From Lenzites betulinus (lineage: Eukaryota; Basidiomycota; Agaricomycetes; Polyporales; Polyporaceae), in NCBI GenBank assembly GCA_022264855.1, contig JABYQU010000001.1, positions 1,612,001-1,676,000 of the forward strand: a stretch of 64,000 nt of DNA, given 5' to 3'. Within the stretch, counting starts at the first letter, position 1; each line of letters starts with the position of its first letter. Below are positions 1-64,000 of this stretch, piece after piece. A model generated the notes under the pieces. It was not told the origin of the DNA, made no database searches, and saw only the letters and a list, made by a program, of their open reading frames with translations. The translations under genes were made by a program, and so were the position numbers.

Positions 1-153
1 TACCCACCCCGAACTTGAAGGATTGCAGCTCCACAAGCAGATATTCTATTCCGACTCACACCTTCAAAACAACACTATCCACTATGACGAAGCGTCGTCG
101 CATCGTCTTAAAACCTTTGCTTCTTTCTGAGATCTTGAAGCATCGAAGATGTA

Positions 154-1286
154 TTACCCCTGCCACACAGCGGGTCCTAGATGTACGGTGAGCGACGAGG
201 CGCGGAATCAAATGTGCGACAGTGGCAGGGGAGGTGCTTACCGGGAATGGTGTACGTGTAGACGTTCTACAAGAGACTGTCAGATATATACAGCCGTTAG
301 GTAAAGAAATCCGTACAGTTTGAGAGTACACGTCGATTCCAACGCCGGGGTCTGACCTGTGGGCACGAAATTGTTAGTAGCGGTACAAACCCGAAGTGGT
401 AACATGCTTACATCTTGTACGCTCCGGGGAACTTGACGAGGTACGATCCGGAGGGCTGAGCGGATCCAGATCCCTGTCACATCATGAGCCTACTTGAGAG
501 TTGGTTGTGCGCAACAGAGGGTACGCACGGTTATCTTAAGCTGCGCGCACTCGGGGTAGAACTGTGGCTGGTCGGACGTATGGATGGCCAAGAGCTCGTG
601 GCGAAGGAGATACTCGCCCGGCTTGAGCGACGCAGGGATCGTGGTAGTCCAGCTACTACCATCGTCTATCAGCTGGCCCTGTGCCCACGTGCCATTCGCA
701 ACACTGCCGGAGAGCAGGCCGGAATGCTCGATCTTGAACTGTACATGGTGTGAGTGCCAGTGCATCTATGCAGACGATTAAACGGACATACCCAGCTCAA
801 AGAGGCGGGGTCCGCAGTCGTACAGGCGCCGTTACAGTTCGCCATGTAGATCATCACGGGGCCGATAGCATGAGGCCAATCACTGTTGGAGCGTTAGTGT
901 GCAACGCCCTGCACAGTCGGGATGAGACGAAGGCTCACTTCCAGAAAGCAGTGACCTTGGAACCCGCGGCCACAGTAGCCGATTGTTGTCCGGACCCGAG
1001 GGAGGCACCATTGGTGTTGCAGGCGAGGTGCGCGTCTGTAGGGTCAGTGATAGGGTTATAGGTATCCCACTCGCGCTGGATGCTCGTCTGTCCCGCGGGC
1101 GTGTTATAGGCCTTAAATCTAGCCATATACAATGCAATAGTATGAGTTGGGCAAGGTTGCATACTGCGAATAGAGGACGTACCCTTGATAGGTCTGGCCG
1201 TTGATCTGGTAGCTGAGCACACCGCCGTGTGCGACAGCTTGGCCGGCAGCAAGAGCGAGAGCAGTCAGGGTAGCGGTAGCGAACAT
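154..1286 (-). CDS. AA9 lytic polysaccharide monooxygenase
   Basis: Secreted copper monooxygenase of family AA9 (formerly GH61), which oxidatively cleaves cellulose or other beta-glucans outside the cell. The start at 1286 gives a signal peptide (MFATATLTALALAAGQAVA). Cleavage would expose an N-terminal His in HGGVLSYQINGQ, the first ligand of the copper histidine brace. The second brace His lies in WPHAIGPVMIYMANC (about 830-880). The conserved RHELLAIH and QFYPEC segment with the axial Tyr is at about 520-560. Several introns must be removed. I traced the last exons to ...NVYTYTIPG-PAVWQG and a stop at 154-156. The protein ends after the catalytic module, with no CBM1. A TATA-like box lies about 60 bp upstream. 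Exact boundaries of the middle introns are uncertain; the family call is firm. Confidence 0.9.
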
Positions 1287-1897
1287 ATTGAAAACCTGAA
1301 GCGAGAACAGAGACGATGCTCGTCCTTCCTCTTCACCTTACCATTCTTATATGCTTGCGAAGAGTCGTCCAACTACAGCGTGTTACCTGGAAACTTAACG
1401 GGGTGTTTCTCGGAAGCCGATAGAGCGAATTTGTTTTACTTCACGGGAGTCCGTCAGGTCGCAAAGAGATATCATTCGACCGGACAAGTGAGATGCCCAG
1501 AACGCTTCAGTTCCACAGCAAGACTACGCTGTAGATCGCACCAACAGAGAGTGAGAAGCGCTGCGAACCTTCATCTTACCCCACGCAGGAAAATCGCCGG
1601 AGGAGGATACGGATATATGAGGAGCAAACGGGAGATGCCAAGCCGTTCTTCCAGCACGTTCCAGCAACTAGCTCGCAATCTAGCGTTGGAATTTGAAAAG
1701 TGGAACTTCGAACGAAGTGCTGTGATGATGAGCATGCTGCGAGGGTGGGTTGCTTGAGTTTTCTCCAACCATCAAAAGAACAACTGGCCGACATGTAGCC
1801 CGATACATCCTTCATCCACCGGCACGCTCGCGGTCGTATAAGCCTACAAAGGGTATGATTTTGAGTGACGGAACCGAGTCTGGAGGATGACGACATG
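1287..1897. other. Intergenic region upstream of the AA9 gene
   Basis: This holds the AA9 promoter and the 3' flank of the PRKRIP1-like gene. An open frame across 1185-1757 has no recognisable protein features and is taken as chance. Two SYGGRG-type hexamers (CCGGAG near 1597, CTGGAG near 1880) match the degenerate Cre1 carbon-repressor site, but such matches are expected often by chance. Confidence 0.5.
1346..1353 (-). promoter_or_regulatory. TATA-like box of the AA9 gene
   Basis: On the minus strand the sequence reads CATATAAG, about 60 bp upstream of the AA9 start codon. The position and sequence fit a fungal TATA box. Promoter function is inferred. Confidence 0.45.
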
Positions 1898-2676
1898 TTA
1901 GTCCTCCTCGATGATGGTAATCCTCGTCGCGTCGACAACGGGAACCGGGGCTACATCGGATGCTGAAGACGCGTTGAATCCATCGCTAGCCTGCTGGGGC
2001 ATTGGTCCGACATCCTCGTTATCTTCGTCGCTGTCTTCCTCGCCCGGCCTCCGGAACACGAGTTCCCTCCCGTTGACCAGCCTCCGCTTCTTCAACGGAA
2101 CGTCCGCACGATCCCCAGCCACTTCCGAGGCAACGCCGGAGCCATCCTGCTTGTCATCCTTGTCGACAGCCTTGCCCTTCGCGCGCACTTTCTTCTTCTG
2201 TCGTTTTGCCCGGTTCTTTGCCGTCTTGGCGTCTGCCTGCTCTTCCCGCTCGCGTTTCCGCCGCTCGAATTCGGCTTCCTCCGTTTCCTATAGAGCAAAA
2301 GCAAGCATTGACAACGCATCAGCAACCGATGTCTTGCATTGACCACACACCGCGCGGAGACCCGAATGCGCGTACATACCTTCTGTGCTTCCTCATCCAT
2401 CATCTTCAGTCGTTCGTACTCGCGTCGTCTACTGGCCTTGTATACATGAAACTCCCCACTTCCAGCTCCGGCACTGGACCCCTGCACATTCTTCATCATC
2501 TCTCGTGCTGGCCGGATGGCCTTGTCCTTCGGAGGAGGAGGGATATATGCTGGTTTCGCGGGGTCCTTGAGCAGCTTCTCAAGCTGTACGCGCTGCTTGT
2601 CTAACGGTGTTGCCGCATGACGTAGTGTAGAGCCTCCCGGCGCAGGGGAAGGGGAATGTGCGGGAGAAGTAGACAT
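1898..2676 (-). CDS. PRKRIP1/DUF1168-family splicing-associated protein
   Basis: Homologue of PRKR-interacting protein 1, a small, highly charged protein found in catalytic spliceosomes. Two exons (2380-2676 and 2287-1898) are joined by a 92-nt intron whose ends read GTATGT and TATAG, giving 228 aa. The family hallmark is visible in exon 1: a PAYIPPPPKDK segment followed by a GSSAGAGSGEFHVYKASRRREY block. Exon 2 is a Lys/Arg/Glu-rich helix (ERRKREEQ...RAKRQKKK) with an acidic C-terminus ending ITIIEED. Function is inferred from the family; the nuclear location fits the basic KKRR runs. Confidence 0.85.
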
Positions 2677-3014
2677 ACTGTGAGACGGAGACGATGGTGG
2701 TGACGAGAGTTGGACGCCACCATGGATGGCTTATTGGGCGTTTAGCGCTTGAACCCGCTCGAATGCACACGATGAGTGGAATTAGACTCGGACGTTGAAC
2801 GGTGCGCGTTGTAGAGTACGCAGGAGACTCAAACAATGGACAAGATATTGTAGCACGGACATGAACGTGCGGCCATGCAGTTGCCAAAAGTCCATCATCA
2901 TGATATTACAGATGCTACATACTGGCCATGGAAAGCGACAGAACAGACATATGGGGGGGACGTTACTATAAGATGGGCATGGAAGCGTCGGTGCGAGGTC
3001 GTACGGGCGGGGCT
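2677..3014. other. Intergenic region between PRKRIP1-like gene and NSA2
   Basis: This holds the promoter and 5' region of the PRKRIP1-like gene and the 3' flank of NSA2. I saw no further coding signal or RNA gene. Confidence 0.5.
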
Positions 3015-4084
3015 CTAGACAACTGTGAGAAAACTATCAGTGATACTGTATGGCCCATGTTGCACATCAGGGACATACGAAGTACTGCATTGATACATCC
3101 GTCGTTTTCGGGGTTGTTCGTGATTTGTGCGTACTTCCCGAATACGACCTTGCCACCTGCGGTGACCATACCTAACTCCGAAACATTGACCTCGATTACT
3201 GTTCCTTTTGTTAGAACACCCAGTTGAGTGTACATTGGTGACTGAGGGTTCTTCTTGACACCGAGGATTTGAAGTTGGAACGTCGCCTTGAGGTCAGCTG
3301 TGGAGTGATGACAATAAATAACCAAATCTAACTTGACCGGAGTAACGACTCACGATGGGTAACGTTCGCCTTCTTATACCGGAGGGCCATGGGTCGGATA
3401 AAGCGTTCCATCTTGACCGGCTTGCGCGTAAAACCCTCCCCAACGAATGTCGCCTTCGTGACCATCCGCTTCCATGCCTTCTTCTTGCTCTTGCCAGTCC
3501 GCATGACCTTGAACATCTCATCCTCCGCGATACCCCGAACCTTGGGCAGAGGAACAGCATACTTGGCGGCCTTGTCCTTGCGCTTCTCCTTGATCGCGGT
3601 AGACAGCGCCTTTGCATCCTTCTGGCCCTCACGGTCGAGCAGGTACGTCGGGAGTGCACCCTCAGGGGCGGATGACGAATCCTTTTGCTTGACATTGCGC
3701 TCATCATGCGCTTTAAGGGTCTTCTTCATCTGCACCTTCTCGGCATGGCGCTTCGCATGTAGGATCTTCGCCTTCAGACCGAAGGCTTTTTGAGCAACAG
3801 CGGAAGAACGATGAGCTTCACGAGCTTCACGCTTGCGTCTGCAATGATTGTGTATTAGCACAATCCTGACAAAGGAGTTTACAACCACGTACTTCTTCTC
3901 GAAATAGTCCAGCCGCCGACCATGCCGTTTGATATGCTCCTCGATGTACTCGTTCTGTGAAGCGTCAGATGAGGATATGTCACTTCGCTTCTTGTCGTGC
4001 CAAACATACCTGAGGCTATTTGAGGAAGCCAAACCAGTTCTAGTCAGTTGAAGAGTAATGGGGATGATCTCTGACACATACCAT
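3015..4084 (-). CDS. NSA2: Ribosome biogenesis protein NSA2
   Basis: NSA2 is a nucleolar factor of pre-60S assembly, related to ribosomal protein eS8. The spliced product starts [20 protein letters not shown] and ends [15 protein letters not shown], matching the family at both ends. Between these lie the [21 protein letters not shown] and [25 protein letters not shown] blocks. The gene structure is unusual. Exon 1 carries only the ATG of the coding sequence (4082-4084). A 66-nt intron follows, then a 6-nt microexon CCTCAG (4010-4015, encoding Pro-Gln), then a 55-nt intron, then the exon starting AACGAG. A further intron lies near 3835-3890, another between 3300 and 3355, and a last intron precedes the final 8 coding bases (TTGTCTAG). 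It diverges from YIP1 over 207 bp. Confidence 0.92.
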
Positions 4085-4174
4085 CGTGAATCGGTCAGAG
4101 GAGGTGAAGGTGGAGAGTGGAAAGTAAATTCGAAGATGGGGCGTCTAATCAATACGACAAGTATGAAATGCACG

Positions 4175-4186
4175 CACGTGACGTCA
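4175..4186. promoter_or_regulatory. Overlapping E-box and CRE (CACGTGACGTCA)
   Basis: CACGTG (4175-4180) overlaps the palindromic 8-mer TGACGTCA (4179-4186) within the 207-bp divergent promoter between NSA2 and YIP1. CACGTG is the core for bHLH or Cbf1-type factors, and TGACGTCA is the CRE for ATF/CREB bZIP factors. Use of these sites here is inferred. Confidence 0.5.
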
Positions 4187-4291
4187 ATACATGTTCCCCC
4201 GTCCACGTCTCTCGCTCTCGCGCAGCCTCATTCGACACGCGCCCCGACGTCCTCTCGCTTTTCTCCCCTCGTTCTCCCTAGCCTCTACACG

Positions 4292-5263
4292 ATGTGGCAA
4301 GACAATAATGCAGCGTACGGGGCGTCATCTTCACAGGGCCAGTACTACCCCCAGCAGCCCGTTGCCCCGCAGCCGGGCGTACCCCTCCAGTTCTACGCGC
4401 CTAGTCCAGTGGGCAGCAGCTTCTACACTGGCTCACGATCTAGTCTTGACGGCCATGTTGGAGCGCAAGGGAACATTCAGCAAGGCGGAGGACCAGGATT
4501 TGGCGGTAATATCCAGTCCGCTGGTGGGTGGTGGACGGCATTCGGGACCGGAGGGTTTGAAGGAGAGCCACCATTACTTGAAGGTATGTTCTGTATAGCA
4601 CTAGCATGGAGAAGTGTATTCATTTTGTTTCAGAACTAGGGATTAACTTCTCTCATATCCGTGCCAAGTCTCTCGCCGTCCTGAATCCGCTGCAGCGCGT
4701 GGATGAGCATATTATGGACGATGCAGACCTAGCAGGCCCGCTACTCTTTGTCTTCTGCTTCGGAATTTTCCTACTCTTCGTACGTATTGGTTAGCCGAAT
4801 CTCATCGTGAACGTTTACTGATATAAACACGTTCCTTCAGTCTGGGAAGCCACAATTCGGATATATCTACGGAGTCGGCGTACTGGGCTCCTTTTCCATC
4901 TATACCCTCCTCAACCTCATGTCAGAAAAGGGGATTGATGCGTACCGCGTTGTCTCCGTACTTGGATACTGCCTGCTTCCTATGGTTGCTGTTGGCGCAC
5001 TAAGCGTCGGAATCACATTGGAGTACGTGTTTATCACTTTCCTTGCCGCATTTCGCTGATGGCATCCCAGTGGCATGGTAGGATATGTCCTTTCAACATT
5101 GTCTATACTCTGGTGCACGTATGCAGCATCCGGTATATTTGTCGCTGTGTTACGCATGTCGGACCAGCGATTGCTACTAGCATATCCCATAGGACTTCTG
5201 TACGGATGCTTCGCTCTACTTAGCGTCTTCAATGCTGGTGTGGGTGGCGGCTCTGCTAAGTAA
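4292..5263 (+). CDS. YIP1: YIP1-family Golgi/ER membrane protein
   Basis: Homologue of Yip1/YIPF5, a multi-pass protein that binds Ypt/Rab GTPases and acts in COPII vesicle formation between ER and Golgi. Removing introns 4584-4633, 4780-4840 and 5023-5070 gives 270 aa. The N-terminal ~95 residues are Gln/Pro/Gly-rich ([20 protein letters not shown]). They are followed by [24 protein letters not shown] and the [10 protein letters not shown] motif typical of the Yip1 domain. About five hydrophobic segments run to the C-terminus (...[22 protein letters not shown]). It shares a short divergent promoter with NSA2. Confidence 0.9.
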
Positions 5264-5654
5264 TTTATTGTCGATGAACACCTTCCTATCTACCTTGCGT
5301 GCAAGGTCACCCGGACCCCAATAATGAAGCAGCTTTTCCTGCGCGCCGTGGCCGGTCCCTCAGGCCTCAGGCCTCAGCGCTCAAAGCGCTCAACACCGGA
5401 GCTCTGGAGGTCCAGGCAGAGCAGAGCGTATGGCTCCGAATACACGCAAGGTCTACGCCGACGCCTAGGCGGCACTTCCCTAGTCACGAGTTGGTCAAGA
5501 ATTATCGCAGGACCCTTGGGCAACTGTGTGGCGACTATAAATGAGACACTGAATGAAATGATTATACTTCGTGTTGTCGTGATTACAGTAATTTGGTAGC
5601 GTAAGAGTCTCAGGAAAGTCGTAATGAACAGCGGGTATATCAGAATAAGTCCCT
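5264..5654. other. Intergenic region between YIP1 and CSF1
   Basis: The genes converge here. I see only the two 3' flanks and no further gene. Confidence 0.5.
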
Positions 5655-8600
5655 TTACACATCTCTACCCCTTATTGGAGGCTCGTCAACTCCTCGTGTG
5701 AGTTGCTTGCTATACAGCTTGAGCAGCGCCTTCATGATCTCTTCCGTTGGCATCGTCGCATACTCGTGAACATACTGCGGCAATGAATCCTCCAGGTTGA
5801 AGCCGGCTTTCTTCATGAAGAACGGATGCATGACATCCGGTGTCGCCTCGCCCAGCTGCCGCATGGTCAACCGCTCGATCTTGCGGTCGTGAGGCTCGTA
5901 AATCAACCCCTTGGTCTTCTTCGCCGCCGCGGGCACAGAGGCGCCGGCAGGGCCTGACCCGGAGGCCGCGGAGCCTGCGTCCATAGAGCTGGTGGCAGAA
6001 ATGGGGGATACAATCTTCGCCGGCCCCGCAGTTGTGGTAGAAATCCTGAGCGGTGCCAGCGGTGCTGAGAGACTGATGTCGTCCATGGAATGCGCAGCAA
6101 GAGGGACAGTCCGTGTAGAGATAGATCCCCGCGCACGGGGACGCGTCCTAAAAGGCCCGACGGACTCGGGGGCGCTTGCATCGTCGTTGGAAGGCGTATT
6201 CGTGGCGGCGCTGTCGTGGTTCTTCTTCCGATGAGATAGCATCGTCTGTGCACCGCCGCTCGCGCTGGAAGCGACCCCGACAGCCACACGCGCCTCCATG
6301 GACGCCTGGACCTGTTCCATCTCGCGTGCGAACGTCTTCCGGAGAACGGTGAGCCAGGAGTACAGTGCCATGTTGAGCGAAATGTAGATGTCTTCGGCGT
6401 CCGTGACCCCGGCCTTCTCGAAGCTGCTCTTGAAGTCGTATGCGAGCACGCGCTGCGTGTCACCCGGCGTCTCCGTGCTCTGCATGTGCATGCTCATAGA
6501 GGGCAAACCAAAGATGGTGGCCTCGGGGCTACCAGTGACTACTGTCTTCAGCCATTCCGGACTGCCGAGCGAGCGGTCCTTGGGTACGAGAGCGTGGTGG
6601 AGCTGGGTGAACTTTGAGATGCTGATGGCAGAGAAGTGAAGACGGAGGTCGCGCTTCGCGGGCTCGTCCTCTCCCTGGATGATGCGCTGAAGGCGAGCAT
6701 GGATGTTTGCGCCGACAAACCGCGCCAGCTCTGGATCCCGCATAGAACGAGGGAAGACGATGAGCTGTAGCCGCTCGAGCTGGAGACTCATGCGCTGCCC
6801 CACGACGTAGCAGATACCGGCTTCCGATTCTTTCAGTCGTGAACGAGCCGATTTGAACATGGCATTTGCGACCGCAGAAAGAGGATTGTCCGGTTTGGGT
6901 TGGTTGGCGATTCGGAATGCCTGAGACTCCCTACTAGCGCCATCCCGTTGCGCGTCCAGGTTCACGCGGAACTTGTTGACATAGGTGACGAGCTTCGGAA
7001 TCGTGCCCACAGTCATGATGGCAAGGACATCGCTGCCTGAGACTACGAAGTCAAGGTGAACATGCCGGTCATCGGCCGGAACGTCTGAAGAGATCTTGGA
7101 CCAGTCGTCGTAGATGTAGATCGAGATAGGCTCCGCTCTGCCGTGCACGATGAGTGTACTGATATTCACCAGAGGCCAACACGTACCGGTACTGGATCAA
7201 TTCGTGGTACTCCGAGTCTAGCTGGACGATAAACACTCCTGTTTTCATCGATAAATCGAGCATCCGACCCCCGGCTTCCTTGGCATAGTGACTGTTGTTG
7301 CGGCGGACGGTTTGGAACTTGAAATTGGGCAAGTCTGCATGTCCCGATAGATTTCCAGTAGCAAGGATGGTGAACGATTCGATTGACAACGACAATTCGG
7401 ACAAGACCTCTGTGATCTTGGTGCGAAACACGGCATCGTCCAAAGTGAGCTTGACGTTGGAGATGGATTGTCCCAGGTCGACATCCAGTTCGACTCGTCG
7501 GAACCGAAGGAGTACAGCGGTTGTGAGCTCTTGCTTGACAGATGCCGATGGCTGTGGTGTGAGCAGCGCGCTTGGGGGGTTGGAAGGTCGTTCGGAAGGA
7601 GTGGAGCCTCCGCCTGTGAATATCGGGATCCTGTCTAGCCAGACCGCCTTGAAACAGAGGACATCTTGTAGGCGGGAGAAGCGGATGCCGCCCGAGAATT
7701 CCGTATCGAGGACGATTGAGATGGAGCTGGTGACACGGCCTTGCGTGGGCTGTATCTTCGCGAATGCCATTGAGAAATTCAGGTTGCGGGCATCCAACTT
7801 GACGCAGTCCTCGCTGAGAAAGCCATGTTTGAGAGCAACAGTAAGTCCCCCGACCGTTCCGGTAAACGATACGCGTCGAGCGCCCGGAGCGATGTTGACA
7901 ATGAACCCTCCACTCTCCCAGTACAGGCCGGCGATCACGTTCGCGTCGGGGCGGCATGTGAAGTGTAGCTTCGACTGGTCAATCCGAAGACTGAAGCTGA
8001 TCTTCATGCTTGAAACGGGATCCGTCTGCGAGACACGGATAGGGATCTCCTCTGTTGTGGCAACCGTGGGTAGCAGGCTGTGAGAGCGAGGTCCAGGGGA
8101 GGCTTGTAGGCCTTTCCAACTGCTAGAGCGCATGTGATCCTCCACGCGAGTGATGATCTCTGTGAGGAACGGTAGGAGACTGGGTCGGAGGGTATTCTGA
8201 CTAGAGTGGATTGTGCTCTTGAAGATCAGCGTTGACGGCTCCGCAGGCTGCCCCGAGCTCCCAAGCTTATGAACTGCCGGCGTGGCGCGGAACTCTCCCC
8301 ATACTGAGACCACAGGGAGATTGAACTCCTCTGCACCGTTGTTATCGTCTCCTCGTCCGTAGACCAAGGTCGATAGGACTCCCCTGCGGTGCGGAGAGTT
8401 CGACTCCTTGCTGTGCATGCGGACCTTTCCGCTGGCGAATGTCAAAGACGCTAGGATGTTCGAGGTCGGCAGCACCCCATACTGCGCTTCTGGGGTAGTC
8501 TCGACGGGTGCGACTACCTCAGTGCTGGGAGACAAACGAGAGAGACCGCCACCAAGCCGTTCCACTCTTTCCTTACCCCTTCGGTAGACATCCAGGAGAG

Positions 8601-11600
8601 AAGAGATGAAGTCGGGAATAGTGGAATCAACGTCAAGAACGAAGCCGCTGACTTGTGCTGCTATCGAGATCCTCCGTGATCCGGCGATGCGTTCCGAGCG
8701 AGCTTCCGCCGTCATATCAGGATAGAGGAGGCGGTTCTTGGTCCTATGAGTCTCGCCTGAGAAGTCTGCTGCAACGCCTTGCCGAAAGCTTCGATAGTCG
8801 ATGTAAGTGGACGGCCAATTACCCTCGATTGATCGACTCACCGAGAAACAAATTGGAACGCAAAGTTCGACATCGATGCTTGGCCATTCTCGCCCAGGTT
8901 GCTTCCGAACTTCAAAGACTTGATAGAGAATAGAAACGCGCGTACGGAAGCGTCGTCGTGGCTCCCGGAGCGAGGCATCTGGAGGTCCCGCGCAAGGGAG
9001 AGAGGGAATGCGACGCCAATGTTGGAGATGGCTAGACTTATGGTGTACAGCTCCAGCAAAGATTTCTCGGAGGCTGCCTGTTCGCCAATCTTGACGTCTA
9101 GTGTCCTCATCAAGCTCCTAGTTTTCTCCTTGAACTCTTCGAGCTCGCTAGCGCGCTGTTCTTTGCGTATCAATACTTCAGCCTAAGCAAGGGTCAGTTG
9201 TAATTTTCAGAGGGCCATCATTGACTCATACCTGCAGATGGTCGATGTAATCTCCCAGCTCTCCGATAGAACTAGGCTGCATTACGGCGTGAACCTTCGC
9301 AACCGCAACCTCGAAGTGTGGTACTGAGGCGTTCGCCTTCCGTTGCATGTGGGCTTCGAAGTCCACGCGGACGAAAGCGGAGCGACGGTCTCTTTCCGAA
9401 GGTCCTGACAGGGATAGCCGAGATGCCAAAGAGAGGGACAAATCCGATAACTTGACATGCCACAGGGACTGAGTGTGGTTTCCCATACTCCCGCTGATGT
9501 CCTCGCATTCTAGGAAGACGGTGGCCGCATGTCCCTCCAACCCGACGCGGAAGCCTTTCATCTTGAACGAGCCATGGAACTTCAGGGGGGACTTAGTGCT
9601 GTTGCTTGTCGGACGCGAAGTCCCGCTTGGAAGTCCCGCCGGCTTGTGACGGGTCTGCTCTATGATGTGAAGAAGGTCATTGAAGTCTTGCCCAGACTTC
9701 TGCTGCACAGACAACAGAGTGTCCCAATCGGAAGGTCTGACGGTGACGTGGAAGAAGTCGACGAGCGCCATGCCCTGAAGGCCGGAGTTGTCGTGTCGAC
9801 CGCGAAGAGTGACCGTCGGAAACTCGAGCCTGATGCTAGAGCTTGGATTCACTTGCATGTTGCTCCTCGTCTTGGATATGCTGAAGACGTGACCGCCCAT
9901 CTGTAGTCCGAACAAGCGAGTCTCTCGTCGGCGAGTGTCGTTCGACAAGTGGCCCATCGTTTCGTGTACCTCCCAAGAAAGCCAAGTACCATGCATCACC
10001 TGGAGGGTCGCCTGTACGGATGCGATCGAGACTTGGACTTGGAAAGTTAGCGTTGTGGGGGAGTGCGAAGCATGTGAGGGAGGAGGCTGAGGGGAGCTGG
10101 GGGGCCCACGCAGTTCAGCGAGCAGAGCACGAACAGTTGAGTCGAGTCCAGGCAGATAGTCGGCTCGCCAGCCCTCGACGAATCGGTAGAGACGCAATGC
10201 ACTACGAGGAACGTCAAGATGTAGCTTTCCCAGACCAAGGAAAACATGCAGAGTCGTATTGCGCCCGACGTCCTGCTGCAACACGACGTTCGTCCGACCG
10301 TCAATGAAGCTTAAGGAGGCGAGAACATGCTCCTTTGCGGGACACGAGCTGGATGCCGCGCAAGCCTCGAATACCGCACTTCTGAACATGAGGGAGTGGT
10401 TTGTGGAGACGTCCCATAACGGCTGCTCCCTGGAGGGAAACTTCAGTAACGAGGAGGAAGCATACGTTACGCCGGCATTCTTGAATCGCACGACGAGCTT
10501 TTCGGTCGCCGCTGTGAAGGCGAACGATCGCATAGACAGTGTGCATTCGAGTGTCATAGTCTTGGCGGGCCTGCTAGAAGGGCTGACAGGACGCGACGGT
10601 GTTGAGGATTTGTCAAGGCGCGGAGAATTGCGCGGGGAAAGTGTCTGCAGCATTTCTTTCAGAGCAACGCGGTGGTGCCTGTATTCTCGGAGAGCGATTT
10701 GTGTGAACTCCACCGCTTGGGGATAGACCTTGGAGGAGATGTCGTCTAGAACCACACAAACTGAGAGACGAATGAGCTTGCGTCTCTCCCTGTCCCGGCT
10801 AGAGGAGACGGGATGACTCTTGTTGGGACTCCCAATCGCAGCTTGGACGAGATCCATGGGCTGGTAGTGCAAGGAGATTGTGTTCGTTCCAGAGGTGAAT
10901 CCGCTATGGGCACTATCGCTCGGATGACGAAGTACTAAACGTATACCGGCAAGCGTCAAGATCAGGGCATCGAAAGGAGGTTTCCAGGAGGTGATCTTCG
11001 CAGGGGGTTCTGGAGGGGGAGTGTGCAACAGGTCTTGCAAGAGAGACTGCTGCGAGAGTGTGGATGAGTCATCATCACCGCCCACACCAAACCATTGGTT
11101 TTGAAGGGTGTTCAGGACCTCTTCTACGGAAACAGGGTTCTCGGTGTTGTGGCGCGCAGACTGGACCACTTGGCGTTCACGTTCATCTAGGAAACGCAGA
11201 GCGTATCGCAGGTAGACCAAGAACTTGTAAGTGATGTCCTTTCGCAACCTGTCCGGTAAACCTCCCTGGACCAGATACGAAGGCTGGATGGTAGAGAGCG
11301 GGTCTACCACGGAGCGTTGGCGCGAGAACGTGAGGATGCCGTGAACGATTTGACGGTCGGTAGCAGGTGGTTTGCGCTGAAGCTCCCTTTGAGCTAACAC
11401 AAGGCCATGGGCGCACTTAGCAAGGACGACAATGGTAGCGAGTGTGAAGTCGGGACCGGAATGGCCGATATCAGCGGATACAACCCCAAGAGAAACGGTC
11501 AACTGATGTCGTGTTGTCGAAACGAAGGTAGGGCCTATGGATAGTTGGCACTGCGGCGGACCTAGATCCTGCTTGGATGTTTGCCTCGTGGGTGACTTCG

Positions 11601-14600
11601 ACAGGAGTGCAGCAGAGAAAGAACTGAAAGAAGTCACAACAGCCCTTTCCGAGTGGCCGTTAGGAGACGAATGAAGGCGTCCGCGAAGACGCGCGCCGGC
11701 AAGAACGACTTCAGTCACTGTGAGGAACACATCACCCGGTCGCGAGCCAGCGTGTTGCGAAGCCACATTCACCAACTGCAGAGAGCGAAACGCAACGGAC
11801 GGCAACTTGATGTCCAGGTTGGTCAGCATAACGTTGTTGGATGGTCGCTCTTTGAAGGCTTTGACGTGTGTCATGATCAGCCCGTCCATGCGAAGTTCGG
11901 GGCCCAATTGCTAGAAAAAATGGGTTTAGCTAACAAGGTTTTTACCAGGAATGAGACGCACGAACCCTCGCACAGATGTCCTTCAACAGTAGAGTCGCAA
12001 CTGGTAAGACCAAAGGTGTTGCCCAAACATGAATGCCGTGCTTAGAGCCAATGCGATAGGTGTCATGATCCACACAGGAGTTCGCATCGTGAGCAACGTT
12101 GAACCCATCGAGTCCGGGGGTTGATTCCGAGTACGGAGCAGAGGAAAAAGACCCTTGCGTGGAGCTACGCTGGATAGTGGCAATATCCTGGAACTTTATC
12201 AGCCTGCAGCCTTATGATAAAAGTTTGTTTGAGACGTACTCTAGTGAGAATGAACGGCGAAGATGCCCACGAGGCAGGTCGCGATAGCAGATGGCTCTCA
12301 TAGTGCCTACAGTGCTGGCTGTACTGATTGATTGAGGGCCACATCCCCTGTTGAGGGCCGTCTACTAGCATTTGTTCAGTATATACTCGCAGCGCATGAT
12401 CGGTTTGGGGCTTACCCTCTACCGTATCTTCATAGTCAGTGGACCAATCTGTCAGATCGTCGTCATCAGATTCGCCGCCACTGCTGGAGTCGTCGTCACT
12501 CAGAATACTAGGTGGGATGTTGGGAGGCCGGAGGTCCCTGGAAGTTCAGTACGTGAGCAATTTCATGAGCTGTCCACGAGGAGAAGTAAATGCGTACGCT
12601 AAACGAGCATCCCGGATGGACTCGGGCAGGGGGTCCACATCCGACTCTGATATATCTTCCCGTAGTGAGGTCAGAGGCACCGCGAGACGGTCTCGCAAGG
12701 TACTGATTGGTGACATTCTTGGTACCCGTATCTGAGGTAGATAAAAGTCGTTGTCCAGCGCTCCACGACCTGCAGAATCATGTTAGTCGCTAAGGGAGCA
12801 AACGATACAGATCATACCAGGTCGCAATCTCGACGATTCGGCAGCATCCTCTTCCTCGACGTATAAGATCTTTGCACGTCCCGTGAGATGGTCTTGTTGT
12901 GCAATGAAATCAGTTTGTCGCCGTGCGGACTCCTTCCAATCATGAGGGGTAGAGTAGATGTCGATGTCCACGTCCAGTCGTATGCTGGCAGCCTCTATCC
13001 ATCTCTCCCGATCCTGCCTCGACCGGAGAAGGAGCCTCGCTGTTCCTTCGGGCAGCCGCACACTAGTAGCTTTGCGAAACGACTTGCCAGCGAGATCGTT
13101 CATGTCCACCCTGAGTCCTTGAGGTAGTACTAGCTCCGCAGCGGCACCATCTGCGAGCCAGACCGCATTGACAGAGTTGACCTTCATCTTGAGGAAAGTG
13201 ACTTCGTGGGGACGTCAGTAGGCTCATAGCTTACTTTGAGGGGGTGGGTGCCTACCGTCGGGGTCTGCAGGTATCGCATACTCCTTTGCAGGGGCATTGA
13301 GGGGATCAGAGAAATTCAGGCCGAACGCAGAGCCGACGCTGCCAAGCAACGCCAATTCATACGGGTTCAAGGAAGCCTTCACATCTCCGACGCAGATTTC
13401 CCAGATGCATACGTATGTAGACGTCGCCGGACGTGGCCCGAATAAACGGTTGGCGATTACATCGAGACCTAGTACTAGATCAGCCAAAATCACAATACAC
13501 TCCGAACCATGAACACTTACCGTCAATGACAAACCTATCAGGTCGGCGGCCAGTACGGGAGGTAGCAGTCAAGATGGAGTCATTGTAGCAGGTCTGGCCG
13601 ATTCTGCCCCCAATAGTGTCGATATTCAGTGACATTTCTATTTGCTCGTCAGGTACAACGTTGAAGTATAATGCAAATATACACGTACCCATATAGTAGT
13701 CATTCGTCCTGAGATGAAGCTGCAGTGCCGGAATGGAAAGCAACAAGCACGGGCCAAGGTCTTCAGGTGGAGATCGTTCCTCGCTGCAATACTTCTCATA
13801 TCCCGGATACCCAGCAGGGAGGACCATGAGTCCATTGTCAACCTCCAACCCTAAAGTGACTTGCATGGCGTTGGACTGTTGGCAGGCATTATAAGGACAC
13901 GCCGCCGCAAAACAGAGCAGCATAAACTCACCTGCCCTGGCCTATATTGGAGGAGAATGGGATCACCAAGCGGCTGTCCACTGTCTCGCTTGTGTAGGTA
14001 CTCCGTCAGGGTCGAAAAATGGGTGAAGGATCCGAAGTAGTTGTCACGCAAAATCATGAAGTAACGTATCGTCCAACCGAATGCCTTGTACACGACGTCG
14101 CGAGCCTATGACAATATCGTGAGCACCAAAAGAAAAGGATCTGTGACGGAATTCCCTACGGCGAACTCGAGCTTGAGTTGATCGACGTGTTCAGGTCGGA
14201 CGTCAGCAAAGTACCGGTACGAGCCTTTCATGTTGAGCATTCCGATCCGCCCTACTTGGCTTCTGTCGGGGGTAGCTGATAGACTCAACATGTTCCATCG
14301 CGGGAGTGTAAGGTCGACATTGAGGTCTGGGAGTTCGAGCCAGAAAGAAACCGCCGTGGCCTCGGGCTGATATTTGGTGAACGGCATGTGAATCCCGTTG
14401 ACAAGATGCGTTCCCCGTAGCGTCAGCAGTGCTGGACAAATATGCTCAGCATCAGCAGCTCGTAGTTATGACAGGGTGCATGCGGTTCGTACCATTCTCA
14501 TCCCGTATGAGTGGCTTGTCGATGATATTGTGGTCGTTAACGTAAAGGTTGATCTCGTAGTTGTGCATGTCCACGTCAACGACATATATCATAGGTGTGA

Positions 14601-16902
14601 AGAGGTTATAGTCGCTCGGGGGGCCAGTACTCCAATCCTTGCCAAGATCCGTGAGCATATTGACGTGGTCGCGGAGGAGATAAAGGCGCGGTTGCCGAAG
14701 AGATATAGCGAACGACCACTGTCTCAGGCCATTCCACATCAACGGACTAGGCATGTGACTGCGTACCTACCAAACATGAATCAGTATCGTAGGTCACTGT
14801 AAACGTTCAGTACGGTCAATGATACTCACCCGGCACGTTTCCGCAGTCAATAAGCGAATGTCGTTCAGACTCGAGGTTACGGTGATAGTATCAAGGTGGA
14901 CCTCCAACACGGACTGGAAACCCTTTGCCGTAGCCACCATTGGAACGATGTAGCTGATTGTCGAACTGTCCCCGGCCCGTACGTGGATGGATGCTGCCTC
15001 GCGTTTCCTCGGTCTGTCCTTGACCTCTGCTTTGCCGTCCCATTGCCAGTTCTGCACAGCTAACGGTCAACTACAGCGTCATCTATACATGTTGTAGTCG
15101 ACCGACCTTGGAAGGCTCACGGAACGGAAGCTGGAGCGTGACGCCGTCGCGGAGCTCGATGAACAGTTTCAGACCGGTCCACATGCGCATGTCTCCAGGT
15201 TTCAATCTTGGCGTGGGCTGCGAATCGGTGAACGTTGGAGGGAAGAATGCGTGTTGTAACATGGCTCTGTTTGTTGAGTTCAGTGTCAAGAAGACTATGA
15301 GTTCACCAAGGGTAGGTACCTCTGCCGATCCGCCCAGGGACCGTAACGAATAAATCCGCCGCGCACCAGCACATCGATCCCCCACTCCGGCGGCAAATCC
15401 CCATTTCCGATATCGAAGGGGTCAGGGCTCTCATCCGGTACTTCCTGCCCTGCTGTTGAAGGAGGTACGGTACCCACCACATCGGCGTAGTACAGCAACT
15501 CTAGCACGTTCGCCTCCAAAATCTTACGCTCGATGGCGTACTCTAACACAGCAAAGTCGGCACCCAATGGAGTCTCTTCATCCACACTCTTCTGCTGTTT
15601 CCGCCGGCCCCACGTCTGCGGGTGCGTCACGCCAACGGGGACAGATGCGTGCGTACGGGGCCCTGATAGAGGCAAGGTTGTCCAAAGCCGAAGATGTTGC
15701 CATACGCGCTGGAAAGCCTCGTAAGAAAGGTAGGACGAGCGGCGCAGGGGAGCGGTGTCAGAGCGGTTGATTGTCTCATGGGTACGTCGACCAATCTCGA
15801 CCATTGGGCTCGTGTAGTTCTCATTCTTGACGTAGGACACGGATGGGCTCTGAATCTTGAAATTCAGAACTTGCTTGTAAAGATCATGTTTCGAGCGAGG
15901 CTAGTGTGAGCATGTTCAGTCACTGATAGCGTTTCGCGCCCTCATCAAAATGTGTATACCTCCACGATGCCATAGGTGCCTTCCCCTCTTTGGAACTCGG
16001 CGGCGAGGAGATTGGGTGTAGAAGCATTCCCGATTGTGATTGCGCCCTTGATAACTTCAAGGCTGATGGGAAGTAGGTCCTTGGGATCCAGGTTCGGAAG
16101 TTGTTGCTGCATCCAGGCGACACCCCGCTTGATAAAAGTCGGTGTGCGCCTGTAGATGGAGGAGACAAGGGAGACCGGAGGACCCAGTAATGAAGCTTTC
16201 ATGTCCGAGAAGTCAGCATTGACGACATGTGTATCAGGGAAAAACCTCACCCTCTCGGAACACAGATGTCCTGCTGAATATTTTCCGCACGGACGCGGCT
16301 CCATCAGGAATCGGTGTCGGCACCGGAGTAACAGGAACGTTTGGGTCTAGCTGGGACACAATGTTATCGAAAGCTGCCGTGCGATTGTAGATAAACCATT
16401 CCAAGCCCTGCAGTGAAACATGGACACGACACGCGAGTGGTGGCTGCCCTTTGCCTGTGGCGGTACGGTATGCTGAGAATTGGGGAGGCGGTGGAGCATG
16501 GTGAAGCTACTCACTCGACGTATCTTCACCAATGACCCGGGCATGACTGAGGTCCTCCTCTTCCGCTGGGCGCCGAAGCCAGTAGCGCCAGGATATCTGA
16601 CCCTTGACAATGCGAAAAGTTTGATTGCTTGAGTGGTAGCGCAAGTCCTTGATGAGAATACGTCCTCCGAGAAGGGAGAAGTGGATGGAGCCTGCAAAGT
16701 AAAGTTTACTGTGCCAGACTCGAGCTATACGGCGGCATCACATACCGAGTTTGACCCATACGCTAGATTCTCCCTGGTTCCAAAGCGCAAACCGGACGAG
16801 GACGCTGAACAGGAACGCGAAGAACCGATTCCAGAAGAAGAAGTAGAACGCGAGAATAACGACAATCAGAACGCATACTACGAGCTCGACTACGTTCAGC
16901 AT
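5655..16902 (-). CDS. CSF1: CSF1/BLTP1 bridge-like lipid transfer protein
   Basis: One very large split gene, roughly 3,000 residues or more after splicing, homologous to yeast Csf1 and animal BLTP1/Tweek. These form a long hydrophobic groove that moves phospholipids between the ER and partner membranes and support GPI-anchor synthesis. The first ATG at 16902 gives MLNVVELVVC plus a membrane anchor (VCVLIVVILAFYFFFWNRFFAF). After it come the family signatures LGSIHFSLLGGRILIKDLRY and ISWRYWLRRP. The long beta-rich RBG region follows through numerous short introns, for example NLDPKDLLPISLEVIKGAI, PSDYNLFTPMIYVVDVDMH and YKAFGWTIRYFMILRDNYFGSF. An acidic linker (SDDDSSSGGESDDDDLTD) lies near 12.4-12.5 kb. 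The C-terminal part (9,226-11,907; 7,069-8,841; 5,655-7,169) ends EPPIRGRDV. Open frames run through all blocks, so it looks intact. Csf1 was preferred over the related Fmp27 because of the N-terminal motifs. Confidence 0.88.
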
Positions 16903-17337
16903 GTCTTGAAAAGCGTCCAAGTACGTTTCAGCTGTTGCTGACGTGCTCTAAAGCCAAGAGTATACCGTAAGATGCTTGAGGGACGACTAGAGGCCGCTTG
17001 AACGCAGCTCCCCTGGAGTATGCGTTCTCTCAATTACACCACTATTCCGCCTCAGCCACCCAGTCCTTCCAAAGCAACAGCAGCAGGATGAACCAGCAGA
17101 AGAGATAGCTTTAGCAACACATTCACAGACAGGCAGGAGAGAAGCACGAAGGTACTTGGAGACGCCCAGGCAAGACCGCGCGCTCTGACGCACTTGGGCG
17201 CTTGTGCAGGTCATTCCCTCCGTGTCTTTCACCTCCACCGCTGCAGTACTAGAGTGCATGCATAATACTCCTCTAGTGTTCGTGAGGCCTCGTAATCTTC
17301 AAATTCATACCCGCAAAGGCCTCCCGCCCTGTTCAAC
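16903..17337. other. Divergent promoter region of CSF1 and the twin-CX9C gene
   Basis: 435 bp between two divergent starts. A reverse-strand open frame here (16,987-17,259) has Cys clusters but no family resemblance, and I do not call it a gene. Confidence 0.45.
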
Positions 17338-17581
17338 ATGCAACCTTCTGTGAATGCGGCCACAACGCCATTGCGTCGTCTGGCACTTCATTCCACGACC
17401 ACTTGTTCCACCGCCGCAACTGTCTACGGGAAATGCATCCTTGCAACATATACCGATGTCCAGCAAGACTCTTGCAAAGAGGAATTTGCCAAGTTTGGAG
17501 CATGCTTGCGCGAGGCTGTAAGTCACACGATCAAGACGCTCGACTTGTTCTGACTCAAAACAGATGAAGAGGAAGTGGTGA
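17338..17581 (+). CDS. Twin-CX9C mitochondrial protein, NDUFAF8-like complex I assembly factor
   Basis: A 65-aa protein after removal of a 46-nt intron (17518-17563); it ends CLREA-MKRKW. The sequence CSTAATVYGKC, then 12 residues, then CKEEFAKFGAC forms a twin CX9C fold of the type oxidised by Mia40 in the intermembrane space. The AATVYGKC and CKEEF..FGAC context resembles human NDUFAF8 (C17orf89), an assembly factor of respiratory complex I that partners NDUFAF5. The N-terminus is basic and lacks acidic residues, consistent with mitochondrial import. Other small twin-CX9C proteins are possible, so the exact orthology is a moderate call; the motif itself is clear. Confidence 0.72.
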
Positions 17582-17645
17582 CTTCAATCGGATACCGCAG
17601 TCGACATTATCAACGTAGATATACTATGAGGACCGATACAAGGCA

Positions 17646-18604
17646 TCATACCTCGTCATCCGACGCCATACCTCCGGGTACCCTCCTCGGCGCCTCAGAT
17701 TCTCGATCTCCCCGAGGCCTGTCCGAATTCCTGCTGCTCCCACTTCTAGGAGTGCCGTTTCGGGCAGGTTGTGCTCGTTGCGGTGCAGCCCGCTCGCGGC
17801 CCCGTGCGGTGGCGCGCGCAAGCATCCGAATACTTTGAGAGAGCTGGAAGGTGGTGTTTGGGAGTGGAAGGAGCTCATCTGCCGGCCGTGGTTGGGGAGG
17901 GGGAGGGGTTGGGGGATGCCTCAGGCGCTGTAGTAGCGTCCTAATGCGGAGGTCTATGATGTACTCCGTTCCATCTTCATGCAACATCTTGTCCACAGGT
18001 GTCGAGTCGATGTCTCCGAATGGGTCGGGAGAAATGGTTGTTGTGGGTATAGGCTCGGGTCGTAAGGGGTCCGGGGTATCTGGTGGCATATCGCGTGCGA
18101 GAGATGTTTCGAATGCGATGGTGGTGAGGATGATCTGCAAGAGTATGATGACAAAGTCGAGGCATAAGAGAAACGCGTTTGAGGGGACGCGGTCTGTGCG
18201 AACAAACTGGATATAAGAACGATATGTTAGACCCGCCAATGAAGGGTCCTGGACTGACCGACTCCGACAAAGTCGAGGATGAGGGACCTCCCCGCTGCCG
18301 TACTCTTGCCAATGTGATTGTACAAGGACGGGGAGTTGGTAACCAGAATGCAGAAAATCCAAAATCGAAGAGAGCGTTGGGAGTCGATGTCCCTGGGGCG
18401 TGTAAAGTGAAACTGGACGAGCACGCGGCAGAGGTAGGCCCATATGCGCGGTGAGAGGAGGAACGAGACTGTGTGTAACTGGTACAGCAGGGTGCTAAGC
18501 TAGTACGCCCCAATATCACGATCAGGGTGTATCCTCATCTTACAATAGTACGGACGACTCACGGAGTGTATGATATGTTTCCTCTGGGCATGGCGCATAG
18601 GCAT
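17646..18604 (-). CDS. DUF1746 membrane protein, Dsc4-like
   Basis: Exon 1 gives MPMRHAQRKHIIHS. It splices to LSTLLYQLHTVSFLLSPRIW and continues with SLRFWIFCILVTNSPSLYNH. A later exon holds the hydrophobic segment SNAFLLCLDFVIILLQIILT (near 18.1-18.2 kb). This order (QRKHII.SL, several membrane spans, LLCLDF..ILLQ) matches DUF1746, found in Dsc4 of the fission-yeast Dsc E3 ligase complex, which acts on Golgi SREBP precursors. The C-terminal ~150 residues are polar and low-complexity, rich in Pro, Arg and Ser, ending ASDDEV. Internal exon edges near 18.2-18.3 kb are approximate. Confidence 0.65.
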
Positions 18605-19100
18605 GACATGTATGTGTGTGGGCGGGGGTTGTCGAAATATCAGCGTGCTCGCTGTCGTCGTGAATGTTGCCCCGCAGTCGCAGGACGTTTCTTGGAACCA
18701 ACTAGCGGCAGTAAAGTCACAGTAGTGGTGGCCACCGTCGAGTAGGGTTCCAATTGACGCGGAATGCGTGAGGCAGAGCACAAAGTGGGTTTCCGGGGTC
18801 TTTGCGGTTTGCCACGTGACACGCGTGCGTAGCCACGCGTAAGCGTCACATAACGTCACGGCGCGGAATAGACCAAGGTCGCGTTTGTACGTCGCCTCCA
18901 GACTCGCCACTGCACCCGACGACGAGGACGACGCGTTTTTGTTCTACTCTCACAGCTCACTTGTAGTCATAAACAAACACTGCCCATCCTCGAAGCCTCT
19001 GGCTGCTTCTGCTTACCACTCGCAACACCTGGTCGCTGTAGTTCCCGGCAGCGTCTCCATACGCTTAGTGCTTGGCGTCGCTTAACTGCGCGGCTACGAT
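18605..19100. other. Divergent promoter between DUF1746 gene and CANIN-like gene
   Basis: About 500 bp between start codons. It contains the ACGCGT cluster annotated separately and a CACGTG at 18,813-18,818. A reverse open frame (18,500-18,910) has no recognisable features and is treated as non-coding. Confidence 0.5.
18821..18936. promoter_or_regulatory. Three MCB (ACGCGT) boxes
   Basis: ACGCGT occurs at 18821-18826, 18835-18840 and 18931-18936, all within 280 bp of the CANIN-like start codon. ACGCGT is the MluI cell-cycle box bound by the MBF (Mbp1/Swi6) G1/S activator. Clustering upstream of a putative DNA-repair gene fits that role, but binding is inferred. Confidence 0.6.
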
Positions 19101-22100
19101 ATGAAGGGCCTCAAACAAACCAGGCTTTCTTTCGCTCCCATCCCAAAGACTGAAACGCCTACGCGTCTTCAGGACCCTGCGTCTGCCGTTTCCTCTGTGG
19201 CCTCCGAATCCTCTGAGATGACGCCAAGGGCGAAGAAAGCTTCCAACGGGCGCGCTCGCAGCAGCGCGTTAGCCTATGTCGAAATGCCACCACCTCCAAA
19301 ACGCAGTTCTCGCGCACAGCATACCCAGAACGTGTCCAAAAGCGCCTCTCCCAAGAAATCTTCCGCGAAAGCCACGGCTGTAACCCCAGTGCAGTCGAGA
19401 AAGCCTTCGCTCAAGCGTAAATTATCCCCGGACCCCCACTTATACGCGGAGAGGTTAGAGGATCATAGTGACTTGGAAGGCTCGAGTAAGTGCAACTATC
19501 TTCGCTTCTTGGATACTCATGAGACTTACTAGTAGCAGCTTTCGTATCAAAGACATCTCGGAGGTCTTCGCTCGCCAAGAAGATTCGTTTTTCCTCTCCA
19601 GAATCCGACCTTACTCCGTTGCCGTCTACCTCAGGTTTTGATACCGATCCAGAGGAGCTTGTCCCCACCAGTCAGTCGGACGAACAGGAGCTGACTCTCC
19701 CAAGAGACCACGGTCACGAACTCGATCCGGCTGTCGTAAAAGAAAGTGTGGCTAGATGGTGCCAAGAAACGGACGCAAGTCCTCCAAGTCGCGCCCAATC
19801 CCCTCCTCGTCTTGATCCCCTTCATATCCCCTCCGAATTGCCCATGGAGGTAGACTCGGCGCCGGTCAGCTCGCCGCAATACCTACACACACCTCTGTCT
19901 TCCGGTTTTGGAAGCACCCCCCGGCGCACGACGCATTGGTATCAAATCTATCAGTGCACGCCACACCTATCCGGACCCCCGTGCGCCAAGTGCTTGCCCC
20001 CGTGGCGTCTCCTTCAGACGCTTTCAGCTCTCTGACACCTCCGCCTTCGAGCGACTCTACTTCGAGCCCCGAGCTAGAGGAAGAGCTTCAGGTCGTCCAG
20101 GCACTTGACGTCAAGAGCAAGACCGAGCAGCTCATCGCAGACATCAAGGCTCGCGCATTTGCTGCCGCTCATTCCAGCCCTGAACAGTCCCCGGTTGACC
20201 TTGATGACCTCAGTGACTCCGACTCCGACTCTGATTCGGATGAGGATGCCGGTTTCGCGGCAATGTTGACGAAAGGTGTGAAAGGCAAGGAAAGAGCAAC
20301 AGTGTCAGTGGCGAAATATGCATGCACGTGGACGCACCTATTGACACCGTCCGTAGAATGGACCGCTCTTCCAAAGCAGGTCTCCCAAGACCCGAACCCT
20401 CTTCAGCTCCGCGGTACAACCTTCGCCGGATCTCACCGAAGGCACCCAAAGCGCTACCTTCGCTTATCACTCAACAGCGCAAGCCGAGTAAGGCCAGCCC
20501 ACTTGATGCCTTACTCCGCGAGAAGGTTCGAGAAGAGCGCACAGGCTCTGACATGGCCACGATTCGCCGCGCAGAGGCCGCCTTTGCTGCAGCGAAGGAA
20601 AAAGAAGATGCGAAGAAGAACCTGAAGGATGAGATGGATGGTGAAGAAGGCTCGGAGACTGACGACGATTGGCGAGCGGCCATTGGCCTTCTCGGAGCTG
20701 CCACTCGAGGGTCGAGCAAGTCGCAGTCCAAACAGAACACGAACGCCAAAGCTAGAAGCGTTGAACCAGATGGGCATGGGGGCGACGGTGACGATGAGAT
20801 TGACTCCGAACCTGTGTTGGTCGCGAAGCGCGTCAATGCGGTCGGCGATATCCTGGAGAGAGACAGACTGGATGAGAAAGCCCGCGCTTTGGCTACTCTC
20901 GTTGCGGAACCTGCTGGAGTGCCACTTTGGGTCGAGGCGGCAGACGATATGGACATAGACTGCCGTTTGCCGCTGTTCACTGCGGATACCGGCGCAAACG
21001 CCATCTTGCAACTGCTCGAGAATGCAACCCGCAGCGACGGTACGTTTTCTCGGACCTCACTGTTGAGCTTCTGGCTAATCGCGTCGTCTTGCGTAGATGC
21101 GATGCAGGTCTCTGCGCTGCTGGCGTCCGGCTTCATCGCTGTGCTGCAGCCTGAACATTATGCATCTGTTGTTCCTTGGCTATTTAATGCTGGTGCGTAT
21201 TGTTTCGTGCGAGGGATAATATTGTCAATTCATAACATCTTCAACAGTATTTCTGGACGGCCACTCCTTGAGCAACCTCGCATATACACAGCTCATGCGG
21301 CTTGGGCCGTTGCTGGGTTCCTATCGATCCGGCCTGGAGCCCTCCTCCATTTATTCTGCTCTGGTCCGTTTAGGGGCGCCCCGATCAGTTCTTGTCGACA
21401 AGTACGGGTGGGATGTCCCATCAACACAAACATCCAAGTTTGCTTTTGTTGCCGAACAACGCGACGACATGGTGTACCGTCTCGTCACCCTTCTGGGGGC
21501 GCTTGCAAAGTGAGTGCGAAATACATTCATCGATAGGTGTGTACTAACACAACCTAGTGTGTCCGCCGGCGCAGGACTCTGCAATTACTTCTTGGTCACT
21601 CTGCTGGTCGGTATGGACCCGTCAGCATCTGAGGAGCTGCTTGCAGCAGTTCACCAATCCTGCGATTCCATTGCGCAAGCCATCGCGGCCCTCGATAACG
21701 GTTCTTTCGATGTGGTGAGCTCATAGCTGATTTGCGTAACAATCTATTGCTCATTATGCATATGCAATAGGAGGCATCTCTATGCGGGATGATAGTCGCG
21801 TTCGGGATGACCATCTCGCCGCTCAATCAGTCCCGTCTTATCTCGCTTTTCCCGTGCATATCGCCCTCGACTACTCGGATGGCGCGCAATGTCGCCCGTT
21901 CACTTCTCACGGGCGGATCGACATCCCCTCGCACCTACGAGAAGCTACCTAGTCTAGCTCCCATCGTCGAGCTCCTTGCGCCCCCCGTTGGCTCTTTGCA
22001 GCATTTCGATGTCATGGGCAACGCTGATAAGGAGGGCTACCACGATGACTTGGCTTGCAGGGTATCGCTGCTCAGTCTGGTCCTCTCCGACATCGACGAG

Positions 22101-22455
22101 TATACCCTGCTCGAAGTGCAGGCTGCGAAATCGAAGGCTACCCGAGAGAATGGTCGCCTTGCGCAAGAAGATACGGAGAAGACCGAAAAAGATGAAGATC
22201 AGTCGTCGGTTATCGAGCAGGTCCGAATGCAACTGGAACTACTGCATGGCAGGATTGGTGCGTTCTCAGTGTCATACTGACCGGCTATGTCTGACATTGG
22301 AATATCAAGTCGATACACGAGCCGCGCATCTCGATCGTTCGCGTGTGAAGGCTGCTCTCCAACGGCTGAATCTCCGCGTTCACTACCAGCGAGTCGCTAC
22401 CCTCAAGTCGGGCAAGCCTCGGACCCTCCGCGGTTACCTCGTCAAGCCGTCTTGA
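19101..22455 (+). CDS. CANIN-domain-like protein (putative SMC5/6-associated factor)
   Basis: Multi-exon gene. The N-terminal half is disordered and Ser/Pro/Lys-rich, with acidic runs (DDLSDSDSDSDSDEDAG near 20.2 kb). The C-terminal half is an ordered, mostly helical domain. It begins SPLDALLREKVREERTGSDM and continues through PLFTADTGANAILQLLENA, LSNLAYTQLMRLGPLLGSYR and LGAPRSVLVDKYGWD, ending TLRGYLVKPS. This architecture resembles the CANIN domain of SLF2/FAM178 relatives, which bridge to the SMC5/6 complex in DNA repair. The N-terminus (MKGLKQTRLSF) recalls a PCNA-binding box but lacks correct spacing. Introns occur near 19.48-19.53, 21.04-21.09, 21.19-21.25, 21.51-21.56, 21.72-21.77 and 22.26-22.31 kb, with more between 19.9 and 20.4 kb. 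The function rests on fold resemblance recalled from family knowledge. Confidence 0.6.
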
Positions 22456-23081
22456 ACGACCGTATCCTGCTTGCTGTAAACCCCGGTGTACCGTCTCGTG
22501 CGCTGCCACTTAGATTCATTGCATAATGCCCTATCAGTCGTAGATAAGTTTTATTCCCTATATTCATACCATCGTGATCCCCGCTACTGTATCGCGACCC
22601 AGAGTCGACGTATAATGTTCTAGTGTAGATGCAGCCAATCCAGGCGTATTACGCCAATGTGCGAACTCATCGGATATGCCCGTGTGTCTGCAGAGTGCGT
22701 TCCGACGTTGGGCACACCTCTTGGCACCGTGTGCCTTGGCTCTTTAGCGACGTCGTTGGGTGAATAACGCTTTCTGGTCTGTTGGGTGTGTCTCAACAGG
22801 TCAGGGCGCCGCTAGCTGTGCCGGGTGGCGCACTCGCTGTCAGTCGGCATGCATCCCCCTGTGATCCCGTTGGACGTCGGTAATGCTTGCTGCGGTCGGC
22901 ATATGCTGGAATGTCAGACTTACGGTTGTTTTTTCTCACTTGTTGTAAAGCGAGATTGAAATTTGTTGAGAGGTATGTGCCTGGCCGGTGTGCTGCGTGC
23001 GAATGCCCCCGAGGCGTTATGCATAAAAACCGCCCCGTTCGCTCAACTGACGCACCAGAGACTCGCAGCGTAACATCAGCC
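22456..23081. other. Intergenic region
   Basis: 3' flank of the CANIN-like gene and promoter of the small secreted peptide. I saw no other gene or repeat. Confidence 0.45.
23022..23029 (+). promoter_or_regulatory. TATA-like box of the secreted CxC peptide gene
   Basis: CATAAAAA lies about 53 bp upstream of the ATG at 23082, close to the usual TATA-to-start spacing of a highly expressed small fungal gene. Function is inferred. Confidence 0.45.
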
Positions 23082-23240
23082 ATGCAGATCACTACCAAGC
23101 TCTTCCTCCTCGTCGCTGTTTTCACCGCACTCGCCATGGGAGCCCCGGCACACACTCCATTCCCCGCGGAGTCTGAGGTTCAGCCTCAGCCTTGCGGCTG
23201 TCCTAGTGGCTGCCACTGCGGTCCTCCTACACACACGTGA
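23082..23240 (+). CDS. Small secreted Cys-rich peptide (52 aa)
   Basis: Single-exon frame with a strong signal peptide (MQITTKLFLLVAVFTALAMG, then APA) and a short mature part of about 30 residues. This ends with a Cys cluster, PCGCPSGCHCGPP, containing two CxC pairs as in metal-binding peptides. A TATA-like element sits just upstream. No family is recognised. It could be a secreted metal chelator or another small secreted protein. Because only ~30 mature residues exist, the coding call depends on the signal peptide and promoter context. An intron extending it further is possible but not needed. Confidence 0.6.
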   Translation: MQITTKLFLLVAVFTALAMGAPAHTPFPAESEVQPQPCGCPSGCHCGPPTHT

Positions 23241-24372
23241 GGTTGGCATAAGATGATAGGAAGTCTGCACACAGGTATGTGTTTAGATATTGAATATGGC
23301 TGGTGGGTACGAAAGCAGAGCGCTCACCACATGAGACAGCATTCAGAGACGCAGCTTGTCGTATGCGGGATACACCGGAAGGGGAGCGTTTGGGATGAAG
23401 TGGGTCAAGAGGCTGTCGTGCGGGTACTGGAGCTATTCTGTGAGCTGGGTGTATAACGCGCAAATAGAAAATACTTCAGCGAAGCGTGGTTGGTGAGATT
23501 GTCGATAGTGCCTCTGAGTGAGTTGAAAGCATGATGAGTAGGATCAGGAGCCACTTACAGACGACAAACTCGCTCGAAGTTACGCGTAGCGGTTCAATCT
23601 GGTAGATTCCGCGCGAGGAACTTGAAGTCGCTTCGCACTTTTAGCTACTAGTATTAAGTGAAGCTACACCTCCCTTTTCTCGTGCGGTATGGACGCTATT
23701 AGTCACATTTGTCCGTCTTCGTACGTGCGTAGGCTGAATGAAGGCTGAGATTTGATGTTGACTGCACGCTCGTGCGCAGCCATTATGCCAATTGCAATCG
23801 CCAGGTAGTCAGCCAATAGTCAACTTCATTCAGTCATCCTAGCAATATGTAAGTCCCGCTGCACCAGACTGCATCGAACCCTTGCTTGACAGACGTATCA
23901 TTCTTTCAAGTTGAATTGCTAGTCACATGCTATATCTGTAGTCATTTTCCTCATAAGTGATGTCGGAAAGAAGCCAACCTTTTATCAAAAGTCGCGACTT
24001 TGGAATCGATAAGTAACCAGGCAGCATGGGAGCTGGCGTAGCAATCACGCGTACGGCCCGATGGTGGTAAGTAGCCAGCGCTCCCGAACTCCGAAGAAGA
24101 GGTGAGTACAACTACCGATCCGGACTTCCAAAAACGGCGAAAGTGATCCGGTTGCGCGCTTCGAATCGGCTCGATTACTCTTTCAAGTTTCCGCCACCTG
24201 CTCACCGAACCGACAAACGTTAACGCCACTAAGTAAGCCAGGCGCAACATCAGACACTGTAGTGATCAATCGGCTGAAAGCATAACTGCACAGAGCAGCG
24301 GAAGCTACGCAGCAGTAGGAGCCACACTCTAGTAAGACAAAGGCTTTGGACAACTGCCTGCGGCCCTCTACG
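23241..24372. other. Intergenic region, 1.1 kb
   Basis: I find no convincing gene, tRNA or repeat. Open frames here are short and lack protein-like composition. A TTCGAAT near 24.16 kb recalls a tRNA T-loop but has no matching stems. Confidence 0.45.
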
Positions 24373-26099
24373 ATGAACTTCGTCTGTCAGCAATGCAAGC
24401 AACCCCTCCACGTAAGTATACAGAAGTCTTTATCCTCGATATGAGGCTAAAAGATGCGCCTCTAGCTTGATGCCTCGCTCGTTGACCTCGCGCCGTCAGC
24501 ATACGATCTCGTTGCATCATCTTTACCGCCAGCTCCCTCCGCTTCGCACGGAAGGCACGCGTCCGGGACTGAGAAGCTCGCGCAACTTCCAGCACCCCAA
24601 ACGGCCAAGTCGGCATGGAGGAACTCCGTGCAGGGGTCGCCATCGTCGCCAGCCTTGCCGCCCACGCAGCGAAATCAACCTTCGCGGGCACCCGCACACC
24701 CTAGCGAGTCGTTCGTACTACTGCAGGACAGTATCATCCGCCACATCCCAACGCAGCCATCACAAACTACCCAGGGAAAACGGGCATCGTTTCCCAAGGG
24801 GCGTTCAACTGCACCTGTGCAGCCGGCCCCGCCACCGGAGGAGCCAACACACCCTAATCCCTCGCCCCTCTCTCATCACCTGCGCTCGTCACTGCGGCTA
24901 TTCAACTTGCTTTCCAGTCGCACGGACCTCGACCACCCCCTCTGCGCAGAATGTACTCACATACTTCTGGCAACACTCACGCGGCAGCTCGAAGAGACGA
25001 AGAAAGAGCGCGATGGCTATATCGCGTTTGAGAAGGAGGTCAAGAAGGAGAAAGACCGGGAGGGATCCGGGGTCAACAGACTCGAAGCGGAGGCGAAGAT
25101 AGAACGTCTCAAGGATGAGGAACGACTTGCCATCGAGCAGCTCAAGGCAGCTGAACGGGAACGTCAGCAGCTAGAGGACGAGCTGAAGAGCCTCGAACGT
25201 GAAGAGAAGGCTCTGGAAGAGGAGGAGGCAGAGTTCGTCATGATCATCAGCTTTGCGGTATACAAGGAATTTATCGGTGATTCACAGGTTCTGGCGACAG
25301 CACAATGCACACCTGCTGAAGTCCGCCGAAGAGGCATCACAGCTTGCTGCTTTGCGAGCAGCATATGCCGCAGATTCTGCGACGCTCGATAAACTGGAAC
25401 GGACCAATGTCTACAACGATGCATTCTGCATCGGCCATGACGGAGTCTTTGGGACGATCAACGGGCTGCGCTTAGGTCGCGTTCCAGGGGTTCCTGTGAG
25501 TTGCTCACCCATCTTACTAAAGAGCGCCGTTGAACTTCTATCTAGGTCGAATGGGCGGAAATCAATGCAGCGTGGGGGCAGACTCTGTTGTTGCTGTACA
25601 CAATTGCACGAAAGCTCGACTTCACATTTGAGAAGTGAGCGTTTCCTATAGAAATGCACCCGAAGAACACAAATCTGACGCCGAGATAGCTACCGCCTCG
25701 TTCCCATGGGATCCTTCTCCCGTATCGAGAAGACCACGGGGGACAAGGCGACGTATGAACTGTATGGATCCGGGGACCTCCACTTTGGCCGGTTGCTGCA
25801 CAACCGCCGTTTCGACTTTGCTATGGTTGCGTTCCTGGAATGCCTGAAGCAAATCACCGACTACGTCAGGTCTCAGGACCCGCAAGTGGACTTCCCTCAC
25901 CAGTAAGTGTCTTGAGCCGCTTATAGAGCGGGATGTATGAGCTGATACGATGCCACACAGAATTGTCAAGGACAAGATCGGGGATGCGTCAGTGAAGCAG
26001 CAGTTTAGTCAGGAGGAAGCCTGGACGCGTGCTTTGCGACACGTCTTGCTCGCGCTGAAAATCCTACTGAAATGGACGACGAACGGAAGCAACGGCTAA
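24373..26099 (+). CDS. ATG6: Beclin-1 / ATG6 / VPS30 autophagy protein
   Basis: Subunit of the class III PI3-kinase (Vps34) complexes that make PI3P for autophagy and endosomal sorting. The N-terminus [18 protein letters not shown] has the conserved CxxC. An intron near 24.41-24.46 kb follows. The middle has a BH3-like/flexible part ([20 protein letters not shown]) and a long charged coiled coil (about 24.97-25.24 kb). The evolutionarily conserved BARA domain contains [40 protein letters not shown] and [14 protein letters not shown]. The end is [17 protein letters not shown]. Further introns are at about 25.24-25.29, 25.50-25.55, 25.63-25.69 and 25.90-25.96 kb. All blocks are intact. Confidence 0.93.
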
Positions 26100-26722
26100 C
26101 ATGCGTGTTGGACGTTATGGCCGGCCTGCGGCGTCTCGCCCTGTAAGCGTTTGCCCAGGGAGCATGCTATCACGATAGGATATTTCCTCAGAGTCACCGT
26201 AGTTACGTGTGGTGTGGACGGACTGGACTATGTACACTAATATCCCGACGAACGGGTTCCAATGCGCTCGCTTCAATTCCAATCTGCGGGCTTTATCTCG
26301 CTACAGACGATCAGGAACGCGCGTCTGATGCACGTTTACGTCCTCAAGCGCACCGGCAGCTCGTCGGTAACGCGCTGGGCTTCTGTACAACGCAGCCGTG
26401 CATGCGAGTACCTTGTCCTCGCCGCCCGTCTTCGTCATGCTCGCGCTCGGCGCAGGTCTTCGCACCCGCGGGGCATTCACTCTCGCCTTCGACATGCCGC
26501 CGTGGGGCGCGGAAACGCCGAGCCGGGATCGGACCGGTTCAGCTGTCCGCATCCGATTGCCCACTCTTGCACCATAGCTGAGTAAGACCAGTTGGGAAGC
26601 GGCCTCCCGCACAGAAACCCAGGGTAAGTTTGTCATCTCCAGTTTTCCTTAACTCGCCGCGGTATCAACGCTCGCTTTTGGACACGCCGGGCTCTTTCTG
26701 CGTTCGCCCCCTCTCCTCCGCC
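26100..26722. other. Intergenic region between ATG6 and GCL
   Basis: About 620 bp with several overlapping open frames of ~110-125 codons on both strands. None has recognisable features; GC-rich composition explains them. It includes the GCL promoter. Confidence 0.45.
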
Positions 26723-29484
26723 ATGGGTCTCCTCTCGCTTGGGACGCCGCTCGTCTGGGACGAAGCCAAACAGTACGCCGATCACGTCAGGACGCATGGC
26801 ATCACCCAGTTTCTGCACATATGGGACCGTCTCAAGGACAGATGCGGAGATGAGCTCCTGTGGGGAGACGAGGTATTTCCGCATGCCGCTGCTGTGCTGC
26901 TTTAATGAAATGAACGTGGTCTGTTCCGCAAGATCGAGTACATGGTCGCTTCGTTCGACGACCAGGAAAAGACCGTCAAGCTTTCCCTCCGCCAGACCGA
27001 GATCTTGGCGAAGCTACAAAGTATCGTAGATGACATTGCGACCGATCGCGGAGAGTCGTACGTCCTCCTTACCTCTCCGCACCGGATAGTGTTGGATAAG
27101 GCCCGAACAGCGATTCCGTGCCGACTTTCCACCCGGAATACGGCCGTTTCATGCTGGAATCCACGCCCGGCTCTCCGTACACTGGAGAGATAAGAAGCTT
27201 GCTCTCGGTGGAAGATAACATGCGCTATCGGTATGCCGCTATGTTCGTGAGATATGTTAATTATTTCTGAGCCATGCACAAGCCGCCACCTAGCGCGGAA
27301 GTACCTCAAGAAGAGCGAAATACCTTACACGATGACATCCTTTCCGCACCTAGGCGTCCCAGGCGTGTTCACCGACCCCTACTTCGATCCGGTGGACGCC
27401 GTGTCGAGCCACAGCCTATTTCTACCGGAAGAGATCACAAACCCCCATGCACGTTTCCCGTCGGTGATCCACTCTTTTGTGATCAGTCCAACGCTCAACC
27501 TATGTCTCTTTGCAGGACACTCACGGCTAACATCAGACGAAGACGAGGCTCCAAAGTGGCCATCAATCTTCCGCTCTTCGTAGACACACGCACGCCGCGT
27601 CCGTTCGTAGACCCTACGATCCCTTGGCAAAGGAATGTGTACCCGGAGGACCCAGGTATATCTTTTTGAGACGCTGCCTGCTCGCCGCGCATGATTAACA
27701 GACTTCTAGAGGCCAAGAACGGCGCCGCGCTCCTTGACCACATATACATGGATGCGATGGGTTTCGGCATGGGTTGCAGTTGCCTTCAGATCACATTCCA
27801 AGCTTGCAACATCGCTGAGGCTAGACGCCTCTACGACGCTCTCATCCCTGTTGCACCACTCATGGTATGCTCCATACGTTGTGCATCCGGCTTGCTCTGA
27901 CGTCTGGCGCGCAGTTGGCATTGACCGCTGCTAGTCCTCTGTGGCGAGGGTACATCGCCGATGTGGACTGTAGGTGGGATGTAGTGTCTGCCAGTGTTGA
28001 TGATCGCACAGAAGAGGAACGAGGGCTGAAGGTAGGTCATACACGACACATGTTCAATACGCGCATTTGACACGCGGTCCAGCCTTTGAAGGAGAACCGG
28101 TTCAAGATACCCAAGTCACGCTACGCTAGCGTGAGCTTGTACATCTCGGAGTACTGGATGAACCAACCGGCGTATAATGATATAGACGCGCCGCATGACC
28201 CTGCTATCTTCGAACGGCTCCGTGAACACGGTATGTCCTCCCGGTGTTCTATCGGAAGCATGTTGCTGAGAGAGATACGGAAGGCGTTGATGAATTGCTA
28301 TCGAGACATGTCGCACACCTATTTATTCGCGACCCTATCGTTGTTTTCTCGGAAAGCATAGACCAAGACGACTCAACTAATAACGACCACTTCGAGGTGC
28401 GTCATCCGCTCAGGCAGAATGCCCCATACCTGCGATTGACAGCCCTTCAGAACATCCAGTCGACCAACTGGCAGACACTGCGCTTCAAGCCGCCGCCTAC
28501 GAACTCGCCCATTGGGTGGCGTGTTGAGTTCAGGCCGATGGAAGTGCAGTTAACAGACTTCGAGAACGCCGCGTTCTCTGTATTTGTCGTGCTGCTCTCA
28601 CGTGCAATCTTGCACTTCAATCTTAACCTATACGTACCGATCTCGAAGGTGCGTTGCTGTCTCCTTCTCGAGGGTCGAGAAGGCTTGTCCTGACGGTTTC
28701 CAGGTGGACGAGAACATGGCGCGCTCCCAGCGTCGGGACGCCGTCCACTCAGAGAAGTTTTACTTCCGCAAGAATGTATTCCCGGGGCCCTCGCAACCGA
28801 CGAGTGCAGCATCCTCGTGCCCGAGTACACCCGTCAGCGAGCACGGTGGGCCTATCCTCGTCAACGGCGTCAATGGCAAGGAGAAGAAGCTACGCAACTG
28901 TTACCCGTTACCGCCGAAGCCCGATGACGCGAGCCCGTTCGGAGCAATCGAAGAGGAGTATGAGGAGATGTCGATGGTCGAGATCATGAACGGGAAGGTA
29001 GGCCTTCTGCCGCGCACTCTCACGTGTCGAGACAGCGCCTGACTGATCAATGAGCAGGGTTCCTCCTTCCCAGGCCTCCTAAACCTGGTGTACATGTACC
29101 TCGAGACACTTGACATGGACGAGAAGTCCGCGCGCAAGATCGAAGAGTACCTGGACTTGATTAGGCGCAGAACTAACGGTTCGCATCCGTCTCTCACATG
29201 TCACTCGGCGTCGATATCTCCGATGCTGACAAGGTTATGTCCTGCAGGCACTCTCCAGACCGCCGCGAGTTGGATTCGGGACTTCGTGCGTTCACACCCG
29301 GGGTACAAATTCGACTCGGCGGTCAGCCCGGAGATCAACTACGATCTCATGATTGCGGTGGACGAGATGTGAGTACCGGGCGGGTTTCGGAGTCAGCGTA
29401 TCGCTCACGGGAACGTTCGACAGAGAGCGCGGGCTGCGCGCGGCACCAGACTTTTTACCTTCAAACAGTTGTCCTCGGGGTTGA
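26723..29484 (+). CDS. GSH1: Glutamate-cysteine ligase catalytic subunit
   Basis: First, rate-limiting enzyme of glutathione synthesis (L-Glu + L-Cys + ATP to gamma-Glu-Cys), cytosolic. The start [20 protein letters not shown] matches the family N-terminus. Exons then give [20 protein letters not shown], the [20 protein letters not shown] block, [40 protein letters not shown] and [20 protein letters not shown]. It ends with [20 protein letters not shown] and a stop at 29482-29484. About ten short introns interrupt it. It appears intact although a mobile element begins about 200 bp past the stop, so its 3' processing signals may lie next to or inside the insertion. Confidence 0.94.
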
Positions 29485-29684
29485 ATGTGTCGAGGCCTGG
29501 GGTCCTTGCAGACGTGTGGTCAAGTATGTAGTCAAACTGAAACAAGTGTATCTTATTGCATAAATCTCGCTTCTTGCTCTCGTCCAGCAGCCCCACAGCG
29601 GGGATGTTATTTTTCAGCTCGCAGTGTCATACAACTCCCATGCCGGTTGCATGGCCGGATTTTAGCGTATCCATCGGACTCGTT

Positions 29685-29703
29685 CCGATTCTTCAAGAAT
29701 CGG
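29685..29703. repeat. Outer terminal hairpin, left copy
   Basis: CCGATTCTTCAAGAATCGG: 9-bp perfect stem around a single central C. It contains the 5' 11-bp terminal repeat. It lies within 2 bp of the end of arm homology. Confidence 0.85.
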
Positions 29704-29954
29704 TTATCATAGGCTCCAAATCCCAACTCAGGGGCTTTAGTTCTGTACCGTTTCCCACGCTATTCCGGTCCGCTTACCCGTTTGTCCGGGCGGTCCGCCT
29801 TGCCCTGTGAGTGAAAAAAACTTCGTCGACGATTCCCTAGATCTCCTTCCTTACTCCTTCCCTTACTCCTCGACCGCGTCCCTACTCATACTATCCTCGT
29901 TGCGAAAGCACGCCCACGCCCATTAATACAATACACCTCTTACGGTGTTGCGAA

Positions 29955-32900
29955 ATGCGCTCGAAACGTTGTGAGTTTCATTTCCCTCTTATCTCGTTGT
30001 TTTACTCACATTTTTCCAGCGCATACGTTGTTTCCTATCAATGATTTAATGGGACGCCCACTTTTGTGCGGTGCGTCGCCGTCCCTCACGCCCTCGGCTT
30101 CTTACGAAGTTTCTTGCTCCACTGCGGAAGCTCACGCTCTGTGCGTGAGCAGCTCCATGTTGTATGCCGTGCACGTACCGACTTCTGTCCTCATATGTCG
30201 TCTCAATGCAACGGAACTTTTCCAGTTGGCCACTTGTCATGGGCTTCGCGGAGGTCGTTCAACGCGCACTGCAAAGTTCATGCGCGGTGCTCTTGAGGTT
30301 CATCAATGTATGTGCGCTCCCATATGGTCGGTATTTCGTATTCCGCAGATCCCCACTTATTTTGGTGGTGCGATCGATAACCCGGAGCCACTTCTTCCAC
30401 CGAGCTTTCCGCCAGCTCCTCGTACTCTGTTACAGCAAGCTGTTTTTTTACAGCGTTGGTCTGATGAATTCAGACCATCCTCCGTGTATGAGCGCCCTTG
30501 TGCTGTATGCGCTTGCCTTATTTATGAGAACGTTCTCATATCAAAGCCCTTATCCGAAGTGGATCTGTCCCCTCTAGTTCGTGATGGGCATGGAGTGACG
30601 CGGGTTGAACGGTGCCACGTCGGTGACCCTGTATGTGATCTTAAGGGACCGATTTGCTACGAGACCAGCATCGTTGACGTTGACGGCGTACAGCATATAC
30701 TTCTATGCGCCAAGTGTGACGCATCTTTGAAACGCGGCGAGCTGCCACTACTTGCGCTAGCAAACGGCCGGTGGCTTGGCGAGATCCCCGACCAGCTTAA
30801 GAACTTGAGCTATGCCGAAGAACTTTTGATTTCGCGCTTCCGCCGCAACTACTGCGTCGCTCACGTCAATGGAGACGGGCAAGGGTTTATGCGTGCTAAT
30901 GCAATTCTTTTCGAGCAGCCAGTTTTGCAGGTGTATGATGTACTGCCGCCTCCACAGCTTGACGTTAGCGAAACATTTGCAATCATTTTCACCGGGAGCA
31001 GCAAACCTACACCAGAAGAGTACATACGGACCCCTTTCATTGTGCGCCACCGTGTTGTTCTCGCTGCGTTACGGTGGCTTAAGTTGAACCACGTTCAGTA
31101 TCAGAATGTCTTGATATCTACCACCAATATGATGCAGTATGAAGACGATTCTCCCCCGGTTTACATTATACACCGCTACGTTCCTGATCACGAACAGGTC
31201 GAGAACAATGTCGCCGTATACAAAACTAGCGACGCTAAGTGTACAGTAGCAGGGGATGAACAGTGCCCCTTCTCGGTCCATGCCCTCAGTGCCTCAGAAT
31301 TAGGAGAGATGTCTTACAAACAGCGTATCGCTTACGCTATTCGATACTTTGATCAAGGAGGGTCGGCTTTGGGCGTTGGGCATGCCGATAGTCCTCAGTC
31401 TATTTATTCAAATGAACAACTGTACCCTGGTATGTATCCTTGGTTGTATCCTTACGGGCTCGGCGGTTTCGAAAATGACAATCGAGTACGCCGCCTTGAT
31501 CGAGTGCCTCATTTGCGCGCAAATCTAATGTATGGGGATCGCCGGTTTCAGACAGACCGTTCTTATTCTTATGTCGCCTATAGTCATTCGCAGGTTCGCG
31601 CGAGTACCACAGGGGGGTATCTGTTGACAAAAAAGTCTAACTTCGTCAACGTGGCTGACAAGCTTTTGAGTATTGATCGTGAGGCGTTAGACAATCTTAT
31701 TAAGCGTGCGGATGGCGGTTCGTTTGTCGCGCCTGAGACCGAGGCAGAGAAAAAATGTTTTGAACTGATGAACTTGATAGACCATGCATCCGGTCAGGTC
31801 GGTGGCTCGGCGGCTAGAAAGAAGCATCAGCGTAACGAAATCAAGTCTTTGATATTTTTGAAAGGCGTACCTTCTTTCTTTTTTACGTTTGCGCCAGCGG
31901 ATACCAAAAATCCGATATGTCTGTCGTACTGTGGCGAGAACATTGATTTATCTCAACCGTCTCCTCGGCTTCGTACGGACAGCGAACGATTGAGAGCTGT
32001 GGCTGGAAACCCGGTTGGCGCCGCGCGTTTTTTCGACCGTACCGTCAACGCTCTGCTGCGAGTCATGCTAGGTCTTGGATATAATCGCAATGGGCTATTT
32101 GGTAAAACGGCGGCGTACTATGGTACGGTTGAAGAGCAAGGCCGGAAGACACTACATCTTCACTTGCTCATCTGGATTGAAGGCAGCTTGTCGCCTCAGG
32201 AAATGCGTGATCGTGTTCTTAGTGACGACAACTTTCAGAAAGCACTCATAGAGTGGCTTGAATTTTGTCATACCGGAGACTACTTCACGTCCACTGAAGA
32301 CCTCCTTCAGGAATCCTGGGAGAAGGCAGGCGACGAATATATAAGCAACGGCCGTATTCAACGAACTAAGCCGACATTACTTATCCCTGATGTTGCAATG
32401 ACATTGCCTGTTCGTCCCCCTGACGGAATGTCACCTTCGCAGTTACAAGAATGGTACAAAGTGTTCCGCGCGGATGTGGACCGTGTAGTGTTCTGTTCTA
32501 ATCGCCACGACCCTGATCACAAACGTGGTTGCATGCGTGGCCAAAGTCCTAATAAATATTGTCGCGCTCGCTTCCCTCGTGAAACGTTCGATGACACCAT
32601 GGTTGATTCGACTACAGGCGCGATCAGGTTCCAGAAAAAGGCGAAAATGATTAATAGTTACAATCCGTTAATATCTGGAGCTCTCCGTTGCAACACCGAC
32701 TTCACCTCACTCATGTCCGGTACTTCAATACGCGCAATCATTGCATATGTTACTGACTATATCACTAAGAACGGATTGACAACACATACATTTTTTCAAA
32801 CTATACGGACTGTCCTTCAGAAGAACACACCCTTACTCGAAGGCTCCTTTCATGAGCGAGAAGTTAACGCGCGCAAATTGATAACGAAATTTATCAATGC

Positions 32901-35900
32901 TCTCTCTGCCGCATCTGAAACCGGAGGCCCTGCGGCCAGTGCAAATCTGCTTGGCCAACCAGACCACTACACTGACCATGAGTTTAAAACGTTTTTTTGG
33001 TATGGTTACGTTCGGCGTGTGTTGGAATCTGCCCCGCATGAGCTGTTAGTGGATGCAGATCTATCACATACTGTGGATACATCTACAGTTATGTTGGCGT
33101 CCTCTGGCGATCGAGTTGTTTCTCTGTCCAAAGTTGACGACTATGTTTGGAGGCCAGCTGCGCTATCTTCTATGTCGCTCTATCAGTTTTTGCGTAGTAC
33201 TGATATTAAACTATTGCCCAAGAAGCAGAATCATACGACTGAAGATGACTCCTCTCTAAATGCCGTTTCCGCATGTGATGAGAGCAGTGGTGACACGCAG
33301 AACGCCAGACACCGCAAGCGAACCACGCGTGTCCTGCATTTTCAACACGAACACCCTCGGTATGCTACCCATGGCGTATCGCGCCGTTGTAAATCAGACC
33401 TGTGGACACTCACCTTTTCCGGTGGCGTACTTCCTAGACCGGATCGTGGTGATCGGGAAGAGTATTGTCGTACTATGCTCACTTTATTTGCGCCTGGTGG
33501 TTGGCGTTCGGCTCCGGATCTATTACTATGTGCTGATTCGTGGTCTACTGCATTTGATAATTGTGAGTTTGATCGTGAAGCTCTACTTGTCATGTCTAAT
33601 ATGAATGTCCTATACGAGTGTCAGGATGCGCGTGATGACTTCTCCGCTGCCCGTCGGCAACCATCAATGGCTGAAGCTAGTTCGCATGCTGATTTCTGTG
33701 ACATTGAACCCACTTTTGAGCATGCATATATGACAGATACGTTAACTGATTTCCTTGATGAGCCTGGTAGAGAGATTGGTCAAATTTCTGCAAAACATGA
33801 GGCGGATGTCAGAAAAATGAGAACGTATCTTCGGGCTTTTGAAAAAGCTCACCTCACCGCGAGCAACTTTAAATCCGACGCCTTGACCTCATACTCTTCT
33901 GGAGGGCATCAGTCCCAGAGTCCTGCACAATGGAAAGCGATGGTTCAATCTGCTAAAGAGGAGGTGGTGGATCAACGTAAGAAAAAGACACTACGGGCGG
34001 AGGCGTTCGCTGCCGGTGTACACGGTCCGCAGCAACCTTCCCGTCCGCGGCTAGCACTAATAGAAATTCTAAATAAGGCAGACTTGGATCGTTTGTATTC
34101 GAACGGTATTTCTATTGATGCCGGATTGCAGGATTCGCATCTGCGCATGCTACATAGCACAATTGAATTCTACACCTTGAATTCTGAACAGATTCGAGTA
34201 TTTGCCATTGCGGCTCGTCATCTGCACCATCATGATAAAGAACCCCTGCGCGTGTATATGGGCGGTATGGGTGGCACTGGCAAGAGTCGTGTGCTCCTTG
34301 CCCTTGTTGGGTTTTTGACTGCGCGTGATGAGTCTCACCGGTTTCTTGTATTGGGGCCTACTGGGAGTTCCGCTGCTAATATAGGAGGATCTACTTATCA
34401 CTCTGTCCTTGGGCTCGGATTCGACAAGGATGGCAAACTTTCACGCCGCGCCCTAGAAAATATACGAGAGCGTTTCTCTGATGTTGATCTCATTTTTATA
34501 GACGAGGTTTCCATGATTTCATGTGGAGACTTGGAACGTATTTGCGGTGCGCTAACTCAAGCTTTCAGTAATATATCTGTGTCTTTTGGCGGTAAGAGTA
34601 TTATTTTAGCGGGGGATTTTGCCCAATTACCTCCACCCGGACGGGGCAGCTCACTGTACAGCCCTAATGTTGGCACCATATCAACCTCTGCATCTCGCAC
34701 AGGTCAGCAAGCGGCGATCGGGAAGTCTTTGTGGCATACCTTTACAACCGTTGTCTTATTGCGGCAGAACATGAGACAGACCGGTGCTAGTGCTGAGGAC
34801 ATTGCATTTCGTATTGCATTGTCTAATATGCGCTATGCGCAGTGTACCGCGGCTGACATTAATTTGCTTCAAAGCCGCGTTTACTCACCCTTTGTGGCTA
34901 CATCTATCGCAAATTTAGACCGCTTTGACTTTGTATCTGTGATTACCGCCCGTAACGCTCATCGGGATGCGTTTAATGAGTCTAGAAATGTTATGTTCGC
35001 TGCACAGAGAGGATCTGTATTACACCATTTTCATTCCGTAGACGGGTGGGGAAAATTGAAGGAGTCTGCATCTATTCGCCAAGCTCAACGGGATTACGCT
35101 GATACTTCGGATCCTGTACGAACCTCTGACAGACTTGGTCCACGCCTACAGTCGGCATTGTGGGCGTTGCGGCCCTCTATGACTGATCATCATGCAGGTG
35201 TGCTGTCCCTATGCGAGGGAATGCCTGTACTACTTAAGTCAAACGAAGCAACAGAGCTTTGCGCCACGAATGGCGCACCCGGGTTTGTACATGGCTGGGA
35301 CTCACATACTGATTCGAAAGGGAGGGAATACCTCGATGTACTATTTGTGCGTCTTAATAATCCACCTCGCAACGTGCAGATCGCAGATTTACCTCTCAAT
35401 GTGATACCTATTACACGTTCTACACGCACTGTGAAATGCACGCTACCTTTTGGAGACACTATCGTGTCAATTCAGCGATCTCAGGTAGCATGCCTTCCTA
35501 ATTTTGCACTCACCGATTTCGCGTGTCAAGGTCTGACCAGAACGGCAAATGTTATTCATCCAATTTGCTGTCGTAATCATCAATCACTCTACACTGTTTT
35601 CTCTCGGAGTAGTTCTTTCCGGGACACTGTTATTTTAGAGGGATTTGCAGTCGCTAAATTGCAAGGGGGGACGTCCCCCGCTCTTATGCAAGAATTCTGC
35701 GAGTTAGAAATATTGAATGATATAACATACAAGAGGGAGACAGGGACATTATCGTCATCAGTGCAGGGAGTCAGTCGAACAGATCTGATTTCGTCCTTCT
35801 TACGTGTTCAGAGGTGCGGCTACATCCCTCCGCATGCAGACGCTGGCCTGCAATGGGACGGATTTGTTCGACCGCATGCAGGGGTCCCTGTTGCTGAAAC

Positions 35901-36873
35901 AGGTTCAGACAATGCAAGAAAAATTAATCCCGTTGTTTCCCATTCGCGTGTTCCTTCTGAAAAGCGTGCACGGCCTGCTGCGTCATGGACAGTTGCTAAG
36001 AAGACGAAGGCGGCATCGCTTGATGGGTCTGATGAGCTCAGGTTGGGACTCCGATGGGACTCCGCTAACTGGAGTTGTGCATACGATAGCTTGTTGACCG
36101 TTCTCTGGAATATACGTGTAGAGTTAGGGCCCTTGTGGCTGCAGCATCTACCTCAAGAAAACATTCTCACTCGTCAGCTAGCTTCTCGCTTTCATGACCT
36201 GCCTATCATCAATTCTTCTTTGGACCATGTACGTGACAGCCTACGGGACTCTCTAGCGATGCACGACGCCTCAATGTTTCCCCGAAAGGGACCTGCCATG
36301 GCGTCTGTCACCGATCTAGCCTCTGCGTTGTTCGAATGCCCCATACCATTTGGTACGAGCTGCATCACCTGCCAGAGATGTCAGTATATCACCGTCCGTT
36401 CTGCCGCATTGTGCTCGAATCTGCTATGGTATGTCCTGCCCGATCACTTAGCGCCACCGTCCATTGATGACGCCCCTCCAAGTATTCAGGCTATAACAAA
36501 CCGTTTACTGACTACTGCTTACAGCTCACGTTGCTCTGCGTGCCGTTCAAACGGGAATATTGTCACAAATTTCACGCGCGCCCCAGGATTACTAATTTTT
36601 GATGTATCCAGTGCAGGTAATGTTCGCCCTGATTTGCTGTTAAAGCTGAACGTCGACGGTTCTTTGCAGAACCTCTCGCTATCCGGAAGCATTTATCATG
36701 GTGGCGGCCATTTCACCTCCCGCTACGTCAATCGATCGGGAGAAGTCTGGTATCATGACGGTGTTTCGTCTGGACAGCATTGTGTGCGTGAGGCTGCTCA
36801 CGTCAACCTCATTGACATTCGGTCTGCTCTCGGGCGACGGGTGACCCATTATATATATGCCCTCAAGCTTTAA
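29955..36873 (+). CDS. Helitron replicase: Rep + Pif1 helicase + USP-like peptidase (left copy)
   Basis: Rolling-circle replicase. I start it at ATG 29955 because a GTGAGT...TTTTCCAG intron (29971-30019) joins MRSKR to SHTLFPINDL in frame, giving 2,289 aa. An uninterrupted frame from a GTG at 29971 has no ATG. In order: a Cys-containing N-terminal region (RPCAVCACLIYE near 30.5 kb); a Helitron-like N segment (SNEQLYPGMYPWLYPYGLGG, 31.4 kb); and a Rep nuclease with HLHLLIW (about 32.16 kb) and the two-tyrosine motif YVTDYITK (32746-32769). A Pif1 helicase follows, with GGMGGTGKSR (34.26 kb), LIFIDEVSMIS (34.50 kb), GDFAQLPPPGRG, LLRQNMRQ and FSRSSSFRDTVIL. The C-terminal domain resembles a ubiquitin-specific peptidase: SANWSCAYDSLL with the putative Cys (36.07 kb), Cys pairs CITCQRC and CSACRS, and a His box HGGGHFTSRY (36.7 kb). 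The likely role is to nick, unwind and transfer the element. All key residues are present. Confidence 0.9.
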
Positions 36874-37236
36874 CTGGTAAGAGACATTCCAAATGTACCA
36901 CTGCCCGCAACCAACCTCTCTGTACAGTGCGTTTGGATGCCCGATTCTGCTCATCCTAACCCCAACCGTACGTGTTTCTGATTTATACAAACACCTTCTG
37001 ACTTGACTTTTGCATAGTATCAATGGTGGATGATCCTCGAATATATAGGACGGGGCCCGCCTCACATCCACCTGCTCCGCATTCCAGTGCCGACGAGAGA
37101 GATCAGATAGAAGGTGGCTAGGTCGTCCCAGATTTCGATTGAGTTCTGTGACTTGTGAATTTGTAGTGTGGCTCGCGCATGAGGTTAAAATGGGCAGGCA
37201 TGTATCAGTGTTACGCTCCTTCCCCCCAGTCCCTTT
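36874..37236. other. Gap between replicase and F-box-like gene (left copy)
   Basis: 363 bp. TATATA at 37043-37048 could be the promoter of the downstream gene. An antisense open frame overlapping the replicase end is treated as a shadow. The same content is mirrored at 49809-50170. Confidence 0.5.
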
Positions 37237-38178
37237 ATGGCTCCGATCTCAACCCACCCCTTTGAGCTCCCGGACGATGTGGTTCAGCACCTGCTTCGGA
37301 ACTGCTCTGTTGTCTCCCTCGTCCAGCTGCGTTATCTTGACCGTTTGGCCGACAACTATGTCTCAGATGAGCTACAAGGACGCTACCGCAACCTCCTTCG
37401 GCCATTCGTTTCAGATCACGAGCGCTTTCGAGTCATGCTCAACACGTATGGCGCCGTCATCTCTGGATCGGGCGCTTTGGCGGTCTGCCTACACGGCTCC
37501 ATCGTTCCTCATGACCTCGACGTTTATTTGCCAAAATGTGCTATGGCTGCTGTGCTTGCCTACCTGATCAACGTCGAATCCTACTCCATTGGAACTTTCC
37601 TCGATGTGTCAATGTCTGAGGCCACCTACCAGGGAGGGATCGATCGGGTGATTTGCCTCCGTCGGGGACTCAGCACCATCGACGTCGTCATCAGTCACAC
37701 GGACTGTGCGACTTTACCCTTGCCGCACTTCTGGAGTACAGCATCTATGGTCTACCTGACAGGCGACTCGATCTGCGTGCCATATCCTTCACTTCTAGAG
37801 GACCGAACATCGCTCCTGAATCCTGCACGCATTGCTATTCCCGGTGCCGTTGCCAATCTCACTCCACTCATCCAGAAATACCGACAATTTGGCTTCGATT
37901 TCTACCTGAACGAAGCGGATTGGAGGCGTACGGTATGGTCGCAATGGGAGTGCCCTCGATCGAAGTCACCGACGTGCCCGATCACCGTACGCTGGTTTGG
38001 CGACAACTTCTGCTTACTCACGAACTTCGCGACACGAGCAATCCAACCCAAGATAGCCGTTTCGAATCTGACAACGGTTTGGTGGAGAGGGGGTGTTCCG
38101 TGTGGGCACCGGTGCAATACAGGAGAGCGTGGATTGGTCTCAGGAGTGTGGACACAGCTAAACGGGCATCTGGGTTGA
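37237..38178 (+). CDS. F-box-like protein with nucleotidyltransferase-like motif (left copy, gene B)
   Basis: Single-exon protein of 313 aa. The N-terminus FELPDDVVQHLLRNCSVVSL reads as an F-box, which in general docks Skp1 of SCF ubiquitin ligases. Then SGSGALAVCLHGSIVPHDLDVYLP has the G-S-G/A...D-x-D pattern seen in nucleotidyltransferase-like folds of many basidiomycete F-box-type proteins. The C-terminus ECPRSK..., WWRGGVPCGHRCN aligns loosely with gene E of the same element, which supports this frame over an alternative one at 37.9-38.2 kb. Enzymatic activity is not established. The role in the element is unknown; cargo from the host or an anti-host factor are both possible. Confidence 0.65.
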   Translation: MAPISTHPFELPDDVVQHLLRNCSVVSLVQLRYLDRLADNYVSDELQGRYRNLLRPFVSDHERFRVMLNTYGAVISGSGALAVCLHGSIVPHDLDVYLPKCAMAAVLAYLINVESYSIGTFLDVSMSEATYQGGIDRVICLRRGLSTIDVVISHTDCATLPLPHFWSTASMVYLTGDSICVPYPSLLEDRTSLLNPARIAIPGAVANLTPLIQKYRQFGFDFYLNEADWRRTVWSQWECPRSKSPTCPITVRWFGDNFCLLTNFATRAIQPKIAVSNLTTVWWRGGVPCGHRCNTGERGLVSGVWTQLNGHLG

Positions 38179-38368
38179 TAATATCTGGAATCTCTCTACG
38201 TTGCGTCACATTCCATAAGCTCTGTTAATGTTTCTCCTGCCTCAATCACGAACCCTATCTCCATTGTCTTCCTGTCCTCTTTTGCACCCGCCGCCACCAC
38301 TTCAGGTACGTCTTGCTTCTTATGTTGAAGTAATTTCTGATCGTCGGAAGTATGAGCTCATCTTCCGT

Positions 38369-39521
38369 TCACATATGCACCTGACTCACCCGAGTTGCAA
38401 TGGCGTGCGCCAGACGAACGACTGTAGTTGGCTCAAAAGCCACCTCATAGTACCGTCCGTTGGAATTGCGCATGATGGTGACTGTAACACGGGCGGATAC
38501 ATCGACCAAGTCACCCCTTCTCAGTGCCAGAGGAGGGATGGCGTGGATTGCGCCTGTTTCTAGCTGCGTAGCTGCCACAATCCGTTCTGTCACACGCCAG
38601 TGCGATTTTATATCGGCAAACTTCGATCGAGGGTCCTCCGCAGCCTTTAACACCGACGGAAGATGGTCATTGGTGCCGACCCGGATCTGAATAGCACGCA
38701 AATCCTCTGTCAGTGGCGATCAACTTGGAGATCAGGGTGGCGTACCTTTGTGAAAACACGGCGCCGCAAGACCAATGTTCCGGGACGGTTTGGACGGGTG
38801 TCTGCACTGACACCCAGCTGCAGCAATATCACCTCTCTCATCGCCGCAACTGCGCGAAGCTGTGGTTCAAAGGCATCATCCCGTCCACCACTAATAAGTG
38901 TGATGTGCTGGGTGGCCTTTTTCGCATTCATGCCCGTGCTGAATCCGGTGAGTGTTTGGTCTTAACACTATAGTGATTTATAGCAGCTCACCCGTCCCAA
39001 TTGCCTCCGATGTTCATATTTAGATCGGCAATTACACCTTGTAATCGAACGATTACCTCGAGGTTTGTGTCCCCCGCACCTTCGACGTCCTGGCGGACAT
39101 AGACAAGAGCCCTGGACATCTCCGGCTGATGATCAACCCAAAGCCACTCGCTGAGGTCTTCGACACTGATTGGAACCATTCTAGCGTCGACAAGTGTAGA
39201 CGCAGATATGGTGTTCTCTTGTATGAGATGTGCCGCCTTGTCCGGCCACATATCGCGTGCTAAAGTAGTTGCATTTGCTGCGCTATTGTGAGTAATTGCT
39301 GCCGCCCTATTAAGCACCGACTGACCCATTATGAATGCCATGTTGTAGCGTGTAGATGTCTGTGAAGGAGAAGGAGATTTTGGCCACCCTTCCGTACTTC
39401 TCGTTGCCTTTATGCCAAAGTACGCCGCAAAGGTTCGGTCAGCCGATCGACTGTCAGCCCCACTCCGGGTCCAATCGAGGATCGAAATTCCAACATGGAT
39501 TACATGTGCAGCGCCATCCAC
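38369..39521 (-). CDS. Unknown element protein C (left copy)
   Basis: Three-exon gene antisense to its neighbours. Exon 1 (MDGAAHVIHVGISILDWTRS ... IGGNWD-G) splices at GTGAGC...TTCAG into GTGMNAKKATQHITLISGGR. It then splices from RRRVFTK into DLRAIQIRVGTNDHLPSVLK. It ends ...IATRVSQVHM, or possibly splices onward at the GTGAGT there. No family is recognised. The C-terminal part ALRRGDLVDVSARVTVTIMR ... VAFEPTTVVRL is beta-rich and resembles equivalent parts of proteins D and F. The middle has an Ala-rich helical stretch. Start and last exon are provisional. V/I differs between the copies at 38488/48557. Confidence 0.6.
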
Positions 39522-39646
39522 TTTAAACCTAATTGGGCCTATCCGTGATCCGCCTTATAGCTCAAGCGCTCACATCCGACCCGACTCAAAGTGCCGACTC
39601 TATTCTCACACACTATCTATACACTCCACTACCACCACATTCTCTC
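39522..39646. promoter_or_regulatory. Divergent promoter of genes C and D (left copy)
   Basis: Only 125 bp separate the opposed start codons of C and D. CTATAAGG on the minus strand (about 39,553-39,560) is a TATA-like candidate for C, and the D side is pyrimidine/ACCACCA-rich. It is mirrored at 47,399-47,523. Promoter function is inferred from geometry. Confidence 0.4.
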
Positions 39647-41011
39647 ATGTCTACCCCCCGGTCTACACGCGGATCAACGGCTGCATCGGAACGCGAAAAG
39701 AAACGAGCTCGGTACGTGCTATCTACAACTCGGGTCTACTCACACTAACAACTGTAGAACGGATACTGGGGAAGGATCCCCTAAGGCCACCCAGACCGCG
39801 ACTGTTGCTCAAGACGACGCTCTTTCCGCGCTTTCGGCAGCATCGTCTTCCGACGACGATACCTCGCTGATCGCGGACTTATTCAAGAAGAGACCGATCT
39901 CTCCTAGTCCTCCGTCGATCGACATCCCGCCAAGTAGCTCACCCCAAGCACGGTCCGAGACTGCCTCCTCTGACCAAGAGGAGGGCGAGGACATCCTTCC
40001 TCACGATAGAGAGACCCGTGCAGTTGTCCCTCCTCGCGCGAAAGGGAAGACATCTGGAGCTCTTGCCGACTTGGGTATAGCCAACAAACAGGTGCCCGAA
40101 GTGGAGCTGACATCCAGCCCGAACACAGGCAACACCGACCTGCATCCTGTGCCCACTGGGACTTTGAAGGAGCCTCTCTCGTCTGCAGTCGACTTCCCTA
40201 AGTGGGTCATTCCGGCAGTCCAAAAGTGGGTCGATCTTTGGTGGCCGCTCCAATGTTTGCTTACTCCTTCAGACGACTCCGGGATATGATGGATTTTACA
40301 GATGTGTCGACGCGCCGCTTTGCGGTTGCTGAAGTCCCGGAGAGCGCCCGCTGGGGCCGATCAGTGGATGGCGTCGACAACTCTCGCTTCTTCTGTGTGA
40401 GCGATGAACCGCTCACGGTCTGGCTCTGCGGAACCATGACCACTAAGTGGTTTCAGAACCGGTTGGGTCAGTTACAAGATCGTGTCAGCGTAGGGTTAGG
40501 TCTCCTACGTGAACGCGACATCGACGCTGCTGTCAAGCTCCTCGCTCTCTCTGAACCAGTGAAAGGTATGTTACCCACTCTCTCCCCTTGAAGTTACTCA
40601 CCATCTGGAATAGAGCCGAAGCGTGACATCATTTACGCCGGACGCTTCATGACAGAGTGGGTCAAGGGGAAGTCTATGCCAGTCGTGAGTTCAACCTTCT
40701 TGCATGTTCACACTTCTTGCTTACAACGCCGTTAGGTGCAAATGTTCGAGGAGATATACGATGCGTCACGTCCGGGAATGCGGCGCGCAGACCTCCCGCG
40801 GAAGATGCATTACGATCTGGGGCCAGGTGATTTGCTCTTAGTGGAGGCCTTTCTGATCAGGTACAAGACGGGCGACACCAAGAAAGACTGGGAGACGTGG
40901 AACACTTCTTTTGAGCTACGTTCCATATCCCTCATTGCGGAGGTCCCGATTGGTCCCGTTGTATCGTCACAGTCTTCCCAGTCTCTTCATGCAGACGAGC
41001 GCATTTTGTAG
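39647..41011 (+). CDS. Unknown element protein D, putative OB-fold ssDNA-binding protein (left copy)
   Basis: Spliced gene starting MSTPRSTRGSTAASEREKKR. The first intron ends at 39757. The N-terminal half is acidic and low-complexity (SAASSSDDDTSLI, SSDQEEGEDILPHD). A 47-nt intron (GTGGGT...CCTTCAG, about 40.23-40.28 kb) joins WVIPAVQK to RLRDMMDFTDVSTRR and resolves what looks like a frameshift. Two more introns follow (about 40.57-40.61 and 40.69-40.74 kb). The ordered C-terminal half has EPLTVWLCGTMTTKWFQNRL, YAGRFMTEWVKGKSMPVV and LGPGDLLLVEAFLIRY...FELRSISLIAEV. A beta-barrel that binds single-stranded DNA would suit a rolling-circle element, but that is inference from strand pattern only. 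Confidence 0.6.
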
Positions 41012-41133
41012 GACCACATAATTATTGCATTTATATTTCTTGGTCTCGATCGCGAGTCAGCCCTGTCTGCCTCCGGTGTGCCTTCGATATCACGGTTTAC
41101 CTGCTTGTTTATCATCTGCTATCGAATCTCATC

Positions 41134-42082
41134 ATGAAGTGTTTGTGAGTACAGTTGCTTGTATCCTACCGTATGTAACTTGTCACTGATCCTCTACAGC
41201 CTTGACAACGCCTCCCTGTTGGCCATTCTTGGTCACCTCGACTTTCCTTCGCTTATGCAATTCCGTTCGACATGTCAAGCCCACTCTCGCGCCGTCGACA
41301 GGTACCTATTCTGCGCCGTCCGGCGTATGTTAGGGCGCGTTGTTATCGACATCGACCTGTTCCTAGAAGCAATGAACACGTTGGGCGTGCTGATAGGAGG
41401 GATGGACGCCTTGACGTTCTTTCTTCGCTGGAAGCACATCCCTGGTCATCCAATGCACCTCTTTGTTCCGTCCGCATCCTTCTCGCCCCTTGTGGCTCAC
41501 CTGATGCTAGTGCAGCGGCTACCTTGTCGCTCCTTACTTGATCTCCATGCCGAGATGGACAGGGGGACTACCGCATGCGCTAGGTTCGGCCCACCGTCGG
41601 CCTCAATATTTGTATACAGAAGCATGGACGAAAACGCGTTGCTCCCGATCGCGCGCGCGCCGAACACCGCCATGATGTGCTACGTAGGGGCTTCGTTCTA
41701 TGGGATGCTCTGGCCAACCCTTACTTTCGCTCACCGGGGCCTTGTCGGTGATATTGACGCGGGACCGACGGCGTACGTCGACGGCCTGCACGAATGTGGA
41801 TTGGAATTCAAACTCTACCCGTGGATGTGGCCCGGTGCCTCGGTTAGACAAGAATGTGCTCGGACCACCTATCTCTGTCCTGCGCAGCCTCGGTACACCG
41901 ACGATGACGGAGCGATGCGCATCATATGGAATCCGCGGATGTTGAAACCCCTAGGGCGCGTATGTTTCCGCCTGTCGGATAGACCGTGCGGTGGTCCTTG
42001 TTTGGGCACGCATCCGCACCTCCGCTCCCGGGAAGTCCGTGCCATATCGATTGTTGTTGGTGAACATGAGGAACAATCGTAA
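41134..42082 (+). CDS. F-box-like protein, paralogue of gene B (left copy, gene E)
   Basis: Exon 1 (ATGAAGTGTTT, 41134-41144) splices via GTGAGT...CTACAG into the long exon at 41200, giving 297 aa: MKCFLDNASLLAILGHLDF. The N-terminal F-box reads LDNASLLAILGHLDFPSLMQ and FRSTCQAHSRAVDRYLF. The middle VLIGGMDALTFFLRWKHIPG is the counterpart of SGSGALAVCLHG in gene B, but the D-x-D after it is not preserved (MHLFVP), so a nucleotidyltransferase-like active site looks lost. The C-terminal QECARTTYLCP and RPCGGPCLG match the Cys pattern of B. B and E are probably diverged duplicates within the element. Confidence 0.6.
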
Positions 42083-42148
42083 AATATATAAATACCCATG
42101 TACATGTGCCCTTTATGCTTCATCACTCATCTCCTCCTGCACTTGACC

Positions 42149-42894
42149 ATGGATGACGTCTACCCCGAAGAGGTATTCAACCGTGAACCCACCGTGTTTG
42201 ATCACGAGGCTATTCAATTCGATAACACTGCTATCGTGGTGAGAGGGGAAGTGTGCATGGATATAATATAGTGGGTACCCGTTCGTGTTGGAGCATAGGG
42301 GATAACTGACATATCAACAGTCGTATCAAACGCCTGCTCAACAGCGACCTTGCTCCGCCAAACACCTATACCCTCGACAGCCTCCCGCGTCAGGTTCAGT
42401 GGTCTCCCACAGGCGTACTCACCTTTAAACGGAGTCCAATGACGTTCCGTACGGTCGCTGCCGTTGCTGCTGTACGTTACGACAATCGGCCAGGGTGTCA
42501 TGCAACCGTACATTTCAACATTGAGATGCTACGCGAAGTCGACCGCGTGGGTGCAAACGAGCTGCTCGCCCTTGGCGGTGTGCACCACGGCCACCACGAC
42601 TCCTTCAACATTGTATACATTCTGAGCATGGGTAATACAGGACGTGTAAGCACTTATTTCAACCATCGAGCGGCCTATACTGACCGCTCTCAGGGCAATC
42701 GGGGATTGTTCGACGGTACCCAGTTGATCCGTCCACCCTTGCTCTCTGTGGTGTTACCCTTCACAACGGTACAGGTTGGGGATTTGCTTGCAGTCAACTT
42801 TGACTGTCGTATAGTCGGTGACGTCGGTCAGTCTTGCGAGATACAGTTTAACATGTTGTATGCACACCTGCTCTGGTCTCACCCCTCAGCGTAA
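42149..42894 (+). CDS. Unknown element protein F (left copy)
   Basis: Starts MDDVYPEEVFNREPTVFDHE. The first intron (about 42.25-42.32 kb) is needed to reach RIKRLLNSDLAPPNTYTLDS; its donor is uncertain (GTGCAT fits the frame, GTGAGA is the better consensus but shifts phase). A second GTAAGC...CTCAG intron of 48 nt (about 42.65-42.69 kb) is optional because it is in frame without stops. The body is beta-rich: MTFRTVAAVAAVRYDNRPGC, GVHHGHHDSFNIVYIL, TVQVGDLLAVNFDCRI and FNMLYAHLLWSHPSA. No family is recognised. A compact beta-sandwich or OB fold is plausible; a virion-like jelly roll cannot be excluded from sequence alone. Confidence 0.55.
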
Positions 42895-43050
42895 TACAAC
42901 GCGCCCCTGTTGACCGTCGATTGAATGATTGGCCGTTGGTTGCACCCGCAGACAAACAACCGCCTGTCTGACGGTGAGCGGCGCTGAATGCGCACCCGAC
43001 CCTGGGTCGCCGCTGCCTGTTCGACATGAGCCCCGCAGAGAACAAACTCA

Positions 43051-43108
43051 CAAACACCGGCACCCATCGTAGAACCATGGTGTGACCCATCGCGGGTACC
43101 GGTGTTTG
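43051..43108. repeat. Subterminal hairpin 1 (left copy)
   Basis: CAAACACCGGCACCCA pairs with CGGGTACCGGTGTTTG (16-bp stem, two mismatches); the loop contains CCATGG. The mirror is at 43937-43994. Confidence 0.7.
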
Positions 43109-43194
43109 AGAGCAGGAGAGTGCGGTCATGGTAGAAGCAGGGTGTGTTCCAGTATGGGTTACGGTGGTTGAGGGCAGTAGACTGTGTATTGACA

Positions 43195-43235
43195 GGTACC
43201 CATCGTGGGCCATGGTGTGGCCCAGCGCGGGTACC
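43195..43235. repeat. Subterminal hairpin 2 (left copy)
   Basis: GGTACCC...GGGTACC outer stem with an inner TGGGCCA/TGGCCCA stem around CCATGG. It resembles hairpin 1 in core motifs, so the two may be diverged tandem copies. The mirror is at 43810-43850. Confidence 0.65.
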
Positions 43236-43437
43236 GGTGAATATTAAGAGCAGGAGGGAGGAGCCAGCGAGGGCAAGGTCGATGGTGCCAGCAACGGTCT
43301 GGTATATATCGTTGCGGGGCGTGGGAAATTGATGCTGGCAACCAGGCAGTGCAACGCTCGGCGCTTGATTTCATTGCGACCATTCTTTTGCGTGAATGAG
43401 AGCGATGAGGACTTAATGCGGAGGTTCAGACTGCGCA

Positions 43438-43448
43438 TGAAGAATCGG
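43438..43448. repeat. Inner (3' subterminal) 11-bp inverted repeat, left copy
   Basis: TGAAGAATCGG is the exact reverse complement of CCGATTCTTCA at the element's 5' end. It sits 9 bp inside the arm end at 43457. Confidence 0.75.
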
Positions 43449-43457
43449 TTCCGGAGC

Positions 43458-43587
43458 AGTCGATTGACGGACCGCAGCCCACCTGTAGCTTACGTCTGGA
43501 ACTGCGATTGTTCCGGGCCGAGGAGGGCCGGGTACCTGGGGATGCGTACGTATTCATTTACTTCTTTTTGAGGGAGCGGGTAGCACC
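43458..43587. other. Unique 130-bp spacer at the centre of the inverted repeat
   Basis: The only sequence between the arms that is not palindromic. It has a GC-rich core (CCGGGCCGAGGAGGGCCGGG, about 43513-43532) and a GGTACC at 43531-43536. It has no recognisable gene. It may be host DNA between two insertions or a remnant captured at the join. Confidence 0.8.
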
Positions 43588-43596
43588 GCTCCGGAA

Positions 43597-43607
43597 CCGA
43601 TTCTTCA
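43597..43607. repeat. Inner (3' subterminal) 11-bp inverted repeat, right copy
   Basis: CCGATTCTTCA, mirror of 43438-43448, 9 bp from the arm end at 43588. Confidence 0.75.
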
Positions 43608-43809
43608 TGCGCAGTCTGAACCTCCGCATTAAGTCCTCATCGCTCTCATTCACGCAAAAGAATGGTCGCAATGAAATCAAGCGCCGAGCGTTGCACTGCC
43701 TGGTTGCCAGCATCAATTTCCCACGCCCCGCAACGATATATACCAGACCGTTGCTGGCACCATCGACCTTGCCCTCGCTGGCTCCTCCCTCCTGCTCTTA
43801 ATATTCACC

Positions 43810-43850
43810 GGTACCCGCGCTGGGCCACACCATGGCCCACGATGGGTACC
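43810..43850. repeat. Subterminal hairpin 2 (right copy)
   Basis: Mirror of 43195-43235 with the same GGTACC arms. Confidence 0.65.
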
Positions 43851-43936
43851 TGTCAATACACAGTCTACTGCCCTCAACCACCGTAACCCATACTGGAACA
43901 CACCCTGCTTCTACCATGACCGCACTCTCCTGCTCT

Positions 43937-43994
43937 CAAACACCGGTACCCGCGATGGGTCACACCATGGTTCTACGATGGGTGCCGGTGTTTG
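43937..43994. repeat. Subterminal hairpin 1 (right copy)
   Basis: Mirror of 43051-43108. Confidence 0.7.
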
Positions 43995-44150
43995 TGAGTT
44001 TGTTCTCTGCGGGGCTCATGTCGAACAGGCAGCGGCGACCCAGGGTCGGGTGCGCATTCAGCGCCGCTCACCGTCAGACAGGCGGTTGTTTGTCTGCGGG
44101 TGCAACCAACGGCCAATCATTCAATCGACGGTCAACAGGGGCGCGTTGTA

Positions 44151-44896
44151 TTACGCTGAGGGGTGAGACCAGAGCAGGTGTGCATACAACATGTTAAACT
44201 GTATCTCGCAAGACTGACCGACGTCACCGACTATACGACAGTCAAAGTTGACTGCAAGCAAATCCCCAACCTGTACCGTTGTGAAGGGTAACACCACAGA
44301 GAGCAAGGGTGGACGGATCAACTGGGTACCGTCGAACAATCCCCGATTGCCCTGAGAGCGGTCAGTATAGGCCGCTCGATGGTTGAAATAAGTGCTTACA
44401 CGTCCTGTATTACCCATGCTCAGAATGTATACAATGTTGAAGGAGTCGTGGTGGCCGTGGTGCACACCGCCAAGGGCGAGCAGCTCGTTTGCACCCACGC
44501 GGTCGACTTCGCGTAGCATCTCAATGTTGAAATGTACGGTTGCATGACACCCTGGCCGATTGTCGTAACGTACAGCAGCAACGGCAGCGACCGTACGGAA
44601 CGTCATTGGACTCCGTTTAAAGGTGAGTACGCCTGTGGGAGACCACTGAACCTGACGCGGGAGGCTGTCGAGGGTATAGGTGTTTGGCGGAGCAAGGTCG
44701 CTGTTGAGCAGGCGTTTGATACGACTGTTGATATGTCAGTTATCCCCTATGCTCCAACACGAACGGGTACCCACTATATTATATCCATGCACACTTCCCC
44801 TCTCACCACGATAGCAGTGTTATCGAATTGAATAGCCTCGTGATCAAACACGGTGGGTTCACGGTTGAATACCTCTTCGGGGTAGACGTCATCCAT
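44151..44896 (-). CDS. Unknown element protein F (right copy)
   Basis: Identical in translation to the left copy of F as far as the long frame shows (MTFRTVAAVAAVRYD ... LLWSHPSA). The same exon structure and donor ambiguity apply. Confidence 0.55.
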
Positions 44897-44962
44897 GGTC
44901 AAGTGCAGGAGGAGATGAGTGATGAAGCATAAAGGGCACATGTACATGGGTATTTATATATT

Positions 44963-45911
44963 TTACGATTGTTCCTCATGTTCACCAACAACAATCGATA
45001 TGGCACGGACTTCCCGGGAGCGGAGGTGCGGATGCGTGCCCAAACAAGGACCACCGCACGGTCTATCCGACAGGCGGAAACATACGCGCCCTAGGGGTTT
45101 CAACATCCGCGGATTCCATATGATGCGCATCGCTCCGTCATCGTCGGTGTACCGAGGCTGCGCAGGACAGAGATAGGTGGTCCGAGCACATTCTTGTCTA
45201 ACCGAGGCACCGGGCCACATCCACGGGTAGAGTTTGAATTCCAATCCACATTCGTGCAGGCCGTCGACGTACGCCGTCGGTCCCGCGTCAATATCACCGA
45301 CAAGGCCCCGGTGAGCGAAAGTAAGGGTTGGCCAGAGCATCCCATAGAACGAAGCCCCTACGTAGCACATCATGGCGGTGTTCGGCGCGCGCGCGATCGG
45401 GAGCAACGCGTTTTCGTCCATGCTTCTGTATACAAATATTGAGGCCGACGGTGGGCCGAACCTAGCGCATGCGGTAGTCCCCCTGTCCATCTCGGCATGG
45501 AGATCAAGTAAGGAGCGACAAGGTAGCCGCTGCACTAGCATCAGGTGAGCCACAAGGGGCGAGAAGGATGCGGACGGAACAAAGAGGTGCATTGGATGAC
45601 CAGGGATGTGCTTCCAGCGAAGAAAGAACGTCAAGGCGTCCATCCCTCCTATCAGCACGCCCAACGTGTTCATTGCTTCTAGGAACAGGTCGATGTCGAT
45701 AACAACGCGCCCTAACATACGCCGGACGGCGCAGAATAGGTACCTGTCGACGGCGCGAGAGTGGGCTTGACATGTCGAACGGAATTGCATAAGCGAAGGA
45801 AAGTCGAGGTGACCAAGAATGGCCAACAGGGAGGCGTTGTCAAGGCTGTAGAGGATCAGTGACAAGTTACATACGGTAGGATACAAGCAACTGTACTCAC
45901 AAACACTTCAT
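44963..45911 (-). CDS. F-box-like protein, gene E (right copy)
   Basis: Mirror of 41134-42082, with the tiny first exon ATGAAGTGTTT and the same 297-aa product. No difference from the left copy in the long exon. Confidence 0.6.
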
Positions 45912-46033
45912 GATGAGATTCGATAGCAGATGATAAACAAGCAGGTAAACCGTGATATCGAAGGCACACCGGAGGCAGACAGGGCTGACTCGCGATCGAG
46001 ACCAAGAAATATAAATGCAATAATTATGTGGTC

Positions 46034-47398
46034 CTACAAAATGCGCTCGTCTGCATGAAGAGACTGGGAAGACTGTGACGATACAACGGGACCAATCGGG
46101 ACCTCCGCAATGAGGGATATGGAACGTAGCTCAAAAGAAGTGTTCCACGTCTCCCAGTCTTTCTTGGTGTCGCCCGTCTTGTACCTGATCAGAAAGGCCT
46201 CCACTAAGAGCAAATCACCTGGCCCCAGATCGTAATGCATCTTCCGCGGGAGGTCTGCGCGCCGCATTCCCGGACGTGACGCATCGTATATCTCCTCGAA
46301 CATTTGCACCTAACGGCGTTGTAAGCAAGAAGTGTGAACATGCAAGAAGGTTGAACTCACGACTGGCATAGACTTCCCCTTGACCCACTCTGTCATGAAG
46401 CGTCCGGCGTAAATGATGTCACGCTTCGGCTCTATTCCAGATGGTGAGTAACTTCAAGGGGAGAGAGTGGGTAACATACCTTTCACTGGTTCAGAGAGAG
46501 CGAGGAGCTTGACAGCAGCGTCGATGTCGCGTTCACGTAGGAGACCTAACCCTACGCTGACACGATCTTGTAACTGACCCAACCGGTTCTGAAACCACTT
46601 AGTGGTCATGGTTCCGCAGAGCCAGACCGTGAGCGGTTCATCGCTCACACAGAAGAAGCGAGAGTTGTCGACGCCATCCACTGATCGGCCCCAGCGGGCG
46701 CTCTCCGGGACTTCAGCAACCGCAAAGCGGCGCGTCGACACATCTGTAAAATCCATCATATCCCGGAGTCGTCTGAAGGAGTAAGCAAACATTGGAGCGG
46801 CCACCAAAGATCGACCCACTTTTGGACTGCCGGAATGACCCACTTAGGGAAGTCGACTGCAGACGAGAGAGGCTCCTTCAAAGTCCCAGTGGGCACAGGA
46901 TGCAGGTCGGTGTTGCCTGTGTTCGGGCTGGATGTCAGCTCCACTTCGGGCACCTGTTTGTTGGCTATACCCAAGTCGGCAAGAGCTCCAGATGTCTTCC
47001 CTTTCGCGCGAGGAGGGACAACTGCACGGGTCTCTCTATCGTGAGGAAGGATGTCCTCGCCCTCCTCTTGGTCAGAGGAGGCAGTCTCGGACCGTGCTTG
47101 GGGTGAGCTACTTGGCGGGATGTCGATCGACGGAGGACTAGGAGAGATCGGTCTCTTCTTGAATAAGTCCGCGATCAGCGAGGTATCGTCGTCGGAAGAC
47201 GATGCTGCCGAAAGCGCGGAAAGAGCGTCGTCTTGAGCAACAGTCGCGGTCTGGGTGGCCTTAGGGGATCCTTCCCCAGTATCCGTTCTACAGTTGTTAG
47301 TGTGAGTAGACCCGAGTTGTAGATAGCACGTACCGAGCTCGTTTCTTTTCGCGTTCCGATGCAGCCGTTGATCCGCGTGTAGACCGGGGGGTAGACAT
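46034..47398 (-). CDS. Unknown element protein D, putative OB-fold ssDNA-binding protein (right copy)
   Basis: Mirror of 39647-41011, with the same four introns and the same translation in each exon, ending HADERIL. Confidence 0.6.
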
Positions 47399-47523
47399 GA
47401 GAGAATGTGGTGGTAGTGGAGTGTATAGATAGTGTGTGAGAATAGAGTCGGCACTTTGAGTCGGGTCGGATGTGAGCGCTTGAGCTATAAGGCGGATCAC
47501 GGATAGGCCCAATTAGGTTTAAA

Positions 47524-48676
47524 GTGGATGGCGCTGCACATGTAATCCATGTTGGAATTTCGATCCTCGATTGGACCCGGAGTGGGGCTGACAGTCGATC
47601 GGCTGACCGAACCTTTGCGGCGTACTTTGGCATAAAGGCAACGAGAAGTACGGAAGGGTGGCCAAAATCTCCTTCTCCTTCACAGACATCTACACGCTAC
47701 AACATGGCATTCATAATGGGTCAGTCGGTGCTTAATAGGGCGGCAGCAATTACTCACAATAGCGCAGCAAATGCAACTACTTTAGCACGCGATATGTGGC
47801 CGGACAAGGCGGCACATCTCATACAAGAGAACACCATATCTGCGTCTACACTTGTCGACGCTAGAATGGTTCCAATCAGTGTCGAAGACCTCAGCGAGTG
47901 GCTTTGGGTTGATCATCAGCCGGAGATGTCCAGGGCTCTTGTCTATGTCCGCCAGGACGTCGAAGGTGCGGGGGACACAAACCTCGAGGTAATCGTTCGA
48001 TTACAAGGTGTAATTGCCGATCTAAATATGAACATCGGAGGCAATTGGGACGGGTGAGCTGCTATAAATCACTATAGTGTTAAGACCAAACACTCACCGG
48101 ATTCAGCACGGGCATGAATGCGAAAAAGGCCACCCAGCACATCACACTTATTAGTGGTGGACGGGATGATGCCTTTGAACCACAGCTTCGCGCAGTTGCG
48201 GCGATGAGAGAGGTGATATTGCTGCAGCTGGGTGTCAGTGCAGACACCCGTCCAAACCGTCCCGGAACATTGGTCTTGCGGCGCCGTGTTTTCACAAAGG
48301 TACGCCACCCTGATCTCCAAGTTGATCGCCACTGACAGAGGATTTGCGTGCTATTCAGATCCGGGTCGGCACCAATGACCATCTTCCGTCGGTGTTAAAG
48401 GCTGCGGAGGACCCTCGATCGAAGTTTGCCGATATAAAATCGCACTGGCGTGTGACAGAACGGATTGTGGCAGCTACGCAGCTAGAAACAGGCGCAATCC
48501 ACGCCATCCCTCCTCTGGCACTGAGAAGGGGTGACTTGGTCGATGTATCCGCCCGTATTACAGTCACCATCATGCGCAATTCCAACGGACGGTACTATGA
48601 GGTGGCTTTTGAGCCAACTACAGTCGTTCGTCTGGCGCACGCCATTGCAACTCGGGTGAGTCAGGTGCATATGTGA
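47524..48676 (+). CDS. Unknown element protein C (right copy)
   Basis: Mirror of 38369-39521. One residue differs: SARITV here against SARVTV in the left copy, caused by the base change at 48557. The exon structure is the same. Confidence 0.6.
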
Positions 48677-48866
48677 ACGGAAGATGAGCTCATACTTCCG
48701 ACGATCAGAAATTACTTCAACATAAGAAGCAAGACGTACCTGAAGTGGTGGCGGCGGGTGCAAAAGAGGACAGGAAGACAATGGAGATAGGGTTCGTGAT
48801 TGAGGCAGGAGAAACATTAACAGAGCTTATGGAATGTGACGCAACGTAGAGAGATTCCAGATATTA

Positions 48867-49808
48867 TCAACCCAGATGCCCGTTTAGCTGTGTCCACACT
48901 CCTGAGACCAATCCACGCTCTCCTGTATTGCACCGGTGCCCACACGGAACACCCCCTCTCCACCAAACCGTTGTCAGATTCGAAACGGCTATCTTGGGTT
49001 GGATTGCTCGTGTCGCGAAGTTCGTGAGTAAGCAGAAGTTGTCGCCAAACCAGCGTACGGTGATCGGGCACGTCGGTGACTTCGATCGAGGGCACTCCCA
49101 TTGCGACCATACCGTACGCCTCCAATCCGCTTCGTTCAGGTAGAAATCGAAGCCAAATTGTCGGTATTTCTGGATGAGTGGAGTGAGATTGGCAACGGCA
49201 CCGGGAATAGCAATGCGTGCAGGATTCAGGAGCGATGTTCGGTCCTCTAGAAGTGAAGGATATGGCACGCAGATCGAGTCGCCTGTCAGGTAGACCATAG
49301 ATGCTGTACTCCAGAAGTGCGGCAAGGGTAAAGTCGCACAGTCCGTGTGACTGATGACGACGTCGATGGTGCTGAGTCCCCGACGGAGGCAAATCACCCG
49401 ATCGATCCCTCCCTGGTAGGTGGCCTCAGACATTGACACATCGAGGAAAGTTCCAATGGAGTAGGATTCGACGTTGATCAGGTAGGCAAGCACAGCAGCC
49501 ATAGCACATTTTGGCAAATAAACGTCGAGGTCATGAGGAACGATGGAGCCGTGTAGGCAGACCGCCAAAGCGCCCGATCCAGAGATGACGGCGCCATACG
49601 TGTTGAGCATGACTCGAAAGCGCTCGTGATCTGAAACGAATGGCCGAAGGAGGTTGCGGTAGCGTCCTTGTAGCTCATCTGAGACATAGTTGTCGGCCAA
49701 ACGGTCAAGATAACGCAGCTGGACGAGGGAGACAACAGAGCAGTTCCGAAGCAGGTGCTGAACCACATCGTCCGGGAGCTCAAAGGGGTGGGTTGAGATC
49801 GGAGCCAT
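48867..49808 (-). CDS. F-box-like protein with nucleotidyltransferase-like motif, gene B (right copy)
   Basis: Same 313-aa product as the left copy, starting MAPISTHPFELPDD. Here the upstream C-run is one base shorter, so the frame stays open a further 19 codons to an ATG at 49865. In the left copy that extension is out of frame. The ATG shared by both copies (49808) is therefore the safer start. Confidence 0.65.
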   Translation of the reverse strand: MAPISTHPFELPDDVVQHLLRNCSVVSLVQLRYLDRLADNYVSDELQGRYRNLLRPFVSDHERFRVMLNTYGAVISGSGALAVCLHGSIVPHDLDVYLPKCAMAAVLAYLINVESYSIGTFLDVSMSEATYQGGIDRVICLRRGLSTIDVVISHTDCATLPLPHFWSTASMVYLTGDSICVPYPSLLEDRTSLLNPARIAIPGAVANLTPLIQKYRQFGFDFYLNEADWRRTVWSQWECPRSKSPTCPITVRWFGDNFCLLTNFATRAIQPKIAVSNLTTVWWRGGVPCGHRCNTGERGLVSGVWTQLNGHLG

Positions 49809-50170
49809 AAAGGGACTGGGGGAAGGAGCGTAACACTGATACATGCCTGCCCATTTTAACCTCATGCGCGAGCCACACTACAAATTCACAAGTCACAGAA
49901 CTCAATCGAAATCTGGGACGACCTAGCCACCTTCTATCTGATCTCTCTCGTCGGCACTGGAATGCGGAGCAGGTGGATGTGAGGCGGGCCCCGTCCTATA
50001 TATTCGAGGATCATCCACCATTGATACTATGCAAAAGTCAAGTCAGAAGGTGTTTGTATAAATCAGAAACACGTACGGTTGGGGTTAGGATGAGCAGAAT
50101 CGGGCATCCAAACGCACTGTACAGAGAGGTTGGTTGCGGGCAGTGGTACATTTGGAATGTCTCTTACCAG

Positions 50171-53100
50171 TTAAAGCTTGAGGGCATATATATAATGGGT
50201 CACCCGTCGCCCGAGAGCAGACCGAATGTCAATGAGGTTGACGTGAGCAGCCTCACGCACACAATGCTGTCCAGACGAAACACCGTCATGATACCAGACT
50301 TCTCCCGATCGATTGACGTAGCGGGAGGTGAAATGGCCGCCACCATGATAAATGCTTCCGGATAGCGAGAGGTTCTGCAAAGAACCGTCGACGTTCAGCT
50401 TTAACAGCAAATCAGGGCGAACATTACCTGCACTGGATACATCAAAAATTAGTAATCCTGGGGCGCGCGTGAAATTTGTGACAATATTCCCGTTTGAACG
50501 GCACGCAGAGCAACGTGAGCTGTAAGCAGTAGTCAGTAAACGGTTTGTTATAGCCTGAATACTTGGAGGGGCGTCATCAATGGACGGTGGCGCTAAGTGA
50601 TCGGGCAGGACATACCATAGCAGATTCGAGCACAATGCGGCAGAACGGACGGTGATATACTGACATCTCTGGCAGGTGATGCAGCTCGTACCAAATGGTA
50701 TGGGGCATTCGAACAACGCAGAGGCTAGATCGGTGACAGACGCCATGGCAGGTCCCTTTCGGGGAAACATTGAGGCGTCGTGCATCGCTAGAGAGTCCCG
50801 TAGGCTGTCACGTACATGGTCCAAAGAAGAATTGATGATAGGCAGGTCATGAAAGCGAGAAGCTAGCTGACGAGTGAGAATGTTTTCTTGAGGTAGATGC
50901 TGCAGCCACAAGGGCCCTAACTCTACACGTATATTCCAGAGAACGGTCAACAAGCTATCGTATGCACAACTCCAGTTAGCGGAGTCCCATCGGAGTCCCA
51001 ACCTGAGCTCATCAGACCCATCAAGCGATGCCGCCTTCGTCTTCTTAGCAACTGTCCATGACGCAGCAGGCCGTGCACGCTTTTCAGAAGGAACACGCGA
51101 ATGGGAAACAACGGGATTAATTTTTCTTGCATTGTCTGAACCTGTTTCAGCAACAGGGACCCCTGCATGCGGTCGAACAAATCCGTCCCATTGCAGGCCA
51201 GCGTCTGCATGCGGAGGGATGTAGCCGCACCTCTGAACACGTAAGAAGGACGAAATCAGATCTGTTCGACTGACTCCCTGCACTGATGACGATAATGTCC
51301 CTGTCTCCCTCTTGTATGTTATATCATTCAATATTTCTAACTCGCAGAATTCTTGCATAAGAGCGGGGGACGTCCCCCCTTGCAATTTAGCGACTGCAAA
51401 TCCCTCTAAAATAACAGTGTCCCGGAAAGAACTACTCCGAGAGAAAACAGTGTAGAGTGATTGATGATTACGACAGCAAATTGGATGAATAACATTTGCC
51501 GTTCTGGTCAGACCTTGACACGCGAAATCGGTGAGTGCAAAATTAGGAAGGCATGCTACCTGAGATCGCTGAATTGACACGATAGTGTCTCCAAAAGGTA
51601 GCGTGCATTTCACAGTGCGTGTAGAACGTGTAATAGGTATCACATTGAGAGGTAAATCTGCGATCTGCACGTTGCGAGGTGGATTATTAAGACGCACAAA
51701 TAGTACATCGAGGTATTCCCTCCCTTTCGAATCAGTATGTGAGTCCCAGCCATGTACAAACCCGGGTGCGCCATTCGTGGCGCAAAGCTCTGTTGCTTCG
51801 TTTGACTTAAGTAGTACAGGCATTCCCTCGCATAGGGACAGCACACCTGCATGATGATCAGTCATAGAGGGCCGCAACGCCCACAATGCCGACTGTAGGC
51901 GTGGACCAAGTCTGTCAGAGGTTCGTACAGGATCCGAAGTATCAGCGTAATCCCGTTGAGCTTGGCGAATAGATGCAGACTCCTTCAATTTTCCCCACCC
52001 GTCTACGGAATGAAAATGGTGTAATACAGATCCTCTCTGTGCAGCGAACATAACATTTCTAGACTCATTAAACGCATCCCGATGAGCGTTACGGGCGGTA
52101 ATCACAGATACAAAGTCAAAGCGGTCTAAATTTGCGATAGATGTAGCCACAAAGGGTGAGTAAACGCGGCTTTGAAGCAAATTAATGTCAGCCGCGGTAC
52201 ACTGCGCATAGCGCATATTAGACAATGCAATACGAAATGCAATGTCCTCAGCACTAGCACCGGTCTGTCTCATGTTCTGCCGCAATAAGACAACGGTTGT
52301 AAAGGTATGCCACAAAGACTTCCCGATCGCCGCTTGCTGACCTGTGCGAGATGCAGAGGTTGATATGGTGCCAACATTAGGGCTGTACAGTGAGCTGCCC
52401 CGTCCGGGTGGAGGTAATTGGGCAAAATCCCCCGCTAAAATAATACTCTTACCGCCAAAAGACACAGATATATTACTGAAAGCTTGAGTTAGCGCACCGC
52501 AAATACGTTCCAAGTCTCCACATGAAATCATGGAAACCTCGTCTATAAAAATGAGATCAACATCAGAGAAACGCTCTCGTATATTTTCTAGGGCGCGGCG
52601 TGAAAGTTTGCCATCCTTGTCGAATCCGAGCCCAAGGACAGAGTGATAAGTAGATCCTCCTATATTAGCAGCGGAACTCCCAGTAGGCCCCAATACAAGA
52701 AACCGGTGAGACTCATCACGCGCAGTCAAAAACCCAACAAGGGCAAGGAGCACACGACTCTTGCCAGTGCCACCCATACCGCCCATATACACGCGCAGGG
52801 GTTCTTTATCATGATGGTGCAGATGACGAGCCGCAATGGCAAATACTCGAATCTGTTCAGAATTCAAGGTGTAGAATTCAATTGTGCTATGTAGCATGCG
52901 CAGATGCGAATCCTGCAATCCGGCATCAATAGAAATACCGTTCGAATACAAACGATCCAAGTCTGCCTTATTTAGAATTTCTATTAGTGCTAGCCGCGGA
53001 CGGGAAGGTTGCTGCGGACCGTGTACACCGGCAGCGAACGCCTCCGCCCGTAGTGTCTTTTTCTTACGTTGATCCACCACCTCCTCTTTAGCAGATTGAA

Positions 53101-56100
53101 CCATCGCTTTCCATTGTGCAGGACTCTGGGACTGATGCCCTCCAGAAGAGTATGAGGTCAAGGCGTCGGATTTAAAGTTGCTCGCGGTGAGGTGAGCTTT
53201 TTCAAAAGCCCGAAGATACGTTCTCATTTTTCTGACATCCGCCTCATGTTTTGCAGAAATTTGACCAATCTCTCTACCAGGCTCATCAAGGAAATCAGTT
53301 AACGTATCTGTCATATATGCATGCTCAAAAGTGGGTTCAATGTCACAGAAATCAGCATGCGAACTAGCTTCAGCCATTGATGGTTGCCGACGGGCAGCGG
53401 AGAAGTCATCACGCGCATCCTGACACTCGTATAGGACATTCATATTAGACATGACAAGTAGAGCTTCACGATCAAACTCACAATTATCAAATGCAGTAGA
53501 CCACGAATCAGCACATAGTAATAGATCCGGAGCCGAACGCCAACCACCAGGCGCAAATAAAGTGAGCATAGTACGACAATACTCTTCCCGATCACCACGA
53601 TCCGGTCTAGGAAGTACGCCACCGGAAAAGGTGAGTGTCCACAGGTCTGATTTACAACGGCGCGATACGCCATGGGTAGCATACCGAGGGTGTTCGTGTT
53701 GAAAATGCAGGACACGCGTGGTTCGCTTGCGGTGTCTGGCGTTCTGCGTGTCACCACTGCTCTCATCACATGCGGAAACGGCATTTAGAGAGGAGTCATC
53801 TTCAGTCGTATGATTCTGCTTCTTGGGCAATAGTTTAATATCAGTACTACGCAAAAACTGATAGAGCGACATAGAAGATAGCGCAGCTGGCCTCCAAACA
53901 TAGTCGTCAACTTTGGACAGAGAAACAACTCGATCGCCAGAGGACGCCAACATAACTGTAGATGTATCCACAGTATGTGATAGATCTGCATCCACTAACA
54001 GCTCATGCGGGGCAGATTCCAACACACGCCGAACGTAACCATACCAAAAAAACGTTTTAAACTCATGGTCAGTGTAGTGGTCTGGTTGGCCAAGCAGATT
54101 TGCACTGGCCGCAGGGCCTCCGGTTTCAGATGCGGCAGAGAGAGCATTGATAAATTTCGTTATCAATTTGCGCGCGTTAACTTCTCGCTCATGAAAGGAG
54201 CCTTCGAGTAAGGGTGTGTTCTTCTGAAGGACAGTCCGTATAGTTTGAAAAAATGTATGTGTTGTCAATCCGTTCTTAGTGATATAGTCAGTAACATATG
54301 CAATGATTGCGCGTATTGAAGTACCGGACATGAGTGAGGTGAAGTCGGTGTTGCAACGGAGAGCTCCAGATATTAACGGATTGTAACTATTAATCATTTT
54401 CGCCTTTTTCTGGAACCTGATCGCGCCTGTAGTCGAATCAACCATGGTGTCATCGAACGTTTCACGAGGGAAGCGAGCGCGACAATATTTATTAGGACTT
54501 TGGCCACGCATGCAACCACGTTTGTGATCAGGGTCGTGGCGATTAGAACAGAACACTACACGGTCCACATCCGCGCGGAACACTTTGTACCATTCTTGTA
54601 ACTGCGAAGGTGACATTCCGTCAGGGGGACGAACAGGCAATGTCATTGCAACATCAGGGATAAGTAATGTCGGCTTAGTTCGTTGAATACGGCCGTTGCT
54701 TATATATTCGTCGCCTGCCTTCTCCCAGGATTCCTGAAGGAGGTCTTCAGTGGACGTGAAGTAGTCTCCGGTATGACAAAATTCAAGCCACTCTATGAGT
54801 GCTTTCTGAAAGTTGTCGTCACTAAGAACACGATCACGCATTTCCTGAGGCGACAAGCTGCCTTCAATCCAGATGAGCAAGTGAAGATGTAGTGTCTTCC
54901 GGCCTTGCTCTTCAACCGTACCATAGTACGCCGCCGTTTTACCAAATAGCCCATTGCGATTATATCCAAGACCTAGCATGACTCGCAGCAGAGCGTTGAC
55001 GGTACGGTCGAAAAAACGCGCGGCGCCAACCGGGTTTCCAGCCACAGCTCTCAATCGTTCGCTGTCCGTACGAAGCCGAGGAGACGGTTGAGATAAATCA
55101 ATGTTCTCGCCACAGTACGACAGACATATCGGATTTTTGGTATCCGCTGGCGCAAACGTAAAAAAGAAAGAAGGTACGCCTTTCAAAAATATCAAAGACT
55201 TGATTTCGTTACGCTGATGCTTCTTTCTAGCCGCCGAGCCACCGACCTGACCGGATGCATGGTCTATCAAGTTCATCAGTTCAAAACATTTTTTCTCTGC
55301 CTCGGTCTCAGGCGCGACAAACGAACCGCCATCCGCACGCTTAATAAGATTGTCTAACGCCTCACGATCAATACTCAAAAGCTTGTCAGCCACGTTGACG
55401 AAGTTAGACTTTTTTGTCAACAGATACCCCCCTGTGGTACTCGCGCGAACCTGCGAATGACTATAGGCGACATAAGAATAAGAACGGTCTGTCTGAAACC
55501 GGCGATCCCCATACATTAGATTTGCGCGCAAATGAGGCACTCGATCAAGGCGGCGTACTCGATTGTCATTTTCGAAACCGCCGAGCCCGTAAGGATACAA
55601 CCAAGGATACATACCAGGGTACAGTTGTTCATTTGAATAAATAGACTGAGGACTATCGGCATGCCCAACGCCCAAAGCCGACCCTCCTTGATCAAAGTAT
55701 CGAATAGCGTAAGCGATACGCTGTTTGTAAGACATCTCTCCTAATTCTGAGGCACTGAGGGCATGGACCGAGAAGGGGCACTGTTCATCCCCTGCTACTG
55801 TACACTTAGCGTCGCTAGTTTTGTATACGGCGACATTGTTCTCGACCTGTTCGTGATCAGGAACGTAGCGGTGTATAATGTAAACCGGGGGAGAATCGTC
55901 TTCATACTGCATCATATTGGTGGTAGATATCAAGACATTCTGATACTGAACGTGGTTCAACTTAAGCCACCGTAACGCAGCGAGAACAACACGGTGGCGC
56001 ACAATGAAAGGGGTCCGTATGTACTCTTCTGGTGTAGGTTTGCTGCTCCCGGTGAAAATGATTGCAAATGTTTCGCTAACGTCAAGCTGTGGAGGCGGCA

Positions 56101-57089
56101 GTACATCATACACCTGCAAAACTGGCTGCTCGAAAAGAATTGCATTAGCACGCATAAACCCTTGCCCGTCTCCATTGACGTGAGCGACGCAGTAGTTGCG
56201 GCGGAAGCGCGAAATCAAAAGTTCTTCGGCATAGCTCAAGTTCTTAAGCTGGTCGGGGATCTCGCCAAGCCACCGGCCGTTTGCTAGCGCAAGTAGTGGC
56301 AGCTCGCCGCGTTTCAAAGATGCGTCACACTTGGCGCATAGAAGTATATGCTGTACGCCGTCAACGTCAACGATGCTGGTCTCGTAGCAAATCGGTCCCT
56401 TAAGATCACATACAGGGTCACCGACGTGGCACCGTTCAACCCGCGTCACTCCATGCCCATCACGAACTAGAGGGGACAGATCCACTTCGGATAAGGGCTT
56501 TGATATGAGAACGTTCTCATAAATAAGGCAAGCGCATACAGCACAAGGGCGCTCATACACGGAGGATGGTCTGAATTCATCAGACCAACGCTGTAAAAAA
56601 ACAGCTTGCTGTAACAGAGTACGAGGAGCTGGCGGAAAGCTCGGTGGAAGAAGTGGCTCCGGGTTATCGATCGCACCACCAAAATAAGTGGGGATCTGCG
56701 GAATACGAAATACCGACCATATGGGAGCGCACATACATTGATGAACCTCAAGAGCACCGCGCATGAACTTTGCAGTGCGCGTTGAACGACCTCCGCGAAG
56801 CCCATGACAAGTGGCCAACTGGAAAAGTTCCGTTGCATTGAGACGACATATGAGGACAGAAGTCGGTACGTGCACGGCATACAACATGGAGCTGCTCACG
56901 CACAGAGCGTGAGCTTCCGCAGTGGAGCAAGAAACTTCGTAAGAAGCCGAGGGCGTGAGGGACGGCGACGCACCGCACAAAAGTGGGCGTCCCATTAAAT
57001 CATTGATAGGAAACAACGTATGCGCTGGAAAAATGTGAGTAAAACAACGAGATAAGAGGGAAATGAAACTCACAACGTTTCGAGCGCAT
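50171..57089 (-). CDS. Helitron replicase: Rep + Pif1 helicase + USP-like peptidase (right copy)
   Basis: Mirror of the left replicase with the same translation throughout the 2,300-codon open frame. It uses the same short first exon (ATG at 57089) and intron (57025-57073). The Rep two-Tyr motif, Walker A/B and peptidase Cys/His boxes are all intact, so both copies could be functional. Confidence 0.9.
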
Positions 57090-57340
57090 TTCGCAACACC
57101 GTAAGAGGTGTATTGTATTAATGGGCGTGGGCGTGCTTTCGCAACGAGGATAGTATGAGTAGGGACGCGGTCGAGGAGTAAGGGAAGGAGTAAGGAAGGA
57201 GATCTAGGGAATCGTCGACGAAGTTTTTTTCACTCACAGGGCAAGGCGGACCGCCCGGACAAACGGGTAAGCGGACCGGAATAGCGTGGGAAACGGTACA
57301 GAACTAAAGCCCCTGAGTTGGGATTTGGAGCCTATGATAA

Positions 57341-57359
57341 CCGATTCTTGAAGAATCGG
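57341..57359. repeat. Outer terminal hairpin, right copy
   Basis: CCGATTCTTGAAGAATCGG, the mirror of the left hairpin, 2 bp inside the arm boundary at 57361. Confidence 0.85.
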
Positions 57360-57361
57360 AA

Positions 57362-58323
57362 TATGACGTGTCGCTCGCGTAGGGATGCTTCCCGATTTCT
57401 TTCATTTGTATATCGATATCATTAATCATTCGAGGGAGTCTGTACAAGCCTGATATGCCTCGTCATAAATAGAGCGGGCGTTCAACCAGTCCTTCAGAGC
57501 TTTAGCTTTGAGCTGCTCCAGGCCGTGGTGCTTGAGATCTTTCATGTTATTTTAATGTTGTTATTGCGTACGCTGACGCATGGATTCATGGCGGTTGCAT
57601 GCGATCCATCTGCTATGGCCGCCGCCGGCACTACACTATCTACACCAACAGATCTTAGCGGAGTTAAAATTCCTGTGCTAAAGCTTAAGGCGCTGCAATA
57701 TATTTTTCCACTCCGCTGCTGTGCTCAAGTCTTACCTTATTGACCCTCTGAGAGTCTGCACGTTCTTGTGGCACCTTCGTTCATCACTCTGATCATCGCC
57801 GCCTCGCACGGAACGCCTTGCACATTCACAGGCCTTCCATGGGTCCGTCATGTTACCTCTGATACGCTGCGTCGGGGAGCTTGGGTAGTAAGGGGCCTCT
57901 CTTGTCTTCCACCGAGTCGCGCAGCCAGGAACACTCACGGATTCTTAGCGACAATCTCCACGCGAAATGTGCCTATGTGCCCGTGCACTCCATGCGCCAC
58001 ACCCTCGACGTAACATCACTTCGGGCTGCGGCGGTTGTAACGCGAAGCGTTCATGAGGCCTCAGACGTGATGTCTTGCCGATGGCTGAGCTCATGAACCT
58101 TGAAGCCCAAGAGAGCGGAAATTGATGCTGAAGCGGGCAACTGCCACGCTGTCGCGCGCACTAGTAGTAGGCCATCAGCGTGGAGAGTTCAAGTGGCCAG
58201 TCGCCTTTCCAAGGCGAGATCTACCCCGCAGTGAGCACGGCCACGAGGGCGCTGCATACGAGCTCCCAGTCCCACGCCCTTTGCTTTCCCCCCTCCTCCT
58301 GGTTCGCAGTCGTGCTACCAGCC
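57362..58323. other. Host region between the inverted repeat and glutaminase gene
   Basis: About 960 bp. On the minus strand at about 57,436-57,547 a short frame (MKDLKHHGLEQLKAKALKDW..., ending TDSLE-stop) has protein-like, helical composition. It may be the last exon or a remnant of a host gene; no family is recognised and no upstream exon is clear. The rest includes the glutaminase promoter. Confidence 0.35.
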
Positions 58324-61300
58324 ATGCTGCCTTTCCTTCTCTGGTGCGGTCTCTGGCTCTCGTTTTTTGCGGCCCTGGCTCGGTCGCAGTCTCCTGTGCA
58401 GACTTTCTTCCCTGCCAGTATACCTTTGGCTAACCGTTCGCCCTACCTGAGTGCATGGCACCCCAGCACGAACACCTCTGGACCCAGTTCACATTCATGG
58501 CCAACGTTCTGGAACCAAGGCGTACAGCTCTTGCTCATTAATCTGCTGCGCTGCTCGAATCTGACTACGGTCACAGGCAATCCTCGGATGGGCAGGAAAA
58601 ATCAGAGTAGACGGTGTAACATACTCGTGGTTGGGTGCGGACATGGCCGCATCCTCTGCTGGGAACATCACCAACGTTCAAATTACCCCGACTCGGTCCG
58701 TGTTCGTCATGCAGGCAGGGCCCATGAACGTGACTGTCACTTTCTTGTCTCCGATCGAGGTGAGCGAGCTTGCTTCTTTGCGCGCGCACTTCCGATCGCA
58801 GGAATAACTCCTCCAAATAGCCATCGGATTTGGTCCTGCAGTCTATTCCCTTCTCCTACGTGTCTGTCGAAGCGGTCTCTTTGGATGGTCAAACCCATGA
58901 TGTGCAGGTCTATTCCGATATCAGCGCGGGTGAGCACATCTCTCCAAATAATTTTGATCATGAATAACCGGTGCTCCTGCACGCGTAGAATGGCTCTCGG
59001 GTGACCGATCAAGTCCTGTTTCTTGGAGTCAGCAAACTTCCAGCGGTAGTATCTATCATCAAATTCAACTCCAGTCTCCGGAGCAAGACGTCGAGGTGGC
59101 TGTCCAGCAAGCCCAAGACGGCACCGCGTATTATGCAATGGCAAACGTAGGCTTCATTTTTTTCTCACAATTACATGTCACTTCCTCACCGATGTATGTC
59201 TACAGAGGGAAGGTCTTTCGTGGCAGATCAACACGGATGCTACTACTCGGGGCCAGTTCACTGACCACGGCAGTCTGACGAACACCGCTTCCACGGCCTT
59301 CGCGCCTATACAACCGTGAGTGCACACCTAACTTCACATCGACGCTGCTGGTTGAAGGGTATTCCCAGGGTTTTTTCCGTGTATGCCATCGCGGTCGACC
59401 TCGGCCAGATCCAGAGCACTCAGGATCCTGTGACATGGGCAGTCGGATACGTGCGGAACCCCAGCATAGCTTATACTGCTCCTGACTTCACTGTGCATCA
59501 ATTGAGCCCCTATTTTGTCACGAAGTATGGTACCAACATCGGTCCTTTGGTGAGCGTTTCCCTCCAAGTGCTTGCGTTCGTTGTTTTTATACTGGATTTG
59601 TAGATTGACGACTTCACTGCGGGATATGGTGACGCACTCAAACGGGCCATTGCATTCGACGAAGCCGTCATTGCAAACGCGTCTGCGATATCATCCCACT
59701 ATGTTGACCTGGTCTCCCTAGCTGCGCGACAAACGTTCAGTACCTTGGATATCACGGTCTCGATGGGTACCGATAACAAACCTAACGCATCAGACGTGCG
59801 GATCTTCATGAAGGACATTGGGGATGTAGGATCAACAGGGTATGTACGGTCTCCTTCGCACGTCGCTGAACGATCTCATCTGGCCCTGCACAGACGCATC
59901 AATCCAGTGGAGCGAATGTATGCAGCGTTGCCTGCTTTGCTTTACGTCAACGCCTCCCTCGTTGGACCAATGCTTGCTCCTCTGCTGGATGTTCAGGAAG
60001 CTCAAACGTCGATGCCATATGCCACCCAAGATCTTGGTACGTTCCATGTGACATCGATCCTATGACGATTGCTGACTGCGATCGCAATTCTCAGGCCTTG
60101 CGTATCCAAATGCAACAGGCACGCGTGGTGCACACCCACAGGGCATCGAAGGTGCGTTGTTCTTTCTACCACTTCCAGAAGCTTGACTCTAACGACAGTT
60201 CAGAGTCCGGTAACATGCTCATCATGCTTTACGCACATGCCCGGTTCACCGGCGACGGCTCGTTGATCAGCTCGCACGTAAGTCATCGGGCCGACCTCAC
60301 CTCTCCGAGAAGTCCGGACTGATTGCGCGCGCAGTACAATCTCACGAAGCGTTGGGCCGACTATCTCGTTAGCACAACGTTGACTCCGACGGACCAGTAC
60401 GTGACGTAAACCACGCCGACGGCCCTCCGCTGATACCGTTTTCCACAGGAGGTCCGCTGACAATGAGGCCACGGCGAACATGACGAACTTGGCGGTCAAG
60501 GGCATCATCGGTGTGAAGGCCATGGCAGAGATCAGTCGCGCGGTGGGCCAGGATTTCGACGCGAAGCAGTATGACGTACGTCTCGCAAATTCCAAAATGG
60601 GGTATGAGCTCACGTAGGGTTTTCAGAGTCATACTTCCGCTCTGATTGGACAGTGGGGGTCCCTAGCGCTGTCGTCTGACGGGCAGCATATCCTCGGAGT
60701 CTATGGCAACCAAGGGTCTTGGGCGTTGATGTACAACTTGTATGCCGACCGCCTCCTGGGCACAAATCTCGTCAACGACACTGTGGGTCAAATGGGTTTG
60801 GGTTCATATTGACCGAATACTGATCACCTACATAGTTGCTGCAAGGTCAAACCGCGTTCTACAAGAGTCTTCTGAGTTCTGGTGAGTCGGGGTGTTTCGT
60901 CGAAGGGAGAGAGTAACTAATATTCTCTTAGTACCCACTTTTGGACTTCAGCTGGACAACTCGGCCGTGGGAACTAGCGCTGGTGCGTCGTTTGGTCGTT
61001 AGGTGGGCGCGCCTTGTGGCTGACGAAACCTGCTTCAGCATGGGTTCTATTCACCGCCGCGACTGTGCAAGATGATGGCGTTCGGGATAGCCTCATCGAG
61101 AACGTTTGGAGCAAGGCATCTTCCAACTTGACTGCGGGCGCGTTCCCCGACCAGTACAATGTCCAAACTGGCGCTGTACTAGAGGGTTCCGCAGGGTGGG
61201 TCATGATGTTGAATTCTCAGCGCATGTATCCCCGTCTAACGAAATTTCTTTCCCTTGTAGTCCCGCCGTCGGGGGCATGTTCTCGCTGCTGGCGTTGAAG

Positions 61301-62028
61301 TGAGCAAATACTCATCGTGTATCTATCACAACATAGGCGACTAAAGCTTTGTTCACAGTCTGCCCACCAAGGACATCGTCGTTCCCCAGGGCCAATCTCA
61401 GTCGGGTACTCAGGATGACTCCACCGGTCACTCGAGCACTCCCGTCGGAGCCATCGCAGGCGGTGTGGTCGGTGGCGTCGTTGTAGTTGCGCTGGCTGCG
61501 GCGGGTATCTTCCTGTTCCTGCGTAGGCGCCGTCGCAATCACCCCGTCGAACCGGAGAAGGTGGACATGGTGAACGAGCCCCATCGACCGACGCTCTCGC
61601 CGTATGCCTACTCGTCGGAAGACGTACGGCCCACGTCTTATGACACCGGGCGGCCCGAGGACGGTCCCATGAGCCAGGCGAACGCTTCAGGCTTGGAGCT
61701 GCTTGGGTCGAGCGCGTCGCTGGTCCCAATACCCGAAAACTCGCCCCTCAACTCCCAATCCGCGAAGATGCGCGAGATTTCGCTAAACGCGCGGCTCGCC
61801 TACGCAGAGTCCGTCTCCGGTTCCTCAAATACCGGCTCAAACGCTGGGACCGCGTCTAGTCAGGACCCCTTGTCGCCAGGGGAGGCCCGCAGTGCACGCT
61901 CGGCGGGCTCGGGATCGCTTTCGCCGACAGAAGTACTGGGGCTCCGGGCAGAGGTTGAGAACCTGCGGCGGGTGATGCAGGAGATTCGGGCTGACAGGCT
62001 GGAGCCTCCGCCAGAATACACTGGCTAA
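58324..62028 (+). CDS. Glutaminase A (GtaA-type), membrane-anchored
   Basis: Secreted or surface enzyme of the fungal glutaminase A family (DUF5127, DUF4965 and DUF1793 modules), thought to hydrolyse L-glutamine to glutamate and ammonia. The signal peptide MLPFLLWCGLWLSFFAALAR is followed by PVQTFFPASIPLANRSPYLS. Exons then give GHVRVDGVTYSWLGAD, TRSVFVMQAGPMNVTVTFLS, VTWAVGYVRNPSIAYTAPDF, MPYATQDLGLAYPNATG, EESGNMLIMLYAHARFTGDG, GVYGNQGSWALMYNLYADRL and DQYNVQTGAVLEGSAGPAVG. About a dozen short introns occur. Unlike the secreted Aspergillus enzyme, the protein continues with a Ser/Thr linker, a membrane span (GAIAGGVVGGVVVVALAAAG) followed by RRRRR, and a ~170-aa Ser-rich cytosolic tail ending PPPEYTG. 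The long uninterrupted 3' frame (61465-62028) supports this end. Confidence 0.9.
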
Positions 62029-63362
62029 TGCAATAAATTTGGAGACCACGACATGGACACTATCATCCCGGATGTATATTCCGGACTCTTTCTCTTTCTC
62101 TTATTCTTCTCGCATACCAGCCTTCTACATCAGCTGCTAGCTGACCTCTACTCATATCATGACCATGCTGTAGTACTACATACTCACCTCGTTAATGTGG
62201 GCCCGAGCTTGTGAGAAGTTGAATTGATCAAATTATTGAATGACGCGTCTACAAATCGGTGTTTAGGCTAATCGAGGTTACGGCCGCGGCCGGTTCCGGT
62301 TATTACTCGAACTCTTCGATTTCGGTCAGTATGAGTATTGCCTTTCGGCGCTAGCTACCTGGCTTGTGCTATAGACGAAATTAGCGCTAGTAAGATCAGA
62401 TCGCTACGAGACGCTGGTCTCGTGGAGAGGCCTCGCGAACGTGTCCTACTGTCTCCGTCTTCGTGCCGCCTTGCCGCTCATTCACCAAGTTTGTTCTGTG
62501 ACTATATGGTTTACCTTATAAGTGTGATGCCTATCTGCACAAATGTCTGGTGTTGCGGTCCTGGGTTGTCAGCTCTCCACAACTAGACCGACGTTGCGGG
62601 CGACGGTCGTGTCAATGGCGGTGTGAGTCATCCGTACACCACTTGTTACACTGCGCTCACAGCCGTGGAGGCAGACGTTGGCGGACGACGGATGCCATGA
62701 CTGGTGATCCGATTTCCTAGGCCTACAAACGCCAGACAATTCAGCCACCGCCTCGCAGCGTCTTGCGGCTAGAGCTGGCGAGCAGTGAACCGCTTTTCCA
62801 CATCAGTATCGTGATGCTGCGTTTATACCAAGGCACAGGCCGTAGACAGGTATACAAAGCCGACGTTTTCTCCTTCGATGTGTAGTCTTCCACACCTTCA
62901 ACGTAAGTCGCCTCGTGGCCGCATGAACTCACACTGGGTCATACAACAGTTCTTAGGCGTTTCAGGGCCGTTATGTCCATCTAAACCCGTGCAATCATAG
63001 TATACGTGTTTTGAATTAAGGCATGTGTCTAGATTCGGTACGGGAGTCCTCTGAAGGTGGGCCGTTGGCTCAGCTCAAATGTGGCAATGTCACCACGTTG
63101 TGACGTTTCACGTCTCTGCAACCGGGAAACCGGTTGCGACGCTGTTTTAACGATGGAAATTTCACGCTCGGCAGTCTCTACTGACTGCGCCACAGAGACG
63201 CATGCTCGCGGCATGTTGGGCGTTCTCGTAGTATTCCGGTTACTAACAGCAGCCCCGTGCAAGCACCCTGCCAGTGCTACAAAGACTTATGGCCGTATAG
63301 CTCTACGCGTCACTTCTTCCTCTGCATCTCCGCCCTTCTCTGTGACTGACTGCTTGGGATAG
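62029..63362. other. Intergenic region between tandem glutaminase genes
   Basis: About 1.3 kb. No complete gene is seen. A short plus-strand frame near 62.76-62.88 kb (LRLELASSEPLFHISIV...) has protein-like composition but no clear start, splice sites or family. The last ~300 bp should hold the promoter of the second glutaminase gene. Confidence 0.4.
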
Positions 63363-64000
63363 ATGTTTCTCGCTCTGGCAGTGGTTGGTTTCCTCGTTAC
63401 AGCAGTTCTATCCCAACCCCCTGCGCAGACTTTCTTCCCCGCTAGCATCCCGCTTGCCATTCGCTCACCATATACAAGTCTATGGCACAGTAGCCAAGCA
63501 GGCGCATCACCATTATCAAGCTCTTGGCCCCTCTTCTGGGGACGACAGGTACGATGCTTTCCCCACTACCAGTGCATCTAGTCTCAAGCTGTACTTTGTA
63601 GAATGCGCTAGACGTACAGTCAAGTATACGAGTAGATGGTGCAACGTTTCTTCTGTCGGGCGAAAATAATCCACCGGTAGGAGACCTCTCGGCCAGTGTC
63701 ATGGCCACACAAATTACCCCGACGCGTACTATCTTTGTGATGCAAGCTGGCCCTATGAACGTGACTCTAACATTTATTTCGCCCGTAGATGTATGCAGTG
63801 ATTTTCTTCCCTACGGTTCGCCGCGAATGTACTAATCGTGCACTCAGCCGTCCGATTGGGTGACACAGTCCTTTCCGTTCTTCTACTTGTCTGTAGAAGC
63901 AGCTTCGTTGGATGGCCGCGCTCATGATGTACAGGTGTACGCGGAGATCTCGGGAGGTATGTGTTATTCTAGGCTATCGCCTGCCCTTCTTCCTCTAATA
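63363..64000 (+). CDS. Glutaminase A (GtaA-type), second tandem copy, 5' part
   Basis: Paralogue of the upstream gene, cut by the window end. The signal peptide MFLALAVVGFLVTAVLS is followed by PPAQTFFPASIPLAIRSPYT, close to the first copy (PVQTFFPASIPLANRSPYLS). Later exons give TRTIFVMQAGPMNVTLTFIS, then VTQSFPFFYLSVEAASLDGR and AHDVQVYAEISGG before the edge. Intron positions match those of the first copy (after FWGRQ/FWNQG and after the ISPVD/LSPIE exon), indicating tandem duplication. Whether it also has a C-terminal membrane anchor cannot be seen. Confidence 0.88.

Follow-up and report, generated by a model that had tools for sequence, protein, structure and literature searches.

Structure of the palindrome

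How does a rolling-circle transposon come to lie in a chromosome as two tail-to-tail copies of itself? In the sections of the literature examined, multimers of such transposons form head-to-tail series, sit one inside another or adjoin as neighbours. In the window, a 64,000-nucleotide stretch of Lenzites betulinus contig JABYQU010000001.1, we identified two inverted arms (29683-43457, plus strand; 43588-57361, minus strand) that match over 13,775 bp with 99.985 % identity in the assembly. Exactly two differences lie inside the arms, namely one substitution (C at 38488 vs T, in element sense, at 48557) and one indel (an additional C at 37222, inside a C run). Chance is ruled out for an inverted match of 13.8 kb, and the palindrome is real at the level of the assembly. 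The original prediction had described near-perfect mirror arms with just two differences, which this alignment bears out; it had also proposed the tail-to-tail inverted arrangement of a Helitron-like rolling-circle element, now confirmed by the arm alignment and by Pfam domains. The matching parts are separated by 130 bp (43458-43587), and the outer flanks, which diverge outward from 29682 and 57362, both begin exactly at a head of the element.

With arms so nearly perfect, and one of the two differences in a homopolymer, a single element might have been made into a palindrome by chimaeric or misjoined reads. We consider such an artefact quite improbable: the spacer is non-palindromic, whereas a template-complement read would be palindromic at its turn, and the two outer flanks differ, each starting exactly at a head. 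Spacer and flanks also speak against it by their uniqueness, as searches that skip very common words found the 102-bp spacer (defined below) once in the assembly and matched the left and right flanks, queried separately, in the window only.

The left flank holds the 3′ part of a glutamate-cysteine ligase gene (28226-29484, plus strand), with Pfam GCS matches in two of its open frames and a stop at 29482-29484 read by eye. The right flank holds a 39-codon in-frame stretch (57426-57545, minus strand; stop at 57426-57428) that by eye is the putative end of a minus-strand gene. Within arm A, an open frame encodes a Rep-helicase (29815-36873, plus strand; 2,352 codons stop to stop), and the protein of its mirror copy in arm B (50171-57229, minus strand, by mirror coordinates) is identical. 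Two accessory open frames of arm A (37189-38178 and 41138-42082, both plus strand) also have mirror copies in arm B; neither has a Pfam match at E 0.1, and the second has one database relative. Rfam gave no match in 29000-58000 at gathering scores.

Class and ends of the element

By its ends and its Rep-helicase protein, the element is classed as a Helitron2-type rolling-circle transposon. Pfam identified DUF6570 (5.7e-36), Helitron_like_N (1.2e-26) and PIF1 (2.8e-19) in the Rep-helicase frame, so that a Rep (HUH, two-tyrosine) and a PIF1-like helicase are predicted in one protein, as is diagnostic of Helitrons. The protein contains HLHLLIW at 781, YVTDYITK at 978 and GMGGTGKS at 1484, which we take to be motifs of the two-tyrosine HUH Rep and the PIF1-like helicase. 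The head of arm A (29683-29703, plus strand) is TTCCGATTCTTCAAGAATCGG, a 5′ asymmetric terminal inverted repeat inside a 5′ hairpin, and the same 21 bp form the head of arm B (57341-57361, minus strand). The Helitron2 layout of a 5′ repeat 0-2 bp from the 5′ end that folds as a 5′ hairpin is present in both arms and in the nearest relative, a short element designated C42, all of which carry this repeat. The tail of arm B (43560-43606, minus strand) comprises the 3′ repeat GAAGAATCGG, TTCC, the perfect 7-bp hairpin GGAGCGG-TGCTAC-CCGCTCC and then CTCAAAAAGAAGT, with its end at ...AAGT. Arm A retains a remnant (43439-43457, plus strand) of the 3′ repeat, TTCC and a hairpin stem reduced to GGAGC. 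The 3′ repeat immediately upstream of a 3′ hairpin, the other Helitron2 feature, is therefore found in arm B but not in the truncated arm A. The 37 nt from the 3′ repeat to the end of arm B exceed the 20-30 given for Helitron2 (PMC3627910) and fall within the ~20-40 given for FoHeli (PMC5148889) in the available parts of those papers.

The 3′ terminus was set at ...AAGT by aligning the arm B tail with 17 other tails of the genome, each of which ends in AAGT followed by unrelated flanks. The patterns that retrieved the 18 aligned tails contain or demand the AAGT end, and the tails consequently locate ends but form a biased sample; the tail of C65 was dropped, its upstream repeat being absent. 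On folding, 13 tails displayed one shared hairpin and arm B its own, whilst C41, C16, C70 and C42 folded otherwise or weakly. The 3′ flanks of the aligned tails vary. The head pattern was found at 18 places and a sister-tail pattern at 15, and the reversed patterns at none; 17 of the 18 heads, including both dimer heads, have a purine before TT, the TT at the 5′ end being itself part of the search pattern. Two of these heads have no known tail (C30, read to 1.5 kb, and C101, whose contig stops 2.7 kb past the head). Pattern searches with up to three mismatches were noisy (12 places vs 3 in the reversed control for one, 9 vs 11 for another), and only exact and one-mismatch places were therefore used.

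Three other classifications were rejected. The CTRR end of a canonical Helitron (Helitron1) does not fit, as 18/18 aligned tails read ...AAGT and a 5′ hairpin is present. A Helentron was discounted because the seven Pfam families of the 2,352-codon frame at E 0.1 include no endonuclease. A tandem Helitron array would have head-to-tail junctions, whereas these arms lie tail to tail.

Placing the terminus changes the reading of the centre. Arm B is a complete Helitron2 copy of 13,802 bp (43560-57361, minus strand), whose head lies at 57361 and whose 3′ end, ...AAGT, lies at 43560; the outermost T of each end may belong to the host. Arm A (29683-43457, plus strand) is, by the arm and tail alignments, a Helitron2 copy whose 5′ end is exact and whose 3′ end is truncated in the terminal hairpin, 28 bp short. 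The locus accordingly does not hold the two full copies first proposed, nor a 130-bp spacer. Host DNA throughout the centre was rejected on comparison with other elements of the genome, by which the arm B tail runs 28 bp in; these 28 of the 130 central bp belong to arm B, so the host spacer proper is at most 102 bp (43458-43559, no strand assigned). This spacer is probably host DNA from the 3′ side of arm B.

The break in arm A lies in the left stem of the hairpin, just before a stretch common to arm B and C42. Beyond this point, arm B and C42 match at 8/9 of the next bases and 11/14 of the last. C42 ends in AAGT, yet the right half of its hairpin is missing and its best fold reaches only −2.3 kcal/mol, indicating that an intact hairpin is not required for an inserted tail.

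Other copies in the genome

Full copies were counted with the 5′ 7.2 kb of the element, a 501-bp query over the tail and the end patterns. The search for single copies elsewhere, as originally suggested, was carried out, and the first 7.2 kb of the element detected no other full copy in the assembly. None of the 16 other heads found with the exact head pattern has an inverted partner on the same contig, and no contig carries sister tails on opposite strands (15 sister tails). A dimer recurrent in the genome was rejected on these exact patterns, which mutated partners would escape.

By arithmetic, the chance of a given second copy landing within 102 bp under random placement is ~5e-6, a value that counts in favour of the fold-back route proposed below, and ~1.6e-5 pairs within that distance would be expected among the three known family members. 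The latter value bears on a history in which two unrelated insertions hit one preferred site, arm A then lost 28 terminal bp and the arms underwent gene conversion. Neighbouring Helitrons that arose by successive insertion have been published (PMC2267711, PMC4067079), and self-insertion has been inferred for FoHeli (PMC5148889), according to the sections available. We nonetheless regard such a history as highly improbable, given the three coincidences it requires and the small number of expected pairs; the asymmetry of the tails likewise argues against two ordinary insertions.

Origin of the inverted copy

The missing last 28 bases suggest that the mirror copy arose in situ through an accident of copying, and not through two ordinary jumps. 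We tentatively favour, at a little short of an even chance, that arm A was copied in place from arm B by fold-back priming after the terminator had been read through, synthesis running off where Rep had cut the 5′ end. Arm B would first have inserted between two convergent genes. Its Rep protein would later have nicked arm B's own head, and the displaced strand would have been unwound beyond the 3′ terminator and through 102 nt of host DNA. This read-through strand could then snap back at its 3′ end, prime inside the terminal hairpin of the tail and copy the element back to the head, where run-off at the Rep-cut 5′ end would halt synthesis. The Rep-bound head would finally join the adjacent chromosome, in an assumed joining with the left flank, and the product would be a tail-to-tail dimer with a non-palindromic centre of 130 nt. 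Run-off at the nicked 5′ end would explain why arm A has an exact outer and an inexact inner end. As the first 7.2 kb retrieved no further full copy and the spacer matched only once, a local origin has the advantage that no missing donor need be supposed. The complete tail of arm B, the break of arm A in the hairpin stem and the purine before TT at both dimer heads were likewise counted in favour of fold-back. Of the routes originally listed (two insertions, fold-back and a preformed dimer), fold-back is the one preferred. Against it, the junction of the read-through end and the copy has no contiguous microhomology (ACT vs ACC), no intermediate was observed, and with 0/16 other heads having an inverted partner, a fold-back event would be rare. 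The AAGT end of C42 without the right hairpin half was also counted against it.

The main rival is a local insertion of a 3′-truncated copy, whereby arm B released a copy that was cut early inside the 3′ hairpin and inserted in opposite orientation 102 bp away by ordinary strand transfer. Both heads are exact and in the TT context of other heads, the donor adjoins and a single faulty 3′ cut suffices. We rate this route as somewhat unlikely. None of the 17 other aligned tails is cut inside the hairpin, although the patterns favoured intact ends and the hairpin of C42 is reduced; an A follows the arm A break, where a TT target would leave a T; and a strong local preference would be needed to account for 102 bp, with 0/16 other heads having an opposite-orientation partner on the contig. 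Fold-back and a 3′-truncated local insertion would yield the identical final sequence and the identical predicted empty site.

A preformed inverted dimer, arisen elsewhere or in another genome and inserted whole, flanked by two heads, agrees with the heads at both outer ends. The complement of the palindromic head also contains GAAGAATCGG, the 10-bp sequence of the 3′ repeat, and a head could therefore conceivably act as a terminator. We hold this origin to be improbable, as no donor was found in the assembly, the spacer and (by its first 7.2 kb) a full-length copy being found only at this locus, and as the fitting context that the right flank gives the arm B head would then be fortuitous. An empty site joining ...ATCGGACTCG directly to TATGACGTGT, as first proposed, would be expected solely for a preformed dimer; a local origin would predict the 102-bp spacer between them. 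The dimer seen here, in which both heads are exact and one tail is broken, makes direct, testable predictions: the empty site should contain the 102-bp spacer, and dimers at other loci should combine exact heads with centres that vary.

Returning to fold-back, a more general reading is that Helitrons are capable of a rolling-hairpin-like turn-around, whereby a displaced strand that passes the 3′ terminator would prime itself and be copied as far as the 5′ end bound by Rep; the resulting inverted dimer, double-stranded and covalently closed, could be fixed in a chromosome. We regard this wider capacity as doubtful.

Comparison with known systems

The following comparisons draw on the accessible portions of each paper. 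Helitron2 has a 5′ repeat in a 5′ hairpin, a 3′ repeat closely followed by a hairpin near the 3′ end, a 5′ T and a Rep-helicase (PMC3627910); the layout of both ends, the 5′ T and the Rep-helicase are common to the Lenzites element. The copies described there are one-ended and 5′-truncated, whereas here a tail-to-tail dimer has one tail cut in the hairpin. FoHeli of Fusarium oxysporum also displays Helitron2-type ends in a fungus, and an opposite-orientation nested insertion and short duplicated 5′ ends are discussed, with self-insertion inferred (PMC5148889). Its pairs are nested, adjacent or tandem, in contrast to the near-full elements that lie tail to tail 102 bp apart in Lenzites. HELPO1 and HELPO2 of Pleurotus are basidiomycete Helitrons with a Rep-helicase, and HELPO1 has extra genes downstream of it, but they have a subterminal hairpin and a 3′ CT[A/T]G (PMC4289320) where our element has Helitron2-like ends.

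Helitrons adjoining other Helitrons are reported in bat and maize (PMC4067079). One maize pair from consecutive insertions, termed head-to-head, consists of two dissimilar neighbours lying side by side (PMC2267711), whereas the Lenzites arms are the same element at 99.985 % identity. Maize Heltir is Helitron-related and has terminal inverted repeats; these resemble 3′ ends (PMC3422177), whilst in Lenzites it is 5′ ends that lie outermost, on arms of almost full length. Among the matches listed, mostly outside subscription journals, no description of this arrangement was found in the text available on tail-to-tail, head-to-head, inverted, opposite-orientation or rolling-hairpin Helitrons, and orientation wording in the accessible parts of PMC12477816, PMC10701932 and PMC9071541 refers to other things.

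Fold-back, if true, would connect the way Helitrons transpose with rolling-hairpin replication in other Rep systems and would offer a route for the origin of large palindromes in genomes. To our knowledge, there is no earlier fossil of a Helitron turn-around, and this locus would, if so formed, be the first. The Rep protein of AAV is of the HUH type. In the proposed fold-back, the strand would turn around much as it does when other Rep proteins carry out rolling-hairpin replication; in AAV, a hairpin primes itself and failed nicking leads to tail-to-tail or head-to-head double-length molecules, as the available sections describe (PMC3154452, PMC5714925). There the step belongs to a regular replication cycle, whereas in Lenzites it is deduced from a single chromosomal product.

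Palindrome with one complete and one truncated copy

Comparison of the window with itself confirmed the predicted palindrome in the assembly, with inverted arms at 29683–43457 and 43588–57361 matching over 13,775 bp at 99.985 % identity. A second repeat search recovered the same inverted pair, split in two pieces. Global alignment of the two copies (arm A, plus strand; arm B, minus strand), including flanks, identified exactly two differences within the arms: an additional C in a C run at 37222, ~15 bp upstream of an ATG of the next frame, and C at 38488 versus T at 48557. A direct repeat of ~65 bp (43056–43118 and 43192–43256, 83 % alike, and its mirror) was also present just inside the tail, or element 3′ end, of each arm.

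The two tails were not equivalent. The arm B tail, GAAGAATCGG-TTCC-GGAGCGG-TGCTAC-CCGCTCC-CTCAAAAAGAAGT, extends to 43560, for a total arm length of 13,802 bp, whereas in arm A GAAGAATCGG-TTCC-GGAGC gives way to unrelated sequence at 43458. Because the match is lost after GGAGC, arm A is 28 bp short and retains only half of the hairpin. The asymmetry therefore indicates a complete element beside a copy whose head (element 5′ end) is exact and whose tail is broken, rather than the two full copies of the original prediction. Its 130 bp spacer is likewise revised, as the interval between the matching arms comprises 28 bp of arm B tail and a true spacer of 102 bp.

Element identity and coding content

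A single 2,352-codon open frame in each arm encodes DUF6570, Helitron_like_N and PIF1 domains (Pfam). Both arm differences fall outside this Rep-helicase frame, and the protein is identical in arms A and B. It carries HLHLLIW, YVTDYITK and GMGGTGKS, which we take to be the HUH, two-tyrosine and Walker A motifs, respectively. Among the 120 matches listed, the best relative displayed 60 % identity, and the Grifola, Hermanssonia, Antrodiella and Phlebia proteins displayed 38–44 %. These genera suggest that the element's host is probably a basidiomycete of the polypore type. The C-terminal end of the frame (~36300–36870) appeared cysteine-protease-like by eye; Pfam named no cysteine protease in this stretch at E 0.1, and one database relative carried PF15499. 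Accessory frames at 37189–38178 and 41138–42082 had no Pfam match at E 0.1, and their starts appeared F-box-like on inspection by eye; the latter frame had one relative in the protein database.

The head, TTCCGATTCTTCAAGAATCGG, folds as a hairpin, and its bases CCGATTCTTC recur inverted near the tail as GAAGAATCGG. We accordingly assign the element to the Helitron2 kind, which is defined by this arrangement of the ends (PMC3627910); the arrangement is also reported for the FoHeli elements of Fusarium (PMC5148889).

Element ends across the genome

The genome searched comprised 37.4 Mb in 108 contigs, the window being part of contig C1. The exact head-hairpin pattern occurred at 18 places (two dimer heads and 16 others), and the 3′-end pattern of the sister groups, related Helitron2 elements, at 15 (≤3 mismatches; 13 exact), with neither pattern found reversed. 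Eleven of the 15 sister tails lay downstream of a same-orientation head on the same contig, at distances from 461 bp to 33.4 kb; the other four (C57, C89, C65 and C41) had no head in the exact-pattern set. Short elements on C16, C70 and C42 displayed another tail type close to the head, and heads on C30 (read to 1.5 kb) and C101 (where the contig ends) were without a known tail. Several sister groups are present, with heads on 16 contigs and sizes from ~0.3 kb to 18 kb, or 33 kb with inserts. In the 33 kb case (C56:60503–93924, head to tail), the part read included a 0.6 kb inverted repeat pair inside the Rep-helicase region, making further inserts likely there. Identity of 13 of the 15 sister 3′ ends over 22 bp hints at recent activity of these groups.

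We aligned 18 tails, including that of arm B and leaving out C65, which is without the upstream repeat. In all 18, a G+C-rich stretch separates the 3′ repeat from a closing ...AAGT, beyond which the flanks are unrelated; the terminal T may be a host base. One hairpin is common to 13 of these tails and arm B has its own, with other or weak folds in C41, C16, C70 and C42. As the tail patterns favour intact ends, these data show the position of the border, not the frequency of broken ends. In 17 of the 18 heads, the base ahead of TTCCGATTC was a purine, suggesting that RT/T targets are preferred.

A short non-autonomous relative of the dimer family (C42:198260–198703, ~0.44 kb) matched the dimer element at head and tail, with no match in the middle. 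Downstream of GGAGC, it agrees with arm B at eight of the next nine positions and at 11 of the final 14, and its 3′ hairpin is reduced, with seven right-stem bases missing.

Genomic context and origin of the dimer

A genome search with the arm's initial 7.2 kb recovered no full-length match other than the two arms; it also gave 78 bp of the head on C42, and distant relatives on C56 and on C19. A 501 bp query over the tail likewise returned the two arms only. Had a preformed dimer been inserted as a unit, the empty site would lack the spacer and a donor would be needed; none was found in these searches. The spacer, the left flank and the right flank were each found once in the assembly. An assembly artefact is possible, yet made less likely by a spacer that is non-palindromic and found once, and by two differing flanks that both begin at the head. 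A glutamate-cysteine ligase gene (Pfam GCS) ends to the left of arm A, its stop, by eye, lying ~200 bp away; to the right of arm B, a minus-strand frame, read by eye as a gene end, has its stop ~65 bp away. From the positions of these frames, the dimer probably sits between two convergent genes.

By simple arithmetic, the chance that a given second copy placed at random would fall within 102 bp is ~5e-6, and a common origin of the two arms is therefore very probable. Formation at this locus is likely, and a fold-back route is the best single account, held with somewhat less than even confidence. The strand displaced from arm B would run 102 nt beyond the terminator and then prime on its own tail, with back-copying running off exactly at the Rep-cut 5′ end. 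Such a process would leave the outer head exact, the inner tail truncated and 130 nt unpaired at the centre, matching the observed structure. Against this, contiguous microhomology is absent at the template switch, attachment of the head to the left flank has to be assumed, and the C42 relative represents a reduced-hairpin tail that can still be inserted. An identical final sequence would result if a copy cut too early had been inserted nearby.

Comparison with known systems

Helitrons are reported to form tandem arrays and head-to-tail junctions (PMC5876387; PMC4067079), nesting in opposite orientation is discussed for FoHeli (PMC5148889), and in maize two dissimilar Helitrons became adjacent through consecutive insertions (PMC2267711), whilst maize Heltirs carry terminal inverted repeats resembling 3′ ends (PMC3422177). 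No description of a tail-to-tail dimer of one Helitron was found in the literature searched, of which coverage was incomplete, and relative to that literature the tail-to-tail arrangement of this Helitron2 dimer is therefore new. Double-length molecules joined tail to tail or head to head are described for AAV, where they follow failure of nicking (PMC3154452).
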